A DNA stretch of 43,542 nucleotides, taken from an uncultured Bacteroidota bacterium. GTDB taxonomy: Bacteria; Bacteroidota; Bacteroidia; Chitinophagales; Saprospiraceae. The DNA is taken from contig CAIZLM010000209.1 in NCBI GenBank assembly GCA_903933805.1, positions 1-43,542 on the forward strand. Reading direction: 5' to 3'. A program made the position numbers and the translations under genes. Positions 1 through 43,542 of this stretch are shown piece after piece. A model generated the notes under the pieces. The model was not told where the DNA came from and did no database searches. It saw nothing but the letters and a program-made list of their open reading frames with translations. The stretch's first letter is position 1. Each line of letters starts with the position of its first letter.

Positions 1-2043
1 GGTCAGGGTAAAAGGCAGATTTTTGAGGTAATTTCCGTTCCAGTGCAATTCCGGCAGCTGCAGCTCGTGCAAACTGATCCAGCCGCGGTCGGACGGGCTG
101 GCCTGTACTTGTAGTCCGGTAGAGCCGGAAAGTCCAAAAAACTGACTGATATCATGGAACAGGAAGGTATTTCGCTGCTGGCCGAAATCTTTGAGTTGGC
201 CCACTTCGCTTTCCCAAAACGCCATAGAAGGAATGCCATCGCCATAACTGGAGGTCGTACCTTTCCAGCGGTCAACGTGGTAGGGCATTTCGTTGCGAAT
301 CCAATGGGCGTGTTTGTCCACGCGTTTGTTGATGGCTGCTGGGTTGTAGGTAACATACAGGTGGTCGGAGAAGCGGCTGATAAAACGCGCTTTAAATGCA
401 TTGTTTTCCAGCATTTTACGCAGAAAAAGTGTGCCCCAGGCGGGGTTGGTCCATTCAGCGCCATTGGTTGCCGTAGCCCAATCCATGGCGTTGCCACCCA
501 GGTTGCCCAAATCGAACCCTCGGTCGTAGTCGTGGGGCAACCAGCGCCACCGCGCACCCGGGCTTCTTTTGCGGAACAGTGCAATATTGTGCCCCCAACT
601 GGTGTTTGCGGTGAATATTTGTGAAATGATATAATCAGAAAAATTTTTGGTGTCGCATATTTTTTCCAGCGCAGCAAAACTGTTGTTGTCTGCTACGCCA
701 TTGGTCAGGAGATCCACCATTTGTTGGTAGGCATCCAGGTTTCCTTCTTTTATTTCGCCGTTGTTTTCGATGTAGTCGAGGCTGTCAGTAGGAATACCAT
801 GGTAGAAGTCTGTGTATTCCTTGTCTTGTTTTTCCCGGAGGTTGTGGATGCCGAAGTAGGCGCCATTGATGTACACGGCGCAGGGTCTAAAATCCTGAAT
901 GTCGAGACTATCTGCGGTAGAAGCAGCCAATCCCTGTTCCATTCCGTCTCGGAACAGGGTGTTGGACCAATCGTTGCCCGAGCATCGGAGGATAATGTCT
1001 TCAAAGGTATTGCGGGGGTTGTTTTCAAACAGTTGGTAGGATATTTTGCTGGCGCCGTATTGTTTTCGGGAAAAAATATTCAGCATTTTTTCCGGCAGAA
1101 TCCAGGCGTTTTCACCGCCAATACTGGCGCCCGCATCGTGGTGAAACCCCAAGATGCCATCGGGTTCATAGAATTCAAGGTGTATCGGAATTTCCCAGTC
1201 CGGCTTGTAGTTTTGAACGTAAATACCTGAATCAGCCCCAAAGAAATAGGTTGGATTGGTGGAAAGAGACATGACCGCAATGCCGCGATCCTGAAAATGT
1301 TCTCCGATGAAGTAGGTATTGGTGACAACAGGCCCTGGGATTCTGTCAGCCCCAAATATTCGGGCTTTGATGACGGTCGTTGTCGTCACGTTGATGGCAG
1401 CACTCCACACCGGCGAGTTATTGGTGGGAACAGCGCCATCCACGGTGTAACGCAGTACCCCCGTGTTTGATAAATTTTGAACCGAAACCACCACAGGTGT
1501 CTCAAAAAAACCGCCTTGTATGGAAAATATCGGCTCTGTGAGCACAAAATCAACAAAAAAAGGACTGTTGAGGTTGCTGGCACCGGGAGTAGGGTGCGTA
1601 AAATATCCCCAGTTGCCCGAGCCGTTGACGCTGCGCCCCAGGGAAATATCGGTGCTTTGTGCTGTAAATTCAATACGGTCTGCTTCCACCCCCGTTGGTC
1701 CTGTCAAAATAACTTTTTCTCCGTCGGCGGCAAGTTTGAAATTTGTGTGCAGGCCAACAGCTTGGCCATCCGCCCACACCAGTAAATAGCCCCCGGCGTT
1801 GATGGTGGTACCGGCAGGGAACGCCCATTTGTTGGGTATGTCATTGTCGTCAGACAGTTGCCAGCCGGTCAGGTTGACCGCAGTAGCACCGGCATTGTAC
1901 AGTTCGATCCAATCGTTGTATGCCTGATAGTCGGGATCGGTGTTGGTGATCGCATTGGAAGCGAGCAATTCATTGATGGCTACCTGTGTGAACGCGGTTG
2001 CATGTGCTATGCACAACAAGAGGAGCGAGAGGATGTATTTCAT
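1..2043 (-). CDS. CotH kinase family protein with lamin tail domain (partial, runs off left edge)
   Basis: The frame stays open for 681 codons from ATG at 2043-2041 to the window edge, so the C-terminus is missing. The N-terminus (MKYILSLLLLCIAHATAF) is a signal peptide. Residues about 17-130 form a lamin tail domain (INELLASN, NDWIELYN, GWQLSDD). Residues about 190-235 look like a chitobiase/hexosaminidase C-terminal-type beta module (RYTVDGAVPTNNSPVW). From about 250 onward the protein matches the CotH family, with HNIALFRK followed by WRWLPHDYDRGFDLG near residue 500. CotH proteins are Fam20C-like protein kinases first known from spore coats; in non-spore-forming Bacteroidota they are secreted proteins of unclear target. 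A T9SS sorting domain may lie in the missing C-terminus (inference). It lies 106 bp downstream of the DUF4403 gene on the same strand, with a 12-bp palindromic relic between them. Confidence 0.88.
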   Translation of the reverse strand, partial: MKYILSLLLLCIAHATAFTQVAINELLASNAITNTDPDYQAYNDWIELYNAGATAVNLTGWQLSDDNDIPNKWAFPAGTTINAGGYLLVWADGQAVGLHTNFKLAADGEKVILTGPTGVEADRIEFTAQSTDISLGRSVNGSGNWGYFTHPTPGASNLNSPFFVDFVLTEPIFSIQGGFFETPVVVSVQNLSNTGVLRYTVDGAVPTNNSPVWSAAINVTTTTVIKARIFGADRIPGPVVTNTYFIGEHFQDRGIAVMSLSTNPTYFFGADSGIYVQNYKPDWEIPIHLEFYEPDGILGFHHDAGASIGGENAWILPEKMLNIFSRKQYGASKISYQLFENNPRNTFEDIILRCSGNDWSNTLFRDGMEQGLAASTADSLDIQDFRPCAVYINGAYFGIHNLREKQDKEYTDFYHGIPTDSLDYIENNGEIKEGNLDAYQQMVDLLTNGVADNNSFAALEKICDTKNFSDYIISQIFTANTSWGHNIALFRKRSPGARWRWLPHDYDRGFDLGNLGGNAMDWATATNGAEWTNPAWGTLFLRKMLENNAFKARFISRFSDHLYVTYNPAAINKRVDKHAHWIRNEMPYHVDRWKGTTSSYGDGIPSMAFWESEVGQLKDFGQQRNTFLFHDISQFFGLSGSTGLQVQASPSDRGWISLHELQLPELHWNGNYLKNLPFTLT

Positions 2044-2080
2044 AGGTCGCTTTTTGAAAACTGGATTGGATCTAATAAAC

Positions 2081-2092
2081 GTAACCCGTTAC
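2081..2092. repeat. 12-bp palindrome GTAACCCGTTAC, probable MITE relic
   Basis: This is a near-perfect palindrome that looks like the two terminal repeats of the window's MITE family fused with nothing between them. The variant terminus GTAACGGGTT occurs in the copies at 12781 and 40531, which explains the CCCGTTAC half. No matching 8-bp direct repeat is visible on its flanks, so the assignment is weaker than for the similar site at 39778. Confidence 0.4.
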
Positions 2093-2149
2093 GAGGAGGT
2101 TGCTTCAAACTGGGACGCTGCAAGGAGGATGGCAGTTGTGCGCGTTCGG

Positions 2150-3532
2150 TCAACGAATGCCTTTTACATCCACATTTACCTTTCCTTTGGAAAAAAGGTT
2201 GACTTTCAGGCTATTGGGGGTAACCAGAACATCCCTGACCGCGATACTGTCAATGGTACCTTTCAAGGAAATTCCGGGCTGAATTTCAACATACTGAAGG
2301 GCATCTTGGGCTGATTTTTTGATGGCCCCGATGTTTTCGTCAAGGGGGAAAACCATGGCCTCTGCCATTTTCTTTTTGATAGGTCCTTGAAAAATCCAAG
2401 AAGCGGAACGGAGGAGCAGGCTGCGGGTATCGACGTGAAAATCCAAGTCCTCCACCTTGATGATGTTGGTTTCTGGGTTGAAAGTAGGCTTGCCGATGAA
2501 GTAGATTTCACCATTGAAAGAGCCACTTAGGCGGGTATTGACCACAATTCTGTCGTCATTGCCCCACAACATAACGTCTTCCACGGTAATTTTTTTGTTG
2601 CCGGATTCAAACACCTGACCCACCATCATGTTTTTTGCCAAACGTTCGGCCTCGGGGAATGGGACATCGGTGGCAAATTGTATCATAAAGTCGTCGGAAG
2701 CATCTTGGAGCAAGTTCAGGTTGGGCAGAAAGGAGTTGGTCCGAAAGGTGGGTTTTGCGCCAAAAGTCATGTCATTGATACATTCTACGGCGATTTTAGC
2801 CTGAATAACGTTGTTGTTGGCGTAGAGTGGGGTGATACCGATGCTGATGGGGGTAGTTTTTGACCACATTTGGTAGGTAGAATCCAGCAGCACTGGGGCT
2901 TGGATGGCGGACCAAGCCGTTTGAATTTGTGGTCGTAGGTTCATTTGCTGGCTGACATACTGGTCGAGCGATTCTGCCAGCATTTTTTTGCTGCGGTCGA
3001 GTGCCATACTGGCGATTGTTTCCACGCCGATGTCACCGATACCTGTTTTGAGCACGGGCGGTTTGATCCATTCGTACCATTCTACTTCAGTTTTGGTGCT
3101 CAAGGTCCAGTCGGGATTGATGTTGAATTTGGTTTTAAAGTTGAGCGCTAATTCGCCTTCACCTTCGGCGGTTGCCCCAAAAAGCAGTTCTTTTTTGATC
3201 CACAATTTGAGCGGTACGCGGTATTTGAGGATATTTCCAAACATGAGAAGGGTGATGTCCTGGCTTTTCCAGACACTCAGCATGAGCCCATCGTTGTTGT
3301 TGTCGGTGAAGGAGTAGTCTTCGTAGAGTGCTTTTCCCGAGAGTTGGGCATTGAGTGATTGCATCAGGTCTGGCAAGGTGATATTGACCGGTATTCCGAT
3401 GGTAGAAACAAGGGGTTTTTCTTGGGCGTTGTTGTATTGCTCGAGTGGTTTGGGGGCGTTGGTTGTTTCCTGGCTGTTGCACAGGGGAATCGAGGAAATC
3501 AGCAGGATGGCTGTTAAGAGATTGTTTTTCAT
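2150..3532 (-). CDS. DUF4403 family protein
   Basis: The 460-residue protein starts with MKNNLLTAILLISSIPLC, a signal peptide with a cysteine that makes a lipoprotein possible, though the lipobox is poor. The body matches the DUF4403 family, with repeated beta-rich halves and motifs such as IGIPVNITLPDLMQSLN near the start and KGTIDSIAVRDVLVTPNSL near the end. The family is of unknown function, and the domain is reminiscent of lipid-binding tubular folds (inference). The frame stays open upstream to a GTG at 3571, but that extension lies inside a MITE fragment, so the ATG at 3532 is preferred. It lies downstream of the WbqC gene on the same strand. Confidence 0.85.
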   Translation of the reverse strand: MKNNLLTAILLISSIPLCNSQETTNAPKPLEQYNNAQEKPLVSTIGIPVNITLPDLMQSLNAQLSGKALYEDYSFTDNNNDGLMLSVWKSQDITLLMFGNILKYRVPLKLWIKKELLFGATAEGEGELALNFKTKFNINPDWTLSTKTEVEWYEWIKPPVLKTGIGDIGVETIASMALDRSKKMLAESLDQYVSQQMNLRPQIQTAWSAIQAPVLLDSTYQMWSKTTPISIGITPLYANNNVIQAKIAVECINDMTFGAKPTFRTNSFLPNLNLLQDASDDFMIQFATDVPFPEAERLAKNMMVGQVFESGNKKITVEDVMLWGNDDRIVVNTRLSGSFNGEIYFIGKPTFNPETNIIKVEDLDFHVDTRSLLLRSASWIFQGPIKKKMAEAMVFPLDENIGAIKKSAQDALQYVEIQPGISLKGTIDSIAVRDVLVTPNSLKVNLFSKGKVNVDVKGIR

Positions 3533-3555
3533 ATATTGAAGGTATTGCTTTTTTG

Positions 3556-3584
3556 CCCGGCAGCGTTCCACGCTAACCAGTTAC
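3556..3584 (-). mobile_element. MITE fragment (right end only)
   Basis: The 29 bp keep the right arm (CAGCGTTCCACG) and the terminal repeat CTAACCAGTTAC; the left end is lost. GCTTTTTG follows it at 3585-3592 and GCTTTTTTG precedes it at 3547-3555, which looks like an 8-bp target duplication with one extra T. The terminal repeat supplies the TAG stop of the WbqC-like gene. Confidence 0.7.
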
Positions 3585-4187
3585 GCTTTTTGCTAATATT
3601 TCGCCACCGTGTTTCCCGCAACAAAAGAGCAGATCGAGTACCGACATGTTGGGGACAAAGCCATGTTTTTCCTCGAATACCTGTGGGTATCGAGCCGTGT
3701 TATGCTGATCAAGGAGATTTTCTTGTGGTGGTGAATAAGTTTCACTCAAGGTCAGGGTGCCTTTCCAGCCCATTTTTTTTGTGAAAATAAACGCCATCAA
3801 TGCCTGGTTATAATCGAAAAGAAAGGCGTATTTTTTTTCATAGAACGGCCGAATGTCGTCGCAATAATGGTCGAAATATGGCGCATTTCCGTAGGCTGTT
3901 AGGATGGTTCGCCAGTGTTGCCGTTGCCAGGCTTCGTCGTAAGCGATTCGTACGGCGCGGACATCGGTTTGCTGGTGCTTGCCTTTGACGAGCGGGATAC
4001 TCAGCCGTTGGATACCATTGGGCCCAACCACGTGGGCGCGGTTGCGCATGCTGCCTTTTTGGTAGTTTTCGCAGGCTTCGATGACCACGATGTCTGCGTT
4101 CCAACAGGCTGTACTCCAAGCCATTGACGGCAGATAAGCGGTAGGGAGCAGTATTTTTTGCACATTAAGGTCAGGTATAACAATCAT
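3573..4187 (-). CDS. WbqC family protein
   Basis: The 204-residue protein matches the WbqC-like family (PF08889): LLPTAYLPSMAWSTACWNAD at the N-terminus, then ENYQKGSMRNRAHVVGPNG and LSIPLVKG, and WQRQHWRTILTAYGNAPYF in the middle. The family is often found near O-antigen or glycan genes, but its biochemical role is not settled. The start ATG overlaps the TraB/GumN stop (ATGA), so the two genes are probably translationally coupled. The last three residues (V-T-G) and the TAG stop are encoded by the terminal repeat of a MITE fragment, so the native C-terminus was replaced or trimmed by insertion. Confidence 0.88.
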   Translation of the reverse strand: MIVIPDLNVQKILLPTAYLPSMAWSTACWNADIVVIEACENYQKGSMRNRAHVVGPNGIQRLSIPLVKGKHQQTDVRAVRIAYDEAWQRQHWRTILTAYGNAPYFDHYCDDIRPFYEKKYAFLFDYNQALMAFIFTKKMGWKGTLTLSETYSPPQENLLDQHNTARYPQVFEEKHGFVPNMSVLDLLFCCGKHGGEILAKSVTG

Positions 4188-4987
4188 GGGGCAGAAAAAG
4201 ATTCAACACGACAGCCAGCATTTTTCAAGAAACGCAGCATACCCTTTCCACCGGGCAGGTGTCCAGCACCGACGGCACAAAACACGGATTGGGTGTGCAT
4301 GAGTTCCAAAAATCGCTTTGTCATGAGGCGATTTCGCCGGCAGATCAATATTTTTCTCATACCCTTTGCGTCTTTTTTTGCAGCCTTGTAGAGTGCCCGA
4401 AGTTCGCCATTGGCGTAGCGCTGCATCATTTTCAGCAGGCGTTTTTTTTGTCGATCCTGGTTTTTTAACGCCCAGGTAAGTCCTTTGAGGTGCATTTCAA
4501 AGGGTATTTTATCCAGGGTGTTCAGTTGATCGGCAAAAGATTCCAGGCCTGTGGTTGTTTTGCCGAGGCTACGGGCATGGTTCCACAGCGTTTCATCAAG
4601 GGAATGGGACATTTCCTCCGCCATAAAAACGGTGCTCACCATGGTTGTCACGCGCATGGGATGTTGAAATTGCAGGGCATCTGCGGTTGTACCCAGTTTT
4701 TTTCTGGCAAAATAGTCGAGGTGTTTCCATGCGCCACGGGAAAGGAAATCCTGGAGGGACTTGCCCTCCGGCAGAGACAGTGCCTCTGCCAAAGCAGCGG
4801 GATCCGCTTCTGAAAAGTCAAATTCAGTGGCAAAGCAGTCACAAGTGCCAATTTTGGTTTTCGTGGTGTCAAGCCACCCGAAAGCCCGTATGTCGCGGAC
4901 GTGCATTGTACCAAACAGATAAGAGGGTGTTGTGCAATCGGGCGGCGTTATTTGCCACAAAAGGGCGTTTTTTTCCATCATTATCAT
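4184..4987 (-). CDS. TraB/GumN family protein
   Basis: This 267-residue protein carries the TraB/GumN signature: YLFGTMHVRD near residue 24, CFATEFDF near residue 51, RRNRLMTKRFLE and the C-terminal VGAGHLPGGKGMLRFLKNAG. The fold is related to the EreA/ChaN-like Tiki superfamily of putative metalloproteases, with GTMH and GAGH histidines as likely metal ligands. No signal peptide is seen, unlike many Bacteroidota homologues. The N-terminus offers three close starts (Met1, Met3, Met4). It is the first gene of a pair with WbqC, with a 4-bp overlap. A full-length MITE sits 44 bp upstream of the start. Confidence 0.85.
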   Translation of the reverse strand: MIMMEKNALLWQITPPDCTTPSYLFGTMHVRDIRAFGWLDTTKTKIGTCDCFATEFDFSEADPAALAEALSLPEGKSLQDFLSRGAWKHLDYFARKKLGTTADALQFQHPMRVTTMVSTVFMAEEMSHSLDETLWNHARSLGKTTTGLESFADQLNTLDKIPFEMHLKGLTWALKNQDRQKKRLLKMMQRYANGELRALYKAAKKDAKGMRKILICRRNRLMTKRFLELMHTQSVFCAVGAGHLPGGKGMLRFLKNAGCRVESFSAP

Positions 4988-5030
4988 CGTTTGTACGCCA
5001 TCCGCGTGCAGGAAAAAATGTTACTAAAAT

Positions 5031-5192
5031 GTAACTGGTTAGGTGGCACGCTGTCTGGCCCCAAAAGGTCCATTTTCCGCCATACTTGGCAGATTTTTTT
5101 GACTAAAGCGCTGCTATGGCCTACAAAAATCCGCTTCTTCTGGCAAAAATGGCCACTTTTTTGCCTCAGACGCGACCATGCTAACCGGTTAC
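5031..5192 (+). mobile_element. MITE, long form (162 bp)
   Basis: The ends are GTAACTGGTT and AACCGGTTAC. The flanking octamers are ACTAAAAT (5023-5030) and ACCAAAAT (5193-5200), 7 of 8 identical, consistent with a target duplication. The centre holds an inner hairpin (GCAGATTTTTTTGAC against GCCTACAAAAATCCGC). It occupies about half of the 320-bp gap between the TraB gene and the NTPase gene; the rest (4988-5030, 5193-5307) shows nothing recognisable. Confidence 0.9.
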
Positions 5193-5307
5193 ACCAAAAT
5201 AAGCAGGAGCAATGTTTTCCGGCCAAAAACCCACAACAGGGCTAAGCCTGAAGCATAAAAAGCTGCGATTACAAGGAGAACGCGCCGTTATTGAACGGTG
5301 ATGACGG

Positions 5308-5892
5308 TCACCAAATTTTCACCATTGGGACGCCTTTTTCTTTTGCTTCAGTTGCTTCGAGGATCAACGCTGCTACTGCTTCCCGGGTGCGATTGCCTGT
5401 ATCAATCACGAGGTCAAAGTTATCGGGATTGGTGCTATCAGCGCCGTATTTTTTTAAAAACCGTGCGTTTTCGCTGTTTTTCCGTTCGATTATTTTTTGG
5501 ACGGCTTCTTCCTGACTGGCGTATTGTTCGGTGTCTCGGCTTGGGTCGTGGAGGATGCGCTGTGCTGCCACGGCCACATCTGTGCGCAGGAACACCTTGA
5601 AGGAATTGGGCAAGAAGAACCAAGCCATGCGGCTGTCAACAACATATCCCTCAGGATCATGTCCCAGCGATGCGAAAATACTGTCAATACGTTCGTCTAT
5701 GCTGGGGTCAATATCTGCGCGTTTGTTCATTTCGAGGGTATCCAGCCCCAACGCTTGGGCCAGTCGGCGCTGTATTCGTCCGGTAGAAACGTATTCAAAG
5801 CCTGTTTTTTCACACAAAATTTGTGATACAGCGCTTTTTCCGCTGCCCAAGTCTCCGGTGAGGGTAATTTTAGTATCGGGTGCTATTTGCAT
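5308..5892 (-). CDS. cytidylate kinase-like P-loop NTPase
   Basis: The 194-residue protein starts with a P-loop, KITLTGDLGSGKSAVSQIL, at residues 8-26, followed by FEYVSTGRIQRRLA, which matches the (d)CMP kinase-like family that includes archaeal-type cytidylate kinases. A DSRMAWFF motif follows in the middle, as in family members where the residues after the aspartate bind the monophosphate. It is shorter than bacterial Cmk (about 225 residues) and is better described as cytidylate-kinase-like. The substrate is not established. It stands alone on the minus strand, preceded by a 468-bp gap. Confidence 0.8.
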   Translation of the reverse strand: MQIAPDTKITLTGDLGSGKSAVSQILCEKTGFEYVSTGRIQRRLAQALGLDTLEMNKRADIDPSIDERIDSIFASLGHDPEGYVVDSRMAWFFLPNSFKVFLRTDVAVAAQRILHDPSRDTEQYASQEEAVQKIIERKNSENARFLKKYGADSTNPDNFDLVIDTGNRTREAVAALILEATEAKEKGVPMVKIW

Positions 5893-6360
5893 GTATTTTA
5901 CTGAAGTGGGCGCTAAGGTAGTTCAAAAAAATATCCTGTGTCAATGGAGCAGCCAAGTACAACCACGTAAAGAAATGTTGGGGATAATTTTCAGTGTAGT
6001 ACCACAGCATTATTGTCATTCAGATGCAATCCGGGCGAATTTCAAAGGCGTTTTTTCTGGTCGGCTGTTATGTTGTTTGGCAACTGGATGGGGTCGATCG
6101 CGGTAGCGCATGAAGGGTTATTTTGTTTCAGTGCCGACCACCTCTTTGGTTGTCCATACCTTGGATTGGTATTACCGCTGGAGTGTTGGTATCAATCTAT
6201 TTTACGAGCTTGACCTTACGGGCAAATTGGTGCGCAATTCAAGGATGACCAATTATGGAATAATGACCTTTGTTCGGTATAAAGTGTTTGGACAAAATCC
6301 GGAATACAACCGATTTTACCCCAATCCAGATGGTGGCAGGCGACATTAAGGGGGTTATAA
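5893..6360. other. 468-bp gap, possible decayed coding sequence
   Basis: No MITE copy is found here. The only item of note is a 79-codon open frame at 6110-6349 on the plus strand. The segment 5893-6109 has short broken frames and nothing I recognise. A promoter for the minus-strand NTPase gene should lie close to 5893, where TATTTTTTTG on the minus strand weakly resembles a -7 box. Confidence 0.35.
6110..6349 (+). CDS. small hypothetical protein or gene remnant
   Basis: A 79-residue frame opens with ATGAAGGG and ends 11 bp before the PPK2 stop, convergent with it. The product is rich in aromatic and alternating polar/non-polar residues (WYYRWSVGINLFYELDL), which could be part of a beta-barrel, but no family is recognised. 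It has no clear promoter or ribosome site. It could be a remnant of a larger gene or a chance frame. Confidence 0.2.
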   Translation: MKGYFVSVPTTSLVVHTLDWYYRWSVGINLFYELDLTGKLVRNSRMTNYGIMTFVRYKVFGQNPEYNRFYPNPDGGRRH

Positions 6361-7110
6361 TTAAACAGGAGATGCTGGAGCAGGCAGTTTCATGTCTAGT
6401 TTTTCCAGTCGATCTACCAACGTTTTAACGATGACGTAATCACGGTACCAACGGTGGTCCACGGGGCAAATATGCCAGGGGGTGGTGCTTTCATTGAGCA
6501 CGTATTCATAGGCCTCCATGTATTGGTCCCAAAGTTTGCGCTCCTCCCAGTCTCCGGCGTTGTGTTTCCAGTATTTTTTAGGGTCATCCAGCCTTTGTTG
6601 GAGTTGGATGCCTTGTTCTGCATACGAAATATGCATGTAGAATTTAAAAATCAGCGTATTGTTGTCAAATTGGATCAAATCTTCGAACGCATTGATGGCT
6701 GCCATGCGTTTTTTTACCCGCTCCATATCAATCCATTGGTGTACGCGCTGGATCAGAATATCTTCATAATGGCTGCGGTTAAAAATAGTGGTCATGCCTT
6801 TTTCTGGCACCCATTGGTGCACCCGCCACAGGAAATCGTGTGCGAACTCCAATTCCGTTGGTTTTTTGAACGTGACCAAGTCTAGGCCGGCAATGGTACA
6901 TTCCCTAAAGACATTGTGAACAGCGCCGTCTTTGCCACTGCCATCCATCCCTTGAAAAACAATCAGCAGAGAATGCTTCTTTTCAGCATACAGGATGTTC
7001 TGAAGTTCCCCCAATCGCAGTATCAGTCGTTCTGTTTCTTCTTTCAGGTCTTTTTTTGAAACACCATTGGGAGATTCTGTGGAGAAGTTGGAGAGCTTAA
7101 TATAGGTCAT
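6361..7110 (-). CDS. PPK2 family polyphosphate kinase
   Basis: The 249-residue protein matches the PPK2 family: Walker A FQGMDGSGKDGAVHNVF near residues 52-68, FKKPTELEFAHDFLWRVHQ as lid-proximal region, FNRSHYEDILIQRVH as the Walker B region, and WHICPVDHRWYRDYVI near the C-terminus. PPK2 enzymes transfer phosphate between polyphosphate and nucleotides, usually making NTP from polyphosphate. The single-domain length fits class I or III; the subclass cannot be decided by eye. It lies 44 bp after the DUF58 gene on the same strand, so co-transcription is possible. Confidence 0.88.
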   Translation of the reverse strand: MTYIKLSNFSTESPNGVSKKDLKEETERLILRLGELQNILYAEKKHSLLIVFQGMDGSGKDGAVHNVFRECTIAGLDLVTFKKPTELEFAHDFLWRVHQWVPEKGMTTIFNRSHYEDILIQRVHQWIDMERVKKRMAAINAFEDLIQFDNNTLIFKFYMHISYAEQGIQLQQRLDDPKKYWKHNAGDWEERKLWDQYMEAYEYVLNESTTPWHICPVDHRWYRDYVIVKTLVDRLEKLDMKLPAPASPV

Positions 7111-7154
7111 GGACAGTGATCGGTATGGAAGCGTTACGGATTTTTTCTGATAAT

Positions 7155-8093
7155 TTACCCCATTTTAGCGCGCTTTGCCATCCAAGTTTGGAGGATGGGG
7201 ACAAAACCTTTGTTGATGTCAGCTTCGACAAAATCAATCTTGAACTGGAGGCATTTCATTCGAAGTTGCGCTGTGAAAGCGCCAACTTGTTCGGTATAAT
7301 AGGCTTTCACCTGATTGGGTTGCAGCCGTACTTCTTCACCATTTTCCATATCAACGAAAACGTAGGGACGGTTTTCAAACTCAAAATCCAGCTCTCTTTT
7401 TTTATCGGTGACATGAAATAGAATCACTTCGTGTTTGGCGTAGCGAAGGTGTTGAAGGGCGGCAAAAATTTCTTCTGCTTTATCAGGTTGTTCCATGACA
7501 TCGGTAAAAATAACCACCAAGGAACGGCGATGGATAGATTCTGCGATTTGGTGGAGGCTGGCTGCCAGGTTAGTCCCGTGGTTGAGCTGGGGGTTTTCAA
7601 TGCGCGCCATGAGCTGAGCGAGCAGCATCCTGTAGTGCACGGTACTGGATTTCGCACCGCTGTTGAAACGTACGGCATCATCGAACAGGGTAAGACCGAA
7701 TGCGTCGCGCTGTTGGCGCAAGGCGTTCATAATCACCGCGGCGGATTGGGCAGCGAAGCAAAATTTGTTTTCGTATTTGTGTTTATCCGGTTGTTTTTCG
7801 TCCCACGGGTAATACATGGTAGAAGAGGCATCCACAATCAGGTGGCAACGGAGATTGGTTTCTTCTTCGAATCTTTTCACAAAAACCTTGTCCGTGCGAG
7901 CATACACTTTCCAGTCGATGTTACGCGTGCTCTCCCCGCTGTTGTAGAGGCGGTGTTCGGCGAATTCGACGGAAAAGCCGTGGAAGGGACTGCGGTGCAT
8001 TCCGACGATAAAACCCTCCACCACTTGCTGGGCCAGCAGTTCGAGGTTGCTGCCCAGGGAGCGGATTTGTTGAGATTCTAGGATCTGTGACAT
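7155..8093 (-). CDS. DUF58 domain-containing protein (vWA-like)
   Basis: The 312-residue soluble protein matches DUF58: GESTRNIDWKVYARTDKVFV near residues 53-72, FEEETNLRCHLIVDASSTM with the MIDAS-like D-x-S-x segment near 90, and SLVVIFTDVMEQPDKAEEI later. DUF58 proteins usually pair with a MoxR AAA ATPase and vWA/BatA proteins in an aerotolerance or chaperone-like system. No MoxR gene is in this window, so the usual partner is elsewhere or just not adjacent. It is followed by PPK2 on the same strand. Confidence 0.88.
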   Translation of the reverse strand: MSQILESQQIRSLGSNLELLAQQVVEGFIVGMHRSPFHGFSVEFAEHRLYNSGESTRNIDWKVYARTDKVFVKRFEEETNLRCHLIVDASSTMYYPWDEKQPDKHKYENKFCFAAQSAAVIMNALRQQRDAFGLTLFDDAVRFNSGAKSSTVHYRMLLAQLMARIENPQLNHGTNLAASLHQIAESIHRRSLVVIFTDVMEQPDKAEEIFAALQHLRYAKHEVILFHVTDKKRELDFEFENRPYVFVDMENGEEVRLQPNQVKAYYTEQVGAFTAQLRMKCLQFKIDFVEADINKGFVPILQTWMAKRAKMG

Positions 8094-8353
8094 GGCTGAC
8101 GGTTGGCTGTACGCTTGAGAATGGCGGTAAAGTTACGTGGAAATCATCCAATGCGGAGCGGTGTTTAGCAAGACATTCACACGGGAAGCAGGTGCAATGC
8201 CGTCTCTAGGCAATAAAAGCCAAAAACCCCATGTTATTTTTGGCGAAAACAGCCCTACGTAGCATAATGGACACGGGGTTGATTTTAAAGAACAAGCCCC
8301 CAGTCCCGACCGCCGGCATTGCATTTTAGCGCTGTGCTGGTGCGATTTTACAA
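8094..8353. other. 260-bp intergenic stretch without recognised feature
   Basis: Together with the MITE that follows, this makes a 320-bp gap between the DUF58 gene start and the SRPBCC gene stop. The promoter of the DUF58 gene should be in the 8094-8150 part, where a TAACTTTA box on the minus strand is a one-mismatch match to TAnnTTTG. Nothing else is recognised. Confidence 0.4.
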
Positions 8354-8425
8354 GTAACTGGTTGGGTGACACGCTTCGTCTGGCGGGAAATGACCACTTT
8401 TTTGTCTCAGACACTAACCAGCTAC
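8354..8425 (+). mobile_element. MITE, short form (72 bp)
   Basis: The ends are GTAACTGGTT and AACCAGCTAC. The junction differs from the other short copies: CACGCTTCGTCTGG joins the outer left arm directly to the right-arm TTCGTCTGG motif. No 8-bp direct repeat is seen on the flanks. The right terminal repeat overlaps the 3' end of the SRPBCC gene and supplies its stop codon. Confidence 0.8.
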
Positions 8426-8872
8426 TGAAAAATATTTTTCCAGAATTTTGAAGCGGTATGCGAAGATTTCCTGCACCTTTTTGTGTACAAACAATTTGCC
8501 CGCCACCCAGCCGAAGACGGACTTTCCAATGTCGTAGTGCAGCAAATCAGTCATCATGACACCACCATCCACCGCTCGGAAATGGTGTTCATGGTGCCAA
8601 ATATTGTAAGGGCCTTTTCGCTGTTCATCCACAAAAAAAACATGGTCTTTGATGTGGGTAATCTCTGTACACCAGTTGAGGGGAATATTCAACATTGGTT
8701 TGATTCGATAGGTGATAATCAGTCCTTCATACATCTGCTCGGGCAGCACGGAAGTGATTTCGAATACCAGGTCATCTGGCGTAACCAGGTTGAGGTTTTT
8801 GGGCGTGGCAAAGAAATTCCAAGCCGCGTCAAGCGATATGGGAAGAAATTGTTCTTGTTGTAGTTTGTGCAT
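8414..8872 (-). CDS. SRPBCC family protein
   Basis: This 152-residue protein has the START/SRPBCC pattern: an N-terminal beta strand with FLPISLDAAWNFFATPKNL, then LNIPLNWCTEITHIKDHVFF and GGVMMTDLLHYDIGKSVFGW, ending with a long C-terminal helix (VQEIFAYRFKILEKYF). Such proteins bind hydrophobic ligands in a helix-grip pocket; the ligand here is unknown. The last codons (V-A-G) and the TAG stop lie within the terminal repeat of a MITE. It is divergent from hemW, with 67 bp between the start codons. Confidence 0.85.
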   Translation of the reverse strand: MHKLQQEQFLPISLDAAWNFFATPKNLNLVTPDDLVFEITSVLPEQMYEGLIITYRIKPMLNIPLNWCTEITHIKDHVFFVDEQRKGPYNIWHHEHHFRAVDGGVMMTDLLHYDIGKSVFGWVAGKLFVHKKVQEIFAYRFKILEKYFSVAG

Positions 8873-8939
8873 GGAGGGCGAAAAATTAACCGTTATTTGC
8901 TACCTTTAACAACAGTAACCCCATAGGGTTTAAACAATT

Positions 8940-10079
8940 ATGCCTGGTATTTACCTACACATCCCTTTCTGCAAAAAGGCCTGCCATTACTGTAATTTTC
9001 ATTTTTCGACCTCTTTGCGCAGTAAAGGGGCCATGGTGGACGCTATTTTGATAGAATTGGAGTTGCGGCGCGACTACCTTCAAGGCCAGGCGCTTGGGTC
9101 CATTTATTTTGGCGGCGGCACACCATCACTGCTGGATCTGACCGACCTGGAGAAAATTTTCAATAAAATTAACAGTTTGTATCAACTCCTTCCGGACGCT
9201 GAAATCACCCTCGAAGCCAACCCAGACGACCTTACCCCTGAAAAAATACGGGACCTCAAAAACTATACGCCCGTCAACCGTTTGAGTATCGGCATACAGT
9301 CATTTGCTGATGCAGACCTGCAATGGATGAACAGGGCACACACTGCGCGTCATGCACAAGCTTGTCTGGAAGGTGTTTTTGCTGCTGGTTTTCAAGACAT
9401 CACCATCGACCTGATTTACGGGGCTCCCACGACGCCCGACGCCCAGTGGGCTGAAAACCTGAACATAGCCATGCAGTATGATCTGCCACATTTGTCTTGC
9501 TACTGCCTCACGGTAGAGGAGGGCACTGCCTTGGGGTCATTTGTTCGAAAAGGTTTGCAGCCGCCGGTGGACGAGGAAAGGGCCGCTCGGCAATTTGAAT
9601 ACCTGGTGGAAACCACGGCAGAACATGGCTATGAGCATTACGAAATCAGCAATTTTGCAAAACCGGGCCATTATGCCCGCCACAACAGCAGTTACTGGAA
9701 CAATGAATCTTACCTCGGGGTTGGTCCCGCCGCCCACTCGTTTGATGGCATTTCGAGGCAATGGAATGTCGCCAACAATGCCGCTTACATCAAAAGCATG
9801 GGGGAGGGGAAAACGTGTTTCGAGCGGGAAGTACTCACCCAGACGCAGCGTTACAACGAATACCTGATGACAGCATTTCGGACCATCTGGGGGGTAGAGG
9901 AGGCCAAAATTCAGGCCTTTGGGGCGCCTTATTCGGCCAGTTTTACGGAGATGGTACAGCCATTTTTAATGTCCGGAACCATTGAACGCCTAGGCGGGAA
10001 TTACCGGCTCAGTCGCGCTGGTAAATTACTGGCTGATCGCGTGGTGATGGAGTTGTTTGTTTCAGACGCCTCATTTTAA
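8940..10079 (+). CDS. hemW: radical SAM family heme chaperone HemW
   Basis: The 379-residue protein starts with GIYLHIPFCKKACHYCNFHF. The CxxxCxxC at residues 11, 15 and 18 binds the radical-SAM [4Fe-4S] cluster, and the residue two after the last cysteine is Phe, as in HemW, not Cys as in coproporphyrinogen dehydrogenase HemN. IYFGGGTPSLL (near 58) and NRLSIGIQSF follow the HemW pattern, and the C-terminal HemN_C region is present. HemW delivers heme to membrane proteins such as respiratory enzymes. A short-form MITE sits 12 bp after the stop codon. Confidence 0.93.
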   Translation: MPGIYLHIPFCKKACHYCNFHFSTSLRSKGAMVDAILIELELRRDYLQGQALGSIYFGGGTPSLLDLTDLEKIFNKINSLYQLLPDAEITLEANPDDLTPEKIRDLKNYTPVNRLSIGIQSFADADLQWMNRAHTARHAQACLEGVFAAGFQDITIDLIYGAPTTPDAQWAENLNIAMQYDLPHLSCYCLTVEEGTALGSFVRKGLQPPVDEERAARQFEYLVETTAEHGYEHYEISNFAKPGHYARHNSSYWNNESYLGVGPAAHSFDGISRQWNVANNAAYIKSMGEGKTCFEREVLTQTQRYNEYLMTAFRTIWGVEEAKIQAFGAPYSASFTEMVQPFLMSGTIERLGGNYRLSRAGKLLADRVVMELFVSDASF

Positions 10080-10091
10080 CGCCTCAAAATG

Positions 10092-10171
10092 GTGACTGGT
10101 TAGGTGGCACGCTGCCTGGCCCAAAAAATAGCCACTTTTTCGTCTCAGACGCGACCACCCTAACCAGTTAC
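10092..10171 (+). mobile_element. MITE, short form (80 bp)
   Basis: The ends are GTGACTGGTT and AACCAGTTAC; the left one carries one change. The short-form junction is CTGGCCCAAAAAATAGCCAC. No clear 8-bp flanking repeat remains. It lies between hemW and the LptF/G gene. Confidence 0.85.
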
Positions 10172-10176
10172 TAGCA

Positions 10177-10206
10177 CGTTTACTTTTTTTCTCAGACGCG
10201 ACCATG
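10177..10206 (+). mobile_element. MITE right-arm fragment
   Basis: CTCAGACGCGACCATG, preceded by a T-run, repeats the right arm of the element, only a few bases after a complete short copy. It could be the remnant of a second insertion or of a partial duplication. The terminal repeat is not recognisable. Confidence 0.45.
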
Positions 10207-10378
10207 ATCGGTCGTCACACCAACCAAGTTGGTATCCGCTGTGTCACGACAGCAAGACCCCAAAATTCCATGCTACTCCCACGCCACAAACCCGTACCTT
10301 GCAGTGTTTTTGGGAAATGGTAAAAAGTCGCAAACCAGCGGCAACGGCTTCCCAACTTCCCGTCGGGTAAACATGAAC

Positions 10379-11464
10379 ATGAAACTAAAAATTCTGGACG
10401 CCTACATCATCAAGAAATTTCTCTCGACGGTGTTTTTTTCGATGCTCATCTTCACGATGATCTCTTGCGCCATAGATTTTAGCGACAAGGTGCAGGCCAT
10501 CATCGAAAAGCCCTGTACCAAAAAAGATGTTTTGGCGTATTATGTAGGCTTCATGTTTCAAATGACCTCTCTCTTGATGCCAATGTACACCTTGGTTGGG
10601 GTTGTTTTTTTTACCTCCAGGTTGGCTTTCAATGCTGAAATATTGGCGGTATTCAATGCAGGTATTAGTTTCAGGCGTTTGCTGAGGCCTTACTTGATCG
10701 CGGGTTCTGTCATCGCTGTCTTTCATTTGTCCATCAACCATTTTATTGCGCCAATCTTTAATACATGGAAACTGTGGTTTGAACACACGTACGTGTGGAC
10801 GGATCAAGACAAGGGTAAAACTTCGAATGCGCACTTCCTCACAGCACCGGATATAAAAGTACACGTCAAGGGATACAACAAAACCAACAAATCCATGACC
10901 GGTCTTCGCGTTGAAAAGTTTTCCGGAAACCGTATTCTGAGCATTTTGGAGGCTGAAAACGCTACTTGGAAACAAGATTCTGGTTGTTGGCAGCTATCCC
11001 AATGGTCTGTGCGCACCTTCGACGGATTGAAGGAAACATACACACGATCTACTATCCCGATTGATTCAGCCATCAACATCTCGCCACAGGATTTTGTGTA
11101 CTTCAACAACCAGAACCAAGAAATGACAACACCGCAGTTGCAGGAAGTCATCCAGCGCGACTTGGAGCGTGGGTTGCCCAATTCACGCAGCTATACCATA
11201 GAGAAGGATCGGCGTACCGCTGATGCCGCGACGAACATTATCCTGACCATAATTGGACTGTCCGTTGCGGGTCGAAAGGTGCGGGGCGGGATGGGCTTAC
11301 ACCTGGCCTTGGGAATTGGTATTGGGGCAGTTTTTATCTTGCTTTCAAAATTTGCGGTGTCCTTTGCCACCAGCGGGACGGTACCCGTTTTGCTGGGAAT
11401 GTGGATTCCAAACCTGATCTTTGCCGTTATCGCCCTTTGGCTGGTGACCAGGGCTCAAAAATAA
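10379..11464 (+). CDS. LptF/LptG family permease
   Basis: The 361-residue membrane protein has the YjgP/YjgQ layout: N-terminal ILDAYIIKKFLSTVFFSML with a first membrane segment, more helices up to about residue 115, a periplasmic domain in the middle and three C-terminal helices (SVAGRKVRGGMGLHLALGIG to LIFAVIALWLV). LptF and LptG form the inner-membrane part of the lipopolysaccharide exporter with LptB. Which of the two this is cannot be told by eye. The frame stays open to 10229, but the upstream part is close to MITE remnants and reads as non-coding; ATGs at 10373 and 10379 both fit. Confidence 0.9.
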   Translation: MKLKILDAYIIKKFLSTVFFSMLIFTMISCAIDFSDKVQAIIEKPCTKKDVLAYYVGFMFQMTSLLMPMYTLVGVVFFTSRLAFNAEILAVFNAGISFRRLLRPYLIAGSVIAVFHLSINHFIAPIFNTWKLWFEHTYVWTDQDKGKTSNAHFLTAPDIKVHVKGYNKTNKSMTGLRVEKFSGNRILSILEAENATWKQDSGCWQLSQWSVRTFDGLKETYTRSTIPIDSAINISPQDFVYFNNQNQEMTTPQLQEVIQRDLERGLPNSRSYTIEKDRRTADAATNIILTIIGLSVAGRKVRGGMGLHLALGIGIGAVFILLSKFAVSFATSGTVPVLLGMWIPNLIFAVIALWLVTRAQK

Positions 11465-11478
11465 TGCATTAAAACGAA

Positions 11479-11640
11479 GTAACTGGTTAGCGTGGTCGCG
11501 TCTGAGACAAAAAAGTGACTATTTTTTGCCAGACGAAGCGGATTTTTGTAGGCCGTAGCAGCGTTACGGTCAAAAAAATCTGCGAAGAATGGCGGAAAAT
11601 GGGCCTTTTTGGGCCAGACAGCGTGCCACATACCAGTTAC
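11479..11640 (-). mobile_element. MITE, long form (162 bp)
   Basis: The ends are GTAACTGGTT and ACCAGTTAC. The flanking octamers AAAACGAA (11471-11478) and AAAACCAA (11641-11648) match at 7 of 8 positions. It begins 14 bp after the stop of the LptF/G gene and ends 31 bp before the M28 gene. Confidence 0.92.
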
Positions 11641-11671
11641 AAAACCAATAATAATATAGCTGTTTTCAACA

Positions 11672-12724
11672 ATGTCAAAAAGTAGTTCTCGTCAAAAAAT
11701 GGCCTACGGGCTGATTGTTATTTTGGTCCTTTCTATTTTGGTTATGGCTTTACCCAAGATACTCCCCAAAAAAGATACCCCTGTAACGCCTGTTGTGCCA
11801 GCCGTCAGTGTTGATGTACCCGCCTTCAGCGGAGATTCAGCCTTTGTCTATGTCAAAAAACAGGTGGATTTCGGTCCGCGTGTCCCGGGTTCGCCTGCCC
11901 ACAAATCTTGTGCAGCATGGCTGGTGGCGTCTTTCAAAAAATACGGACTCACGGTCATCGAGCAGCCTTTCAAAGCAAAGGCTTACTTCGGTACGCTGGA
12001 CGCCGTCAACATCATTGGCCAATATAAACCCGAATTGCCAAACAGGATTTTGTTGTGCGCGCACTGGGATAGCCGCCACATAGCCGATAAGGATACAAAA
12101 GACCAAGACAAACCCATCCTTGGGGCCGATGACGGCGCCAGTGGGGTGGCGGTACTGCTTGAAATGGCCAGAATATTGCAGCAAAACCCTGTTGAATACG
12201 GCGTGGATTTTATTTGTTTCGACGCGGAAGATTTGGGCGATGAACGTACGCCTTCCAGTGACGCTTCTATAATGGCTCAAAGTGGTGGAAACACCACAGA
12301 AACTTGGTGTCTCGGATCGCAATATTGGTCGCAGAATTTACACAAACCGGGTTACAAAGCACATTTTGGAATCCTATTTGACATGGTGGGGGCCAGTGGC
12401 GCAAAATTTCCCAGAGAAGGTATCTCAATGTTGAAAGCGCCGGAATTTGTCAATAAAATATGGGCTGTCGCAGCGGAGCTCGGCTTTGATGATTTGTTTG
12501 TGAATACACCCGCCGGCCAAATCACGGACGATCACTATTTTGTTATGCGTGGTACCAATATTCCCACGGTTGACATCATCGGTATGCCAAAAAGCCCACC
12601 GATGTTCGGCGATCACCACCACACACACTTCGATAACCTCACCATCATCGACAATGATGTATTGCGAAAAGTGGGACAGGTTACGGCAACGGTCATCTAT
12701 CGCGCGGCCGCGCAACTTCGTTGA
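11672..12724 (+). CDS. M28 family zinc peptidase, glutaminyl-peptide cyclotransferase-like
   Basis: The 350-residue protein has an N-terminal membrane anchor or signal (YGLIVILVLSILVMAL), then the M28 core: FGPRVPGSPAH, LLCAHWDSR (His, Asp), GADDGASGVAVLLEMARIL (bridging Asp), CFDAEDLGDE (Glu), WCLGSQYW, and DHHHTHFDN (His) near the end. The WCLGSQYW and DDHYFVMRGTNIPTVDIIG segments resemble glutaminyl cyclases, which form N-terminal pyroglutamate on exported proteins. Many Bacteroidota exported proteins start with Gln after signal cleavage, so this role fits. An ordinary aminopeptidase activity is the alternative. Confidence 0.87.
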   Translation: MSKSSSRQKMAYGLIVILVLSILVMALPKILPKKDTPVTPVVPAVSVDVPAFSGDSAFVYVKKQVDFGPRVPGSPAHKSCAAWLVASFKKYGLTVIEQPFKAKAYFGTLDAVNIIGQYKPELPNRILLCAHWDSRHIADKDTKDQDKPILGADDGASGVAVLLEMARILQQNPVEYGVDFICFDAEDLGDERTPSSDASIMAQSGGNTTETWCLGSQYWSQNLHKPGYKAHFGILFDMVGASGAKFPREGISMLKAPEFVNKIWAVAAELGFDDLFVNTPAGQITDDHYFVMRGTNIPTVDIIGMPKSPPMFGDHHHTHFDNLTIIDNDVLRKVGQVTATVIYRAAAQLR

Positions 12725-12780
12725 TCGAAACGCCCGTTTTTTACCATCATAGGTCGGTAAAACGACTACATTGACAATGC

Positions 12781-12858
12781 GTAACGGGTTGATTGGTACG
12801 CTGTCTGGCCCAAAAAGACCCATTATTTTGTCTCAGACGTGACCACCCAATCATTTAC
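12781..12858 (+). mobile_element. MITE, short form (78 bp), partly decayed
   Basis: The ends are GTAACGGGTT and CAATCATTTAC, both diverged. The flanks GACAATGC and GACAAAGA share only the first five bases. Its right end lies where the -33 element of the pyrB promoter would be expected. Confidence 0.78.
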
Positions 12859-12871
12859 GACAAAGAATCAT

Positions 12872-12879
12872 TAAATTTG
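12872..12879 (+). promoter_or_regulatory. TAnnTTTG-type -7 box before pyrB
   Basis: TAAATTTG matches the Bacteroidota -7 consensus and lies only 4 bp before the GTG start of pyrB, which would give a leaderless or nearly leaderless transcript. No clear TTG -33 element is seen at the usual distance. Confidence 0.45.
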
Positions 12880-12883
12880 CGCC

Positions 12884-13807
12884 GTGAAACAATTCTCCAC
12901 GCGACACCTCATCGGCATCAAGGACATTACAGAAGATGACATTCAAAGCATCTTCGAAACTGCTGATAATTTCAAAGAAGTCATCAACCGCCCCATCAAA
13001 AAAGTGCCCAGTTTGCGCGATGTGACGGTTGCTAACTTATTCTTTGAAAGCAGCACCCGTACCCGTGTATCTTTTGAACTGGCAGAAAGGCGGTTGAGTG
13101 CCGATATTGTCAATTTTACGGCCAGCAGCAGCAGTGTCAGCAAGGGAGAAACACTGTTGGACACGGTGAACAACATCCTAGCCATGAAAGTCGATATGGT
13201 GGTGATGCGACACCCGGCCCCTGGCGCCTGTGTGTACCTGGCTTCCCGAATCCCCGCCAATATCATCAATGCCGGTGATGGGACACACGAACATCCGACC
13301 CAAGCCCTGCTTGACGCTTTTTCTATCCGTGAAAAACTTGGAGATGTAGCCGGAAAAAAAATTGCCATTATTGGCGATATCCTCCACAGCCGCGTGGCAC
13401 TCAGCAATGTATTCTGCCTACAAAAACTCGGCGCCAAAGTACGCGTCTGTGGGCCACCAACGTTAATTCCAAAACACTATGCCGCCCTCGGGGTCGAGGT
13501 CAGCCACGATGTGCGTGATACCCTGCGCTGGTGTGATGTGGCCAATGTCTTGCGCATACAACTGGAACGGCAGGACATCAAATACTTCCCAAGCCTCCGA
13601 GAGTACCACCAATACTTTGGTATCACCCGGCAAATGCTGGACGAGTTGGATCGCCCCATTGTGCTCATGCACCCCGGCCCCATCAACCGAGGCGTAGAAT
13701 TGTCCTCAGATGCTGCTGACAGTCCCCACAGTATTATCCTTGATCAGGTCGAGAATGGTGTTGCCGTACGGATGGCGGTGCTGTATTTGCTGGCGGCGCA
13801 GCCGTAG
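12884..13807 (+). CDS. pyrB: aspartate carbamoyltransferase catalytic subunit
   Basis: The 307-residue protein begins with GTG. It carries the carbamoyl-phosphate motif FESSTRTRVSFELAERRL near residues 50-67, VVMRHPAPGACVYLA, GDGTHEHPTQALLDAFSIRE and the C-terminal IVLMHPGPINRGVE. It catalyses carbamoyl phosphate plus aspartate to carbamoyl aspartate, the first committed pyrimidine step. No pyrI regulatory subunit is next to it. The next gene, dnaG, starts 30 bp after its stop in the same direction. Confidence 0.96.
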   Translation: MKQFSTRHLIGIKDITEDDIQSIFETADNFKEVINRPIKKVPSLRDVTVANLFFESSTRTRVSFELAERRLSADIVNFTASSSSVSKGETLLDTVNNILAMKVDMVVMRHPAPGACVYLASRIPANIINAGDGTHEHPTQALLDAFSIREKLGDVAGKKIAIIGDILHSRVALSNVFCLQKLGAKVRVCGPPTLIPKHYAALGVEVSHDVRDTLRWCDVANVLRIQLERQDIKYFPSLREYHQYFGITRQMLDELDRPIVLMHPGPINRGVELSSDAADSPHSIILDQVENGVAVRMAVLYLLAAQP

Positions 13808-13824
13808 AGCGTATTACGATGTAT

Positions 13825-13832
13825 TACCTTTG
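13825..13832 (+). promoter_or_regulatory. TAnnTTTG-type -7 box before dnaG
   Basis: TACCTTTG matches the consensus exactly and ends 5 bp before the dnaG ATG, the same close spacing as at pyrB. No -33 TTG is found 17-23 bp upstream, so it may be weak, or dnaG may be read from the pyrB transcript. Confidence 0.4.
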
Positions 13833-13837
13833 TCAAC

Positions 13838-15865
13838 ATGATCCCACCCAAGCAAGTCCAGGATGTCATTGACGCCGCTCGTATTGAAGACGTGGTCGGA
13901 GAATTTGTCACGCTCAAAAGGCGCGGGGTGAACCTCATAGGCCTGTGTCCTTTTCACGGAGAGCGCACGCCATCGTTCAATGTCAATCCCGCACGCAATA
14001 TTTTTAAATGTTTCGGCTGTGGAAAGGGTGGCGATGCCGTAACGTTCCTCCGGGAACACGAAAGCCTCACCTACCTCGAAGCACTGCGCTGGCTGGCCAG
14101 GAAATACGGCATCGAACTGCAAGAAGTAGAAAGATCGCCGGAGCAATTGGCTCAAATCCAACTCGCAGACGCCTTGTATATCGTCAACGACTTTGGAGTC
14201 CAACACTTCCAACATCAATTGTTCGATACCGACGAGGGTAAATCCGTGGCGCTCTCCTATTTTAAAAAGCGGGGATTGCGGGAAGATACCATCCGAACTT
14301 TTGGGCTCGGGTACGCACCCGATGAACGCGATCTGCTGATCCGCCACGCGCGTTCCACCGGACACAATATTGACCTCCTGAAAAAAGTGGGGTTGTGCAG
14401 CCAAGATGGTGGACGAGATTTTTTTCGGGCACGCGTTATGTTTGCCATCCACAACCTATCCGGAAAAGTAGCAGCATTTGCCGGGCGCACCATGTTGTCA
14501 CCCAGCGCCAGCGGGGCCAACATTCCAAAGTATGTCAACAGCCCAGAAACGGAGATTTATGTCAAAAACAAAACCCTGTACGGCGCTTTTCAGGCAAAAA
14601 AAGCCATACGACAATTGGATGAATGTATCCTCGTGGAAGGATACATGGATGTTATCTCGCTCCACCAAGCCGGTATTCAGAATGTCGTGGCGTCTTCTGG
14701 AACGTCCCTCACAGAAGGGCAACTGCAACTCATCAAACGCAATACCAACAACCTCAAAATTTTATATGATGGCGACTCCGCCGGGATAAAAGCGGCACTT
14801 CGAGGTCTTGATCTGGCGTTGGAACAAGACCTCAACGTGAAAATTTGCCTGCTGCCGGACGGGCATGACCCGGATTCGTATGTTCAGGAGTTTGGTGGTG
14901 ACAAATTCAACGAATTCGTCACCACCAATGCCAAAGATTTTATCTTGTTCAAAACCCAGGTCTTGTTGGAAGAAACCAAAAATGACCCGGTAAAAAGAGC
15001 TGGATTGATCAAGGACATCGTGGCCAGTATCGCCAAAATACCGGATCCAATCAAGCGCAGTGTGTACCTGCGCGCCTGTTCCAACCTGCTCGAGGTGCCG
15101 GAAAGTGTGCTTGTGGCGGAATCAAACAAGTTGATCACCGGCACCATCAAAAAACGGGAGGAGAAATCGGCCCGTCTGCCCGAAGCAGCCAGTGATTCTT
15201 CCCCGTATAAGCACGGGGAAGAATGGCCGACGGAATATCCCCCGATGCCGGCTGATGGGGATGTGCCGCCGGATTTTCATGCGCCACACCTCCCCAAAAA
15301 AGCCGCCCTACCACCGCGCACGGAATCTGTACAGGAGCTAGACATCATCCGAATGCTGATTTTGTACGGGAACCAAGTGTTGGAGCGGGAAGGTGTTACG
15401 GTCGCTCAGTTTATTCTCACTGACATAGAAGAATCACTGGCAAGTTTTGACAATCCGCTCTACGGGCAAATTGCAGTTGAATGTCATGCGTTATTGCTTC
15501 AGGACAAACAATTTGACCAGCATTTTTTCATCCAGCACGAATCAAGTGCCGTGTGTGAACTGGCCATCAACCTCATTGCAACGCCCTGGGAATTTTCACC
15601 CAACTGGGAGGCTATGTGGAATTACCCGTTGCAAAACCAAAAAATACCCGATTTGAATTTTGACCTGGATATGAAACAGGCACTCCTGCGTTTTAAATTG
15701 CTGAAAGTCATGAAAATGTGCGACGCCAACCAGGTGCGCATCAAATCAGCCTACCAACTCGGCGACGACGATGGCGTGACGCGCTTTATGAAAATTCAGC
15801 AAAAACTCAACGAGACCCGCAACGACATTGCAAAACAGTTGGGCACAGTGGTGCTTCCGAAGTGA
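13838..15865 (+). CDS. dnaG: DNA primase
   Basis: The 675-residue protein has the CHC2 zinc finger near residues 38-65 (LCPFHGERTPSF, IFKCFGCGKGGD), a DnaG catalytic core with VEGYMDVISLHQAG (TOPRIM Glu) near 265 and ILYDGDSAGIKAALRGLDLA (TOPRIM Asp) near 310, then a hinge rich in Pro and Glu (about 450-490) and a C-terminal helical helicase-binding region. It makes RNA primers at the replication fork. Length fits the family (about 600-680). Confidence 0.97.
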   Translation: MIPPKQVQDVIDAARIEDVVGEFVTLKRRGVNLIGLCPFHGERTPSFNVNPARNIFKCFGCGKGGDAVTFLREHESLTYLEALRWLARKYGIELQEVERSPEQLAQIQLADALYIVNDFGVQHFQHQLFDTDEGKSVALSYFKKRGLREDTIRTFGLGYAPDERDLLIRHARSTGHNIDLLKKVGLCSQDGGRDFFRARVMFAIHNLSGKVAAFAGRTMLSPSASGANIPKYVNSPETEIYVKNKTLYGAFQAKKAIRQLDECILVEGYMDVISLHQAGIQNVVASSGTSLTEGQLQLIKRNTNNLKILYDGDSAGIKAALRGLDLALEQDLNVKICLLPDGHDPDSYVQEFGGDKFNEFVTTNAKDFILFKTQVLLEETKNDPVKRAGLIKDIVASIAKIPDPIKRSVYLRACSNLLEVPESVLVAESNKLITGTIKKREEKSARLPEAASDSSPYKHGEEWPTEYPPMPADGDVPPDFHAPHLPKKAALPPRTESVQELDIIRMLILYGNQVLEREGVTVAQFILTDIEESLASFDNPLYGQIAVECHALLLQDKQFDQHFFIQHESSAVCELAINLIATPWEFSPNWEAMWNYPLQNQKIPDLNFDLDMKQALLRFKLLKVMKMCDANQVRIKSAYQLGDDDGVTRFMKIQQKLNETRNDIAKQLGTVVLPK

Positions 15866-15935
15866 AACCGGAACGTGCCCAATACCCCCATCAGCGTGCG
15901 TAGAAAAACAAGAACAAAAAAACTTCGTCAACCCA

Positions 15936-16532
15936 ATGATTGTCAATAAAAACATTAAAAATGCCCTTTTTTCAGCATTTTTGGCTTACGCGTGTTTTTA
16001 CACGTCCGCGGTATTTGGGCAGATTCGGGTGGGCTCGGTGGCTGGGTTTACCTATAATATTCCTCGATACACGTCATCCCAAGGAATATTGCCCGACAAT
16101 TTATTTGGGAACGCCATCGGTGGATATGAAGGCATCCGACTTCAGTATGGTGTCACGAAAAGGTTTTACCTCGCGAGTGAACTCACCTATCAGGTTTTTC
16201 CGTACAAGAACAGGTATTTTGCCGGGCAGTTCCACCCAGCCTACATCACCTGGAGCGTATTGCCCACTTTTGTGTTGCGCAAAAGATTTATGCTGGAGAC
16301 GGATCTCGGAACTGGCTTAACCATCGTCAACCGCCAGGAGGAATCGAAGAAAAACGACCCCTTGTTTTTTGGCGCCTTGGGGTGGAGGGTGCCGTTGGGA
16401 AAGTGGGGAATAACGCTGCGTTATTACCGTTTTTTTAGGCCTCAATACCGACTTATAAACGGTATTTCGGCCGTAAATTTTGGTAGCCATGGCTTCCAAT
16501 TGGGGTTAAGTTACGACCTGTTTGGGACGTAG
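15936..16532 (+). CDS. outer membrane beta-barrel protein
   Basis: The 198-residue protein starts with IKNALFSAFLAYACFYTSAVFGQ, a signal peptide, followed by alternating beta strands with aromatic girdles (FYLASELTYQVFPYKNRYF, GITLRYYRFFRPQYRL) and ends with LGLSYDLFGT, as typical for small outer membrane barrels. No specific family is recognised. The ATG at 15936 is chosen because the frame upstream overlaps the end of dnaG. The stop is 18 bp before the stop of the convergent DUF4252 gene. Confidence 0.75.
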   Translation: MIVNKNIKNALFSAFLAYACFYTSAVFGQIRVGSVAGFTYNIPRYTSSQGILPDNLFGNAIGGYEGIRLQYGVTKRFYLASELTYQVFPYKNRYFAGQFHPAYITWSVLPTFVLRKRFMLETDLGTGLTIVNRQEESKKNDPLFFGALGWRVPLGKWGITLRYYRFFRPQYRLINGISAVNFGSHGFQLGLSYDLFGT

Positions 16533-16550
16533 CGGGCCATTTGAGTGGTG

Positions 16551-17126
16551 TTATACTTTTGAGGCAGTTACCTTTGAGAGCAATGGCATAGGATTTTTAT
16601 GGGGTGATTGTTTTTCTGCCTGTCGGAGGGCACCTTTGAGGTCATTTAACTGCAATTTTCCGCGCAAACACACCATTCCAGACCCGGCATCCGGCGACTC
16701 GAACAAGACGACGACTTTTCGAATGTTGTTTCGGCGTGTTTTTCCATACAATTGCACGCGTGTTTGGCCATCCCGGATGGTTAACCACGCGTCGAGATGG
16801 CGACGTTTGGCCCTCCTTTGGAACCTTTCGATGTCTTGGCGGGTAAAGGGATTGTTGTTTTCAAAAACCAACACCTTGATGTTGTTGATTTTCCGAACGA
16901 GTCTCCTGCTTTCTTTTTCTTTCAGGAATACGGATCCTAGGTGCAGTACCCAGCCAGGTACGGAGCACGATATGGCCCCATCGTATTCTTTGTATTTCCA
17001 GAAAAGATGCTGATCCTGAGCGTGCATATCATGGCCCAAGAGCAGAAACAAGGCCACAAATAAAGGTCGGGCAAAGTCGTTTATGGTGTGGAAAAACACC
17101 GTTTTTATCGATAAAATCCTGTTCAT
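16551..17126 (-). CDS. DUF4252 family protein (second copy)
   Basis: The 191-residue protein has an N-terminal hydrophobic segment (FARPLFVALFLLLGHDMHA) and the DUF4252 pattern: NNIKVLVFENNNPF, then a charged helix with FQRRAKRRHLDAWLTIRDGQTRVQLYG, and KVVVLFESPDAGSGMVCLRG, ending with a helical tail. The family is a Bacteroidota secreted/lipoprotein group of unknown function usually encoded after an ECF sigma factor. It is separated by 5 bp from the first DUF4252 gene, so the two are co-transcribed. Confidence 0.8.
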   Translation of the reverse strand: MNRILSIKTVFFHTINDFARPLFVALFLLLGHDMHAQDQHLFWKYKEYDGAISCSVPGWVLHLGSVFLKEKESRRLVRKINNIKVLVFENNNPFTRQDIERFQRRAKRRHLDAWLTIRDGQTRVQLYGKTRRNNIRKVVVLFESPDAGSGMVCLRGKLQLNDLKGALRQAEKQSPHKNPMPLLSKVTASKV

Positions 17127-17131
17127 GACGC

Positions 17132-17665
17132 TTAATTTTTTGGGTGAATTTTTTCCAAGTGTTCAGCGCCCTCGATATCAAGTGTTTTTGATAAACTCGA
17201 AATGTTTTCTAGGTTTATCTTTCCGGTAAGGCTCAGTAGGGTGAAGGAATCGGGTGATCCTACGATCAACAGCAGTTCCTCAATGACAGAACCGCTTTTA
17301 GAATCTTTGGTCCAAATGCGCACATTTTCGTTTCCGTCACGCACCGTGAGCAGTTCGGAATACTCGGATGCCGGTAGTTTGTCCAGCGCGTTTCTGTACA
17401 GTGAAAGTCCATCCGAAATACTGTCGGCGCTGAGCACACGCAATCCTGTGAGATTTTTCACCACATCGCGCATTTTGTCCCAATCGGCATCATCTGTTTC
17501 AATTTTAGATACCATACTGAACAACTTCGGCGCTACGTACACAACTGTAAACCGCTCATCTTCAGCATATTGTTTAAAAAACTGCGTAATGGCATCGTTT
17601 TGGGCAGTTGCTTGAAAGTGGGCTGCCAGCAATAAAAAGGACAGCAGGGGCATGATTTTTTTCAT
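17132..17665 (-). CDS. DUF4252 family protein (first copy)
   Basis: The 177-residue protein has a signal peptide (MKKIMPLLSFLLLAAHFQATAQ) and DUF4252 features: FFKQYAEDERFTVVYVAPKL, LTGLRVLSADS, YSELLTVRDGNENVRIWTK and ELLLIVGSPDSFTLLSLTGK. The function is unknown. It lies downstream of the sigma and anti-sigma-like genes. The 237-bp gap between it and the anti-sigma-like gene contains one complete MITE and one fragment, the complete copy ending 16 bp before the start codon. Confidence 0.87.
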   Translation of the reverse strand: MKKIMPLLSFLLLAAHFQATAQNDAITQFFKQYAEDERFTVVYVAPKLFSMVSKIETDDADWDKMRDVVKNLTGLRVLSADSISDGLSLYRNALDKLPASEYSELLTVRDGNENVRIWTKDSKSGSVIEELLLIVGSPDSFTLLSLTGKINLENISSLSKTLDIEGAEHLEKIHPKN

Positions 17666-17681
17666 GATGTTATGATTTTAA

Positions 17682-17843
17682 GTAACTGGTTGGCGTGGTC
17701 GCATCTGAGACAAAAAAGTGACCATTTTTTGCCAGACGAAGCGGATTTTTGCAGGCCATAGCCTCGCTACGGTCAAAAAAATCGGCGAAGTATGGCGGAA
17801 AATGGGCCTTTTTGGCCAGACAGCGTGCCATCTAACCAGTTAC
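17682..17843 (-). mobile_element. MITE, long form (162 bp) with perfect 8-bp target duplication
   Basis: The ends are GTAACTGGTT and CTAACCAGTTAC. GATTTTAA occurs on both sides (17674-17681 and 17844-17851). The inner hairpin GCGGATTTTTGCAGGCC is intact. It interrupts a probable sigma/anti-sigma/DUF4252 operon just before the first DUF4252 gene. Confidence 0.95.
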
Positions 17844-17891
17844 GATTTTAATGGTAAAAAATATTTTTTCTCTGGACAGCTGTGGTGTTTA

Positions 17892-17914
17892 CAGCGTGCC
17901 ACCTAACCAGTTGC
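17892..17914 (-). mobile_element. MITE fragment (right end)
   Basis: CAGCGTGCCACCTAACCAGT followed by TGC matches the right arm and terminal repeat; the left end is not recognisable. The terminal repeat supplies the last codons and TAG stop of the anti-sigma-like gene. Confidence 0.7.
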
Positions 17915-18493
17915 TTTCTTTTTAAAAACCCTGTCAATATTCTCGAGGTGGTCGGCTCCTTTTGCAGCTGCCAGTCGGCCTTTCTTAATTTTGGAAGAAA
18001 CGAGTGACAGTGCAGCCTTAATTTCTTCCATGGCGTATTGGGCTTCAAGCTTTTCTGTTGTTTTTTTTCGCATTTTGCTGCCTGTTTTTGCAGGGCATTT
18101 TTTTTCTTCAGTAGAAACTTGCGCAAGCATTAAACCGGAGTGGAGGTCCTGTTCAATAGCCACCTGTGCGGGTACTTGTCCAACGGGCTGGAGGCTGATT
18201 GCGGTTGTTTTAGCGGTAAATGTCATTTTCCACCCGATGCCTACCGCCAACAACAGAATAATCGAAGCGGCCGCGGTTAGAAAAATGCGATACGGCCTGT
18301 ATTTAACAGCAGCGCGCACCATACGCACCTGTTGTTCTTCCCGGAGGGCTTGAAAGAATGGCGAATAAAGTTGCAAGTCTTCCGGGATATCATTGGAAGC
18401 AAAGAAGTTTTTCAGTTGGCGATCTTCTTCGATGGTCGTTTCAGCCGCCCAGTATTTTTCCAATAGCGCCCGAATAGGTTGTGGGTCAATCAT
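17903..18493 (-). CDS. anti-sigma factor-like single-pass membrane protein
   Basis: The 196-residue protein starts MIDPQPIRALLEKYWAAETT, followed by IEEDRQLKNFFAS. This matches the N-terminus of Bacteroidota anti-sigma-like proteins (helix, then a loop and PFFQALREEQ). One membrane segment (IFLTAAASIILLLAVGIGW) follows near residue 75, then a basic, Lys-rich outer region. It follows the ECF sigma factor and probably holds it inactive at the membrane (inference). An ATG at 18550, directly after the sigma stop, would add 19 residues. The C-terminal A-T-G and the stop codon come from a MITE terminal repeat, so the natural C-terminus may be altered. Confidence 0.7.
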   Translation of the reverse strand: MIDPQPIRALLEKYWAAETTIEEDRQLKNFFASNDIPEDLQLYSPFFQALREEQQVRMVRAAVKYRPYRIFLTAAASIILLLAVGIGWKMTFTAKTTAISLQPVGQVPAQVAIEQDLHSGLMLAQVSTEEKKCPAKTGSKMRKKTTEKLEAQYAMEEIKAALSLVSSKIKKGRLAAAKGADHLENIDRVFKKKATG

Positions 18494-18550
18494 AGTTGTT
18501 GTTTTACAGCATTTCTGCCATCGATGTGTGACATGTTTGAGGTAATCCAT

Positions 18551-19054
18551 TCAATGTTCAGGCACCATTTTTTCTCTGATATATTTCCGTGCCCGAAAAA
18601 GGTTGACTTTTACTTGATCCAAGCTCAGTCCCAGCGCTTGGGTTATTTCTTCGTACGACAATTCTTCCACATCGCGGAGGTGCATCACCAATCGCTGTTT
18701 CTCGGGAAGGTCCTGCATCATTTGTTTCACACGGGTGGTAAGGTCCTGCATTTCGATTTCCCGTATGAGCGAAGGGCTGGTTGATTCAAATGCTTCGTTC
18801 TCTGCGAGGGGTAGTGTTCGCCGTTTTGACAGACTTCTGGTTTTGTCGAGGGATTGATTCTTGGTGAGCGTCATACACCAAGCTTCCCAATTAATCATAT
18901 TATGGTCACTTTCAGCGCTGTTTTTCCACACTTTTTCCATCACATCCTGTACAATATCTTCAGCGTCATGTCGGTCACCCGTGATTTTTAGGGCAAAACG
19001 ATACAGTTTGTGCCGGATGGGATATATATATGCTTGGAAGATTACCCAATTCAT
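18551..19054 (-). CDS. ECF-type RNA polymerase sigma factor
   Basis: The 167-residue protein has sigma region 2 (FALKITGDRHDAEDIVQDVMEKVW, near residues 21-44) and region 4 (LPEKQRLVMHLRDVEELSYEEI to VKVNLFRARKYIRE, near 113-160), with no region 1 or 3, as in ECF sigma factors. It probably drives expression of its own operon, including the two DUF4252 genes. The anti-sigma-like gene follows, and the cluster is divergent from aceE across a 345-bp gap that holds a long MITE. Confidence 0.92.
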   Translation of the reverse strand: MNWVIFQAYIYPIRHKLYRFALKITGDRHDAEDIVQDVMEKVWKNSAESDHNMINWEAWCMTLTKNQSLDKTRSLSKRRTLPLAENEAFESTSPSLIREIEMQDLTTRVKQMMQDLPEKQRLVMHLRDVEELSYEEITQALGLSLDQVKVNLFRARKYIREKMVPEH

Positions 19055-19144
19055 GGTGGCCGTAAACGGTGGTTTGGTGAGGAGACGGTGAAGTTGCCTG
19101 AATTGTTACAGCGCCGACCATTTTATTTGGCAAATACTTAAAAT

Positions 19145-19307
19145 GCAACTGGTTAGCGTTGTCGCGTCTGGCCCAAAAAGGCCCGTTTTTTGTCAGACGA
19201 AGCAGATTTTTGCAGGCCTTAGCAGCGCTACGGTCAAAATAATATGCGACGTATGGCGGAAAATGGGCCTTTTTTGTCTCAGACTCGACCACCTAAAAAA
19301 GGTTCAC
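19145..19307 (-). mobile_element. MITE, long form (163 bp), mosaic and decayed at the right end
   Basis: The left end is GCAACTGGTTAG; the right end is decayed (CCTAAAAAAGGTTCAC). Both arms are mosaics: the left outer part is of the TCGCGTCTG type but continues with GGCCCAAAAAGGCCC, normally found in the opposite arm, and the right arm shows the reverse. This suggests exchange between the two arms. No target duplication is left. It fills half of the gap between the sigma factor and aceE. Confidence 0.85.
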
Positions 19308-19350
19308 GAAGTCATTTTTGCTTTGTCTGCCTCAATTTTAAGGAATTGCC

Positions 19351-19358
19351 TACTTTTG
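19351..19358 (+). promoter_or_regulatory. TAnnTTTG-type -7 box before aceE
   Basis: TACTTTTG lies 41 bp upstream of the aceE ATG, matching the Bacteroidota -7 consensus. The nearest TTTG upstream (19322-19325) is 25 bp away, a little more than usual. Confidence 0.5.
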
Positions 19359-19399
19359 CGGCAATACCCCTCCTCACACCAACTTTACCACAGATAAAC

Positions 19400-22075
19400 A
19401 TGGGCGATACACACGCACTCGACGACTGGAAACTTGAACAGGAAGAATGGCTTGAAGCACTGGAAGAAGTGCTTGAAGGGGAAGGCAAAGGCCGGACTGC
19501 AGAACTTTTCCAGCGTATGCGCTATTTATTGGCGCGACATGGTGTTGCAAATGGCGGCGCGGCCCTCAACACCCCGTATCTTAATTCAATTGCAGCCGAA
19601 GATACGCCGGCCTATCCCGGCGATTTGGCGTTGGAACAGCGCATTGAGCACATTATTCGTTGGAATGCGCAGGCGATGGTGTTGCAAGGCGCCGACAAGG
19701 ACTTGGCGTTGGGGGGGCATATTGCCACTTTTGCGGCTTGTGCCACCATGTTGGAGGTGCTGTTCAACCATTTTTTGCGCAAGCGATCTGCTGAATATGG
19801 CGGTGACCTGCTGATGTTTCAGGGGCATGCATCGCCGGGTATTTACGCCCGGGCTGCCTTTGAGGGTCGGTTGAGTATGCAAGCCATTGCTGACTTCCGC
19901 CAGGAATTGTTGGGTGGCGTGAGTTCTTATCCACATCCACGCCGCATGCCTACGTTCTGGCAAGCGCCTACGGTGAGCATGGGGCTTGGTCCCATGACCG
20001 CTATCTATCAGGCACGATACATGAAATACCTCGAAAATCGAGGACTAAAGCCTGAAAATGGCGGCAAAATATGGCATTTTATCGGCGACGGTGAAATTGA
20101 TGAGCCGGAAATTTACGGTACGATTGGCTTGGCCAGCCGCGAAAACCTAGACAATATCGTCTTTGTTGTCAATTGCAACTTACAGCGCCTCGATGGACCT
20201 GTTCGCGGAAATGGAAAAATTATTCAGGAAGTAGAACGCCATTTTCTGGGTGCTTCTTGGGAGGTAATCAAGGTCATTTGGGGCGGTGAATGGGATGCCT
20301 TGTTGGAAAAAGACGTGGATGGAATTTTACTACACCGTTTGGAGGAGCTCGTGGACGGCGATTTTCAGGAAATAAATGCGGTCAACAGCGGTGCGCATCT
20401 TCGCAAAAAACTTACGGGTGAAAACGACCGTATTGCGGCCTTGCTCGCTGATTATACCGACGAACAACTCAGGGCCATGCGACGTGGCGGCCATGATGCC
20501 GAGAAGGTGTATGCGGCCTACGAACGTGCAGTACGTGCGGGCAAACCCGTAGCCATCATCGTACAAACGGTGAAGGGTTATGGTATGGGCCAGGCGGCTG
20601 AGGGTAAAAATACGGCCCACCAGACCAAGGATTTGTTGGATAAAAATCGCCTGGAAACCCGTGATCGCTATGGCATACCCCTGTCAGATGAAGCAGCAAT
20701 AGCCGCTTCATTCTGGTTCCCCGATGCCAACAGCCCAGAAGCACAGTACCTGCATGCCCGCCGTCAGTCCCTGGGAGGCTATTTGCCGGAACGGAGCGAT
20801 GTTTACCCCCGTTTCAATCTGCCGGGGCTCGAGCTCTTTGAAAAACAACTGAAGCCAGACGTAACGGCCAAACCAGTTTCTACCACCGGCGCTGTTGTGG
20901 ATATGATGACCCAACTGATTCGAAATCAGGAAATTGGGAAGTATATTGTCCCCATCGTTCCCGATGAAGCACAGACCTTCGGCATGCACCCCTTGTTCAA
21001 TTCTGCCCAAATATGGAACCAGCGCGACCAGCGCTATACCCCGTTGGAAATTGGATTTTCAACCATCAAATACAAGGAGTCTAAAACCGGACAAGTGCTC
21101 CAGGAAGGCATCAATGAAGACGGTGCTACGGCTTCTTTTACCGCAGCAGGCACCGCTTATGCCCTCCATGGCGTACCCACTATTCCGTTCTATATTTACT
21201 ATTCCATGTTTGGCTTTCAGCGCGTGGGCGATATGGTTTGGGCGGCTGCGGACATGATGTGCAAAGGCTTCCTCTTGGGGGGAACTGCCGGGCGCACCAC
21301 CCTGAATGGGGAAGGCTTGCAGCACCAAGACGGGCACTCGCACCTCATTGCGCAGACCGTTCCGAGTGTTTTATGTTATGATCCCGCCTTTGCTTATGAG
21401 CTCGCCGTGATTGTGCACGATGGTATTCGACGCATGTACGTTGAGAACGAACCAAAATTGTACTATATCACCGTGTACAACGAAAACCTGCAAATGCCTG
21501 CTATGCCAAAAGGGGTGGAGGAAGCCATCAAGCGGGGGATGTACCGATACCGTGCATCTGCCAAAAAATCGGCACAAACAGGGGTGAAAGCCCACTTATT
21601 GGGCTCCGGAGTCATTATGAAACAGGTACTCGAAGCCGCTGCATTGTTAGAAGCAGAGGGAGTAAGCACCGATGTTTGGTCGGTTACTTCTTGGACTGAA
21701 TTGTACCGCGACTGTACAGCTTGCGAACGATGGAACCTGTTACACCCAGGTGAAAAGGAAAAAGTATCCTTTTTGCAGAAAAGTTTGAAAGGGGAGGAGG
21801 GTGTTTTTGTGGCAGCCAGTGACTGGGTCAAGCTCACCTCCGGGCAATTGGCGCCTTGGATGCCACAGGATTATACCGCCTTGGGTACCGATGGTTTTGG
21901 TCTTTCAGAAAGTCGGGAAAGCCTCCGCGACTACTTCGAAATTTCGCCCAAATACATTGCTTTTGCGGCTGTTCGTCGGCTGAACAAACAGGGAAAAGTC
22001 AGCGACAAGTCCGTGAAAGATTTCATGAAGAAATACGGTGTTGATGCGAACAAGCTCGATCCAATGAGCGTATAA
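19400..22075 (+). CDS. aceE: pyruvate dehydrogenase E1, homodimeric type
   Basis: The 891-residue protein matches AceE: LALGGHIATFAACATMLEVL and GDLLMFQGHASPGIYARAAF in the N-terminal half, the thiamine diphosphate motif GDGEIDEPEI ending in FVVNCNLQRLDGPVRGNGKI near residues 230-275, and the transketolase-like central domain (TASFTAAGTAYALHGVPTIP). It decarboxylates pyruvate and acetylates the E2 lipoyl groups. No aceF or lpd follows, so E2 and E3 are elsewhere. The ATG at 19400 is preferred over upstream in-frame codons because it fits the family's length and follows the promoter box. A clear terminator follows the gene. Confidence 0.96.
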   Translation: MGDTHALDDWKLEQEEWLEALEEVLEGEGKGRTAELFQRMRYLLARHGVANGGAALNTPYLNSIAAEDTPAYPGDLALEQRIEHIIRWNAQAMVLQGADKDLALGGHIATFAACATMLEVLFNHFLRKRSAEYGGDLLMFQGHASPGIYARAAFEGRLSMQAIADFRQELLGGVSSYPHPRRMPTFWQAPTVSMGLGPMTAIYQARYMKYLENRGLKPENGGKIWHFIGDGEIDEPEIYGTIGLASRENLDNIVFVVNCNLQRLDGPVRGNGKIIQEVERHFLGASWEVIKVIWGGEWDALLEKDVDGILLHRLEELVDGDFQEINAVNSGAHLRKKLTGENDRIAALLADYTDEQLRAMRRGGHDAEKVYAAYERAVRAGKPVAIIVQTVKGYGMGQAAEGKNTAHQTKDLLDKNRLETRDRYGIPLSDEAAIAASFWFPDANSPEAQYLHARRQSLGGYLPERSDVYPRFNLPGLELFEKQLKPDVTAKPVSTTGAVVDMMTQLIRNQEIGKYIVPIVPDEAQTFGMHPLFNSAQIWNQRDQRYTPLEIGFSTIKYKESKTGQVLQEGINEDGATASFTAAGTAYALHGVPTIPFYIYYSMFGFQRVGDMVWAAADMMCKGFLLGGTAGRTTLNGEGLQHQDGHSHLIAQTVPSVLCYDPAFAYELAVIVHDGIRRMYVENEPKLYYITVYNENLQMPAMPKGVEEAIKRGMYRYRASAKKSAQTGVKAHLLGSGVIMKQVLEAAALLEAEGVSTDVWSVTSWTELYRDCTACERWNLLHPGEKEKVSFLQKSLKGEEGVFVAASDWVKLTSGQLAPWMPQDYTALGTDGFGLSESRESLRDYFEISPKYIAFAAVRRLNKQGKVSDKSVKDFMKKYGVDANKLDPMSV

Positions 22076-22092
22076 GAAGCGTGTGTAAGCGA

Positions 22093-22133
22093 GAGGCGCC
22101 ATCCCGAATGTTCAGGATGGCGCCTCTTTTTTT
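22093..22133 (+). terminator. rho-independent terminator of aceE
   Basis: GAGGCGCCATCC pairs perfectly with GGATGGCGCCTC over 12 bp, with a short loop, followed by seven T residues. It starts 18 bp after the aceE stop codon. Confidence 0.92.
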
Positions 22134-22165
22134 GTCTATTGCGCACGTGTAGCTGTTTTTTGTTT

Positions 22166-22243
22166 GTAACTGGTTAGCGTGGTCGCGTCTGAGACAAAAA
22201 AGTGGCCTTTTTGGGCCAGACAGCGTGCCACCTAACCAGTTAC
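22166..22243 (-). mobile_element. MITE, short form (78 bp) with perfect 8-bp target duplication
   Basis: The ends are GTAACTGGTTAG and CTAACCAGTTAC, perfect inverted repeats. TTTTGTTT flanks both sides (22158-22165 and 22244-22251). The right duplication overlaps the dnaN stop codon (22250-22252), so insertion happened exactly at the 3' end of dnaN without changing the product. Confidence 0.95.
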
Positions 22244-22249
22244 TTTTGT

Positions 22250-23368
22250 TTAATTGTTCAGCATCACGGGCATCACCAGCATGAGAATTTCGCGGTTGGT
22301 ATTGTCTGTTTCTACTGGGGTAAGAATACCGGCGCGGCTTGGGCTGGAAAGTTCCATTTTGACCTCTTCTGAGCCGAGAATACCGAGCATTTCCGCGAGA
22401 AATCGGGCATTGAAAGCGATTTTCATGGGCGTACCGTCAAAGACACAAGCCATTTGTTCCGTTGCTTCATTGGAGAAGTCAAGGTCTTGAGCGCTGATGG
22501 TTAGGCTTTTATCTGTAACATCCAACACGACTTGGTTGGTGGTTTTATTGGCATAAATCGCGATTCGTTTCAAAGAATTCTGGAAATCGGCGCGGTTGAC
22601 GACCATGTTGTTTGGATTGTCTATTGGGATCACGGCGTTGTAGTCCGGGTAGCGTGCGTCTATGAGACGGCAGACCAGGCTCATGTTGCCGAAGTTGAAA
22701 AAGGCATTGGCTTTGTTGAAAGAAATGGTGACAGCATCATTGGCCGGCAGGGCATTTTTGAGTAGGTTGAGCGCTTTTTTGGGTATAATAAAGGTGGTAT
22801 TTACTTCGCCGGCGAGGTGGTGGGTGCTGTATTTCACCAATTTGTGGGCATCGGTGGCCACACAAATCAGTTTGTCCATGTCGATCTGAAAATACACGCC
22901 CGTCATGGCCGGTCTCAGTTCGTCACTGGAGGTAGCGAACACCGTATTGCTGATGGCATCGAGTAAGTATTGGCTGTTTATTTTCACGGTTTCCACAGAA
23001 TCGGGTTCTGGGATATTCGGGAAATCGGCGCCATTTTCCCCGGCCAGTTTGTACTTGCCATAGGAGGAAGTGATTTCGATGCCCCAGTTTTCGCTGTTGA
23101 CCGTAAAGGTTACGGGCTGTTGGGGCAGTGCCTTGAGCGTATCCAGCAAAATTTTGGCAGGAACGGCCACGGTAAAGTCATCATCGCCCACAACGTCAAT
23201 GGTGGTGGCAATGCTGGTCTCTTGGTCGGTTGCTCCGATGGTTAATTTTTTATTTTCTATTTTGAAAAGGAAATCTTCGAGAATGGGCAGAACTGGGTTG
23301 GAGCCGATGGCGCCGGCCGCAATCTGAAGTTGTTTGAGGAGATCGGAAGAGGCGATGCTGAATTTCAT
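22250..23368 (-). CDS. dnaN: DNA polymerase III sliding clamp, beta subunit
   Basis: The 372-residue protein shows the three-domain beta-clamp pattern: KFSIASSDLLKQLQIAAGAI at the N-terminus, LPILEDFLFKIENKKLTIGATDQE, SDELRPAMTGVYFQIDMDKL in domain 2, and ILMLVMPVMLNN at the end. It forms the ring-shaped processivity factor of replication. It is on its own here, not beside dnaA or recF. The stop codon overlaps the target duplication of a MITE. Confidence 0.96.
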   Translation of the reverse strand: MKFSIASSDLLKQLQIAAGAIGSNPVLPILEDFLFKIENKKLTIGATDQETSIATTIDVVGDDDFTVAVPAKILLDTLKALPQQPVTFTVNSENWGIEITSSYGKYKLAGENGADFPNIPEPDSVETVKINSQYLLDAISNTVFATSSDELRPAMTGVYFQIDMDKLICVATDAHKLVKYSTHHLAGEVNTTFIIPKKALNLLKNALPANDAVTISFNKANAFFNFGNMSLVCRLIDARYPDYNAVIPIDNPNNMVVNRADFQNSLKRIAIYANKTTNQVVLDVTDKSLTISAQDLDFSNEATEQMACVFDGTPMKIAFNARFLAEMLGILGSEEVKMELSSPSRAGILTPVETDNTNREILMLVMPVMLNN

Positions 23369-23643
23369 GTGTCGAATGGTTGTAGGTTTGCCTGAGTAGG
23401 GGCCAACGTTTCAAAAAATATACTAAAGACAGACAGAAAAAAACAAGGGCAACAAAAGCGATCCAAGGTAATGGTTTTCGCTGTTCAAACTAAAGTTGCG
23501 TTACTGTGTTTTGATCGGGCTACACTGATGGCTGCAAAAGTAAGTTTTTACGACTCCTTTTTGCGTTGAAAAAACTAACATTGTGTGGAAAAACGTGGGG
23601 AACCTACCTTCGCCCATTCCAATCAACCAACAAATATCTTTCT
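23369..23643. other. 275-bp upstream region of dnaN
   Basis: This AT-rich leader region precedes dnaN (minus) and, after the adjacent MITE, the M16 gene (plus). A TACTTTTG box on the minus strand at 23542-23535 is an exact match to the -7 consensus and would give a 5' leader of about 160 nt for dnaN, though no good -33 element accompanies it. Nothing else is recognised. Confidence 0.45.
23535..23542 (-). promoter_or_regulatory. possible -7 box for dnaN
   Basis: TACTTTTG on the minus strand matches TAnnTTTG, about 165 bp upstream of the dnaN ATG. No TTG is found at the usual -33 distance. Confidence 0.35.
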
Positions 23644-23803
23644 GTAACTGGTTAGGTGGTCGCGTCTGAGACAAAAATAGCTATTTTTTACCAGACAAAG
23701 CTGATTTTTATAGGCCGTATCCTCGCTATGGTCAAAAAAAAGGGCGAAGTATGGCGTAAAATGGGCCTTTTTGGGCCAGGCAACGTGCCAATTGATCAGT
23801 TAC
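23644..23803 (-). mobile_element. MITE, long form (160 bp)
   Basis: The left end is GTAACTGGTTAG; the right end is diverged (TTGATCAGTTAC). The inner hairpin is present with substitutions. Flanks ATCTTTCT and CTTTATTT do not match well, so this copy is probably old. It ends 33 bp before the M16 gene. Confidence 0.88.
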
Positions 23804-23836
23804 CTTTATTTAAACAATTTGTCAACCATTTAAGTC

Positions 23837-25123
23837 ATGTTAAATCGCCGTTCGGCTCCCCTGGTCCATCAAGTTGGCCACTTACAGCTCCCGAAACCCC
23901 AGGTCTTGCGACTCGACAACGGCATACCCTTGTATGTACTCGATTTTCCGGGGCAAGAGGTGTTAAAAGTGGAGGTAGTATTCCGCGCTGGGCGCCCGCA
24001 GGAAGAAAAGCGGTTGGCAGCGCGTGCTACAGCTCGGTTGTTGAGAGAGGGCACCTCCAAGCGTTTGGGGGCAGAGATAGCAGAGCACTTTGATTTTTAT
24101 GGCGCGTCGGTGAGTGTGCCCACCAACCTCGACACGGCCAATTTTCTGTTGTTTTCGCTGTCCAAATACGCAGCTGAAGTGATCCCCCTGTTTGCGGAGT
24201 TGTTGCGCGAGCCCAGCTTCCCCGAGGGCGAACTGGAGACTTTTCGACGTACCAGTACCCAAGAATTGTCGGTGGAGTTGGAAAAAGTTGAAACACTGGC
24301 TTACCGGAAGGTCACGGAATTAATATTTGGCGATCATCACCCCTATGGCTACAATTCTGTGGCAGCGGATTATACCACCATACAGCGTGAAGATTTGCAA
24401 TATTTCTTTCACAAATGGTACACGCCATCAAATTGCCAACTCTTTGCCAGTGGCCATGTGGACACGGCCACCATGGACTTGCTCAACAAACATTTTGGTA
24501 CCCCACGTCCAGAAACTTTTCTGCCGGAGACGTTGGTTTTTCCGCCTGTCCTACCTCCTGTTCCCATCGGAAAACCTTCGAAATTGGTTATTGCGCATCC
24601 CGGCTCGTTGCAAAGCGCCATTAAAATCGGGAGAAGAGCCTTTGGTCGAAACCATCCCGATTTCAATGGGTTGTTTGTGCTGAATACATTGTTGGGTGGT
24701 TACTTTGGATCGAGGTTGATGGCGAACATCCGTGAAAAAAAGGGTTTTACCTACAATATTTATTCCACGCTAGACGCGTATGTGAACGATGGCTGCCTGT
24801 ACATTGCCTGCGAGGTTGATCCTGCCAATGCTGCAGCAACAGAAAAGGCCATCTTTGCAGAAATGAAAAAATTGCGTGACAAACTTGTGCCGCCTGCGGA
24901 GTTGGAAATGGTGCGTAATTACCTCTTGGGCATGGTACTCAATGGCATTGATGGCCCGATGAACACGTCAGACGTGGTACGCGGTATTATTGTGGAAGAA
25001 TTACCCTGGAGTAGTTTCTCTGACATGGTTGATACCATTCGGGAGATAACGCCCGAGCAGGTGCAGGCACTCGCGCAGCGTTATTTGCAACCGGCAGATT
25101 TTTGGAACGTCACGGTGGGTTGA
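23837..25123 (+). CDS. M16 family peptidase-like protein lacking the HxxEH zinc motif
   Basis: The 428-residue protein has the two-domain M16 (insulinase/PqqF) fold: an N-terminal half with LDNGIPLYVLDFPGQEVLKV and REGTSKRLGAEIAEHFDFYG, and a C-terminal half with LLGGYFGSRLMANIREKKGF, then TYNIYSTLDAY, which holds the R/Y pair typical of this domain. The usual HxxEH sits eleven residues before GT; here the aligned residues read R-A-T-A-R, so the zinc-binding residues are gone and the protein should be inactive alone. Such subunits work with an active M16 partner, which is not in the window. No signal peptide is seen. Confidence 0.85.
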   Translation: MLNRRSAPLVHQVGHLQLPKPQVLRLDNGIPLYVLDFPGQEVLKVEVVFRAGRPQEEKRLAARATARLLREGTSKRLGAEIAEHFDFYGASVSVPTNLDTANFLLFSLSKYAAEVIPLFAELLREPSFPEGELETFRRTSTQELSVELEKVETLAYRKVTELIFGDHHPYGYNSVAADYTTIQREDLQYFFHKWYTPSNCQLFASGHVDTATMDLLNKHFGTPRPETFLPETLVFPPVLPPVPIGKPSKLVIAHPGSLQSAIKIGRRAFGRNHPDFNGLFVLNTLLGGYFGSRLMANIREKKGFTYNIYSTLDAYVNDGCLYIACEVDPANAAATEKAIFAEMKKLRDKLVPPAELEMVRNYLLGMVLNGIDGPMNTSDVVRGIIVEELPWSSFSDMVDTIREITPEQVQALAQRYLQPADFWNVTVG

Positions 25124-25148
25124 ATGCGGCCCTGGTAATGGATTGGTT

Positions 25149-25210
25149 GCCGCCTACCTTGTAGCCATAAAACAAAGGGTGTTAAGGCAACAACGTAGGC
25201 GGTTCGTTTT
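25149..25210 (+). terminator. possible terminator after the M16 gene
   Basis: CCGCCTAC and GTAGGCGG form an 8-bp stem around a long loop that also contains GTTGCC/GGCAAC pairing, followed by TTCGTTTTTT. The long loop makes it weaker than the aceE terminator. Confidence 0.4.
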
Positions 25211-25305
25211 TTGACATACTATGACCATTTTTTTACCGTACGCTGCAGTAGCCTGTTTCGCTTGGCAAAAAACGACTACTTATTAGTCTCAAACGCGACC
25301 ACCTA
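25211..25305 (+). mobile_element. degenerate MITE, right half recognisable
   Basis: CGCTTGGCAAAAAACGACTA and TAGTCTCAAACGCGACCACC match the right arm; the left arm and both terminal repeats are decayed. It lies between the M16 gene and the mreB promoter in a 340-bp gap that otherwise holds only the possible terminator and promoter. Confidence 0.55.
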
Positions 25306-25340
25306 ATTTTTTTTGGTAGAATTAAAATTTCATCTTTTTT

Positions 25341-25374
25341 TTGAAGAAAGTACCCGATAATCTGCGTATTTTTG
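25341..25374 (+). promoter_or_regulatory. promoter of the mreBCD operon
   Basis: TTG at 25341-25343, a 23-bp spacer and TATTTTTG at 25367-25374 match the Bacteroidota pattern TTG-N17-23-TAnnTTTG. It lies about 90 bp before the mreB start and would drive mreB, mreC, mreD and possibly mrdA. Confidence 0.6.
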
Positions 25375-25463
25375 CCCCTTTACTGAAAAGTTTTCGATTG
25401 GGTGGGCTGCAAATTTCCTCTGGCATATAAAACCACCTTGCTTCACGTTCTAAACTGACCATT

Positions 25464-26498
25464 GTGTTCAATTTTCTTAAATTTTTTAAGCAGGAATTAG
25501 CAGTTGACTTGGGCACTGCCAATACACTCATCATGGTGGACGACATAGTAGTGGTGGATGAGCCTTCTATTGTCGCCATTGATCGACGTACAGGCGCGAC
25601 CATTGCCACAGGGCATAAAGCCATGCAAATGCACGAAAAAACACATGAAAACATCAAGACGATTCGTCCGCTCAAAGATGGTGTCATTGCGGATTTTCAA
25701 GCAGCCGAGGCGATGATTCAGAGCATGATTAAGATGGTTGGGCGCAGGAATACGCTTTTCAGTCACTTAAAAATGGTTATCTGTATCCCCAGTGGTATTA
25801 CAGAAGTTGAAAAACGTGCGGTATTTGATTCTGCCGACCACGTGGACAGCAAAGAAACATACCTCATCCACGAGCCAATGGCTGCCGCTTTGGGCATCGG
25901 ATTGAACGTAGAGGAGCCCATTGGCAACATGATCATTGACATTGGCGGTGGCACCACCGAAATTGCGGTCATTGCACTGTCGGGCATCGTTTGCGATCAA
26001 AGTATCCGCATCGCTGGCGATGAACTCACCAATGATATCATGAACTACCTGAAACGCGAGCACAATGTGCTCATTGGTGAGCGTACTGCCGAACAAGTTA
26101 AGATTCACGTGGGATCTGCCTTGCACGAATTGGACAATCCGCCGCCTGATTTCCCTGTTAATGGCCGTGATTTGATGACAGGAATTCCCAAGCAAATCAA
26201 AATTAGTTACCAGGAAGTGGCCTACGCCCTTGATAAGAGCATCAGCAAAATTGAGGATGCAGTGCTGAAGGCGCTCGAACTTACCCCCCCTGAGTTGGCT
26301 TCTGATATTTACAAAACGGGTCTCTACCTCACTGGCGGTGGCGCTTTGCTCCGCGGTTTAGACAAGCGTCTGGAGGCGAAAACCAAGCTCAGTGTTCAAG
26401 TGGCAGATGATCCGCTCCGCGCAGTGGTGCGTGGTACTGGTTTAGCCCTCAAACACTCCGATCGGTTCTCGTTCCTGATCGATCGTAAGAGCGTATAA
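25464..26498 (+). CDS. mreB: rod shape-determining protein MreB
   Basis: The 344-residue protein starts with GTG and shows the actin-like motifs: AVDLGTANTLIMVDDIVVVD (phosphate 1), NMIIDIGGGTTEIAVIALSG (phosphate 2) near residue 155, and LYLTGGGALLRGLDKRLEA (adenosine) near 290. The N-terminal MFNFLKFFKQ is an amphipathic membrane-binding segment. MreB filaments direct lateral wall synthesis, implying a rod-shaped or elongated cell. It is the first gene of the cluster. Confidence 0.97.
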   Translation: MFNFLKFFKQELAVDLGTANTLIMVDDIVVVDEPSIVAIDRRTGATIATGHKAMQMHEKTHENIKTIRPLKDGVIADFQAAEAMIQSMIKMVGRRNTLFSHLKMVICIPSGITEVEKRAVFDSADHVDSKETYLIHEPMAAALGIGLNVEEPIGNMIIDIGGGTTEIAVIALSGIVCDQSIRIAGDELTNDIMNYLKREHNVLIGERTAEQVKIHVGSALHELDNPPPDFPVNGRDLMTGIPKQIKISYQEVAYALDKSISKIEDAVLKALELTPPELASDIYKTGLYLTGGGALLRGLDKRLEAKTKLSVQVADDPLRAVVRGTGLALKHSDRFSFLIDRKSV

Positions 26499-26562
26499 CA
26501 TTTACAGCTGACTGGCATTATTGCCGTTTACTCCTCCCCATTCTAATACTCAACACGTACAC

Positions 26563-27444
26563 ATGGGTCGGCTTTTCCAGCTCCTGCTCCGAAACGGAGG
26601 ATTCGTAACACTGGTATTTGTGGAGTTGTTTTGCTTCGTCCTTATGGTGCAATACAACTCCACACAATCCGTTATTTGGGCCAATACTACTGAGATTTTT
26701 GGTGGCAAAGTACTGGAGAGGCGACAGACCGTTTCAGATTACTTTGGTTTGCGCGAACAGGTAGACAGCCTGAATCAAATTGTGGACAGCCTACAGTCGC
26801 GCCTGTCCAATGCTCGCTTGGTGCAGGTGTCTGTTCAGGATACTTTTTACCAGGTTAATTATGATTCGCTGACGCTGAACGACTCTATTCGGCGGAAGAC
26901 GATTCGTCCATTGTACGAGTTTGTTTCGGCAAAAGTGGTTGGGAACTCAATCACCAGTGTCAACAATTGGCTCATTATCAACCGGGGCAGCAATGATCAT
27001 GTGGCCCCGCACATGGCTGTGATAAGTCCGAATGGTGTGGTGGGAGTTGTCCGGCACGTGAGCGAAAATTTCTCCATTGCCATGTCAGTACTGCACCGAC
27101 AAACACGGATCACCGCGTCACTCCCCAAACAAAACACCTTTGGTTCTCTGATGTGGGAGGGTGGCAACCCCCATGTGATGACGCTGAAAGATATTTCCAA
27201 ACATTTTCAAGAGCAGATACACCCTGGTGACCCAGTGCTGACCAGTGGGTACTCCACCATGTTTCCCAAGGGTATTTCGGTGGGTACAATTATCACCAAA
27301 CCAGAGCCTGACCCGGAAAATCCGCATTTTTTGGTGGTCAAAGTACAACTGAGTCAAGATATGTCGAACGTAGATGCTGTTTCCATTGTCCGCAATCTTT
27401 TTTCTGGGGAGTTGGACAGCCTGAAATCACAGATAAAGCAATGA
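26563..27444 (+). CDS. mreC: rod shape-determining protein MreC
   Basis: The 293-residue protein has one N-terminal membrane helix (GGFVTLVFVELFCFVLMVQY), a short coiled-coil (LREQVDSLNQIVDSLQSRL) and the beta-rich MreC core (VVGNSITSVNNWLIINRGSN, NGVVGVVRHVSENFSIAMSV, VLTSGYSTMFPKGISVGTI). It links MreB to the penicillin-binding proteins in the periplasm. The ATG at 26563 is chosen since it directly precedes the membrane helix; the frame is open further up from a TTG at 26521. It overlaps mreD by 4 bp. Confidence 0.94.
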   Translation: MGRLFQLLLRNGGFVTLVFVELFCFVLMVQYNSTQSVIWANTTEIFGGKVLERRQTVSDYFGLREQVDSLNQIVDSLQSRLSNARLVQVSVQDTFYQVNYDSLTLNDSIRRKTIRPLYEFVSAKVVGNSITSVNNWLIINRGSNDHVAPHMAVISPNGVVGVVRHVSENFSIAMSVLHRQTRITASLPKQNTFGSLMWEGGNPHVMTLKDISKHFQEQIHPGDPVLTSGYSTMFPKGISVGTIITKPEPDPENPHFLVVKVQLSQDMSNVDAVSIVRNLFSGELDSLKSQIKQ

Positions 27445-27962
27445 ATAGCGGTGTATTTCCAAGTATTTGGCGGTTTTTCGGCTTGGTCGCCGTACAGGTT
27501 CTGTTGTTAAAGCAGATAGGGTTGTCCATTGATTCAGCCTATTTCAACGTGCTTTTGTATCCGTTGTTCATCTTGTTGCTGCCTTTGCAATTGTCGCCGA
27601 ATTTTATGGTATTGCTGGGTTTTGCGGTTGGCATGGCGGTGGATATTTTTTACGCTTCACCGGGTGTTCACGCGAGTGCTGGGGCGTTTTCAGGTTTTGC
27701 GCGCAGCTATATTGTGGGCGCTTTTGCCCCAAAGGGAGGGTACACCTCCAAAGAACCTGTGTTTACGCCCGCTTATGTTACGTGGCAAACATTTATACAA
27801 GGATCGGCGGTGTTTTTTTTCTTCCACTTATTTTGGTTTTTTTCCGTGGATGCGTTCACGTTTGTATTTTTCAACTCCATCATCTTGAAAACAATGGTGT
27901 CTTGGGGCTTGACCATGGTATTTGTACTGTTGTATGCGGCCATGTTTAATCCTAAAAATTAG
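27441..27962 (+). CDS. mreD: rod shape-determining protein MreD
   Basis: The 173-residue protein is nearly all membrane helices (FGLVAVQVLLLKQIGLSID, VLLYPLFILLLPLQL, MVLLGFAVGMAVDIFYASPG, VTWQTFIQGSAVFFFFHLFW), which fits MreD in length and position after mreC. It starts with ATGA overlapping the mreC stop. The stop TAG at 27960-27962 shares its G with a 12-bp palindrome that may be a MITE relic. Confidence 0.9.
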   Translation: MNSGVFPSIWRFFGLVAVQVLLLKQIGLSIDSAYFNVLLYPLFILLLPLQLSPNFMVLLGFAVGMAVDIFYASPGVHASAGAFSGFARSYIVGAFAPKGGYTSKEPVFTPAYVTWQTFIQGSAVFFFFHLFWFFSVDAFTFVFFNSIILKTMVSWGLTMVFVLLYAAMFNPKN

Positions 27963-27973
27963 TAATCAGTTAC
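27962..27973. repeat. imperfect 12-bp palindrome GTAATCAGTTAC, possible MITE relic
   Basis: It resembles the fused terminal repeats seen at 39778 and 2081 with one mismatch in the palindrome. The flanking octamers AAAAATTA and AAAACTTT agree at 6 of 8 positions. It begins at the last base of the mreD stop codon. Confidence 0.3.
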
Positions 27974-28013
27974 AAAACTTTACCCTCGACCAATTGAAAC
28001 CTTCTAATTAGGT

Positions 28014-30011
28014 ATGAAATCCGGCCTCAATCGTCAGTTTGATATCCAGCGAATTTTCCTGGTATGTGCAGTTGTCTTGATTGCCAAGGCTGCACAATTG
28101 CAAATTTTTGATGATTCTTTCCGCCGCAGGGCCGACGCAACGACCATTGAAAACCTAACGGTTTACCCACCTAGGGGTTTGGTGTATGACCGCAACGGCG
28201 CCCTAATTATCAACAACGAAGCCACCTACGACCTCATGGCCACCTACCAACTGGTGGATTTTAAAAATATGAATATCCCTAAGTTCTGTGGTATTCTTGG
28301 CATTACAGAAACTGAATTCAAACAATATTTGACAAAAGACTGGAAAAGCGGCAAGTTTTCCCGTTCTGTTCCTTTTGTTTTTATCAAAAAAATGGCGCCC
28401 CAAACCTATGCGCGTTTACAGGAAAGCCTATATGAATTTCCTGGTTTTTTCGTGCAAGTGCGGAATATTAGGGGCTATCCGCACCGGGTTGGCGCGCATG
28501 TTCTCGGGTACATCAATGAGGTGGACCCCCGGGATATTGATCGGTCCGATGGCAAGTATGAAACCGGCGATTACATCGGAGCAGCCGGTATTGAAGCGGA
28601 ATACGAAGATTATTTGCGCGGTAAAAAGGGCGTAACATCCCTCCTCCGTGACAATATAGGCAGGATCGTGGGTAAATATAAAAACGGGGAATTGGACACC
28701 GCATCGGTTGCCGGACATGATCTGTTGTCGTCCATCGACATTCGCCTCCAAGAATATGGTGAGTACCTGATGCAGAATAAAACAGGCAGTGTTGTGGCCA
28801 TTGATCCTCAAACAGGTCAGATACTTTGTATGATCAGCGGGCCAACCTACGATCCAAATCTTCTGATTATGACCCAGGATCGCGGACAAGAATTCAGCCG
28901 TTTGCTCACACACCCGCTCAAGTACTTTTTTGATAGAACGGTGATGGCAAAGTACCCGCCCGGATCTATTTTTAAAACGGCTGTTTCGCTGGCAGGCTTG
29001 CAAGAAGGGGTGATTTACGCGGATGCCGGCTTCAATTGTAGCGGTGGCTATACTTACGCGGGAAGGACGTACAAATGCCACCACAGTGGCCACCTCAATG
29101 GTGTGGTAGATGCCATTTCGCATTCCTGCAACACCTATTATATGAGTAAATACCGCGACATCATTGATCATTTTGGGTATTCCAACCCACAACAAGGTCT
29201 TGATGTCTTCAATAAATACCTCAAAGAGTTTGGGTTTGGGCAACGGCTGGGTATAGACTATCCAAACGAGAGCCCGGGGGGATTTCCAACCTCGGCGTAT
29301 TACGATAAATTATACCCCAAAAAATTGGGGGGCTGGCACTCGCCAACCATCATGTCTTGCGGCATAGGTCAAGGTGAATTGCAACTCACCACGCTACAAA
29401 TGGCCAATTTTGCGGCCTGTATTGCCAACAGAGGATATTGGTACGCACCCCACCTTGCCATGAAATTTAAAGATGGAACGGCCATCCCAGATCGTTTTTT
29501 TGTCAAACACGAGGTGCATGTTGACCGTCGCCACTTCGATACCGTGGTGGAGGGTATGTCCCAGTGTGTTACCAGTGGTACCGCCCGCATTGCTGAGGTT
29601 CCCGGGCTTGATATTTGCGGCAAAACAGGTACCAGCCAGAACCCCCACGGCGATGATCACTCGGTATTTTTTGCCTTTGCCCCCAAAGTAAACCCCAAGA
29701 TTGCCATTGCTGTGTACGTTGAAAATGCAGGGTGGGGGGCGTCATTTGCTGCACCCATAGCCGGACTGATGATTGAGCGGTTTCTCAACGATACCATTGC
29801 AACCGACCGAAAACACATTGAAGACAATATGGCGAAGGCCAATCTGATAAATAAATTTTTGGCCAACAAGGCTTCTGCTAAAATCAGGGCAAGGGCTCCC
29901 GCTCCCAAAAGAGACAGTATCCCCAATCCGGAAGACTTGCCCAGCGATGAGCCTGAAGGCACAATCCCAACCACCGGCAACAGTACCGGGACGGGGCAAA
30001 AGAAACGATAG
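28014..30011 (+). CDS. mrdA: penicillin-binding protein 2 (transpeptidase)
   Basis: The 665-residue protein has an N-terminal membrane segment (IQRIFLVCAVVLIAKAAQLQ), the PBP dimerisation domain (VYPPRGLVYDRNGALIINNE) and the transpeptidase domain with the three active-site motifs: SxxK in KYPPGSIFKTAVS near residue 322, SxN in SHSCNTYY near 371, and KTGTSQNPHG near 540. A low-complexity Pro/Arg/Thr tail closes it. It cross-links peptidoglycan during elongation. It follows mreD after 51 bp. rodA, often the next gene, is absent: a convergent FKBP gene ends 4 bp after it. Confidence 0.95.
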   Translation: MKSGLNRQFDIQRIFLVCAVVLIAKAAQLQIFDDSFRRRADATTIENLTVYPPRGLVYDRNGALIINNEATYDLMATYQLVDFKNMNIPKFCGILGITETEFKQYLTKDWKSGKFSRSVPFVFIKKMAPQTYARLQESLYEFPGFFVQVRNIRGYPHRVGAHVLGYINEVDPRDIDRSDGKYETGDYIGAAGIEAEYEDYLRGKKGVTSLLRDNIGRIVGKYKNGELDTASVAGHDLLSSIDIRLQEYGEYLMQNKTGSVVAIDPQTGQILCMISGPTYDPNLLIMTQDRGQEFSRLLTHPLKYFFDRTVMAKYPPGSIFKTAVSLAGLQEGVIYADAGFNCSGGYTYAGRTYKCHHSGHLNGVVDAISHSCNTYYMSKYRDIIDHFGYSNPQQGLDVFNKYLKEFGFGQRLGIDYPNESPGGFPTSAYYDKLYPKKLGGWHSPTIMSCGIGQGELQLTTLQMANFAACIANRGYWYAPHLAMKFKDGTAIPDRFFVKHEVHVDRRHFDTVVEGMSQCVTSGTARIAEVPGLDICGKTGTSQNPHGDDHSVFFAFAPKVNPKIAIAVYVENAGWGASFAAPIAGLMIERFLNDTIATDRKHIEDNMAKANLINKFLANKASAKIRARAPAPKRDSIPNPEDLPSDEPEGTIPTTGNSTGTGQKKR

Positions 30012-30015
30012 TAGC

Positions 30016-30450
30016 TTAGAAATTTACCAGTTCTATGTCGAAAATCAGCACAGAGTTGGCGGGAATATCGCCCACACTTTGAGCGCCATACCCGAGGTTT
30101 GAAGGAACAAAAAAAGTGCCTTTCCCACCTTTTTTAAGGAGTGGAATACCTTCTTGCCACCCTAAAATGAGGTTCTTGAGCGGGAAAGTGGCTGTATTAT
30201 TTCCCGTAGTTTCGTCGAAAACCATGCCATTCAGGCGGTAGCCTTTGTATTTTACAGTGACTGTTGACTGCAAATTCGGGTGACCGCCACTGCCTTCTTG
30301 GGTGATGATATAATACAACCCGGAAGGTGTGGAGGTGGCTGTCAGGTTGTTGTCAGCGAGGTAACCCTCAATTTTTTCCATGTCACTCTGGTCTTTACAA
30401 GAGAGCACACTGAGGCTGGAAATAGCCAGTAAAAGCAGAAAATTGCGCAT
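30016..30450 (-). CDS. FKBP-type peptidyl-prolyl cis-trans isomerase, lipoprotein
   Basis: The 144-residue protein starts MRNFLLLLAISSLSVLSCKD, with Cys18 as a lipidation site after a lipoprotein signal. The FKBP fold follows: SGLYYIITQEGSGGHP, VTVKYKGYRLNGMVFDET, LILGWQEGIPLLKKGGKG and NLGYGAQSVGDIPANSVLIF. The frame is open to 30519, but the lipoprotein signal fixes the start at 30450. On the minus strand TTG (30502-30500), 23 bp and TACCTTCG (30476-30469) form a one-mismatch promoter. A short MITE lies upstream. Confidence 0.9.
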   Translation of the reverse strand: MRNFLLLLAISSLSVLSCKDQSDMEKIEGYLADNNLTATSTPSGLYYIITQEGSGGHPNLQSTVTVKYKGYRLNGMVFDETTGNNTATFPLKNLILGWQEGIPLLKKGGKGTFFVPSNLGYGAQSVGDIPANSVLIFDIELVNF

Positions 30451-30520
30451 TGTTGTCGTATTGAAACGCGAAGGTATGCTATTCAGGTAAAATGAAGAAC
30501 AAGTTGCGGTTTTCAACAAA

Positions 30521-30598
30521 GTAACTGGTTCGGTGGTCGCGTCTGGGACAAAAAAATGAACCTTTTTGGGCCATACAGCGTGCCACCTAACCGGTTAC
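30521..30598 (-). mobile_element. MITE, short form (78 bp)
   Basis: The ends are GTAACTGGTT and AACCGGTTAC. The flanking octamers TCAACAAA (30513-30520) and GCAACAAA (30599-30606) match at 7 of 8 positions. It sits in the 367-bp divergent gap between the FKBP gene and the giant secreted-protein gene; the rest of the gap contains the latter's promoter and no convincing gene. Confidence 0.93.
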
Positions 30599-30764
30599 GC
30601 AACAAAAGCCGCCGTTTGTGCGAGGTGTTCCGTATTTTTGTACGCGACAGTTTCAACATTGCTAGAATTGGCAATAATTTGTCACCAATCATGGGCAATA
30701 CCCCCTTAGAAATGTGCTTTTTTTGCCGATTCTTGACCAAACACAGACAATTACCAGGCAGCGA

Positions 30765-30795
30765 TTGGGGAATTTGAGCAGTCTGGCTACATTTG
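30765..30795 (+). promoter_or_regulatory. promoter of the T9SS-type secreted protein
   Basis: TTG at 30765-30767, a 20-bp spacer and TACATTTG at 30788-30795 fit the TTG-N17-23-TAnnTTTG pattern fully. The expected start site leaves a leader of roughly 18 nt before the ATG at 30818. Confidence 0.65.
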
Positions 30796-30817
30796 AGCGA
30801 TTTATTTGAAGACAAAG

Positions 30818-33800
30818 ATGAAGTTAACACTCCTTTCTGCAGCGGCCTTGTTGATGGCCTTGCCCCTTTTTGCACAGGCGCCAGTCAACGATGCCTTCAA
30901 CTGCAACACTATGGTTGATTTGGGCGTTGCCCCCGCTTGCCCGGGTACGGTATTCACCAACGTCAATGCTACGCCGAGTATTATTGCCACGCTTGACACG
31001 GTTTCGTGCTTCAATAGCGCCACGGCTGAGCGTGATGTGTGGTTTAAATTTACGTGCTCAGACACCCTTTTTGACTACCGTATTCACCTCAAATCGGCTG
31101 GTGGCACTCCCATTACAAATGCAGAGTTTGCCGTTTACCGCGGTGACTGCCAGTTCAACGGGCTTGGCGAGGTTGCTTGTGTGCGGGCCAATGTGGGGGA
31201 AGATTCTATCTCTGTTGATCTTTTTGGCCTGACCCCCAACGAATTATACTATATTAGGGTGTCGGATTGGTCGTCAACAGCCGCACCAAATTCGGGAGAA
31301 TTCACCCTTTGTGTGGATAAGATTCCGCCCATATTGACCATCAACCAGGGAGGTTCGCCGCTTTGTATGGGTACTTTGTACGATACCGGAGGCGCCAATG
31401 GGGACTACAGCTCAAACGAAGATTTTACATTCGTGATTTGTCCTGAACAACCCTCTGAATGTATCGCCTTTACCTTGGAGTATTACCACCTGGAGCCTAG
31501 TTTGCCCCAGTCCTTTCCCCCAGGGCAAGGGGATCAACTGTCATTTTATGATGGCCCTACTGTGAACAGCCCACTGTTGGCATCGCTTGATGGTGCAGGG
31601 TTTTCCCAAGAGAATATTGCCGGTGGCGGTGGTGTTTGTTTTCAGGTACATGCCACCAGCGGTTGCCTTACTGTTCGTTTTGAATCGGATGGTTCTGTGC
31701 AGGAAGAAGGTTGGAAGGGTACTTGGGCTTGCAGCTCAGATCCTTGTAAAACCGAAGAAGTCATCAACATTGACACCTCGTTTGCCGCATCTGATATTGA
31801 AGGTGCGGTATCCACAGGCGGCGCTATGGTGACGGTCACCGCTGTAAACTGTCCGCAGGGAGGTATGGGAACATTCCAATACCCCTCTGATCAGAATGCC
31901 CTCAACATGCAGAAAGGGCTATTGCTTACCTCTGGCCAGGCGCTGAATGCGCTCGGACCCAACAATGGCGGCGGTACGAGTTCCCAGAATGCCCCATTTT
32001 TCTCCGAAGATCCCGGTGATCCAGACCTTCAATACCTTTCAGCAGAATACGGGAGCGGCTCTACTTCCTACGATGTCTGTATCGTGGAATTGGATGTATT
32101 TGCGGCTACCAATGAGGTTGTTTTCGAATATGTTTTTGGATCGGAGGAGTATCCGGAATACGTTTTTTCGCCGACGGGTTTCAATGATATCTTTGCTTTT
32201 TTGGTCAGTGGCCCCGGCATAGTAGGGGATCCCAACCTGACCAACAGCGCCATTAACATAGCCGTATTGCCCAACACGGCTACCTTGGTGCAAATTGACA
32301 GTGTGAACAATCAAGTCAATTGGCAGTACTACCGCAACAATGAACTCAGCCAAACAATTGAATATGACGGACTTACCGCTGATTTGTTGGGGGTGAAAAA
32401 AAGCCTCACAGCCCGCGTTCCGGTAACACCATGTAATACGTATCACTTGAAACTTGCCATCGCCGACCGCGGCGATGAATCTTTTGACTCCGGCGTTTTT
32501 GTTTCTGAAATCAAGGCCGGTTCTCCGGATATTAAAATCGCCTTTAGCAGCGGGGTAGATTATTTTATTGAAAACTGCACAGGCAGCAATGATACCCTTT
32601 TCTTAACCCTTGACAAAGTGCCGACCGAGGAAACGACCTTCAATATTGGCATCGGCGGTACCGCTACGGAAGGGCTTGACTATGTGTTGAATATTCCACC
32701 TTCGATCACCTTCCTGCCCGGGCAGCAAACCTTGGCATTCCCAATCATCCCTTTGGTGGACAACCTGGTGGAAGGCGCTGAATTTATTACCGTGACCCTC
32801 TCACGCAACTATGGATGCGGTGAAGTAGCCCTGAAATCAGTAAAGGTTCAGATATTGGACAACGTGTTGGTGCAGGTGGAAGGCGGTGATACACTGACCA
32901 TGTGCAAGGGTGATTTCCTTCAACTAACGGCCACTGGCGCCAGTAATTATGTTTGGGAACCTCAGGACCAAGTCAGCAATGCCTATATCCCAAATCCTTT
33001 TACATCTCCATCCCAGAGCCTTTGGTTGGAATTGACCGGATCTGTGGGCGCTTGTCTCGACAAAGATTCGGTCTTTATTCGGGTTATCAGTCCTAGCATT
33101 GAAGCCATAAGCTTGACGCCCAATACCATTTGTCTTGGGGGAACGGTGGCATTACAGGCCACGAGCAGTGAACCCAATATTTCTTGGTCGCCCGCTGTTG
33201 GCCTTGACGACCCAAACAGTGCAACGCCAATGGCCTCACCAACCTTCCCGGTCACCTATACGGCAACTGTCAACTTGGAGGGCTGTACCGTACAAGCATC
33301 TGTGAGTATTATTGTGGATACCCTTTTCTTCCCCAATGTTATTGATGACTTGTTACAATGTCAGAATTTTCCGGTCCAATTGGCCAATACGCTGAATACG
33401 ACCAATCTATACGCTTGGGAGCCAACAACAGGTTTGAGCGATCCGACGGTGTCTGGTCCCATCGCACTGCCTGATCAGTCAACCACTTACGTGCTGACAG
33501 CCACCAGTATCAACGGGGTGTGTGAACAAAAAGATACGGTCGTTTTGAGCATTACACCGGCGGATGTTGATATTCTTGGCCCAGATTCCCTCAAAATATG
33601 CCTTGGCGCGGATTCTATTGAATTGATGACCCAGGTAACTCCAAATGGCTTCTTGGTCAACTGGTCCCCGACGGATTATCTGAGTAGCAGCACAGGGGCT
33701 TCCGTCAAAATAGCACCGCTGGAGTCGGTGACCATTACGGCCTCGTACCAAGTGGCTGGTTGCCCACCGGTGTTGGACTCTGTGTATATCCGAGTAGATA

Positions 33801-36199
33801 GTCTTCCTGATTTGACTATTTTTGCCGTGCCTGAAAAGGCATTCTATTGTCCAGGAGACACAATATACTTGCTCTCAAATTTGTACAATCCTGGGAATGC
33901 AAGCAGTGGATTTCCGGGGATTCACCACCAATGGGATCCTTTCGGGACACAGCTTACCCCATTGGATAAATATCAAATGATTCTCATCGCCACAGATACC
34001 AATCTGTACAAGCGAACAACTACCATCGGTGCGTGTTCTGAAACTGCCACCATTCTTATCAATGTTCCGGCGCCACCGCTCCTGCCCTATACCGTTCAGC
34101 CAAACCCAATTTGTCCCGGCGACGAGGCGCAAATAGTGGTGACCCCCAGTCCGGTAGGCACCACCTTGGAGTGGGATGAGGCATCTGCCGGCACGCTCAG
34201 TTGTAATGATTGTGGTAACCCAATCGCTACGCCGCTTGTGACAACTACTTACCACGTGACCACCCCAGACGCGCTCTGTCCCAGTGGGGCAGATATTGTT
34301 GTGCAGGTGGCGCCATTGCCCACGTTGAATTTGGTAGATCAGACATCCTGTGCCGGTGATCCGAAACAACTCAACAGTACCAATGAAAGTGATGTGACCT
34401 ATCAATGGACGCCAGGGCTCTTTCTGAATGATTCAATCATCGGGAATCCAACGGCTACCCCAACCCAACCGGGGGTGTACACCTACCATGTGGAGGCTGA
34501 CAAAAACGGGTGTAAAGTAGAGGGATTGGTGACACTTACCAGTTATATCGCCGATATCGTGGTGACAACACCACCCCAAAACGTATGTGCCGGTACGCCG
34601 CTTTCACTGGCTGCCACCACCACAGGAACTGCCGGCACCATTGGTTGGTTGCCCGCCGGACCGGACGTGGTACCCACTGAAACCACTACCTATACGGCGA
34701 CGTTGTTTTATGGCATGGGTTGTGTGGATCAAGACGATGTCACCATTAATGTTATTCCATTGCCGCTGTTGGACCTTGCCAACAACCCAGTCTCTTGCGC
34801 AGGTGCGCCAGTGATTCTCAACAATACCAATGAACTAGGGGTTTCGTACACTTGGACGCCGCCATCGTTTTTGAACAGTGCTGTGGTGGGGAACCCAACG
34901 GCCACACCGACCCAACCAGGGGTGTACACGTACCAAGTGGAGGCGAACCGTGCCGGGTGTAAGACCCTCGGTACGGTTACCTTATCGGCTTACAATGCCA
35001 CTATTGCTGTGACGACTTTGCCGCAGGATGTATGTGCCGGAACGGCGCTTACCCTCACGGCTACCACCACAGGTTCACCAGGTACCATCAACTGGTCGCC
35101 CGCTGGGCCCAATGTGTTGCCCACATCGCCCGTCACGTATATCGCTACCTTGGAGTATGGTGTTGGTTGCTCGTATAAAGACAGCGTTGCCATCAATGTT
35201 ATCCCCTTGCCGGTGTTAAATCTGGCAGTGAATCCATCGGTTTGTTTGGGAACAGGTGTGTCCCTGAACAGCAGCAATGACCCCGGGGTCGTGTATTTCT
35301 GGACGCCTACCAACGGACTGAGCAATCCCGCCATCGGCAATCCGGTCGCTACGCCTTTGGTCACCACGCCATATCACGTAGAAGCAACCAGCATTCAAGG
35401 CAGTTGTAAATCAGAAGGAGATGTGACGGTAAATGTTGCCAATGCCAGTGTGAGCGCCGGGGTTGATCAAACAGTCTGTTTTGGGGCTATCGCTACGTTA
35501 ACTGCTGTTGTGACGGGCACCGGTGGTGGTACCATCCAATGGACGGGTAACCAATCGGGCAACCCCATACAAGTACAACCTTCTATTGATCAACCTTACA
35601 CGGTTACCTACCTTTATGGTCCTAACAACCTCTGTTCTGATGTGGACGATGTGACTATTTTTGTTGGAGAAGCCTTGGGACTCAGCAATATCACGGGACC
35701 GGAAGATTCTATTTGTGCCGGTGGTTCGGTGCTGATGAAAGTTTCCATTACCGATGGGGCTGGTACAATTTCTTGGCTGGCAAACGGGGTTGTAATCCCA
35801 GGGCAAACACTTGACTCCGTCATGGTTACGCCACAGGGCAGTACTGTAGAATACAAGGCCGTATTGACAGATGCGAATGGTTGTTCGGCGATTTCTGAAC
35901 CTTTCACGGTGAATACCAAAAAATGCTTTGAGGTGCCCAATGCTTTCACACCAAACGGCGACACAGCAAATGATACATTTGGGCCACTTTTCCTTGGGGG
36001 CAAGGCAGAAGTGCTCAGTTTTAGTGTGTACAATCGTTGGGGACAAAAAGTATTTGAGTCAACACCGCAACAGATAGATTGGGATGGTAAGCAAGACGGC
36101 AAAGATGCCTCTAGCGATGTTTATGTGTACACCATGCGCGTTCGATTTGGCAATGGCGATGAAGAAACCCGTTCTGGTGAAGTGACATTGCTGCGGTAA
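30818..36199 (+). CDS. giant secreted protein with choice-of-anchor L, PKD/Ig-like repeats and T9SS type B sorting domain
   Basis: The 1793-residue protein starts with the signal peptide MKLTLLSAAALLMALPLFAQ. In order: a beta domain (22-170), a CUB-like domain (about 182-302, LSFYDGPTVNSPLLASLDG), a choice-of-anchor L domain (about 345-571, VFEYVFGSEEYPEYVFSPTG), a Calx-beta-like domain (about 590-681, GTATEGLDYV and GAEFITVTLSR), a long series of Ig/PKD-like modules with WxP and NPTATP motifs (about 690-1690), and the gliding-motility-type C-terminal domain (CFEVPNAFTPNGDTANDTFG, then VYNRWGQKVFES). T9SS type B CTDs direct proteins through the type IX secretion system to the surface or medium. 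The frame is open from a TTG at 30806, but ATG 30818 starts the signal peptide. It is probably an adhesin or matrix protein (inference). Confidence 0.93.
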   Translation: MKLTLLSAAALLMALPLFAQAPVNDAFNCNTMVDLGVAPACPGTVFTNVNATPSIIATLDTVSCFNSATAERDVWFKFTCSDTLFDYRIHLKSAGGTPITNAEFAVYRGDCQFNGLGEVACVRANVGEDSISVDLFGLTPNELYYIRVSDWSSTAAPNSGEFTLCVDKIPPILTINQGGSPLCMGTLYDTGGANGDYSSNEDFTFVICPEQPSECIAFTLEYYHLEPSLPQSFPPGQGDQLSFYDGPTVNSPLLASLDGAGFSQENIAGGGGVCFQVHATSGCLTVRFESDGSVQEEGWKGTWACSSDPCKTEEVINIDTSFAASDIEGAVSTGGAMVTVTAVNCPQGGMGTFQYPSDQNALNMQKGLLLTSGQALNALGPNNGGGTSSQNAPFFSEDPGDPDLQYLSAEYGSGSTSYDVCIVELDVFAATNEVVFEYVFGSEEYPEYVFSPTGFNDIFAFLVSGPGIVGDPNLTNSAINIAVLPNTATLVQIDSVNNQVNWQYYRNNELSQTIEYDGLTADLLGVKKSLTARVPVTPCNTYHLKLAIADRGDESFDSGVFVSEIKAGSPDIKIAFSSGVDYFIENCTGSNDTLFLTLDKVPTEETTFNIGIGGTATEGLDYVLNIPPSITFLPGQQTLAFPIIPLVDNLVEGAEFITVTLSRNYGCGEVALKSVKVQILDNVLVQVEGGDTLTMCKGDFLQLTATGASNYVWEPQDQVSNAYIPNPFTSPSQSLWLELTGSVGACLDKDSVFIRVISPSIEAISLTPNTICLGGTVALQATSSEPNISWSPAVGLDDPNSATPMASPTFPVTYTATVNLEGCTVQASVSIIVDTLFFPNVIDDLLQCQNFPVQLANTLNTTNLYAWEPTTGLSDPTVSGPIALPDQSTTYVLTATSINGVCEQKDTVVLSITPADVDILGPDSLKICLGADSIELMTQVTPNGFLVNWSPTDYLSSSTGASVKIAPLESVTITASYQVAGCPPVLDSVYIRVDSLPDLTIFAVPEKAFYCPGDTIYLLSNLYNPGNASSGFPGIHHQWDPFGTQLTPLDKYQMILIATDTNLYKRTTTIGACSETATILINVPAPPLLPYTVQPNPICPGDEAQIVVTPSPVGTTLEWDEASAGTLSCNDCGNPIATPLVTTTYHVTTPDALCPSGADIVVQVAPLPTLNLVDQTSCAGDPKQLNSTNESDVTYQWTPGLFLNDSIIGNPTATPTQPGVYTYHVEADKNGCKVEGLVTLTSYIADIVVTTPPQNVCAGTPLSLAATTTGTAGTIGWLPAGPDVVPTETTTYTATLFYGMGCVDQDDVTINVIPLPLLDLANNPVSCAGAPVILNNTNELGVSYTWTPPSFLNSAVVGNPTATPTQPGVYTYQVEANRAGCKTLGTVTLSAYNATIAVTTLPQDVCAGTALTLTATTTGSPGTINWSPAGPNVLPTSPVTYIATLEYGVGCSYKDSVAINVIPLPVLNLAVNPSVCLGTGVSLNSSNDPGVVYFWTPTNGLSNPAIGNPVATPLVTTPYHVEATSIQGSCKSEGDVTVNVANASVSAGVDQTVCFGAIATLTAVVTGTGGGTIQWTGNQSGNPIQVQPSIDQPYTVTYLYGPNNLCSDVDDVTIFVGEALGLSNITGPEDSICAGGSVLMKVSITDGAGTISWLANGVVIPGQTLDSVMVTPQGSTVEYKAVLTDANGCSAISEPFTVNTKKCFEVPNAFTPNGDTANDTFGPLFLGGKAEVLSFSVYNRWGQKVFESTPQQIDWDGKQDGKDASSDVYVYTMRVRFGNGDEETRSGEVTLLR
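34316..35210 (+). repeat. near-identical tandem modules inside the secreted protein gene (about 446-bp period)
   Basis: Two successive units beginning at LPTLNL, LPLLDL and LPVLNL (nucleotides about 34314, 34758 and 35204) share long stretches: GNPTATPTQPGVYTYHVEA against GNPTATPTQPGVYTYQVEA, and VCAGTPLSLAATTTG against VCAGTALTLTATTTG. A third, more diverged unit follows. The close similarity suggests recent duplication and possible copy-number change by recombination. Confidence 0.8.
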
Positions 36200-36222
36200 T
36201 TTTTGAAAGATGCAGCGACCAT

Positions 36223-36270
36223 AAAATGGCCGTGTTTGACCTATTTTGGGTCAGGCGCGGCCATTTTTTT
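36223..36270 (+). terminator. rho-independent terminator of the secreted protein gene
   Basis: AAAATGGCCG pairs with CGGCCATTTT, with GACC/GGTC extending the stem around a small loop; a T-run ends the structure. It starts 24 bp after the stop codon. Confidence 0.85.
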
Positions 36271-36317
36271 GGTAATAGGTAGCGTACTGGTTCGCAACTA
36301 GGAGGCGTTGAAAATTT

Positions 36318-36396
36318 GTAACTGGTTAGGGTGGTCGCGTTTGAGACAAAAAAATGGGCCTTTTTTGGCCAGACAATGTGCCACCTAAACAGTCAC
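36318..36396 (-). mobile_element. MITE, short form (79 bp) with perfect 8-bp target duplication
   Basis: The ends are GTAACTGGTTAG and CTAAACAGTCAC. GAAAATTT flanks both sides (36310-36317 and 36397-36404). The right duplication overlaps the prmA stop codon (36403-36405), as at dnaN. Confidence 0.95.
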
Positions 36397-36402
36397 GAAA
36401 AT

Positions 36403-37236
36403 TTAATTTTGCGGTGATCGTTCAAACAAACCACACAACCAATTCCCCCTGCTGTTCATCCATTTTTTGTCAAAGCCGGCAGCGGATGCCGCATTTGTAA
36501 CAATTTCGTCATCTTCGAGCAGGATGCCGGATATCAAGAGCCATCCGCCGGGTTGTAATAGACTGGCCAGTACGGGCAGTGATTCAAGGATGACCGGTCG
36601 GTTAATATTCGCCAGAATACCGTTGAAGTCACCTCCTTCTACGGCTTCTAGGGTGCCGCAGCGCGTTGTAACATTGTCCACGTCGTTGGCGATACAATTT
36701 TCAACGGTGTTGCGGTACGATTCCGGTTCAATATCCACGGCTTCCAGGGCAACAGCACCCAATTTTGAGGCAAGGATAGCAAGAATCCCGGTTCCGCACC
36801 CAAAATCCAACACTTTAGCGCCCGTTAAAGGGAGTTTTTCCAATGCGGCGATACATTGCCAAGTGGTTTCGTGGTGCCCCGTTCCGAAAGCCATTTTGGG
36901 GTTGATAACAAGTTCCCATTTTACGCCTGCAATGGGGGCGTGAAAATCTGCCCGAACCGCGCAAAAGTCTCCCACAATCACCGGGTGAAAATTGGATTCC
37001 CAGATTTCATTCCAATTTTGTCCGGGGATGAAAGTTTTATGCCAAGAAAAATCAAATTCTTCTGCAAGTGATTCCAGCAGGGGCTCCACCGCCGATCCGT
37101 CGGCCCTGGCAGGAAGGTACGCCGCTATGCCTGTTTCATTGTCTTCAAACGTGTCAAAGGGCACGTCTGAAAGATAGGCAACGAGGATTTGGGCGGTCTC
37201 AGGATCGGTCAGGATGTCGTATCGATAGTAGTCCAT
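36403..37236 (-). CDS. prmA: ribosomal protein L11 methyltransferase
   Basis: The 277-residue protein matches PrmA: an N-terminal substrate-recognition domain, then NPKMAFGTGHHETTWQCI, the SAM motif VLDFGCGTGILAILASKLGA near residues 142-161, and GILANINRPVILESLPVLA. It trimethylates lysines and the N-terminus of ribosomal protein L11. On the minus strand TACCTTTT at about 37263-37256 could be its -7 box. Its stop codon overlaps the target duplication of a MITE. Confidence 0.94.
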   Translation of the reverse strand: MDYYRYDILTDPETAQILVAYLSDVPFDTFEDNETGIAAYLPARADGSAVEPLLESLAEEFDFSWHKTFIPGQNWNEIWESNFHPVIVGDFCAVRADFHAPIAGVKWELVINPKMAFGTGHHETTWQCIAALEKLPLTGAKVLDFGCGTGILAILASKLGAVALEAVDIEPESYRNTVENCIANDVDNVTTRCGTLEAVEGGDFNGILANINRPVILESLPVLASLLQPGGWLLISGILLEDDEIVTNAASAAGFDKKWMNSRGNWLCGLFERSPQN

Positions 37237-37462
37237 GGTAGGCGGAAATTGTCAAAAAAAGGTATGTAGTGAACGGAAAATAACGAATATGGATTGGCTT
37301 TTTAGCGAAAAATCAAAATTTTATTTGAAGTTATCGCAAATAATTTTCACATTTGGGCTTGGATTTGCCTCACGCCAATCAGGTGCAAAATTAGTCGGAA
37401 TATGGTGCCAGAGTATTGGTACCACCCGTAAATACTGCTATTCTTATCCACCAACATAAAAA

Positions 37463-38740
37463 ATGAACAATCGACGCAGTTTTATCCGCCAAACAGCCGC
37501 TTTGCTGGGAAGTGTTGCATTACACCAGAATTTTGCAGCAGCATTTCCGGCCTTTCCCCAACCCTTTGACCCAACCACTTTTCCCAGTGATCAGTCAGAG
37601 GATGATTTCTGGCGGCAAATTCGCTTGGCCTATGCTGCGAGCCCCTCGATCATCAACCTTAACAACGGCGGGGTAAGTCCAGCGCCCCGGGCCACCATGG
37701 ATGCGTTGGATTATTACAACCGCATGTGCGCTGAAGCGCCGTCTTACTATATGTGGCGCATCCTGGACCAGGATCGAGAGCCGTTGCGTGAAAACCTTGC
37801 CACCATCGCCGGGGCAGCAGTGGATGAAATTGCGATCAATAGAAATGCCACAGAAGCCTTGAATTCGATTGTATTTGGCTTGGATTTCAAACCGGGCGAC
37901 GAAGTAGTACTGTCGAAATATGATTACCCCAACATGATCAATGCCTGGAAACAACGCGAAAAACGGGACGGGATCAAACTCGTTTGGGTGGACCTCGACC
38001 TGCCTTCTGAGGATGAAGATTACCTCGTAAAGGCTTACACTTCCAAGTTTACAGACAAGACAAAACTGGTGCACGTCACCCACATCATCAACTGGAATGG
38101 CCAGATTCTTCCAGCACGTCGCCTTGCCGATGCCGCCCACGAAAGGGGCATCGAGGTGCTACTCGATGGGGCGCATTCATTCGCTGTGCTCGATTACAAA
38201 ATACCCGACTTGGGATGTGACTACTTTGGCACGAGTCTGCACAAATTTCTTTGCGGCCCTTTTGGTACCGGCATGCTGTGGATTCGCAAGGATAAAATTG
38301 AACGGGTTTGGCCTTTGTTGTCGAACAATGAACCAAACAGCGGCGATATCCGAAAGTTTGAAAGCTTGGGCACCCGGAGCTTCCCCATTGAAATGGCCCT
38401 TGGCTATTCCATTGATTTACACAACTTAATTGGCGGTGAACGCAAGCAAAAACGACTGCATTACCTCAAAAATTATTGGATGTCGCGGGTGCGCGATGTG
38501 CCTGGTATCAAGTTTTATACCTCGCCCAACCCAAAATGGAGCTGCGCCATCGGAAACTTTGGGTTTGAAGGCAAAAAACCGGTCGAAATTGCCGATAAAT
38601 TGTTTAATCAATACAAAATTCACACGGTGGCCATTGATTGGGAAAAGATAAGCGGGGTACGGGTAACCCCCAATGTGTACACCTTGACGGAAGAATTAGA
38701 CAAACTGGTAAAAGCAATCCGTGCCATGGGCGCTGGATAG
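37463..38740 (+). CDS. Tat-exported aminotransferase class V-fold PLP enzyme
   Basis: The 425-residue protein starts MNNRRSFIRQTAALLGSVAL, a twin-arginine-type signal (RRSFI). The class V fold follows: LNNGGVSPAPRATMDALDYY, INRNATEALNSIVFGLDFKP, VLLDGAHSFAVLDYKIPDLG and DYFGTSLHKFLCGPFGTGML with Lys261 as the PLP lysine. It resembles isopenicillin-N-epimerase-like and cysteine-desulfurase-like proteins, but the substrate is unknown. Folding with PLP in the cytoplasm before Tat export fits the signal. Its stop is 3 bp from the convergent PLD-like gene. Confidence 0.87.
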   Translation: MNNRRSFIRQTAALLGSVALHQNFAAAFPAFPQPFDPTTFPSDQSEDDFWRQIRLAYAASPSIINLNNGGVSPAPRATMDALDYYNRMCAEAPSYYMWRILDQDREPLRENLATIAGAAVDEIAINRNATEALNSIVFGLDFKPGDEVVLSKYDYPNMINAWKQREKRDGIKLVWVDLDLPSEDEDYLVKAYTSKFTDKTKLVHVTHIINWNGQILPARRLADAAHERGIEVLLDGAHSFAVLDYKIPDLGCDYFGTSLHKFLCGPFGTGMLWIRKDKIERVWPLLSNNEPNSGDIRKFESLGTRSFPIEMALGYSIDLHNLIGGERKQKRLHYLKNYWMSRVRDVPGIKFYTSPNPKWSCAIGNFGFEGKKPVEIADKLFNQYKIHTVAIDWEKISGVRVTPNVYTLTEELDKLVKAIRAMGAG

Positions 38741-38743
38741 GAT

Positions 38744-39724
38744 TTATGTGGCAGATGCCCGTTCTAGGGTGGCAAGGAGTGCCAAAGCAGAGCCCTTGTA
38801 CGGTAGGATACCGCCCTTTGGTATCCTTGGAAGTTGTACCTGTTCGTTGGATGGTTGTGGCAGTATAAGCCAAGGAACAGTCCGGGAAATCAATGGCGGT
38901 ATGGCAGAGGTCAGTTCGGGATCCGAGCCCACAACACCCGTGCCCAACAGGGTGCCAGCAGGATGCACGGCTGTGAATATATCGTCCATTTGTACCCGCA
39001 AACAATAACGGTTGATCAATCGTTTGGCTGTTGGTCCGATGGCGGTGGATAAGCGCCACTGGCGGAAACGCTGCTCATCCCAAGCCCCATCTGTGTCCCA
39101 AGCAATTTTGCCAATGGGTGCCCTAAAATAGTGGCGTTGGTCATATACCCAAGCCTGCCATTCCGATGATGATTTTGCCACAACCAGCCATGTTTTTGCG
39201 CCTGAAACAACGTTTTTTCGCAGGTCTTGCATGTTCAATAGGGTAGGGCGGTACAGTTGGGTAAACACCACCTGCTTCGGTTGCGTGTTGCACAACTGTG
39301 CCAATCTCCGGCATCTTGCAACAGTGTCTTCCATTGCTTGTAGGAATTGTACCGCCAACTTAGAATCTTGGATGATGACCACATGGTCACACTGCGCTGC
39401 CCGGGTCCAGTTGTACGATCCGGTAAGTACTCGACAATCATCTGCAACCGCACATTTGTGATGGAGCAAATCTCGGCCAATATAGGCCAACACGTTAGCC
39501 CCAGCAGCTTCTAGGCGCTTAAAATCAAGTCCGTCGAATCTAAAATTGACTTGGTCAAAGTTGACCATTAGGCTAACAGATACCCCTCTGGCACAGGCAT
39601 CTAGCATGGTTTGAAAAATCAAAGGGTGGGTAAACCAACAAATGCCGACCCAGAGACTGAACCTGGCCGTTTCGATGAACGAAATGACGGCAGTATCGCA
39701 GTGCTGAAAGGTGGCTTTGTGCAT
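38744..39724 (-). CDS. phospholipase D-like domain protein with uncharacterised C-terminal region
   Basis: The 326-residue protein has a single PLD catalytic motif: LLHHKCAVADDCRVLTGSYN at residues 86-105, with His88, Lys90 and Asp95 in the HxKxxxxD arrangement, then WTRAAQ. The N-terminal part (ARFSLWVGICWFTHPLIFQTM) matches the usual PLD start. Single-motif PLD proteins such as Nuc and FAM83/MitoPLD-like enzymes act as dimers, often as nucleases. Residues from about 160 on, including WQAWVYDQRHYFRAPIG, match nothing I recognise. The cargo (DNA, RNA or lipid) cannot be told. Confidence 0.78.
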   Translation of the reverse strand: MHKATFQHCDTAVISFIETARFSLWVGICWFTHPLIFQTMLDACARGVSVSLMVNFDQVNFRFDGLDFKRLEAAGANVLAYIGRDLLHHKCAVADDCRVLTGSYNWTRAAQCDHVVIIQDSKLAVQFLQAMEDTVARCRRLAQLCNTQPKQVVFTQLYRPTLLNMQDLRKNVVSGAKTWLVVAKSSSEWQAWVYDQRHYFRAPIGKIAWDTDGAWDEQRFRQWRLSTAIGPTAKRLINRYCLRVQMDDIFTAVHPAGTLLGTGVVGSDPELTSAIPPLISRTVPWLILPQPSNEQVQLPRIPKGGILPYKGSALALLATLERASAT

Positions 39725-39777
39725 CGTTTAAAGGGTATATGCTTTCAAAGTTAACCATCTTAAACGAAAAATACAAG

Positions 39778-39789
39778 GTAACCGGTTAC
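39778..39789. repeat. 12-bp palindrome GTAACCGGTTAC flanked by an 8-bp repeat, MITE scar
   Basis: The palindrome is exactly what results when the left GTAAC joins the right TAACCGGTTAC through their shared TAAC. AATACAAG precedes it (39770-39777) and AATACATG follows (39790-39797), 7 of 8 identical, like the target duplications of complete copies. It lies 53 bp upstream of the PLD-like gene. Confidence 0.7.
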
Positions 39790-39901
39790 AATACATGCTA
39801 TTATCGATCTAAACAGCGAGCAAAAAGACACTTTTGGAACCTAAAGTCTGCGGCACTGTTTGACTTGTTCTGTATTTTATTGCCAAACGGCGTGTCGTTT
39901 T

Positions 39902-40060
39902 ACAACCAGTTGGGTGGGCCACGTCGGACAGTAAAAAACGTCTATTTTATGACAAAATATGCCCATTTTTTGACAATATTGCTGCTACGGTCTGTGAAAT
40001 TCGCTCCATCTACCAAAAAACGCCTACTTTTTTTGTCTCAGACGCGACCACCTAATCTAC
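39902..40060 (+). mobile_element. MITE, long form (159 bp), degenerate
   Basis: The left end ACAACCAGTTGGG and right end CCTAATCTAC are decayed, but GTCTCAGACGCGACCACC and the central TGCTGCTACGGTC-type hairpin are recognisable. No clean target duplication is left. It fills much of the 376-bp gap before the cytochrome gene. Confidence 0.75.
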
Positions 40061-40100
40061 CATTTTTTTTCACATCTTTGCACCGCGTGAACACCGCAAA

Positions 40101-40514
40101 ATGACTATGTTTAACATTAATAATCTCTTCCTAGTGCTCTTGGCAAGCCTTCTTCTGGCGGGCGTTTCCTGTGAAACCACCACGTATCAGGGTGGTGAGC
40201 GGCTTTATAAAACCATGTGCGCCAATTGTCACATGGATTCTGGGGAGGGCTTGGGAACATTGATACCACCGCTTGCCGGTTCTGATTACCTGGGAAAAAA
40301 CCTCGACAAGTTGCCCTGTATTGTCCGCTATGGTTTGCGTGATTCCATCACGGTCAACGGCAAGATATATGGCGAAAACATGGCGGGTATGCCGGGGTTG
40401 TCAGATATTCAAATCACCAATTTATTGAATTATATCAACAGCGCTTGGGGCAACAACAATCCCCCGTATAGTTTTGAGGAAGTGCAGCGTTTAATGGGGC
40501 AATGCAACAAATGA
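40101..40514 (+). CDS. c-type cytochrome lipoprotein
   Basis: The 137-residue protein starts with an N-terminal hydrophobic stretch (LFLVLLASLLLAGVSC) whose Cys24 is a likely lipidation site. The heme motif is CANCH at residues 40-44, and the downstream ENMAGMPGL region offers the axial Met. The pattern of one heme and about 90 residues matches monoheme class I cytochromes. It may be a periplasmic or membrane-anchored electron carrier. ATG 40107 is an alternative start. CATCTTTG at 40073-40080 is a one-mismatch -7 box. A decayed short MITE starts 16 bp after the stop. Confidence 0.88.
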   Translation: MTMFNINNLFLVLLASLLLAGVSCETTTYQGGERLYKTMCANCHMDSGEGLGTLIPPLAGSDYLGKNLDKLPCIVRYGLRDSITVNGKIYGENMAGMPGLSDIQITNLLNYINSAWGNNNPPYSFEEVQRLMGQCNK

Positions 40515-40530
40515 GGGTGCGCACATTTTT

Positions 40531-40605
40531 GTAACGGGTTGGGTGGTCGCGTCTGAGAAAAACAGGGCATTTTTTGACCTAAAATATTGATAATTAACCA
40601 TTTGC
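40531..40605 (-). mobile_element. MITE, short form (75 bp), degenerate
   Basis: The left end GTAACGGGTT and arm GTGGTCGCGTCTGAG are well preserved; the right end TTAACCATTTGC is decayed. No clear target duplication. It is one of two elements in the 305-bp gap between the cytochrome and fucosidase genes. Confidence 0.65.
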
Positions 40606-40640
40606 TATTTTTAAAAGTACCCTTTTTTTGTTCATTAAAA

Positions 40641-40803
40641 GTAACTGGTTAGGTGGCACGCTGTCTGGCCCAAAAAGGCCCATTTTCCGCCATACTTCGC
40701 AGATTTTTTTGACTGTAGCGATGCTACGGCCTGCAAAAATCTGCTTCGTCTGGCAAAAAATGGCCACTTTTTTGTCTCAGAGGCGACCACACTAACCAGT
40801 TAC
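40641..40803 (+). mobile_element. MITE, long form (163 bp) with perfect 8-bp target duplication
   Basis: The ends are GTAACTGGTTAG and CTAACCAGTTAC. CATTAAAA flanks both sides (40633-40640 and 40804-40811). It is the best-preserved long copy, with a clear inner hairpin (GCAGATTTTT against CAAAAATCTGC around GTAGC/GCTAC). It ends 16 bp before the fucosidase start codon, so it lies in the expected promoter region of that gene. Confidence 0.96.
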
Positions 40804-40819
40804 CATTAAAATTAAAATT

Positions 40820-42988
40820 ATGCGTTCCATCACTTGCCTCACGGCTGCTTCGCTGCTGCTTTTCAGCACTGTTTTCGCCCAGAAAACCTATACACCAGAC
40901 TGGGAATCGCTCGACAAGCGTGCCACGCCTGAATGGTGGACCGATGCAAAATTTGGAATTTTTATCCACTGGGGGGTGTATGCAGTGCCGGCTTTTACCA
41001 AAAAAGGAAATTATGCAGAGTGGTACCAAAATTCTCTTCATAACAACAACCACGATGGCCTCGTACAGGAATATCACGAGAAAAATTTCGGCCAACGTAC
41101 GTATTACGATCTCGCGGAAGATTTTCACGCCGAATTGTTTGAACCGGAAGAATGGGCCAAATTGTTTGAGGATGCCGGGGCCAAATATGTCGTCCTTACT
41201 TCCAAACACCACGATGGCTACTGTCTCTGGCCCAATGAACAGGCATCCCTTACCTGGGGCTTTCCCTGGAGCAGTGATGTAGTCGGCCCGAAACGCGACC
41301 TGGTGGGCGATTTGTTCAGTGCAATCAACAAAACCAGCGTGAAGCCCGGCCTGTATTTTTCGCTCTACGAGTGGTACAATCCCCTTTGGCAATTTGATAA
41401 AGAAAAATATGCCCGCGAACACGCGATACCCCAACTCCACGACTTGGTAAATAGGTACAGCCCATGGGTTGTTTGGGCCGATGGCGACTGGGATGCTACG
41501 CCAGACCAGTGGAAATCACCGGATTTTCTCGCTTGGTTGTACAACGACAGCCCTGTTCGCGACAGCGTTGTCGTGAACGACCGCTGGGGAAGTGGTGTTC
41601 GATTTAAACACGGCGGTATTTATACCCCTGAATATCAACCGGATATCGATTTTGAGAACCACGCTTGGGAGGAAAGTCGGGGCATGGGCCATTCTTACGG
41701 TTACAACCGCGCAGAAGATGCTTGGGATTACAACTCTTCTCAGTCCATGGTGCTTCACTTGGTCGACAAGGTGTCGCGCGGCGGTAATTTTCTCCTCGAC
41801 ATTGGCCCAGATGCCCACGGCAATATTCCGCCCATCATGCAGGACCGTTTATTGGACATAGGGAAGTGGCTCAGCATCAATGGAGAGGCCATTTACAACA
41901 CCCGCCGGTGGCGTACACCCAGCCAATGGGGCGAAGGTCGCCGCGATTGGAAACCTGAACTGACGGAAGGCTGGAAGACAGGAGGAGACGCCCTGCTGAA
42001 ACAAACAGTTGATCCTGAGCCGGGGTTTGCCGTAAAGGAACTTTTTTTCACATGGAACCCAAATAGCAATGCGGTATATGCGATTTTTCCACGTTGGCCG
42101 GACAATGGGAAATTGACCATAAATGGGTTGAAAATACCTTCCAGTGGCACAGAAACCACGTTATTGGCCACGGGTGAAAATCTTCAAACAGACAATGTGG
42201 ATGGCAATCTGGTGGTGACCCTGCCCGATTACAACCCCAACAACATCAAAAGCAACCACGCGTATGTTGTTAAAATTTCAGGCATTGGTGCGTTCACGGC
42301 CAAGCCAGAAATAGCGGTTACGTACGATCCAAAAACTGTAAAACCTTCAGTTTCCATTACTTGCAGTACAGCAGGAGCCGTCGTGCGCTACACCACCGAT
42401 GGCTCAGAGCCCACCGAAATTTCGCCCATATTTTCCGCAGCCTTTGTGCCAGTATCGGTTTGTACTGTCCGCGCCAAAGCCTTTAAGTCGGGTATATTGT
42501 CGAGCCATGAAATGGCCACCGATGTTGCGCGCTATGATTTAAAGCCAGCCATGGCTTTGTTGCGCGCACCCGAACCAGGCCTTAACCTGCAGGTCACCAG
42601 TGTAGAAGACAAATACACGGCTGAAAGTGTACAGAAGGGGGTGGTGCAAAAAAGGGAAGTGGTGACAGGTATTAAAATGGATCCTATTTGCGAAGGCAAA
42701 TGCGGTATGATTTGGAAGGGTTATCTGGACATTCCGGAAACAGGTGGATATCAATTTTACACAGAATCAGACGATGGCTCTACACTCCACCTCGACGGTG
42801 ATTTAGTTGTAAACAACGATGGGGAACACGGAATGGAAGAAAAATCGGGTATTGTCAACCTCCAAAAAGGATGGCACAGTATTAAAATCGTCTATTTTAA
42901 TTCCGGTGGCGGCGGTGGCATAAAAGTGCGTTATGCACCTCTTGGTACCGAAAAAAGTGATATTCCAAACGAGATGATGGGGCACTAA
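40820..42988 (+). CDS. GH29 alpha-L-fucosidase with CHB_HEX_C-like and PA14 domains
   Basis: The 722-residue protein has a signal peptide (MRSITCLTAASLLLFSTVFA), then GH29: KFGIFIHWGVYAVPAF, YVVLTSKHHDGYCLWPNEQA and WVVWADGDWDATPDQW, where Asp221 fits the GH29 nucleophile position. After the GH29 domain and its beta-sandwich (to about 500) come a CHB_HEX_C-like beta module (about 505-570, RYTTDGSEPTEISPIFSAAF) and a PA14 domain (about 580-715, GYLDIPETGGYQFYTESDDG). It removes fucose from glycans outside the cytoplasm. No SusC/SusD pair is adjacent, so this is not a classic polysaccharide utilisation locus. A perfect MITE lies just upstream. Confidence 0.93.
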   Translation: MRSITCLTAASLLLFSTVFAQKTYTPDWESLDKRATPEWWTDAKFGIFIHWGVYAVPAFTKKGNYAEWYQNSLHNNNHDGLVQEYHEKNFGQRTYYDLAEDFHAELFEPEEWAKLFEDAGAKYVVLTSKHHDGYCLWPNEQASLTWGFPWSSDVVGPKRDLVGDLFSAINKTSVKPGLYFSLYEWYNPLWQFDKEKYAREHAIPQLHDLVNRYSPWVVWADGDWDATPDQWKSPDFLAWLYNDSPVRDSVVVNDRWGSGVRFKHGGIYTPEYQPDIDFENHAWEESRGMGHSYGYNRAEDAWDYNSSQSMVLHLVDKVSRGGNFLLDIGPDAHGNIPPIMQDRLLDIGKWLSINGEAIYNTRRWRTPSQWGEGRRDWKPELTEGWKTGGDALLKQTVDPEPGFAVKELFFTWNPNSNAVYAIFPRWPDNGKLTINGLKIPSSGTETTLLATGENLQTDNVDGNLVVTLPDYNPNNIKSNHAYVVKISGIGAFTAKPEIAVTYDPKTVKPSVSITCSTAGAVVRYTTDGSEPTEISPIFSAAFVPVSVCTVRAKAFKSGILSSHEMATDVARYDLKPAMALLRAPEPGLNLQVTSVEDKYTAESVQKGVVQKREVVTGIKMDPICEGKCGMIWKGYLDIPETGGYQFYTESDDGSTLHLDGDLVVNNDGEHGMEEKSGIVNLQKGWHSIKIVYFNSGGGGGIKVRYAPLGTEKSDIPNEMMGH

Positions 42989-43005
42989 GACTGTTAAGAC
43001 CGTTT

Positions 43006-43542
43006 TTACCCTACATTCAGGGCCTTTCTGCGCGACCACCATTTTACCCCTTCGTACCAAATGACGCTCGCAAAACCAATGCTGCCACAAACGGTTAGCT
43101 GGTACGTACTCAGGGCTTCGAAATCGAAAAACCTTGCCAGCGGTTGAATGTATAACAGCGACCAGATGATGAGCAGGGTAGCGCCGATCATGAGGGGGAC
43201 TAGGTTGTTTTTGTATCGAATGGTGGTCAGGATGCTGTAGAAAAAAGAGCGGTTTACCAAGGTCAGGAAGATGTTGGCGGCAATGAGTACCGTGAACACC
43301 ATCGCCCTCGTGCGTGATTCGCTGAAGCCCTGACCTACTGCGTATTGGTACGCGAAAAGCGTGCCGGCTGTTATGGCCAGTCCCTGAACAATACTCGTGG
43401 TGAGTTCATGCCAGTTAAAAAAGGTGGCCGTAAATGGCCGAGGTTTTTGTGCCATGGTATTTTTTTCCATCGGTTCGTTTTCATAGATGATGGAGCAGGT
43501 GGGTCCCATGATCAACTCTAAAAAAATGATGTGTACCGGCGA
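43006..43542 (-). CDS. P-type cation ATPase, C-terminal part (runs off right edge)
   Basis: The frame is open to the window edge, where it reads SPVHIIFLELIMGPTCSI, the typical start of the C-terminal domain of calcium/cation P-type ATPases. Four to five membrane helices follow (TTSIVQGLAITAGTLFAYQY, MVFTVLIAANIFLTLVN, LMIGATLLIIWSLLY, LTVCGSIGFASVIWYEGVKWW). The ATPase core with DKTG lies outside the window, so the transported ion cannot be told. It converges on the fucosidase gene with an 17-bp gap between the stops. Confidence 0.9.
   Translation of the reverse strand, partial: SPVHIIFLELIMGPTCSIIYENEPMEKNTMAQKPRPFTATFFNWHELTTSIVQGLAITAGTLFAYQYAVGQGFSESRTRAMVFTVLIAANIFLTLVNRSFFYSILTTIRYKNNLVPLMIGATLLIIWSLLYIQPLARFFDFEALSTYQLTVCGSIGFASVIWYEGVKWWSRRKALNVG

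Follow-up and report, generated by a model that had tools for sequence, protein, structure and literature searches.

The usual view of MITEs is that each derives from a single transposon and is a dead end. Other short palindromic intergenic elements, some of them internally deleted, include ERIC, Correia (CREE/NEMIS) and RUP, all of which make TA duplications. Prokaryotic type II MITEs, as defined in PMC10969869, show similarity to an IS that is confined to the TIR, target duplications, an intergenic location and a stem-loop. Among autonomous elements, one of the closest described systems is the ISBst12 group of the IS66 family, whose members carry ends of the GTAACTnnTnAG kind, an 8-bp duplication and a single transposase gene; ISDge4, a member of this group, has the ends GTGACTACTCAGCA and GTAACTGCTCAGCA and an 8-bp repeat (PMC12898284).

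The repeats analysed here lie in a window of 43,542 nucleotides, the whole stretch of DNA under study. They share with type II MITEs the features listed above, but differ in their near-constant length and in a core that is conserved across many genera with different ends. Like ERIC, Correia and RUP they are short, palindromic and intergenic and have a deletion form, whereas their duplications measure 8 bp (3 bp in the IS5-like relatives discussed below). In contrast to the ISBst12 group they carry no transposase, and the part common to both is the terminal 12-16 bases. They possess TIRs and a fixed 8-bp duplication and are short, intergenic and present in high copy, as expected of MITEs.

The earlier note had described 14 near-complete copies with 12-bp ends, occurring in both orientations, and each of these points was borne out, all 14 being present at the starts given. 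The 12-mer GTAACTGGTTAG matches the window 29 times with up to two mismatches, against 2.1 expected, and none of 100 shuffles reached 29. A profile search delimits 15 loci and a merge of BLAST matches 18 when fragments are counted; BLAST found no matches in Markov-resampled DNA. Four of the 14 flanking octamer pairs are perfect and three match at 7 of 8 positions, as had been claimed; the remaining seven match at no more than 4 of 8. The perfect duplications flank a long element of 162 bp at 17682..17843 (plus strand; GATTTTAA), short elements of 78 bp at 22166..22243 (plus; TTTTGTTT) and 79 bp at 36318..36396 (plus; GAAAATTT), and a long element of 163 bp at 40641..40803 (minus; CATTAAAA). 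Octamers matching at 7 of 8 flank two 162-bp long elements, at 5031..5192 (minus, the strand being chosen as the A-first reading, GTAACTGGTTAG-NGTGGTCGCGTC...) and 11479..11640 (plus), and a 78-bp short element at 30521..30598 (plus). The other copies are a short, further deleted element of 72 bp at 8354..8425 (minus), a short element of 80 bp at 10092..10171 (minus; octamers 2 of 8), a diverged short element at 12781..12858 (minus), a diverged long element at 19145..19306 (plus; profile 19145-19296), both of whose outer arms look A-type by eye, a long element of 161 bp at 23644..23804 (plus), an old diverged long element at 39902..40060 (minus; profile 39904-40055) and an old diverged element at 40531..40605 (plus; profile 40531-40600). 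A partial element at 25201..25306 (minus) corresponds to the fragment previously placed at 25211, and end fragments at 3550..3584 (plus), 10184..10223 (minus) and 17869..17914 (plus) lie outside the profile list.

Two earlier descriptions stand in part. The repeats had been placed between genes, and only one of 301 loci lies inside a predicted gene; this needs qualification, however, because three minus-strand genes stop inside element ends, namely a wbqC-like gene at 3573-4187 (stop within the TIR at 3573-3584), the gene at 8414-8872 (within the TIR of the 72-bp element) and the gene at 17903-18493 (TIR 17903-17914). The density had been called unusual, and the window, with 18 loci in 43.5 kb, does lie above the genome average, which is itself about one locus per 5 kb.

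The 163-bp copy at 40641..40803 served as query for genome searches, as the earlier note had proposed. By estimate there are 770-830 copies, about 2% of the 4.2-Mb genome, and this exceeds the 711 ERIC copies given for Photorhabdus (PMC10969869). The 301 loci come from 1.17 Mb, 38 of them at contig or stretch edges being left unplaced. The consensus has the ends GTAACTGGTTAG and CTAACCAGTTAC, and the family falls into two size classes, a long form of 162-163 bp and a deletion form of about 78 bp, the 77-bp consensus of the latter equalling the long form with a single internal segment of about 85 bp removed. No transposase gene is expected inside the element, given its 162-bp length and the stop codons in its TIRs. 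Target duplications of 8 bp flank 59 of the 99 full long copies and 28 of the 67 full short ones. Had the octamers matched no better than chance, the proposal of mobility would have failed; instead, among 74 copies delimited in 435 kb of the genome, 31 have octamers that differ at no more than one position, whereas 1000 permutations gave 0.85 on average and 5 at most. Perfect flank matches in this set occur 21 times at 8 bp, three times at 7 bp and never at 9 bp. Duplications with at most one mismatch are retained by 33 of 40 long copies that are less than 4% divergent and by 3 of 22 that are more than 12% divergent, and the closest long copies are one base apart. The many copies, the exact 8-bp duplications, the occurrence of both orientations and the loss of duplications with divergence therefore show dispersal by transposition, in agreement with the earlier claim. 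The family is one of tiny, non-coding MITEs, present in very high numbers and active in recent times.

Searches for insertion sites in their empty state gave no clean example. The element is absent from all of the 29 best traB loci of congeners, but in only one of the 29 is the neighbour on the far side of the insertion site preserved. When 80 joined flanks were compared with the genome itself, ten matches spanned the junction, nine in the same stretch and one elsewhere at 70% identity; compared with the other loci covered, the 80 gave no junction-spanning match. The nine same-stretch matches are what neighbouring element copies would give. A scan of genome contigs returned one record, from an uncultured Flavobacteriales MAG, with no matching duplication by eye. 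Rfam gave no match in the window at gathering scores, and none at E values up to 1 for 40600-40850.

Two IS66-family elements of relatives, L091 in genome G009 and L113 in G057, are bounded on either side by GTAACTGGTTAG and flanked by perfect duplications of 8 bp (TTTTCAGA and AAAAAAAT, respectively, each present twice). Both combine a single transposase gene, GTAA ends and an 8-bp duplication; the gene of L091 matches PF03050, and L113, which is uninterrupted, was traced by its likeness to the L091 transposase. The combination of GTAACTnnTnAG-like ends, an 8-bp duplication and a single transposase gene recurs in L118, L121 and L126, and six of 30 transposase loci (L113 among them) have perfect 8-bp duplications and ends starting GTAACT. 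A shortened IS66-family element with GTAACTGGTTAG ends occurs in G056, where the flanks match at 6 of 8 positions. Within the genome that carries the window, relics of such a transposase lie on contigs C104 and C332; no intact transposase with GTAACTGGTTAG ends was found there, and its three PF03050 matches differ. Two of these, on C216 with ends GTAAGCCTCCCAC (GTAAGCC...) and on C180 with ends GTAACTATCCAG, were rejected as partners, both being unlike the window copies; the third, on C186, is a fragment with a GCAAGCC end by eye. A reading of C332 as an IS bearing a MITE-like arm was discarded, since the piece on its left (L143, 1422-1467) proved to be a truncated element, separated by 7 bp from the following one. 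Across 904 kb (21% of the genome), TIR pairs 200-6000 bp apart with octamers differing by at most one mismatch revealed no long element with these ends. By BLASTN the element consensus has 12-16 terminal bases in common with L091, L113 and L092, internal matches having E values of at least 0.56; internal sequence common to IS and element, the hallmark of type I, was thus not found. Because the same 12-bp ends and 8-bp duplications occur in IS of relatives, and relics persist here, we infer, as the best mechanism, that a DDE transposase from a single-gene element of the IS66 family (ISBst12-like) mobilises the repeats in trans; it would recognise GTAACTGGTTAG and make the 8-bp duplications.

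The core of the element extends well beyond this genome. Matches to a core model occur in 30 of the 42 genus genomes and in 61 of the 199 from the family as a whole (the present genome counted). Of 35 chosen elements, 32 measure 160-164 bp. The ends on this body, of at least two transposase types, are either IS66-type, with 8-bp duplications, or IS5-like, with 3-bp duplications. Elements with AGAC or GAGC ends, whose 3-bp duplications read ANT or TNA, presumably belong with the IS5 family (subgroups ISL2 and IS1031); IS5-family MITEs have 3-bp duplications as these relatives do, whereas in the window the ends are IS66-type and the duplications span 8 bp. Duplications of 3 bp flank 19 of 20 AGAC copies in G007 and G009 and 9 of 12 GAGC copies, but are perfect in only two of seven AGAC elements with matching bodies (G003, G023 and G008). 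A profile built from IS66-ended cores alone matches the AGAC-ended elements of these three genomes and the ACAC-ended ones of G003 (E values of 7e-11 to 8e-15), and none of 2300 hairpin-preserving decoys. Of 23 other-ended targets this profile misses six and finds seven weakly (E above 0.01), so for those targets homology depends on intermediate elements. No IS with AGACTTGTTGC ends and no intact AGAC-ended IS was identified among the relatives' loci examined.

These relatives bear upon a simpler account, in which a species-specific type II MITE burst of an IS66-family IS would suffice, likeness elsewhere reflecting shared ancestry and slow co-evolution of the TIRs with no change of transposase family. 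GTAA-type ends do vary by only a few positions between species (GTAACTGGTTAG, GTAAAAACTTAG, GTAACTATCCAG) and fit the IS66 elements of the genus. On a core tree of 118 columns, in which 12 of 32 forks have support under 80, the end classes need eight changes (least possible three, shuffled mean 16.9). The well-supported branches alone force two changes for AGAC, two for GAGC and one for GTAA, so that a single origin of the IS66-type ends could be accommodated; it appears in 0% of 200 bootstrap trees. Against this account, the AGAC- and GAGC-ended elements have 3-bp rather than 8-bp duplications, the GAGC ends are similar to a PF01609 element found in G009, the AGAC-ended bodies of G003, G023 and G008 match the IS66-type profile as noted above, and the deepest supported split in the core tree has AGAC ends on either side; we consider it unlikely. 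We read the family instead as hairpin mini-transposons, whose relatives appear to keep a folded body of about 162 bases under the ends of different jumping genes. The literature searched, where most subscription journals were missing, yielded no report of such end switching.

The body itself folds from end to end into one imperfect hairpin, in which compensatory changes are seen. Two-sided changes affect 24 of its 49 stem pairs, 95.2% of cells are paired, and for four of five measures none of 500 shuffles equalled the observed value. A process of template switching (quasipalindrome correction) could keep such a hairpin by copying mutations from arm to arm, giving covariation without structural selection. 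Traces of this kind are present: the same seven of 99 full long copies swap five stem pairs, and two-sided changes within copies number 103 against 17.5 expected, 60 of them pair-restoring, part of which shared ancestry may explain. Template switching would, however, erase mismatches, yet these persist and are asymmetric, the less stable strand showing 169 pyrimidine-pyrimidine against 32 purine-purine mismatches in 20 elements; in 34 of 35 elements, moreover, it is the same strand that has the more stable fold. Because the elements are related, neither count is independent. That template switching alone maintains the hairpin therefore seems doubtful to us. One-sided changes in dead copies are about equally G-T and A-C (167 and 177), which counts against the overall explanation given below. 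Helical phasing of the deletions (162-78=84 and 162-57=105, multiples of 10.5) was abandoned, the independent deletions being too few, the short consensus being 77 bp with 85 bp removed, and lengths of 72, 46 and 41 misfitting.

Intergenic, palindromic, high-copy elements with T-tracts also recall REP/BIME sequences spread by RAYT (TnpA-REP) and acting as transcription terminators or mRNA stabilisers. Positions among 159 elements in tandem gene pairs lend this some colour, 22% being no more than 10 bp from the 3' end of the upstream gene and 3% equally close to the start of the downstream one. REP/BIME palindromes are nevertheless 20-40 bp long and lack target duplications; the length of 162 bp, the exact 8-bp duplications and the IS66-type TIRs contradict such an origin, which is highly improbable. 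A terminator role is unsupported, since 59 of the 262 copies that could be placed sit between divergently transcribed genes, a setting that requires no terminator. A host-side RNA role was likewise set aside, as element orientation relative to neighbouring genes is unbiased (85 versus 70, p = 0.26).

Taken as a whole, an IS66-moved MITE with a persistent hairpin body, exchanged ends and a relevant single-stranded form is probably the correct explanation. The hairpin body would be the persistent unit, its ends being exchanged as transposases came and went, and exchange between IS66-type and IS5-like ends would have occurred at least once and probably more often. In the least certain step, one strand may matter in single-stranded form, as RNA or ssDNA, for propagation rather than for host genes. 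More tentatively, we entertain a family-wide class of mobile hairpins of about 162 nt in which a strand-specific single-stranded unit might be selected, with ends repeatedly swapped between IS66 and IS5-like types at nearly constant length, perhaps through exchange inside the hairpin and subsequent copying between its arms. A hairpin of constant length and biased strand raises the question of what role the hairpin plays. Survival of the body beyond its transposases, through a change of ends, would account for the persistence of such elements once the partner IS is lost, a loss that seems to have happened in this genome.

The element copies and flanking octamers reported for the window in the earlier note, which described a dense MITE-like family with 12-bp ends, are real. 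Within this genome (4,206,178 bases in 336 contigs) the arm pattern GTAACTGGTTAGGTGGNNCGC, at up to one mismatch, occurs 333 times and its backwards-read control not once, and the pattern GTAACTGGTTAGNNTGG occurs 252 times and in none of 99 other family genomes sampled. Profile searches of 1.17 Mb, or 28% of the genome and mostly picked for holding matches, yielded 301 merged element loci covering 34,194 bases. Scaled by the genome-wide pattern counts, these loci give an estimate of 770 or 830 copies, 2.1-2.2% of the genome. Contigs C1-C19, sampled in contig order except for one C4 stretch added for a match, held 29 loci in 162 kb.

Perfect flank matches are most frequent at 8 bp, in line with the target duplication length originally proposed. 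Octamers with at most one mismatch flank 59 of the 99 full long copies and 28 of the 67 full short copies; they are kept by 33 of 40 long and 9 of 10 short copies at below 4% divergence, and by 3 of 22 and 5 of 33, respectively, at above 12%. The most similar pair of long copies differs by one base, and the short consensus is identical to the long consensus minus one 85-bp stretch and one base. Using genes predicted by a simple hexamer script rather than a standard gene finder, only one of the 301 loci lies inside a gene, and 20 gene 3' ends and five gene starts fall within elements; the elements showed no preferred orientation with respect to genes. The window genes at 3573, 8414 and 17903 have their stop codon within the terminal inverted repeat (TIR) of an element, and another element sits between the convergent pyruvate dehydrogenase E1 and DNA polymerase III beta genes (19400-22075 and 22250-23368). 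Among 303 unmerged elements, 19 pairs of neighbours lie at most 40 bp apart, 11 of them spaced by 8 bp (loci L028, L060, L031, L033, L067, L074 and L077) or 7 bp (L070, L029, L027 and L143), as if new copies targeted the duplication adjoining an old one. The long-element profile matched none of 29 congener traB loci (proteins 41-65% identical); near-side wbqC is present in 21, and the kinase gene beyond the element is kept in only one, so these loci are weak evidence for empty sites.

The IS66 transposase domain (PF03050) has three matches in this genome, none bearing the ends of the window elements. IS66-family elements of relatives carry GTAACTGGTTAGCC at both ends. One of these, L091 in genome G009, has the duplication TTTTCAGA twice and is broken by two insertions with IS1-like frames; L113 in G057 is 1554 bp long with AAAAAAAT twice, and L092 in G056 is a shortened element whose flanks match at six of eight positions. 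The L091 transposase as query found 30 loci, among which L113, L118, L121, L122, L126 and L129 have perfect 8-bp duplications; their ends include GTAACTATTTAG and GTAACTATTCAG. Contig C104 of the window's genome contains two shortened relics close to this transposase (L144; 11021-11389 and about 13213-13579), which are similar, internally deleted and about 2 kb apart, one with ends GTAACTGGTTAG and CTAACCAGATAC; C332 contains a close 63-residue fragment. G007 carries a multi-copy IS66 element (L085, L089, L093 and L096) with ends GTAAAAACTTAG, also those of a G003 element family, and in a MAG filed as uncultured Flavobacteriales an IS66 tnpA-like sequence adjoins an element copy (L038; CAJAVU010000005.1, from about 306). 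Ends of the same kind, with an 8-bp repeat, are described for ISDge4 of the ISBst12 group, whose transposition has been observed in Deinococcus geothermalis (PMC12898284).

Related elements from five congeners (n = 20) measure 155-163 bp, with one of 186 bp, and have GTAA-type (IS66-type), AGAC or ACAC ends. The AGAC type, TAGACTTGTTGCGGTG, is present in 21 of the 42 genomes of the genus (99 matches in G007, 70 in G009, 30 in G008 and 26 in G023), and its pattern has no match in the window's genome. AGAC copies have the 3-bp duplication ANT in 19 of 20 cases in G007 and G009, and a perfect 3-bp duplication in two of seven checked in G003, G023 and G008; AGAC-ended short forms of 57-59 bp (L252, L261 and L262) are comparable to the 78-bp short form of the window's genome. 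Elements ended by GAGCnTGTT show 3-bp duplications in 9 of 12 cases, and their ends resemble those of a PF01609 element of 905 bp in G009; the TNA flanks of this PF01609 element agree in 13 of 15 copies.

A profile built from the cores of IS66-ended elements alone was searched against 23 other-ended targets: seven matched at E values of 7e-11 to 8e-15, comprising AGAC-ended (G003, G023 and G008) and ACAC-ended (G003) elements, three at 4e-7 to 1.4e-3, seven weakly and six not at all, with no match among 2300 hairpin-preserving decoys. A joint core model, which was trained on GTAA- and AGAC-ended elements together and is therefore not an independent test of their homology, matches in 30 of 42 genus genomes and in 61 of 199 family genomes (43 of 112 genera), the window's genome counted. 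Ten of 14 loci from other genera were cleanly delimited (all but L324, L328, L332 and L334); these ten measure 161-164 bp and bear either IS66-type ends or IS5-like ones. Of 35 elements chosen at roughly one per genome per end class, 32 are 160-164 bp long, in a set where the end finder searched only 140-180 bp for 20 elements and from which variants of 172-173 bp (G016 and G049) and 186 bp (G012) had been excluded. On their core tree the end classes together require eight changes; taken one class at a time, AGAC requires five, GAGC five and GTAA three, of which well-supported branches alone force two, two and one. There is good support for the element body having borne ends of both kinds, IS66-type and IS5-like, and repeated switching between ends is likely, though not forced.

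The element has no Rfam match. In 15 full elements, 24 of the 49 pairs of the hairpin carry two-sided changes and the proportion of paired cells is 95.2%, structure and covariation measures coming from one alignment; none of 500 shuffles matched the observed values on four measures and 14 did on the fifth (further pair types), and sliding partners by one to three columns lowers paired cells to 36-51%. A five-stem-pair swap in the outer arm, possibly an arm exchange, is common to 7 of 99 full long copies (L026 12840, L029 10648, L034 19443, L044 7167, L064 6351, L066 17906 and L076 17345). With orientation assigned from core sequence alone, the A-first strand gives the more stable fold in 34 of 35 elements, all but the one from G043. 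On the other strand of 20 elements, mismatches comprise 169 pyrimidine-pyrimidine versus 32 purine-purine and 75 A-C versus 39 G-T, the elements in these strand and mismatch counts being related and the observations not independent; one-sided changes in dead copies comprise 167 G-T and 177 A-C. As a double-stranded cruciform should favour neither strand, we infer that selection acts on a single-stranded form during propagation, and hypothesize a single-stranded function of the element.

The window feature is, on strong support, an IS66-type MITE burst, which is of a known kind. What is unusual is that its body recurs bearing ends that belong to other transposases, its length being almost constant and its strand bias fixed.
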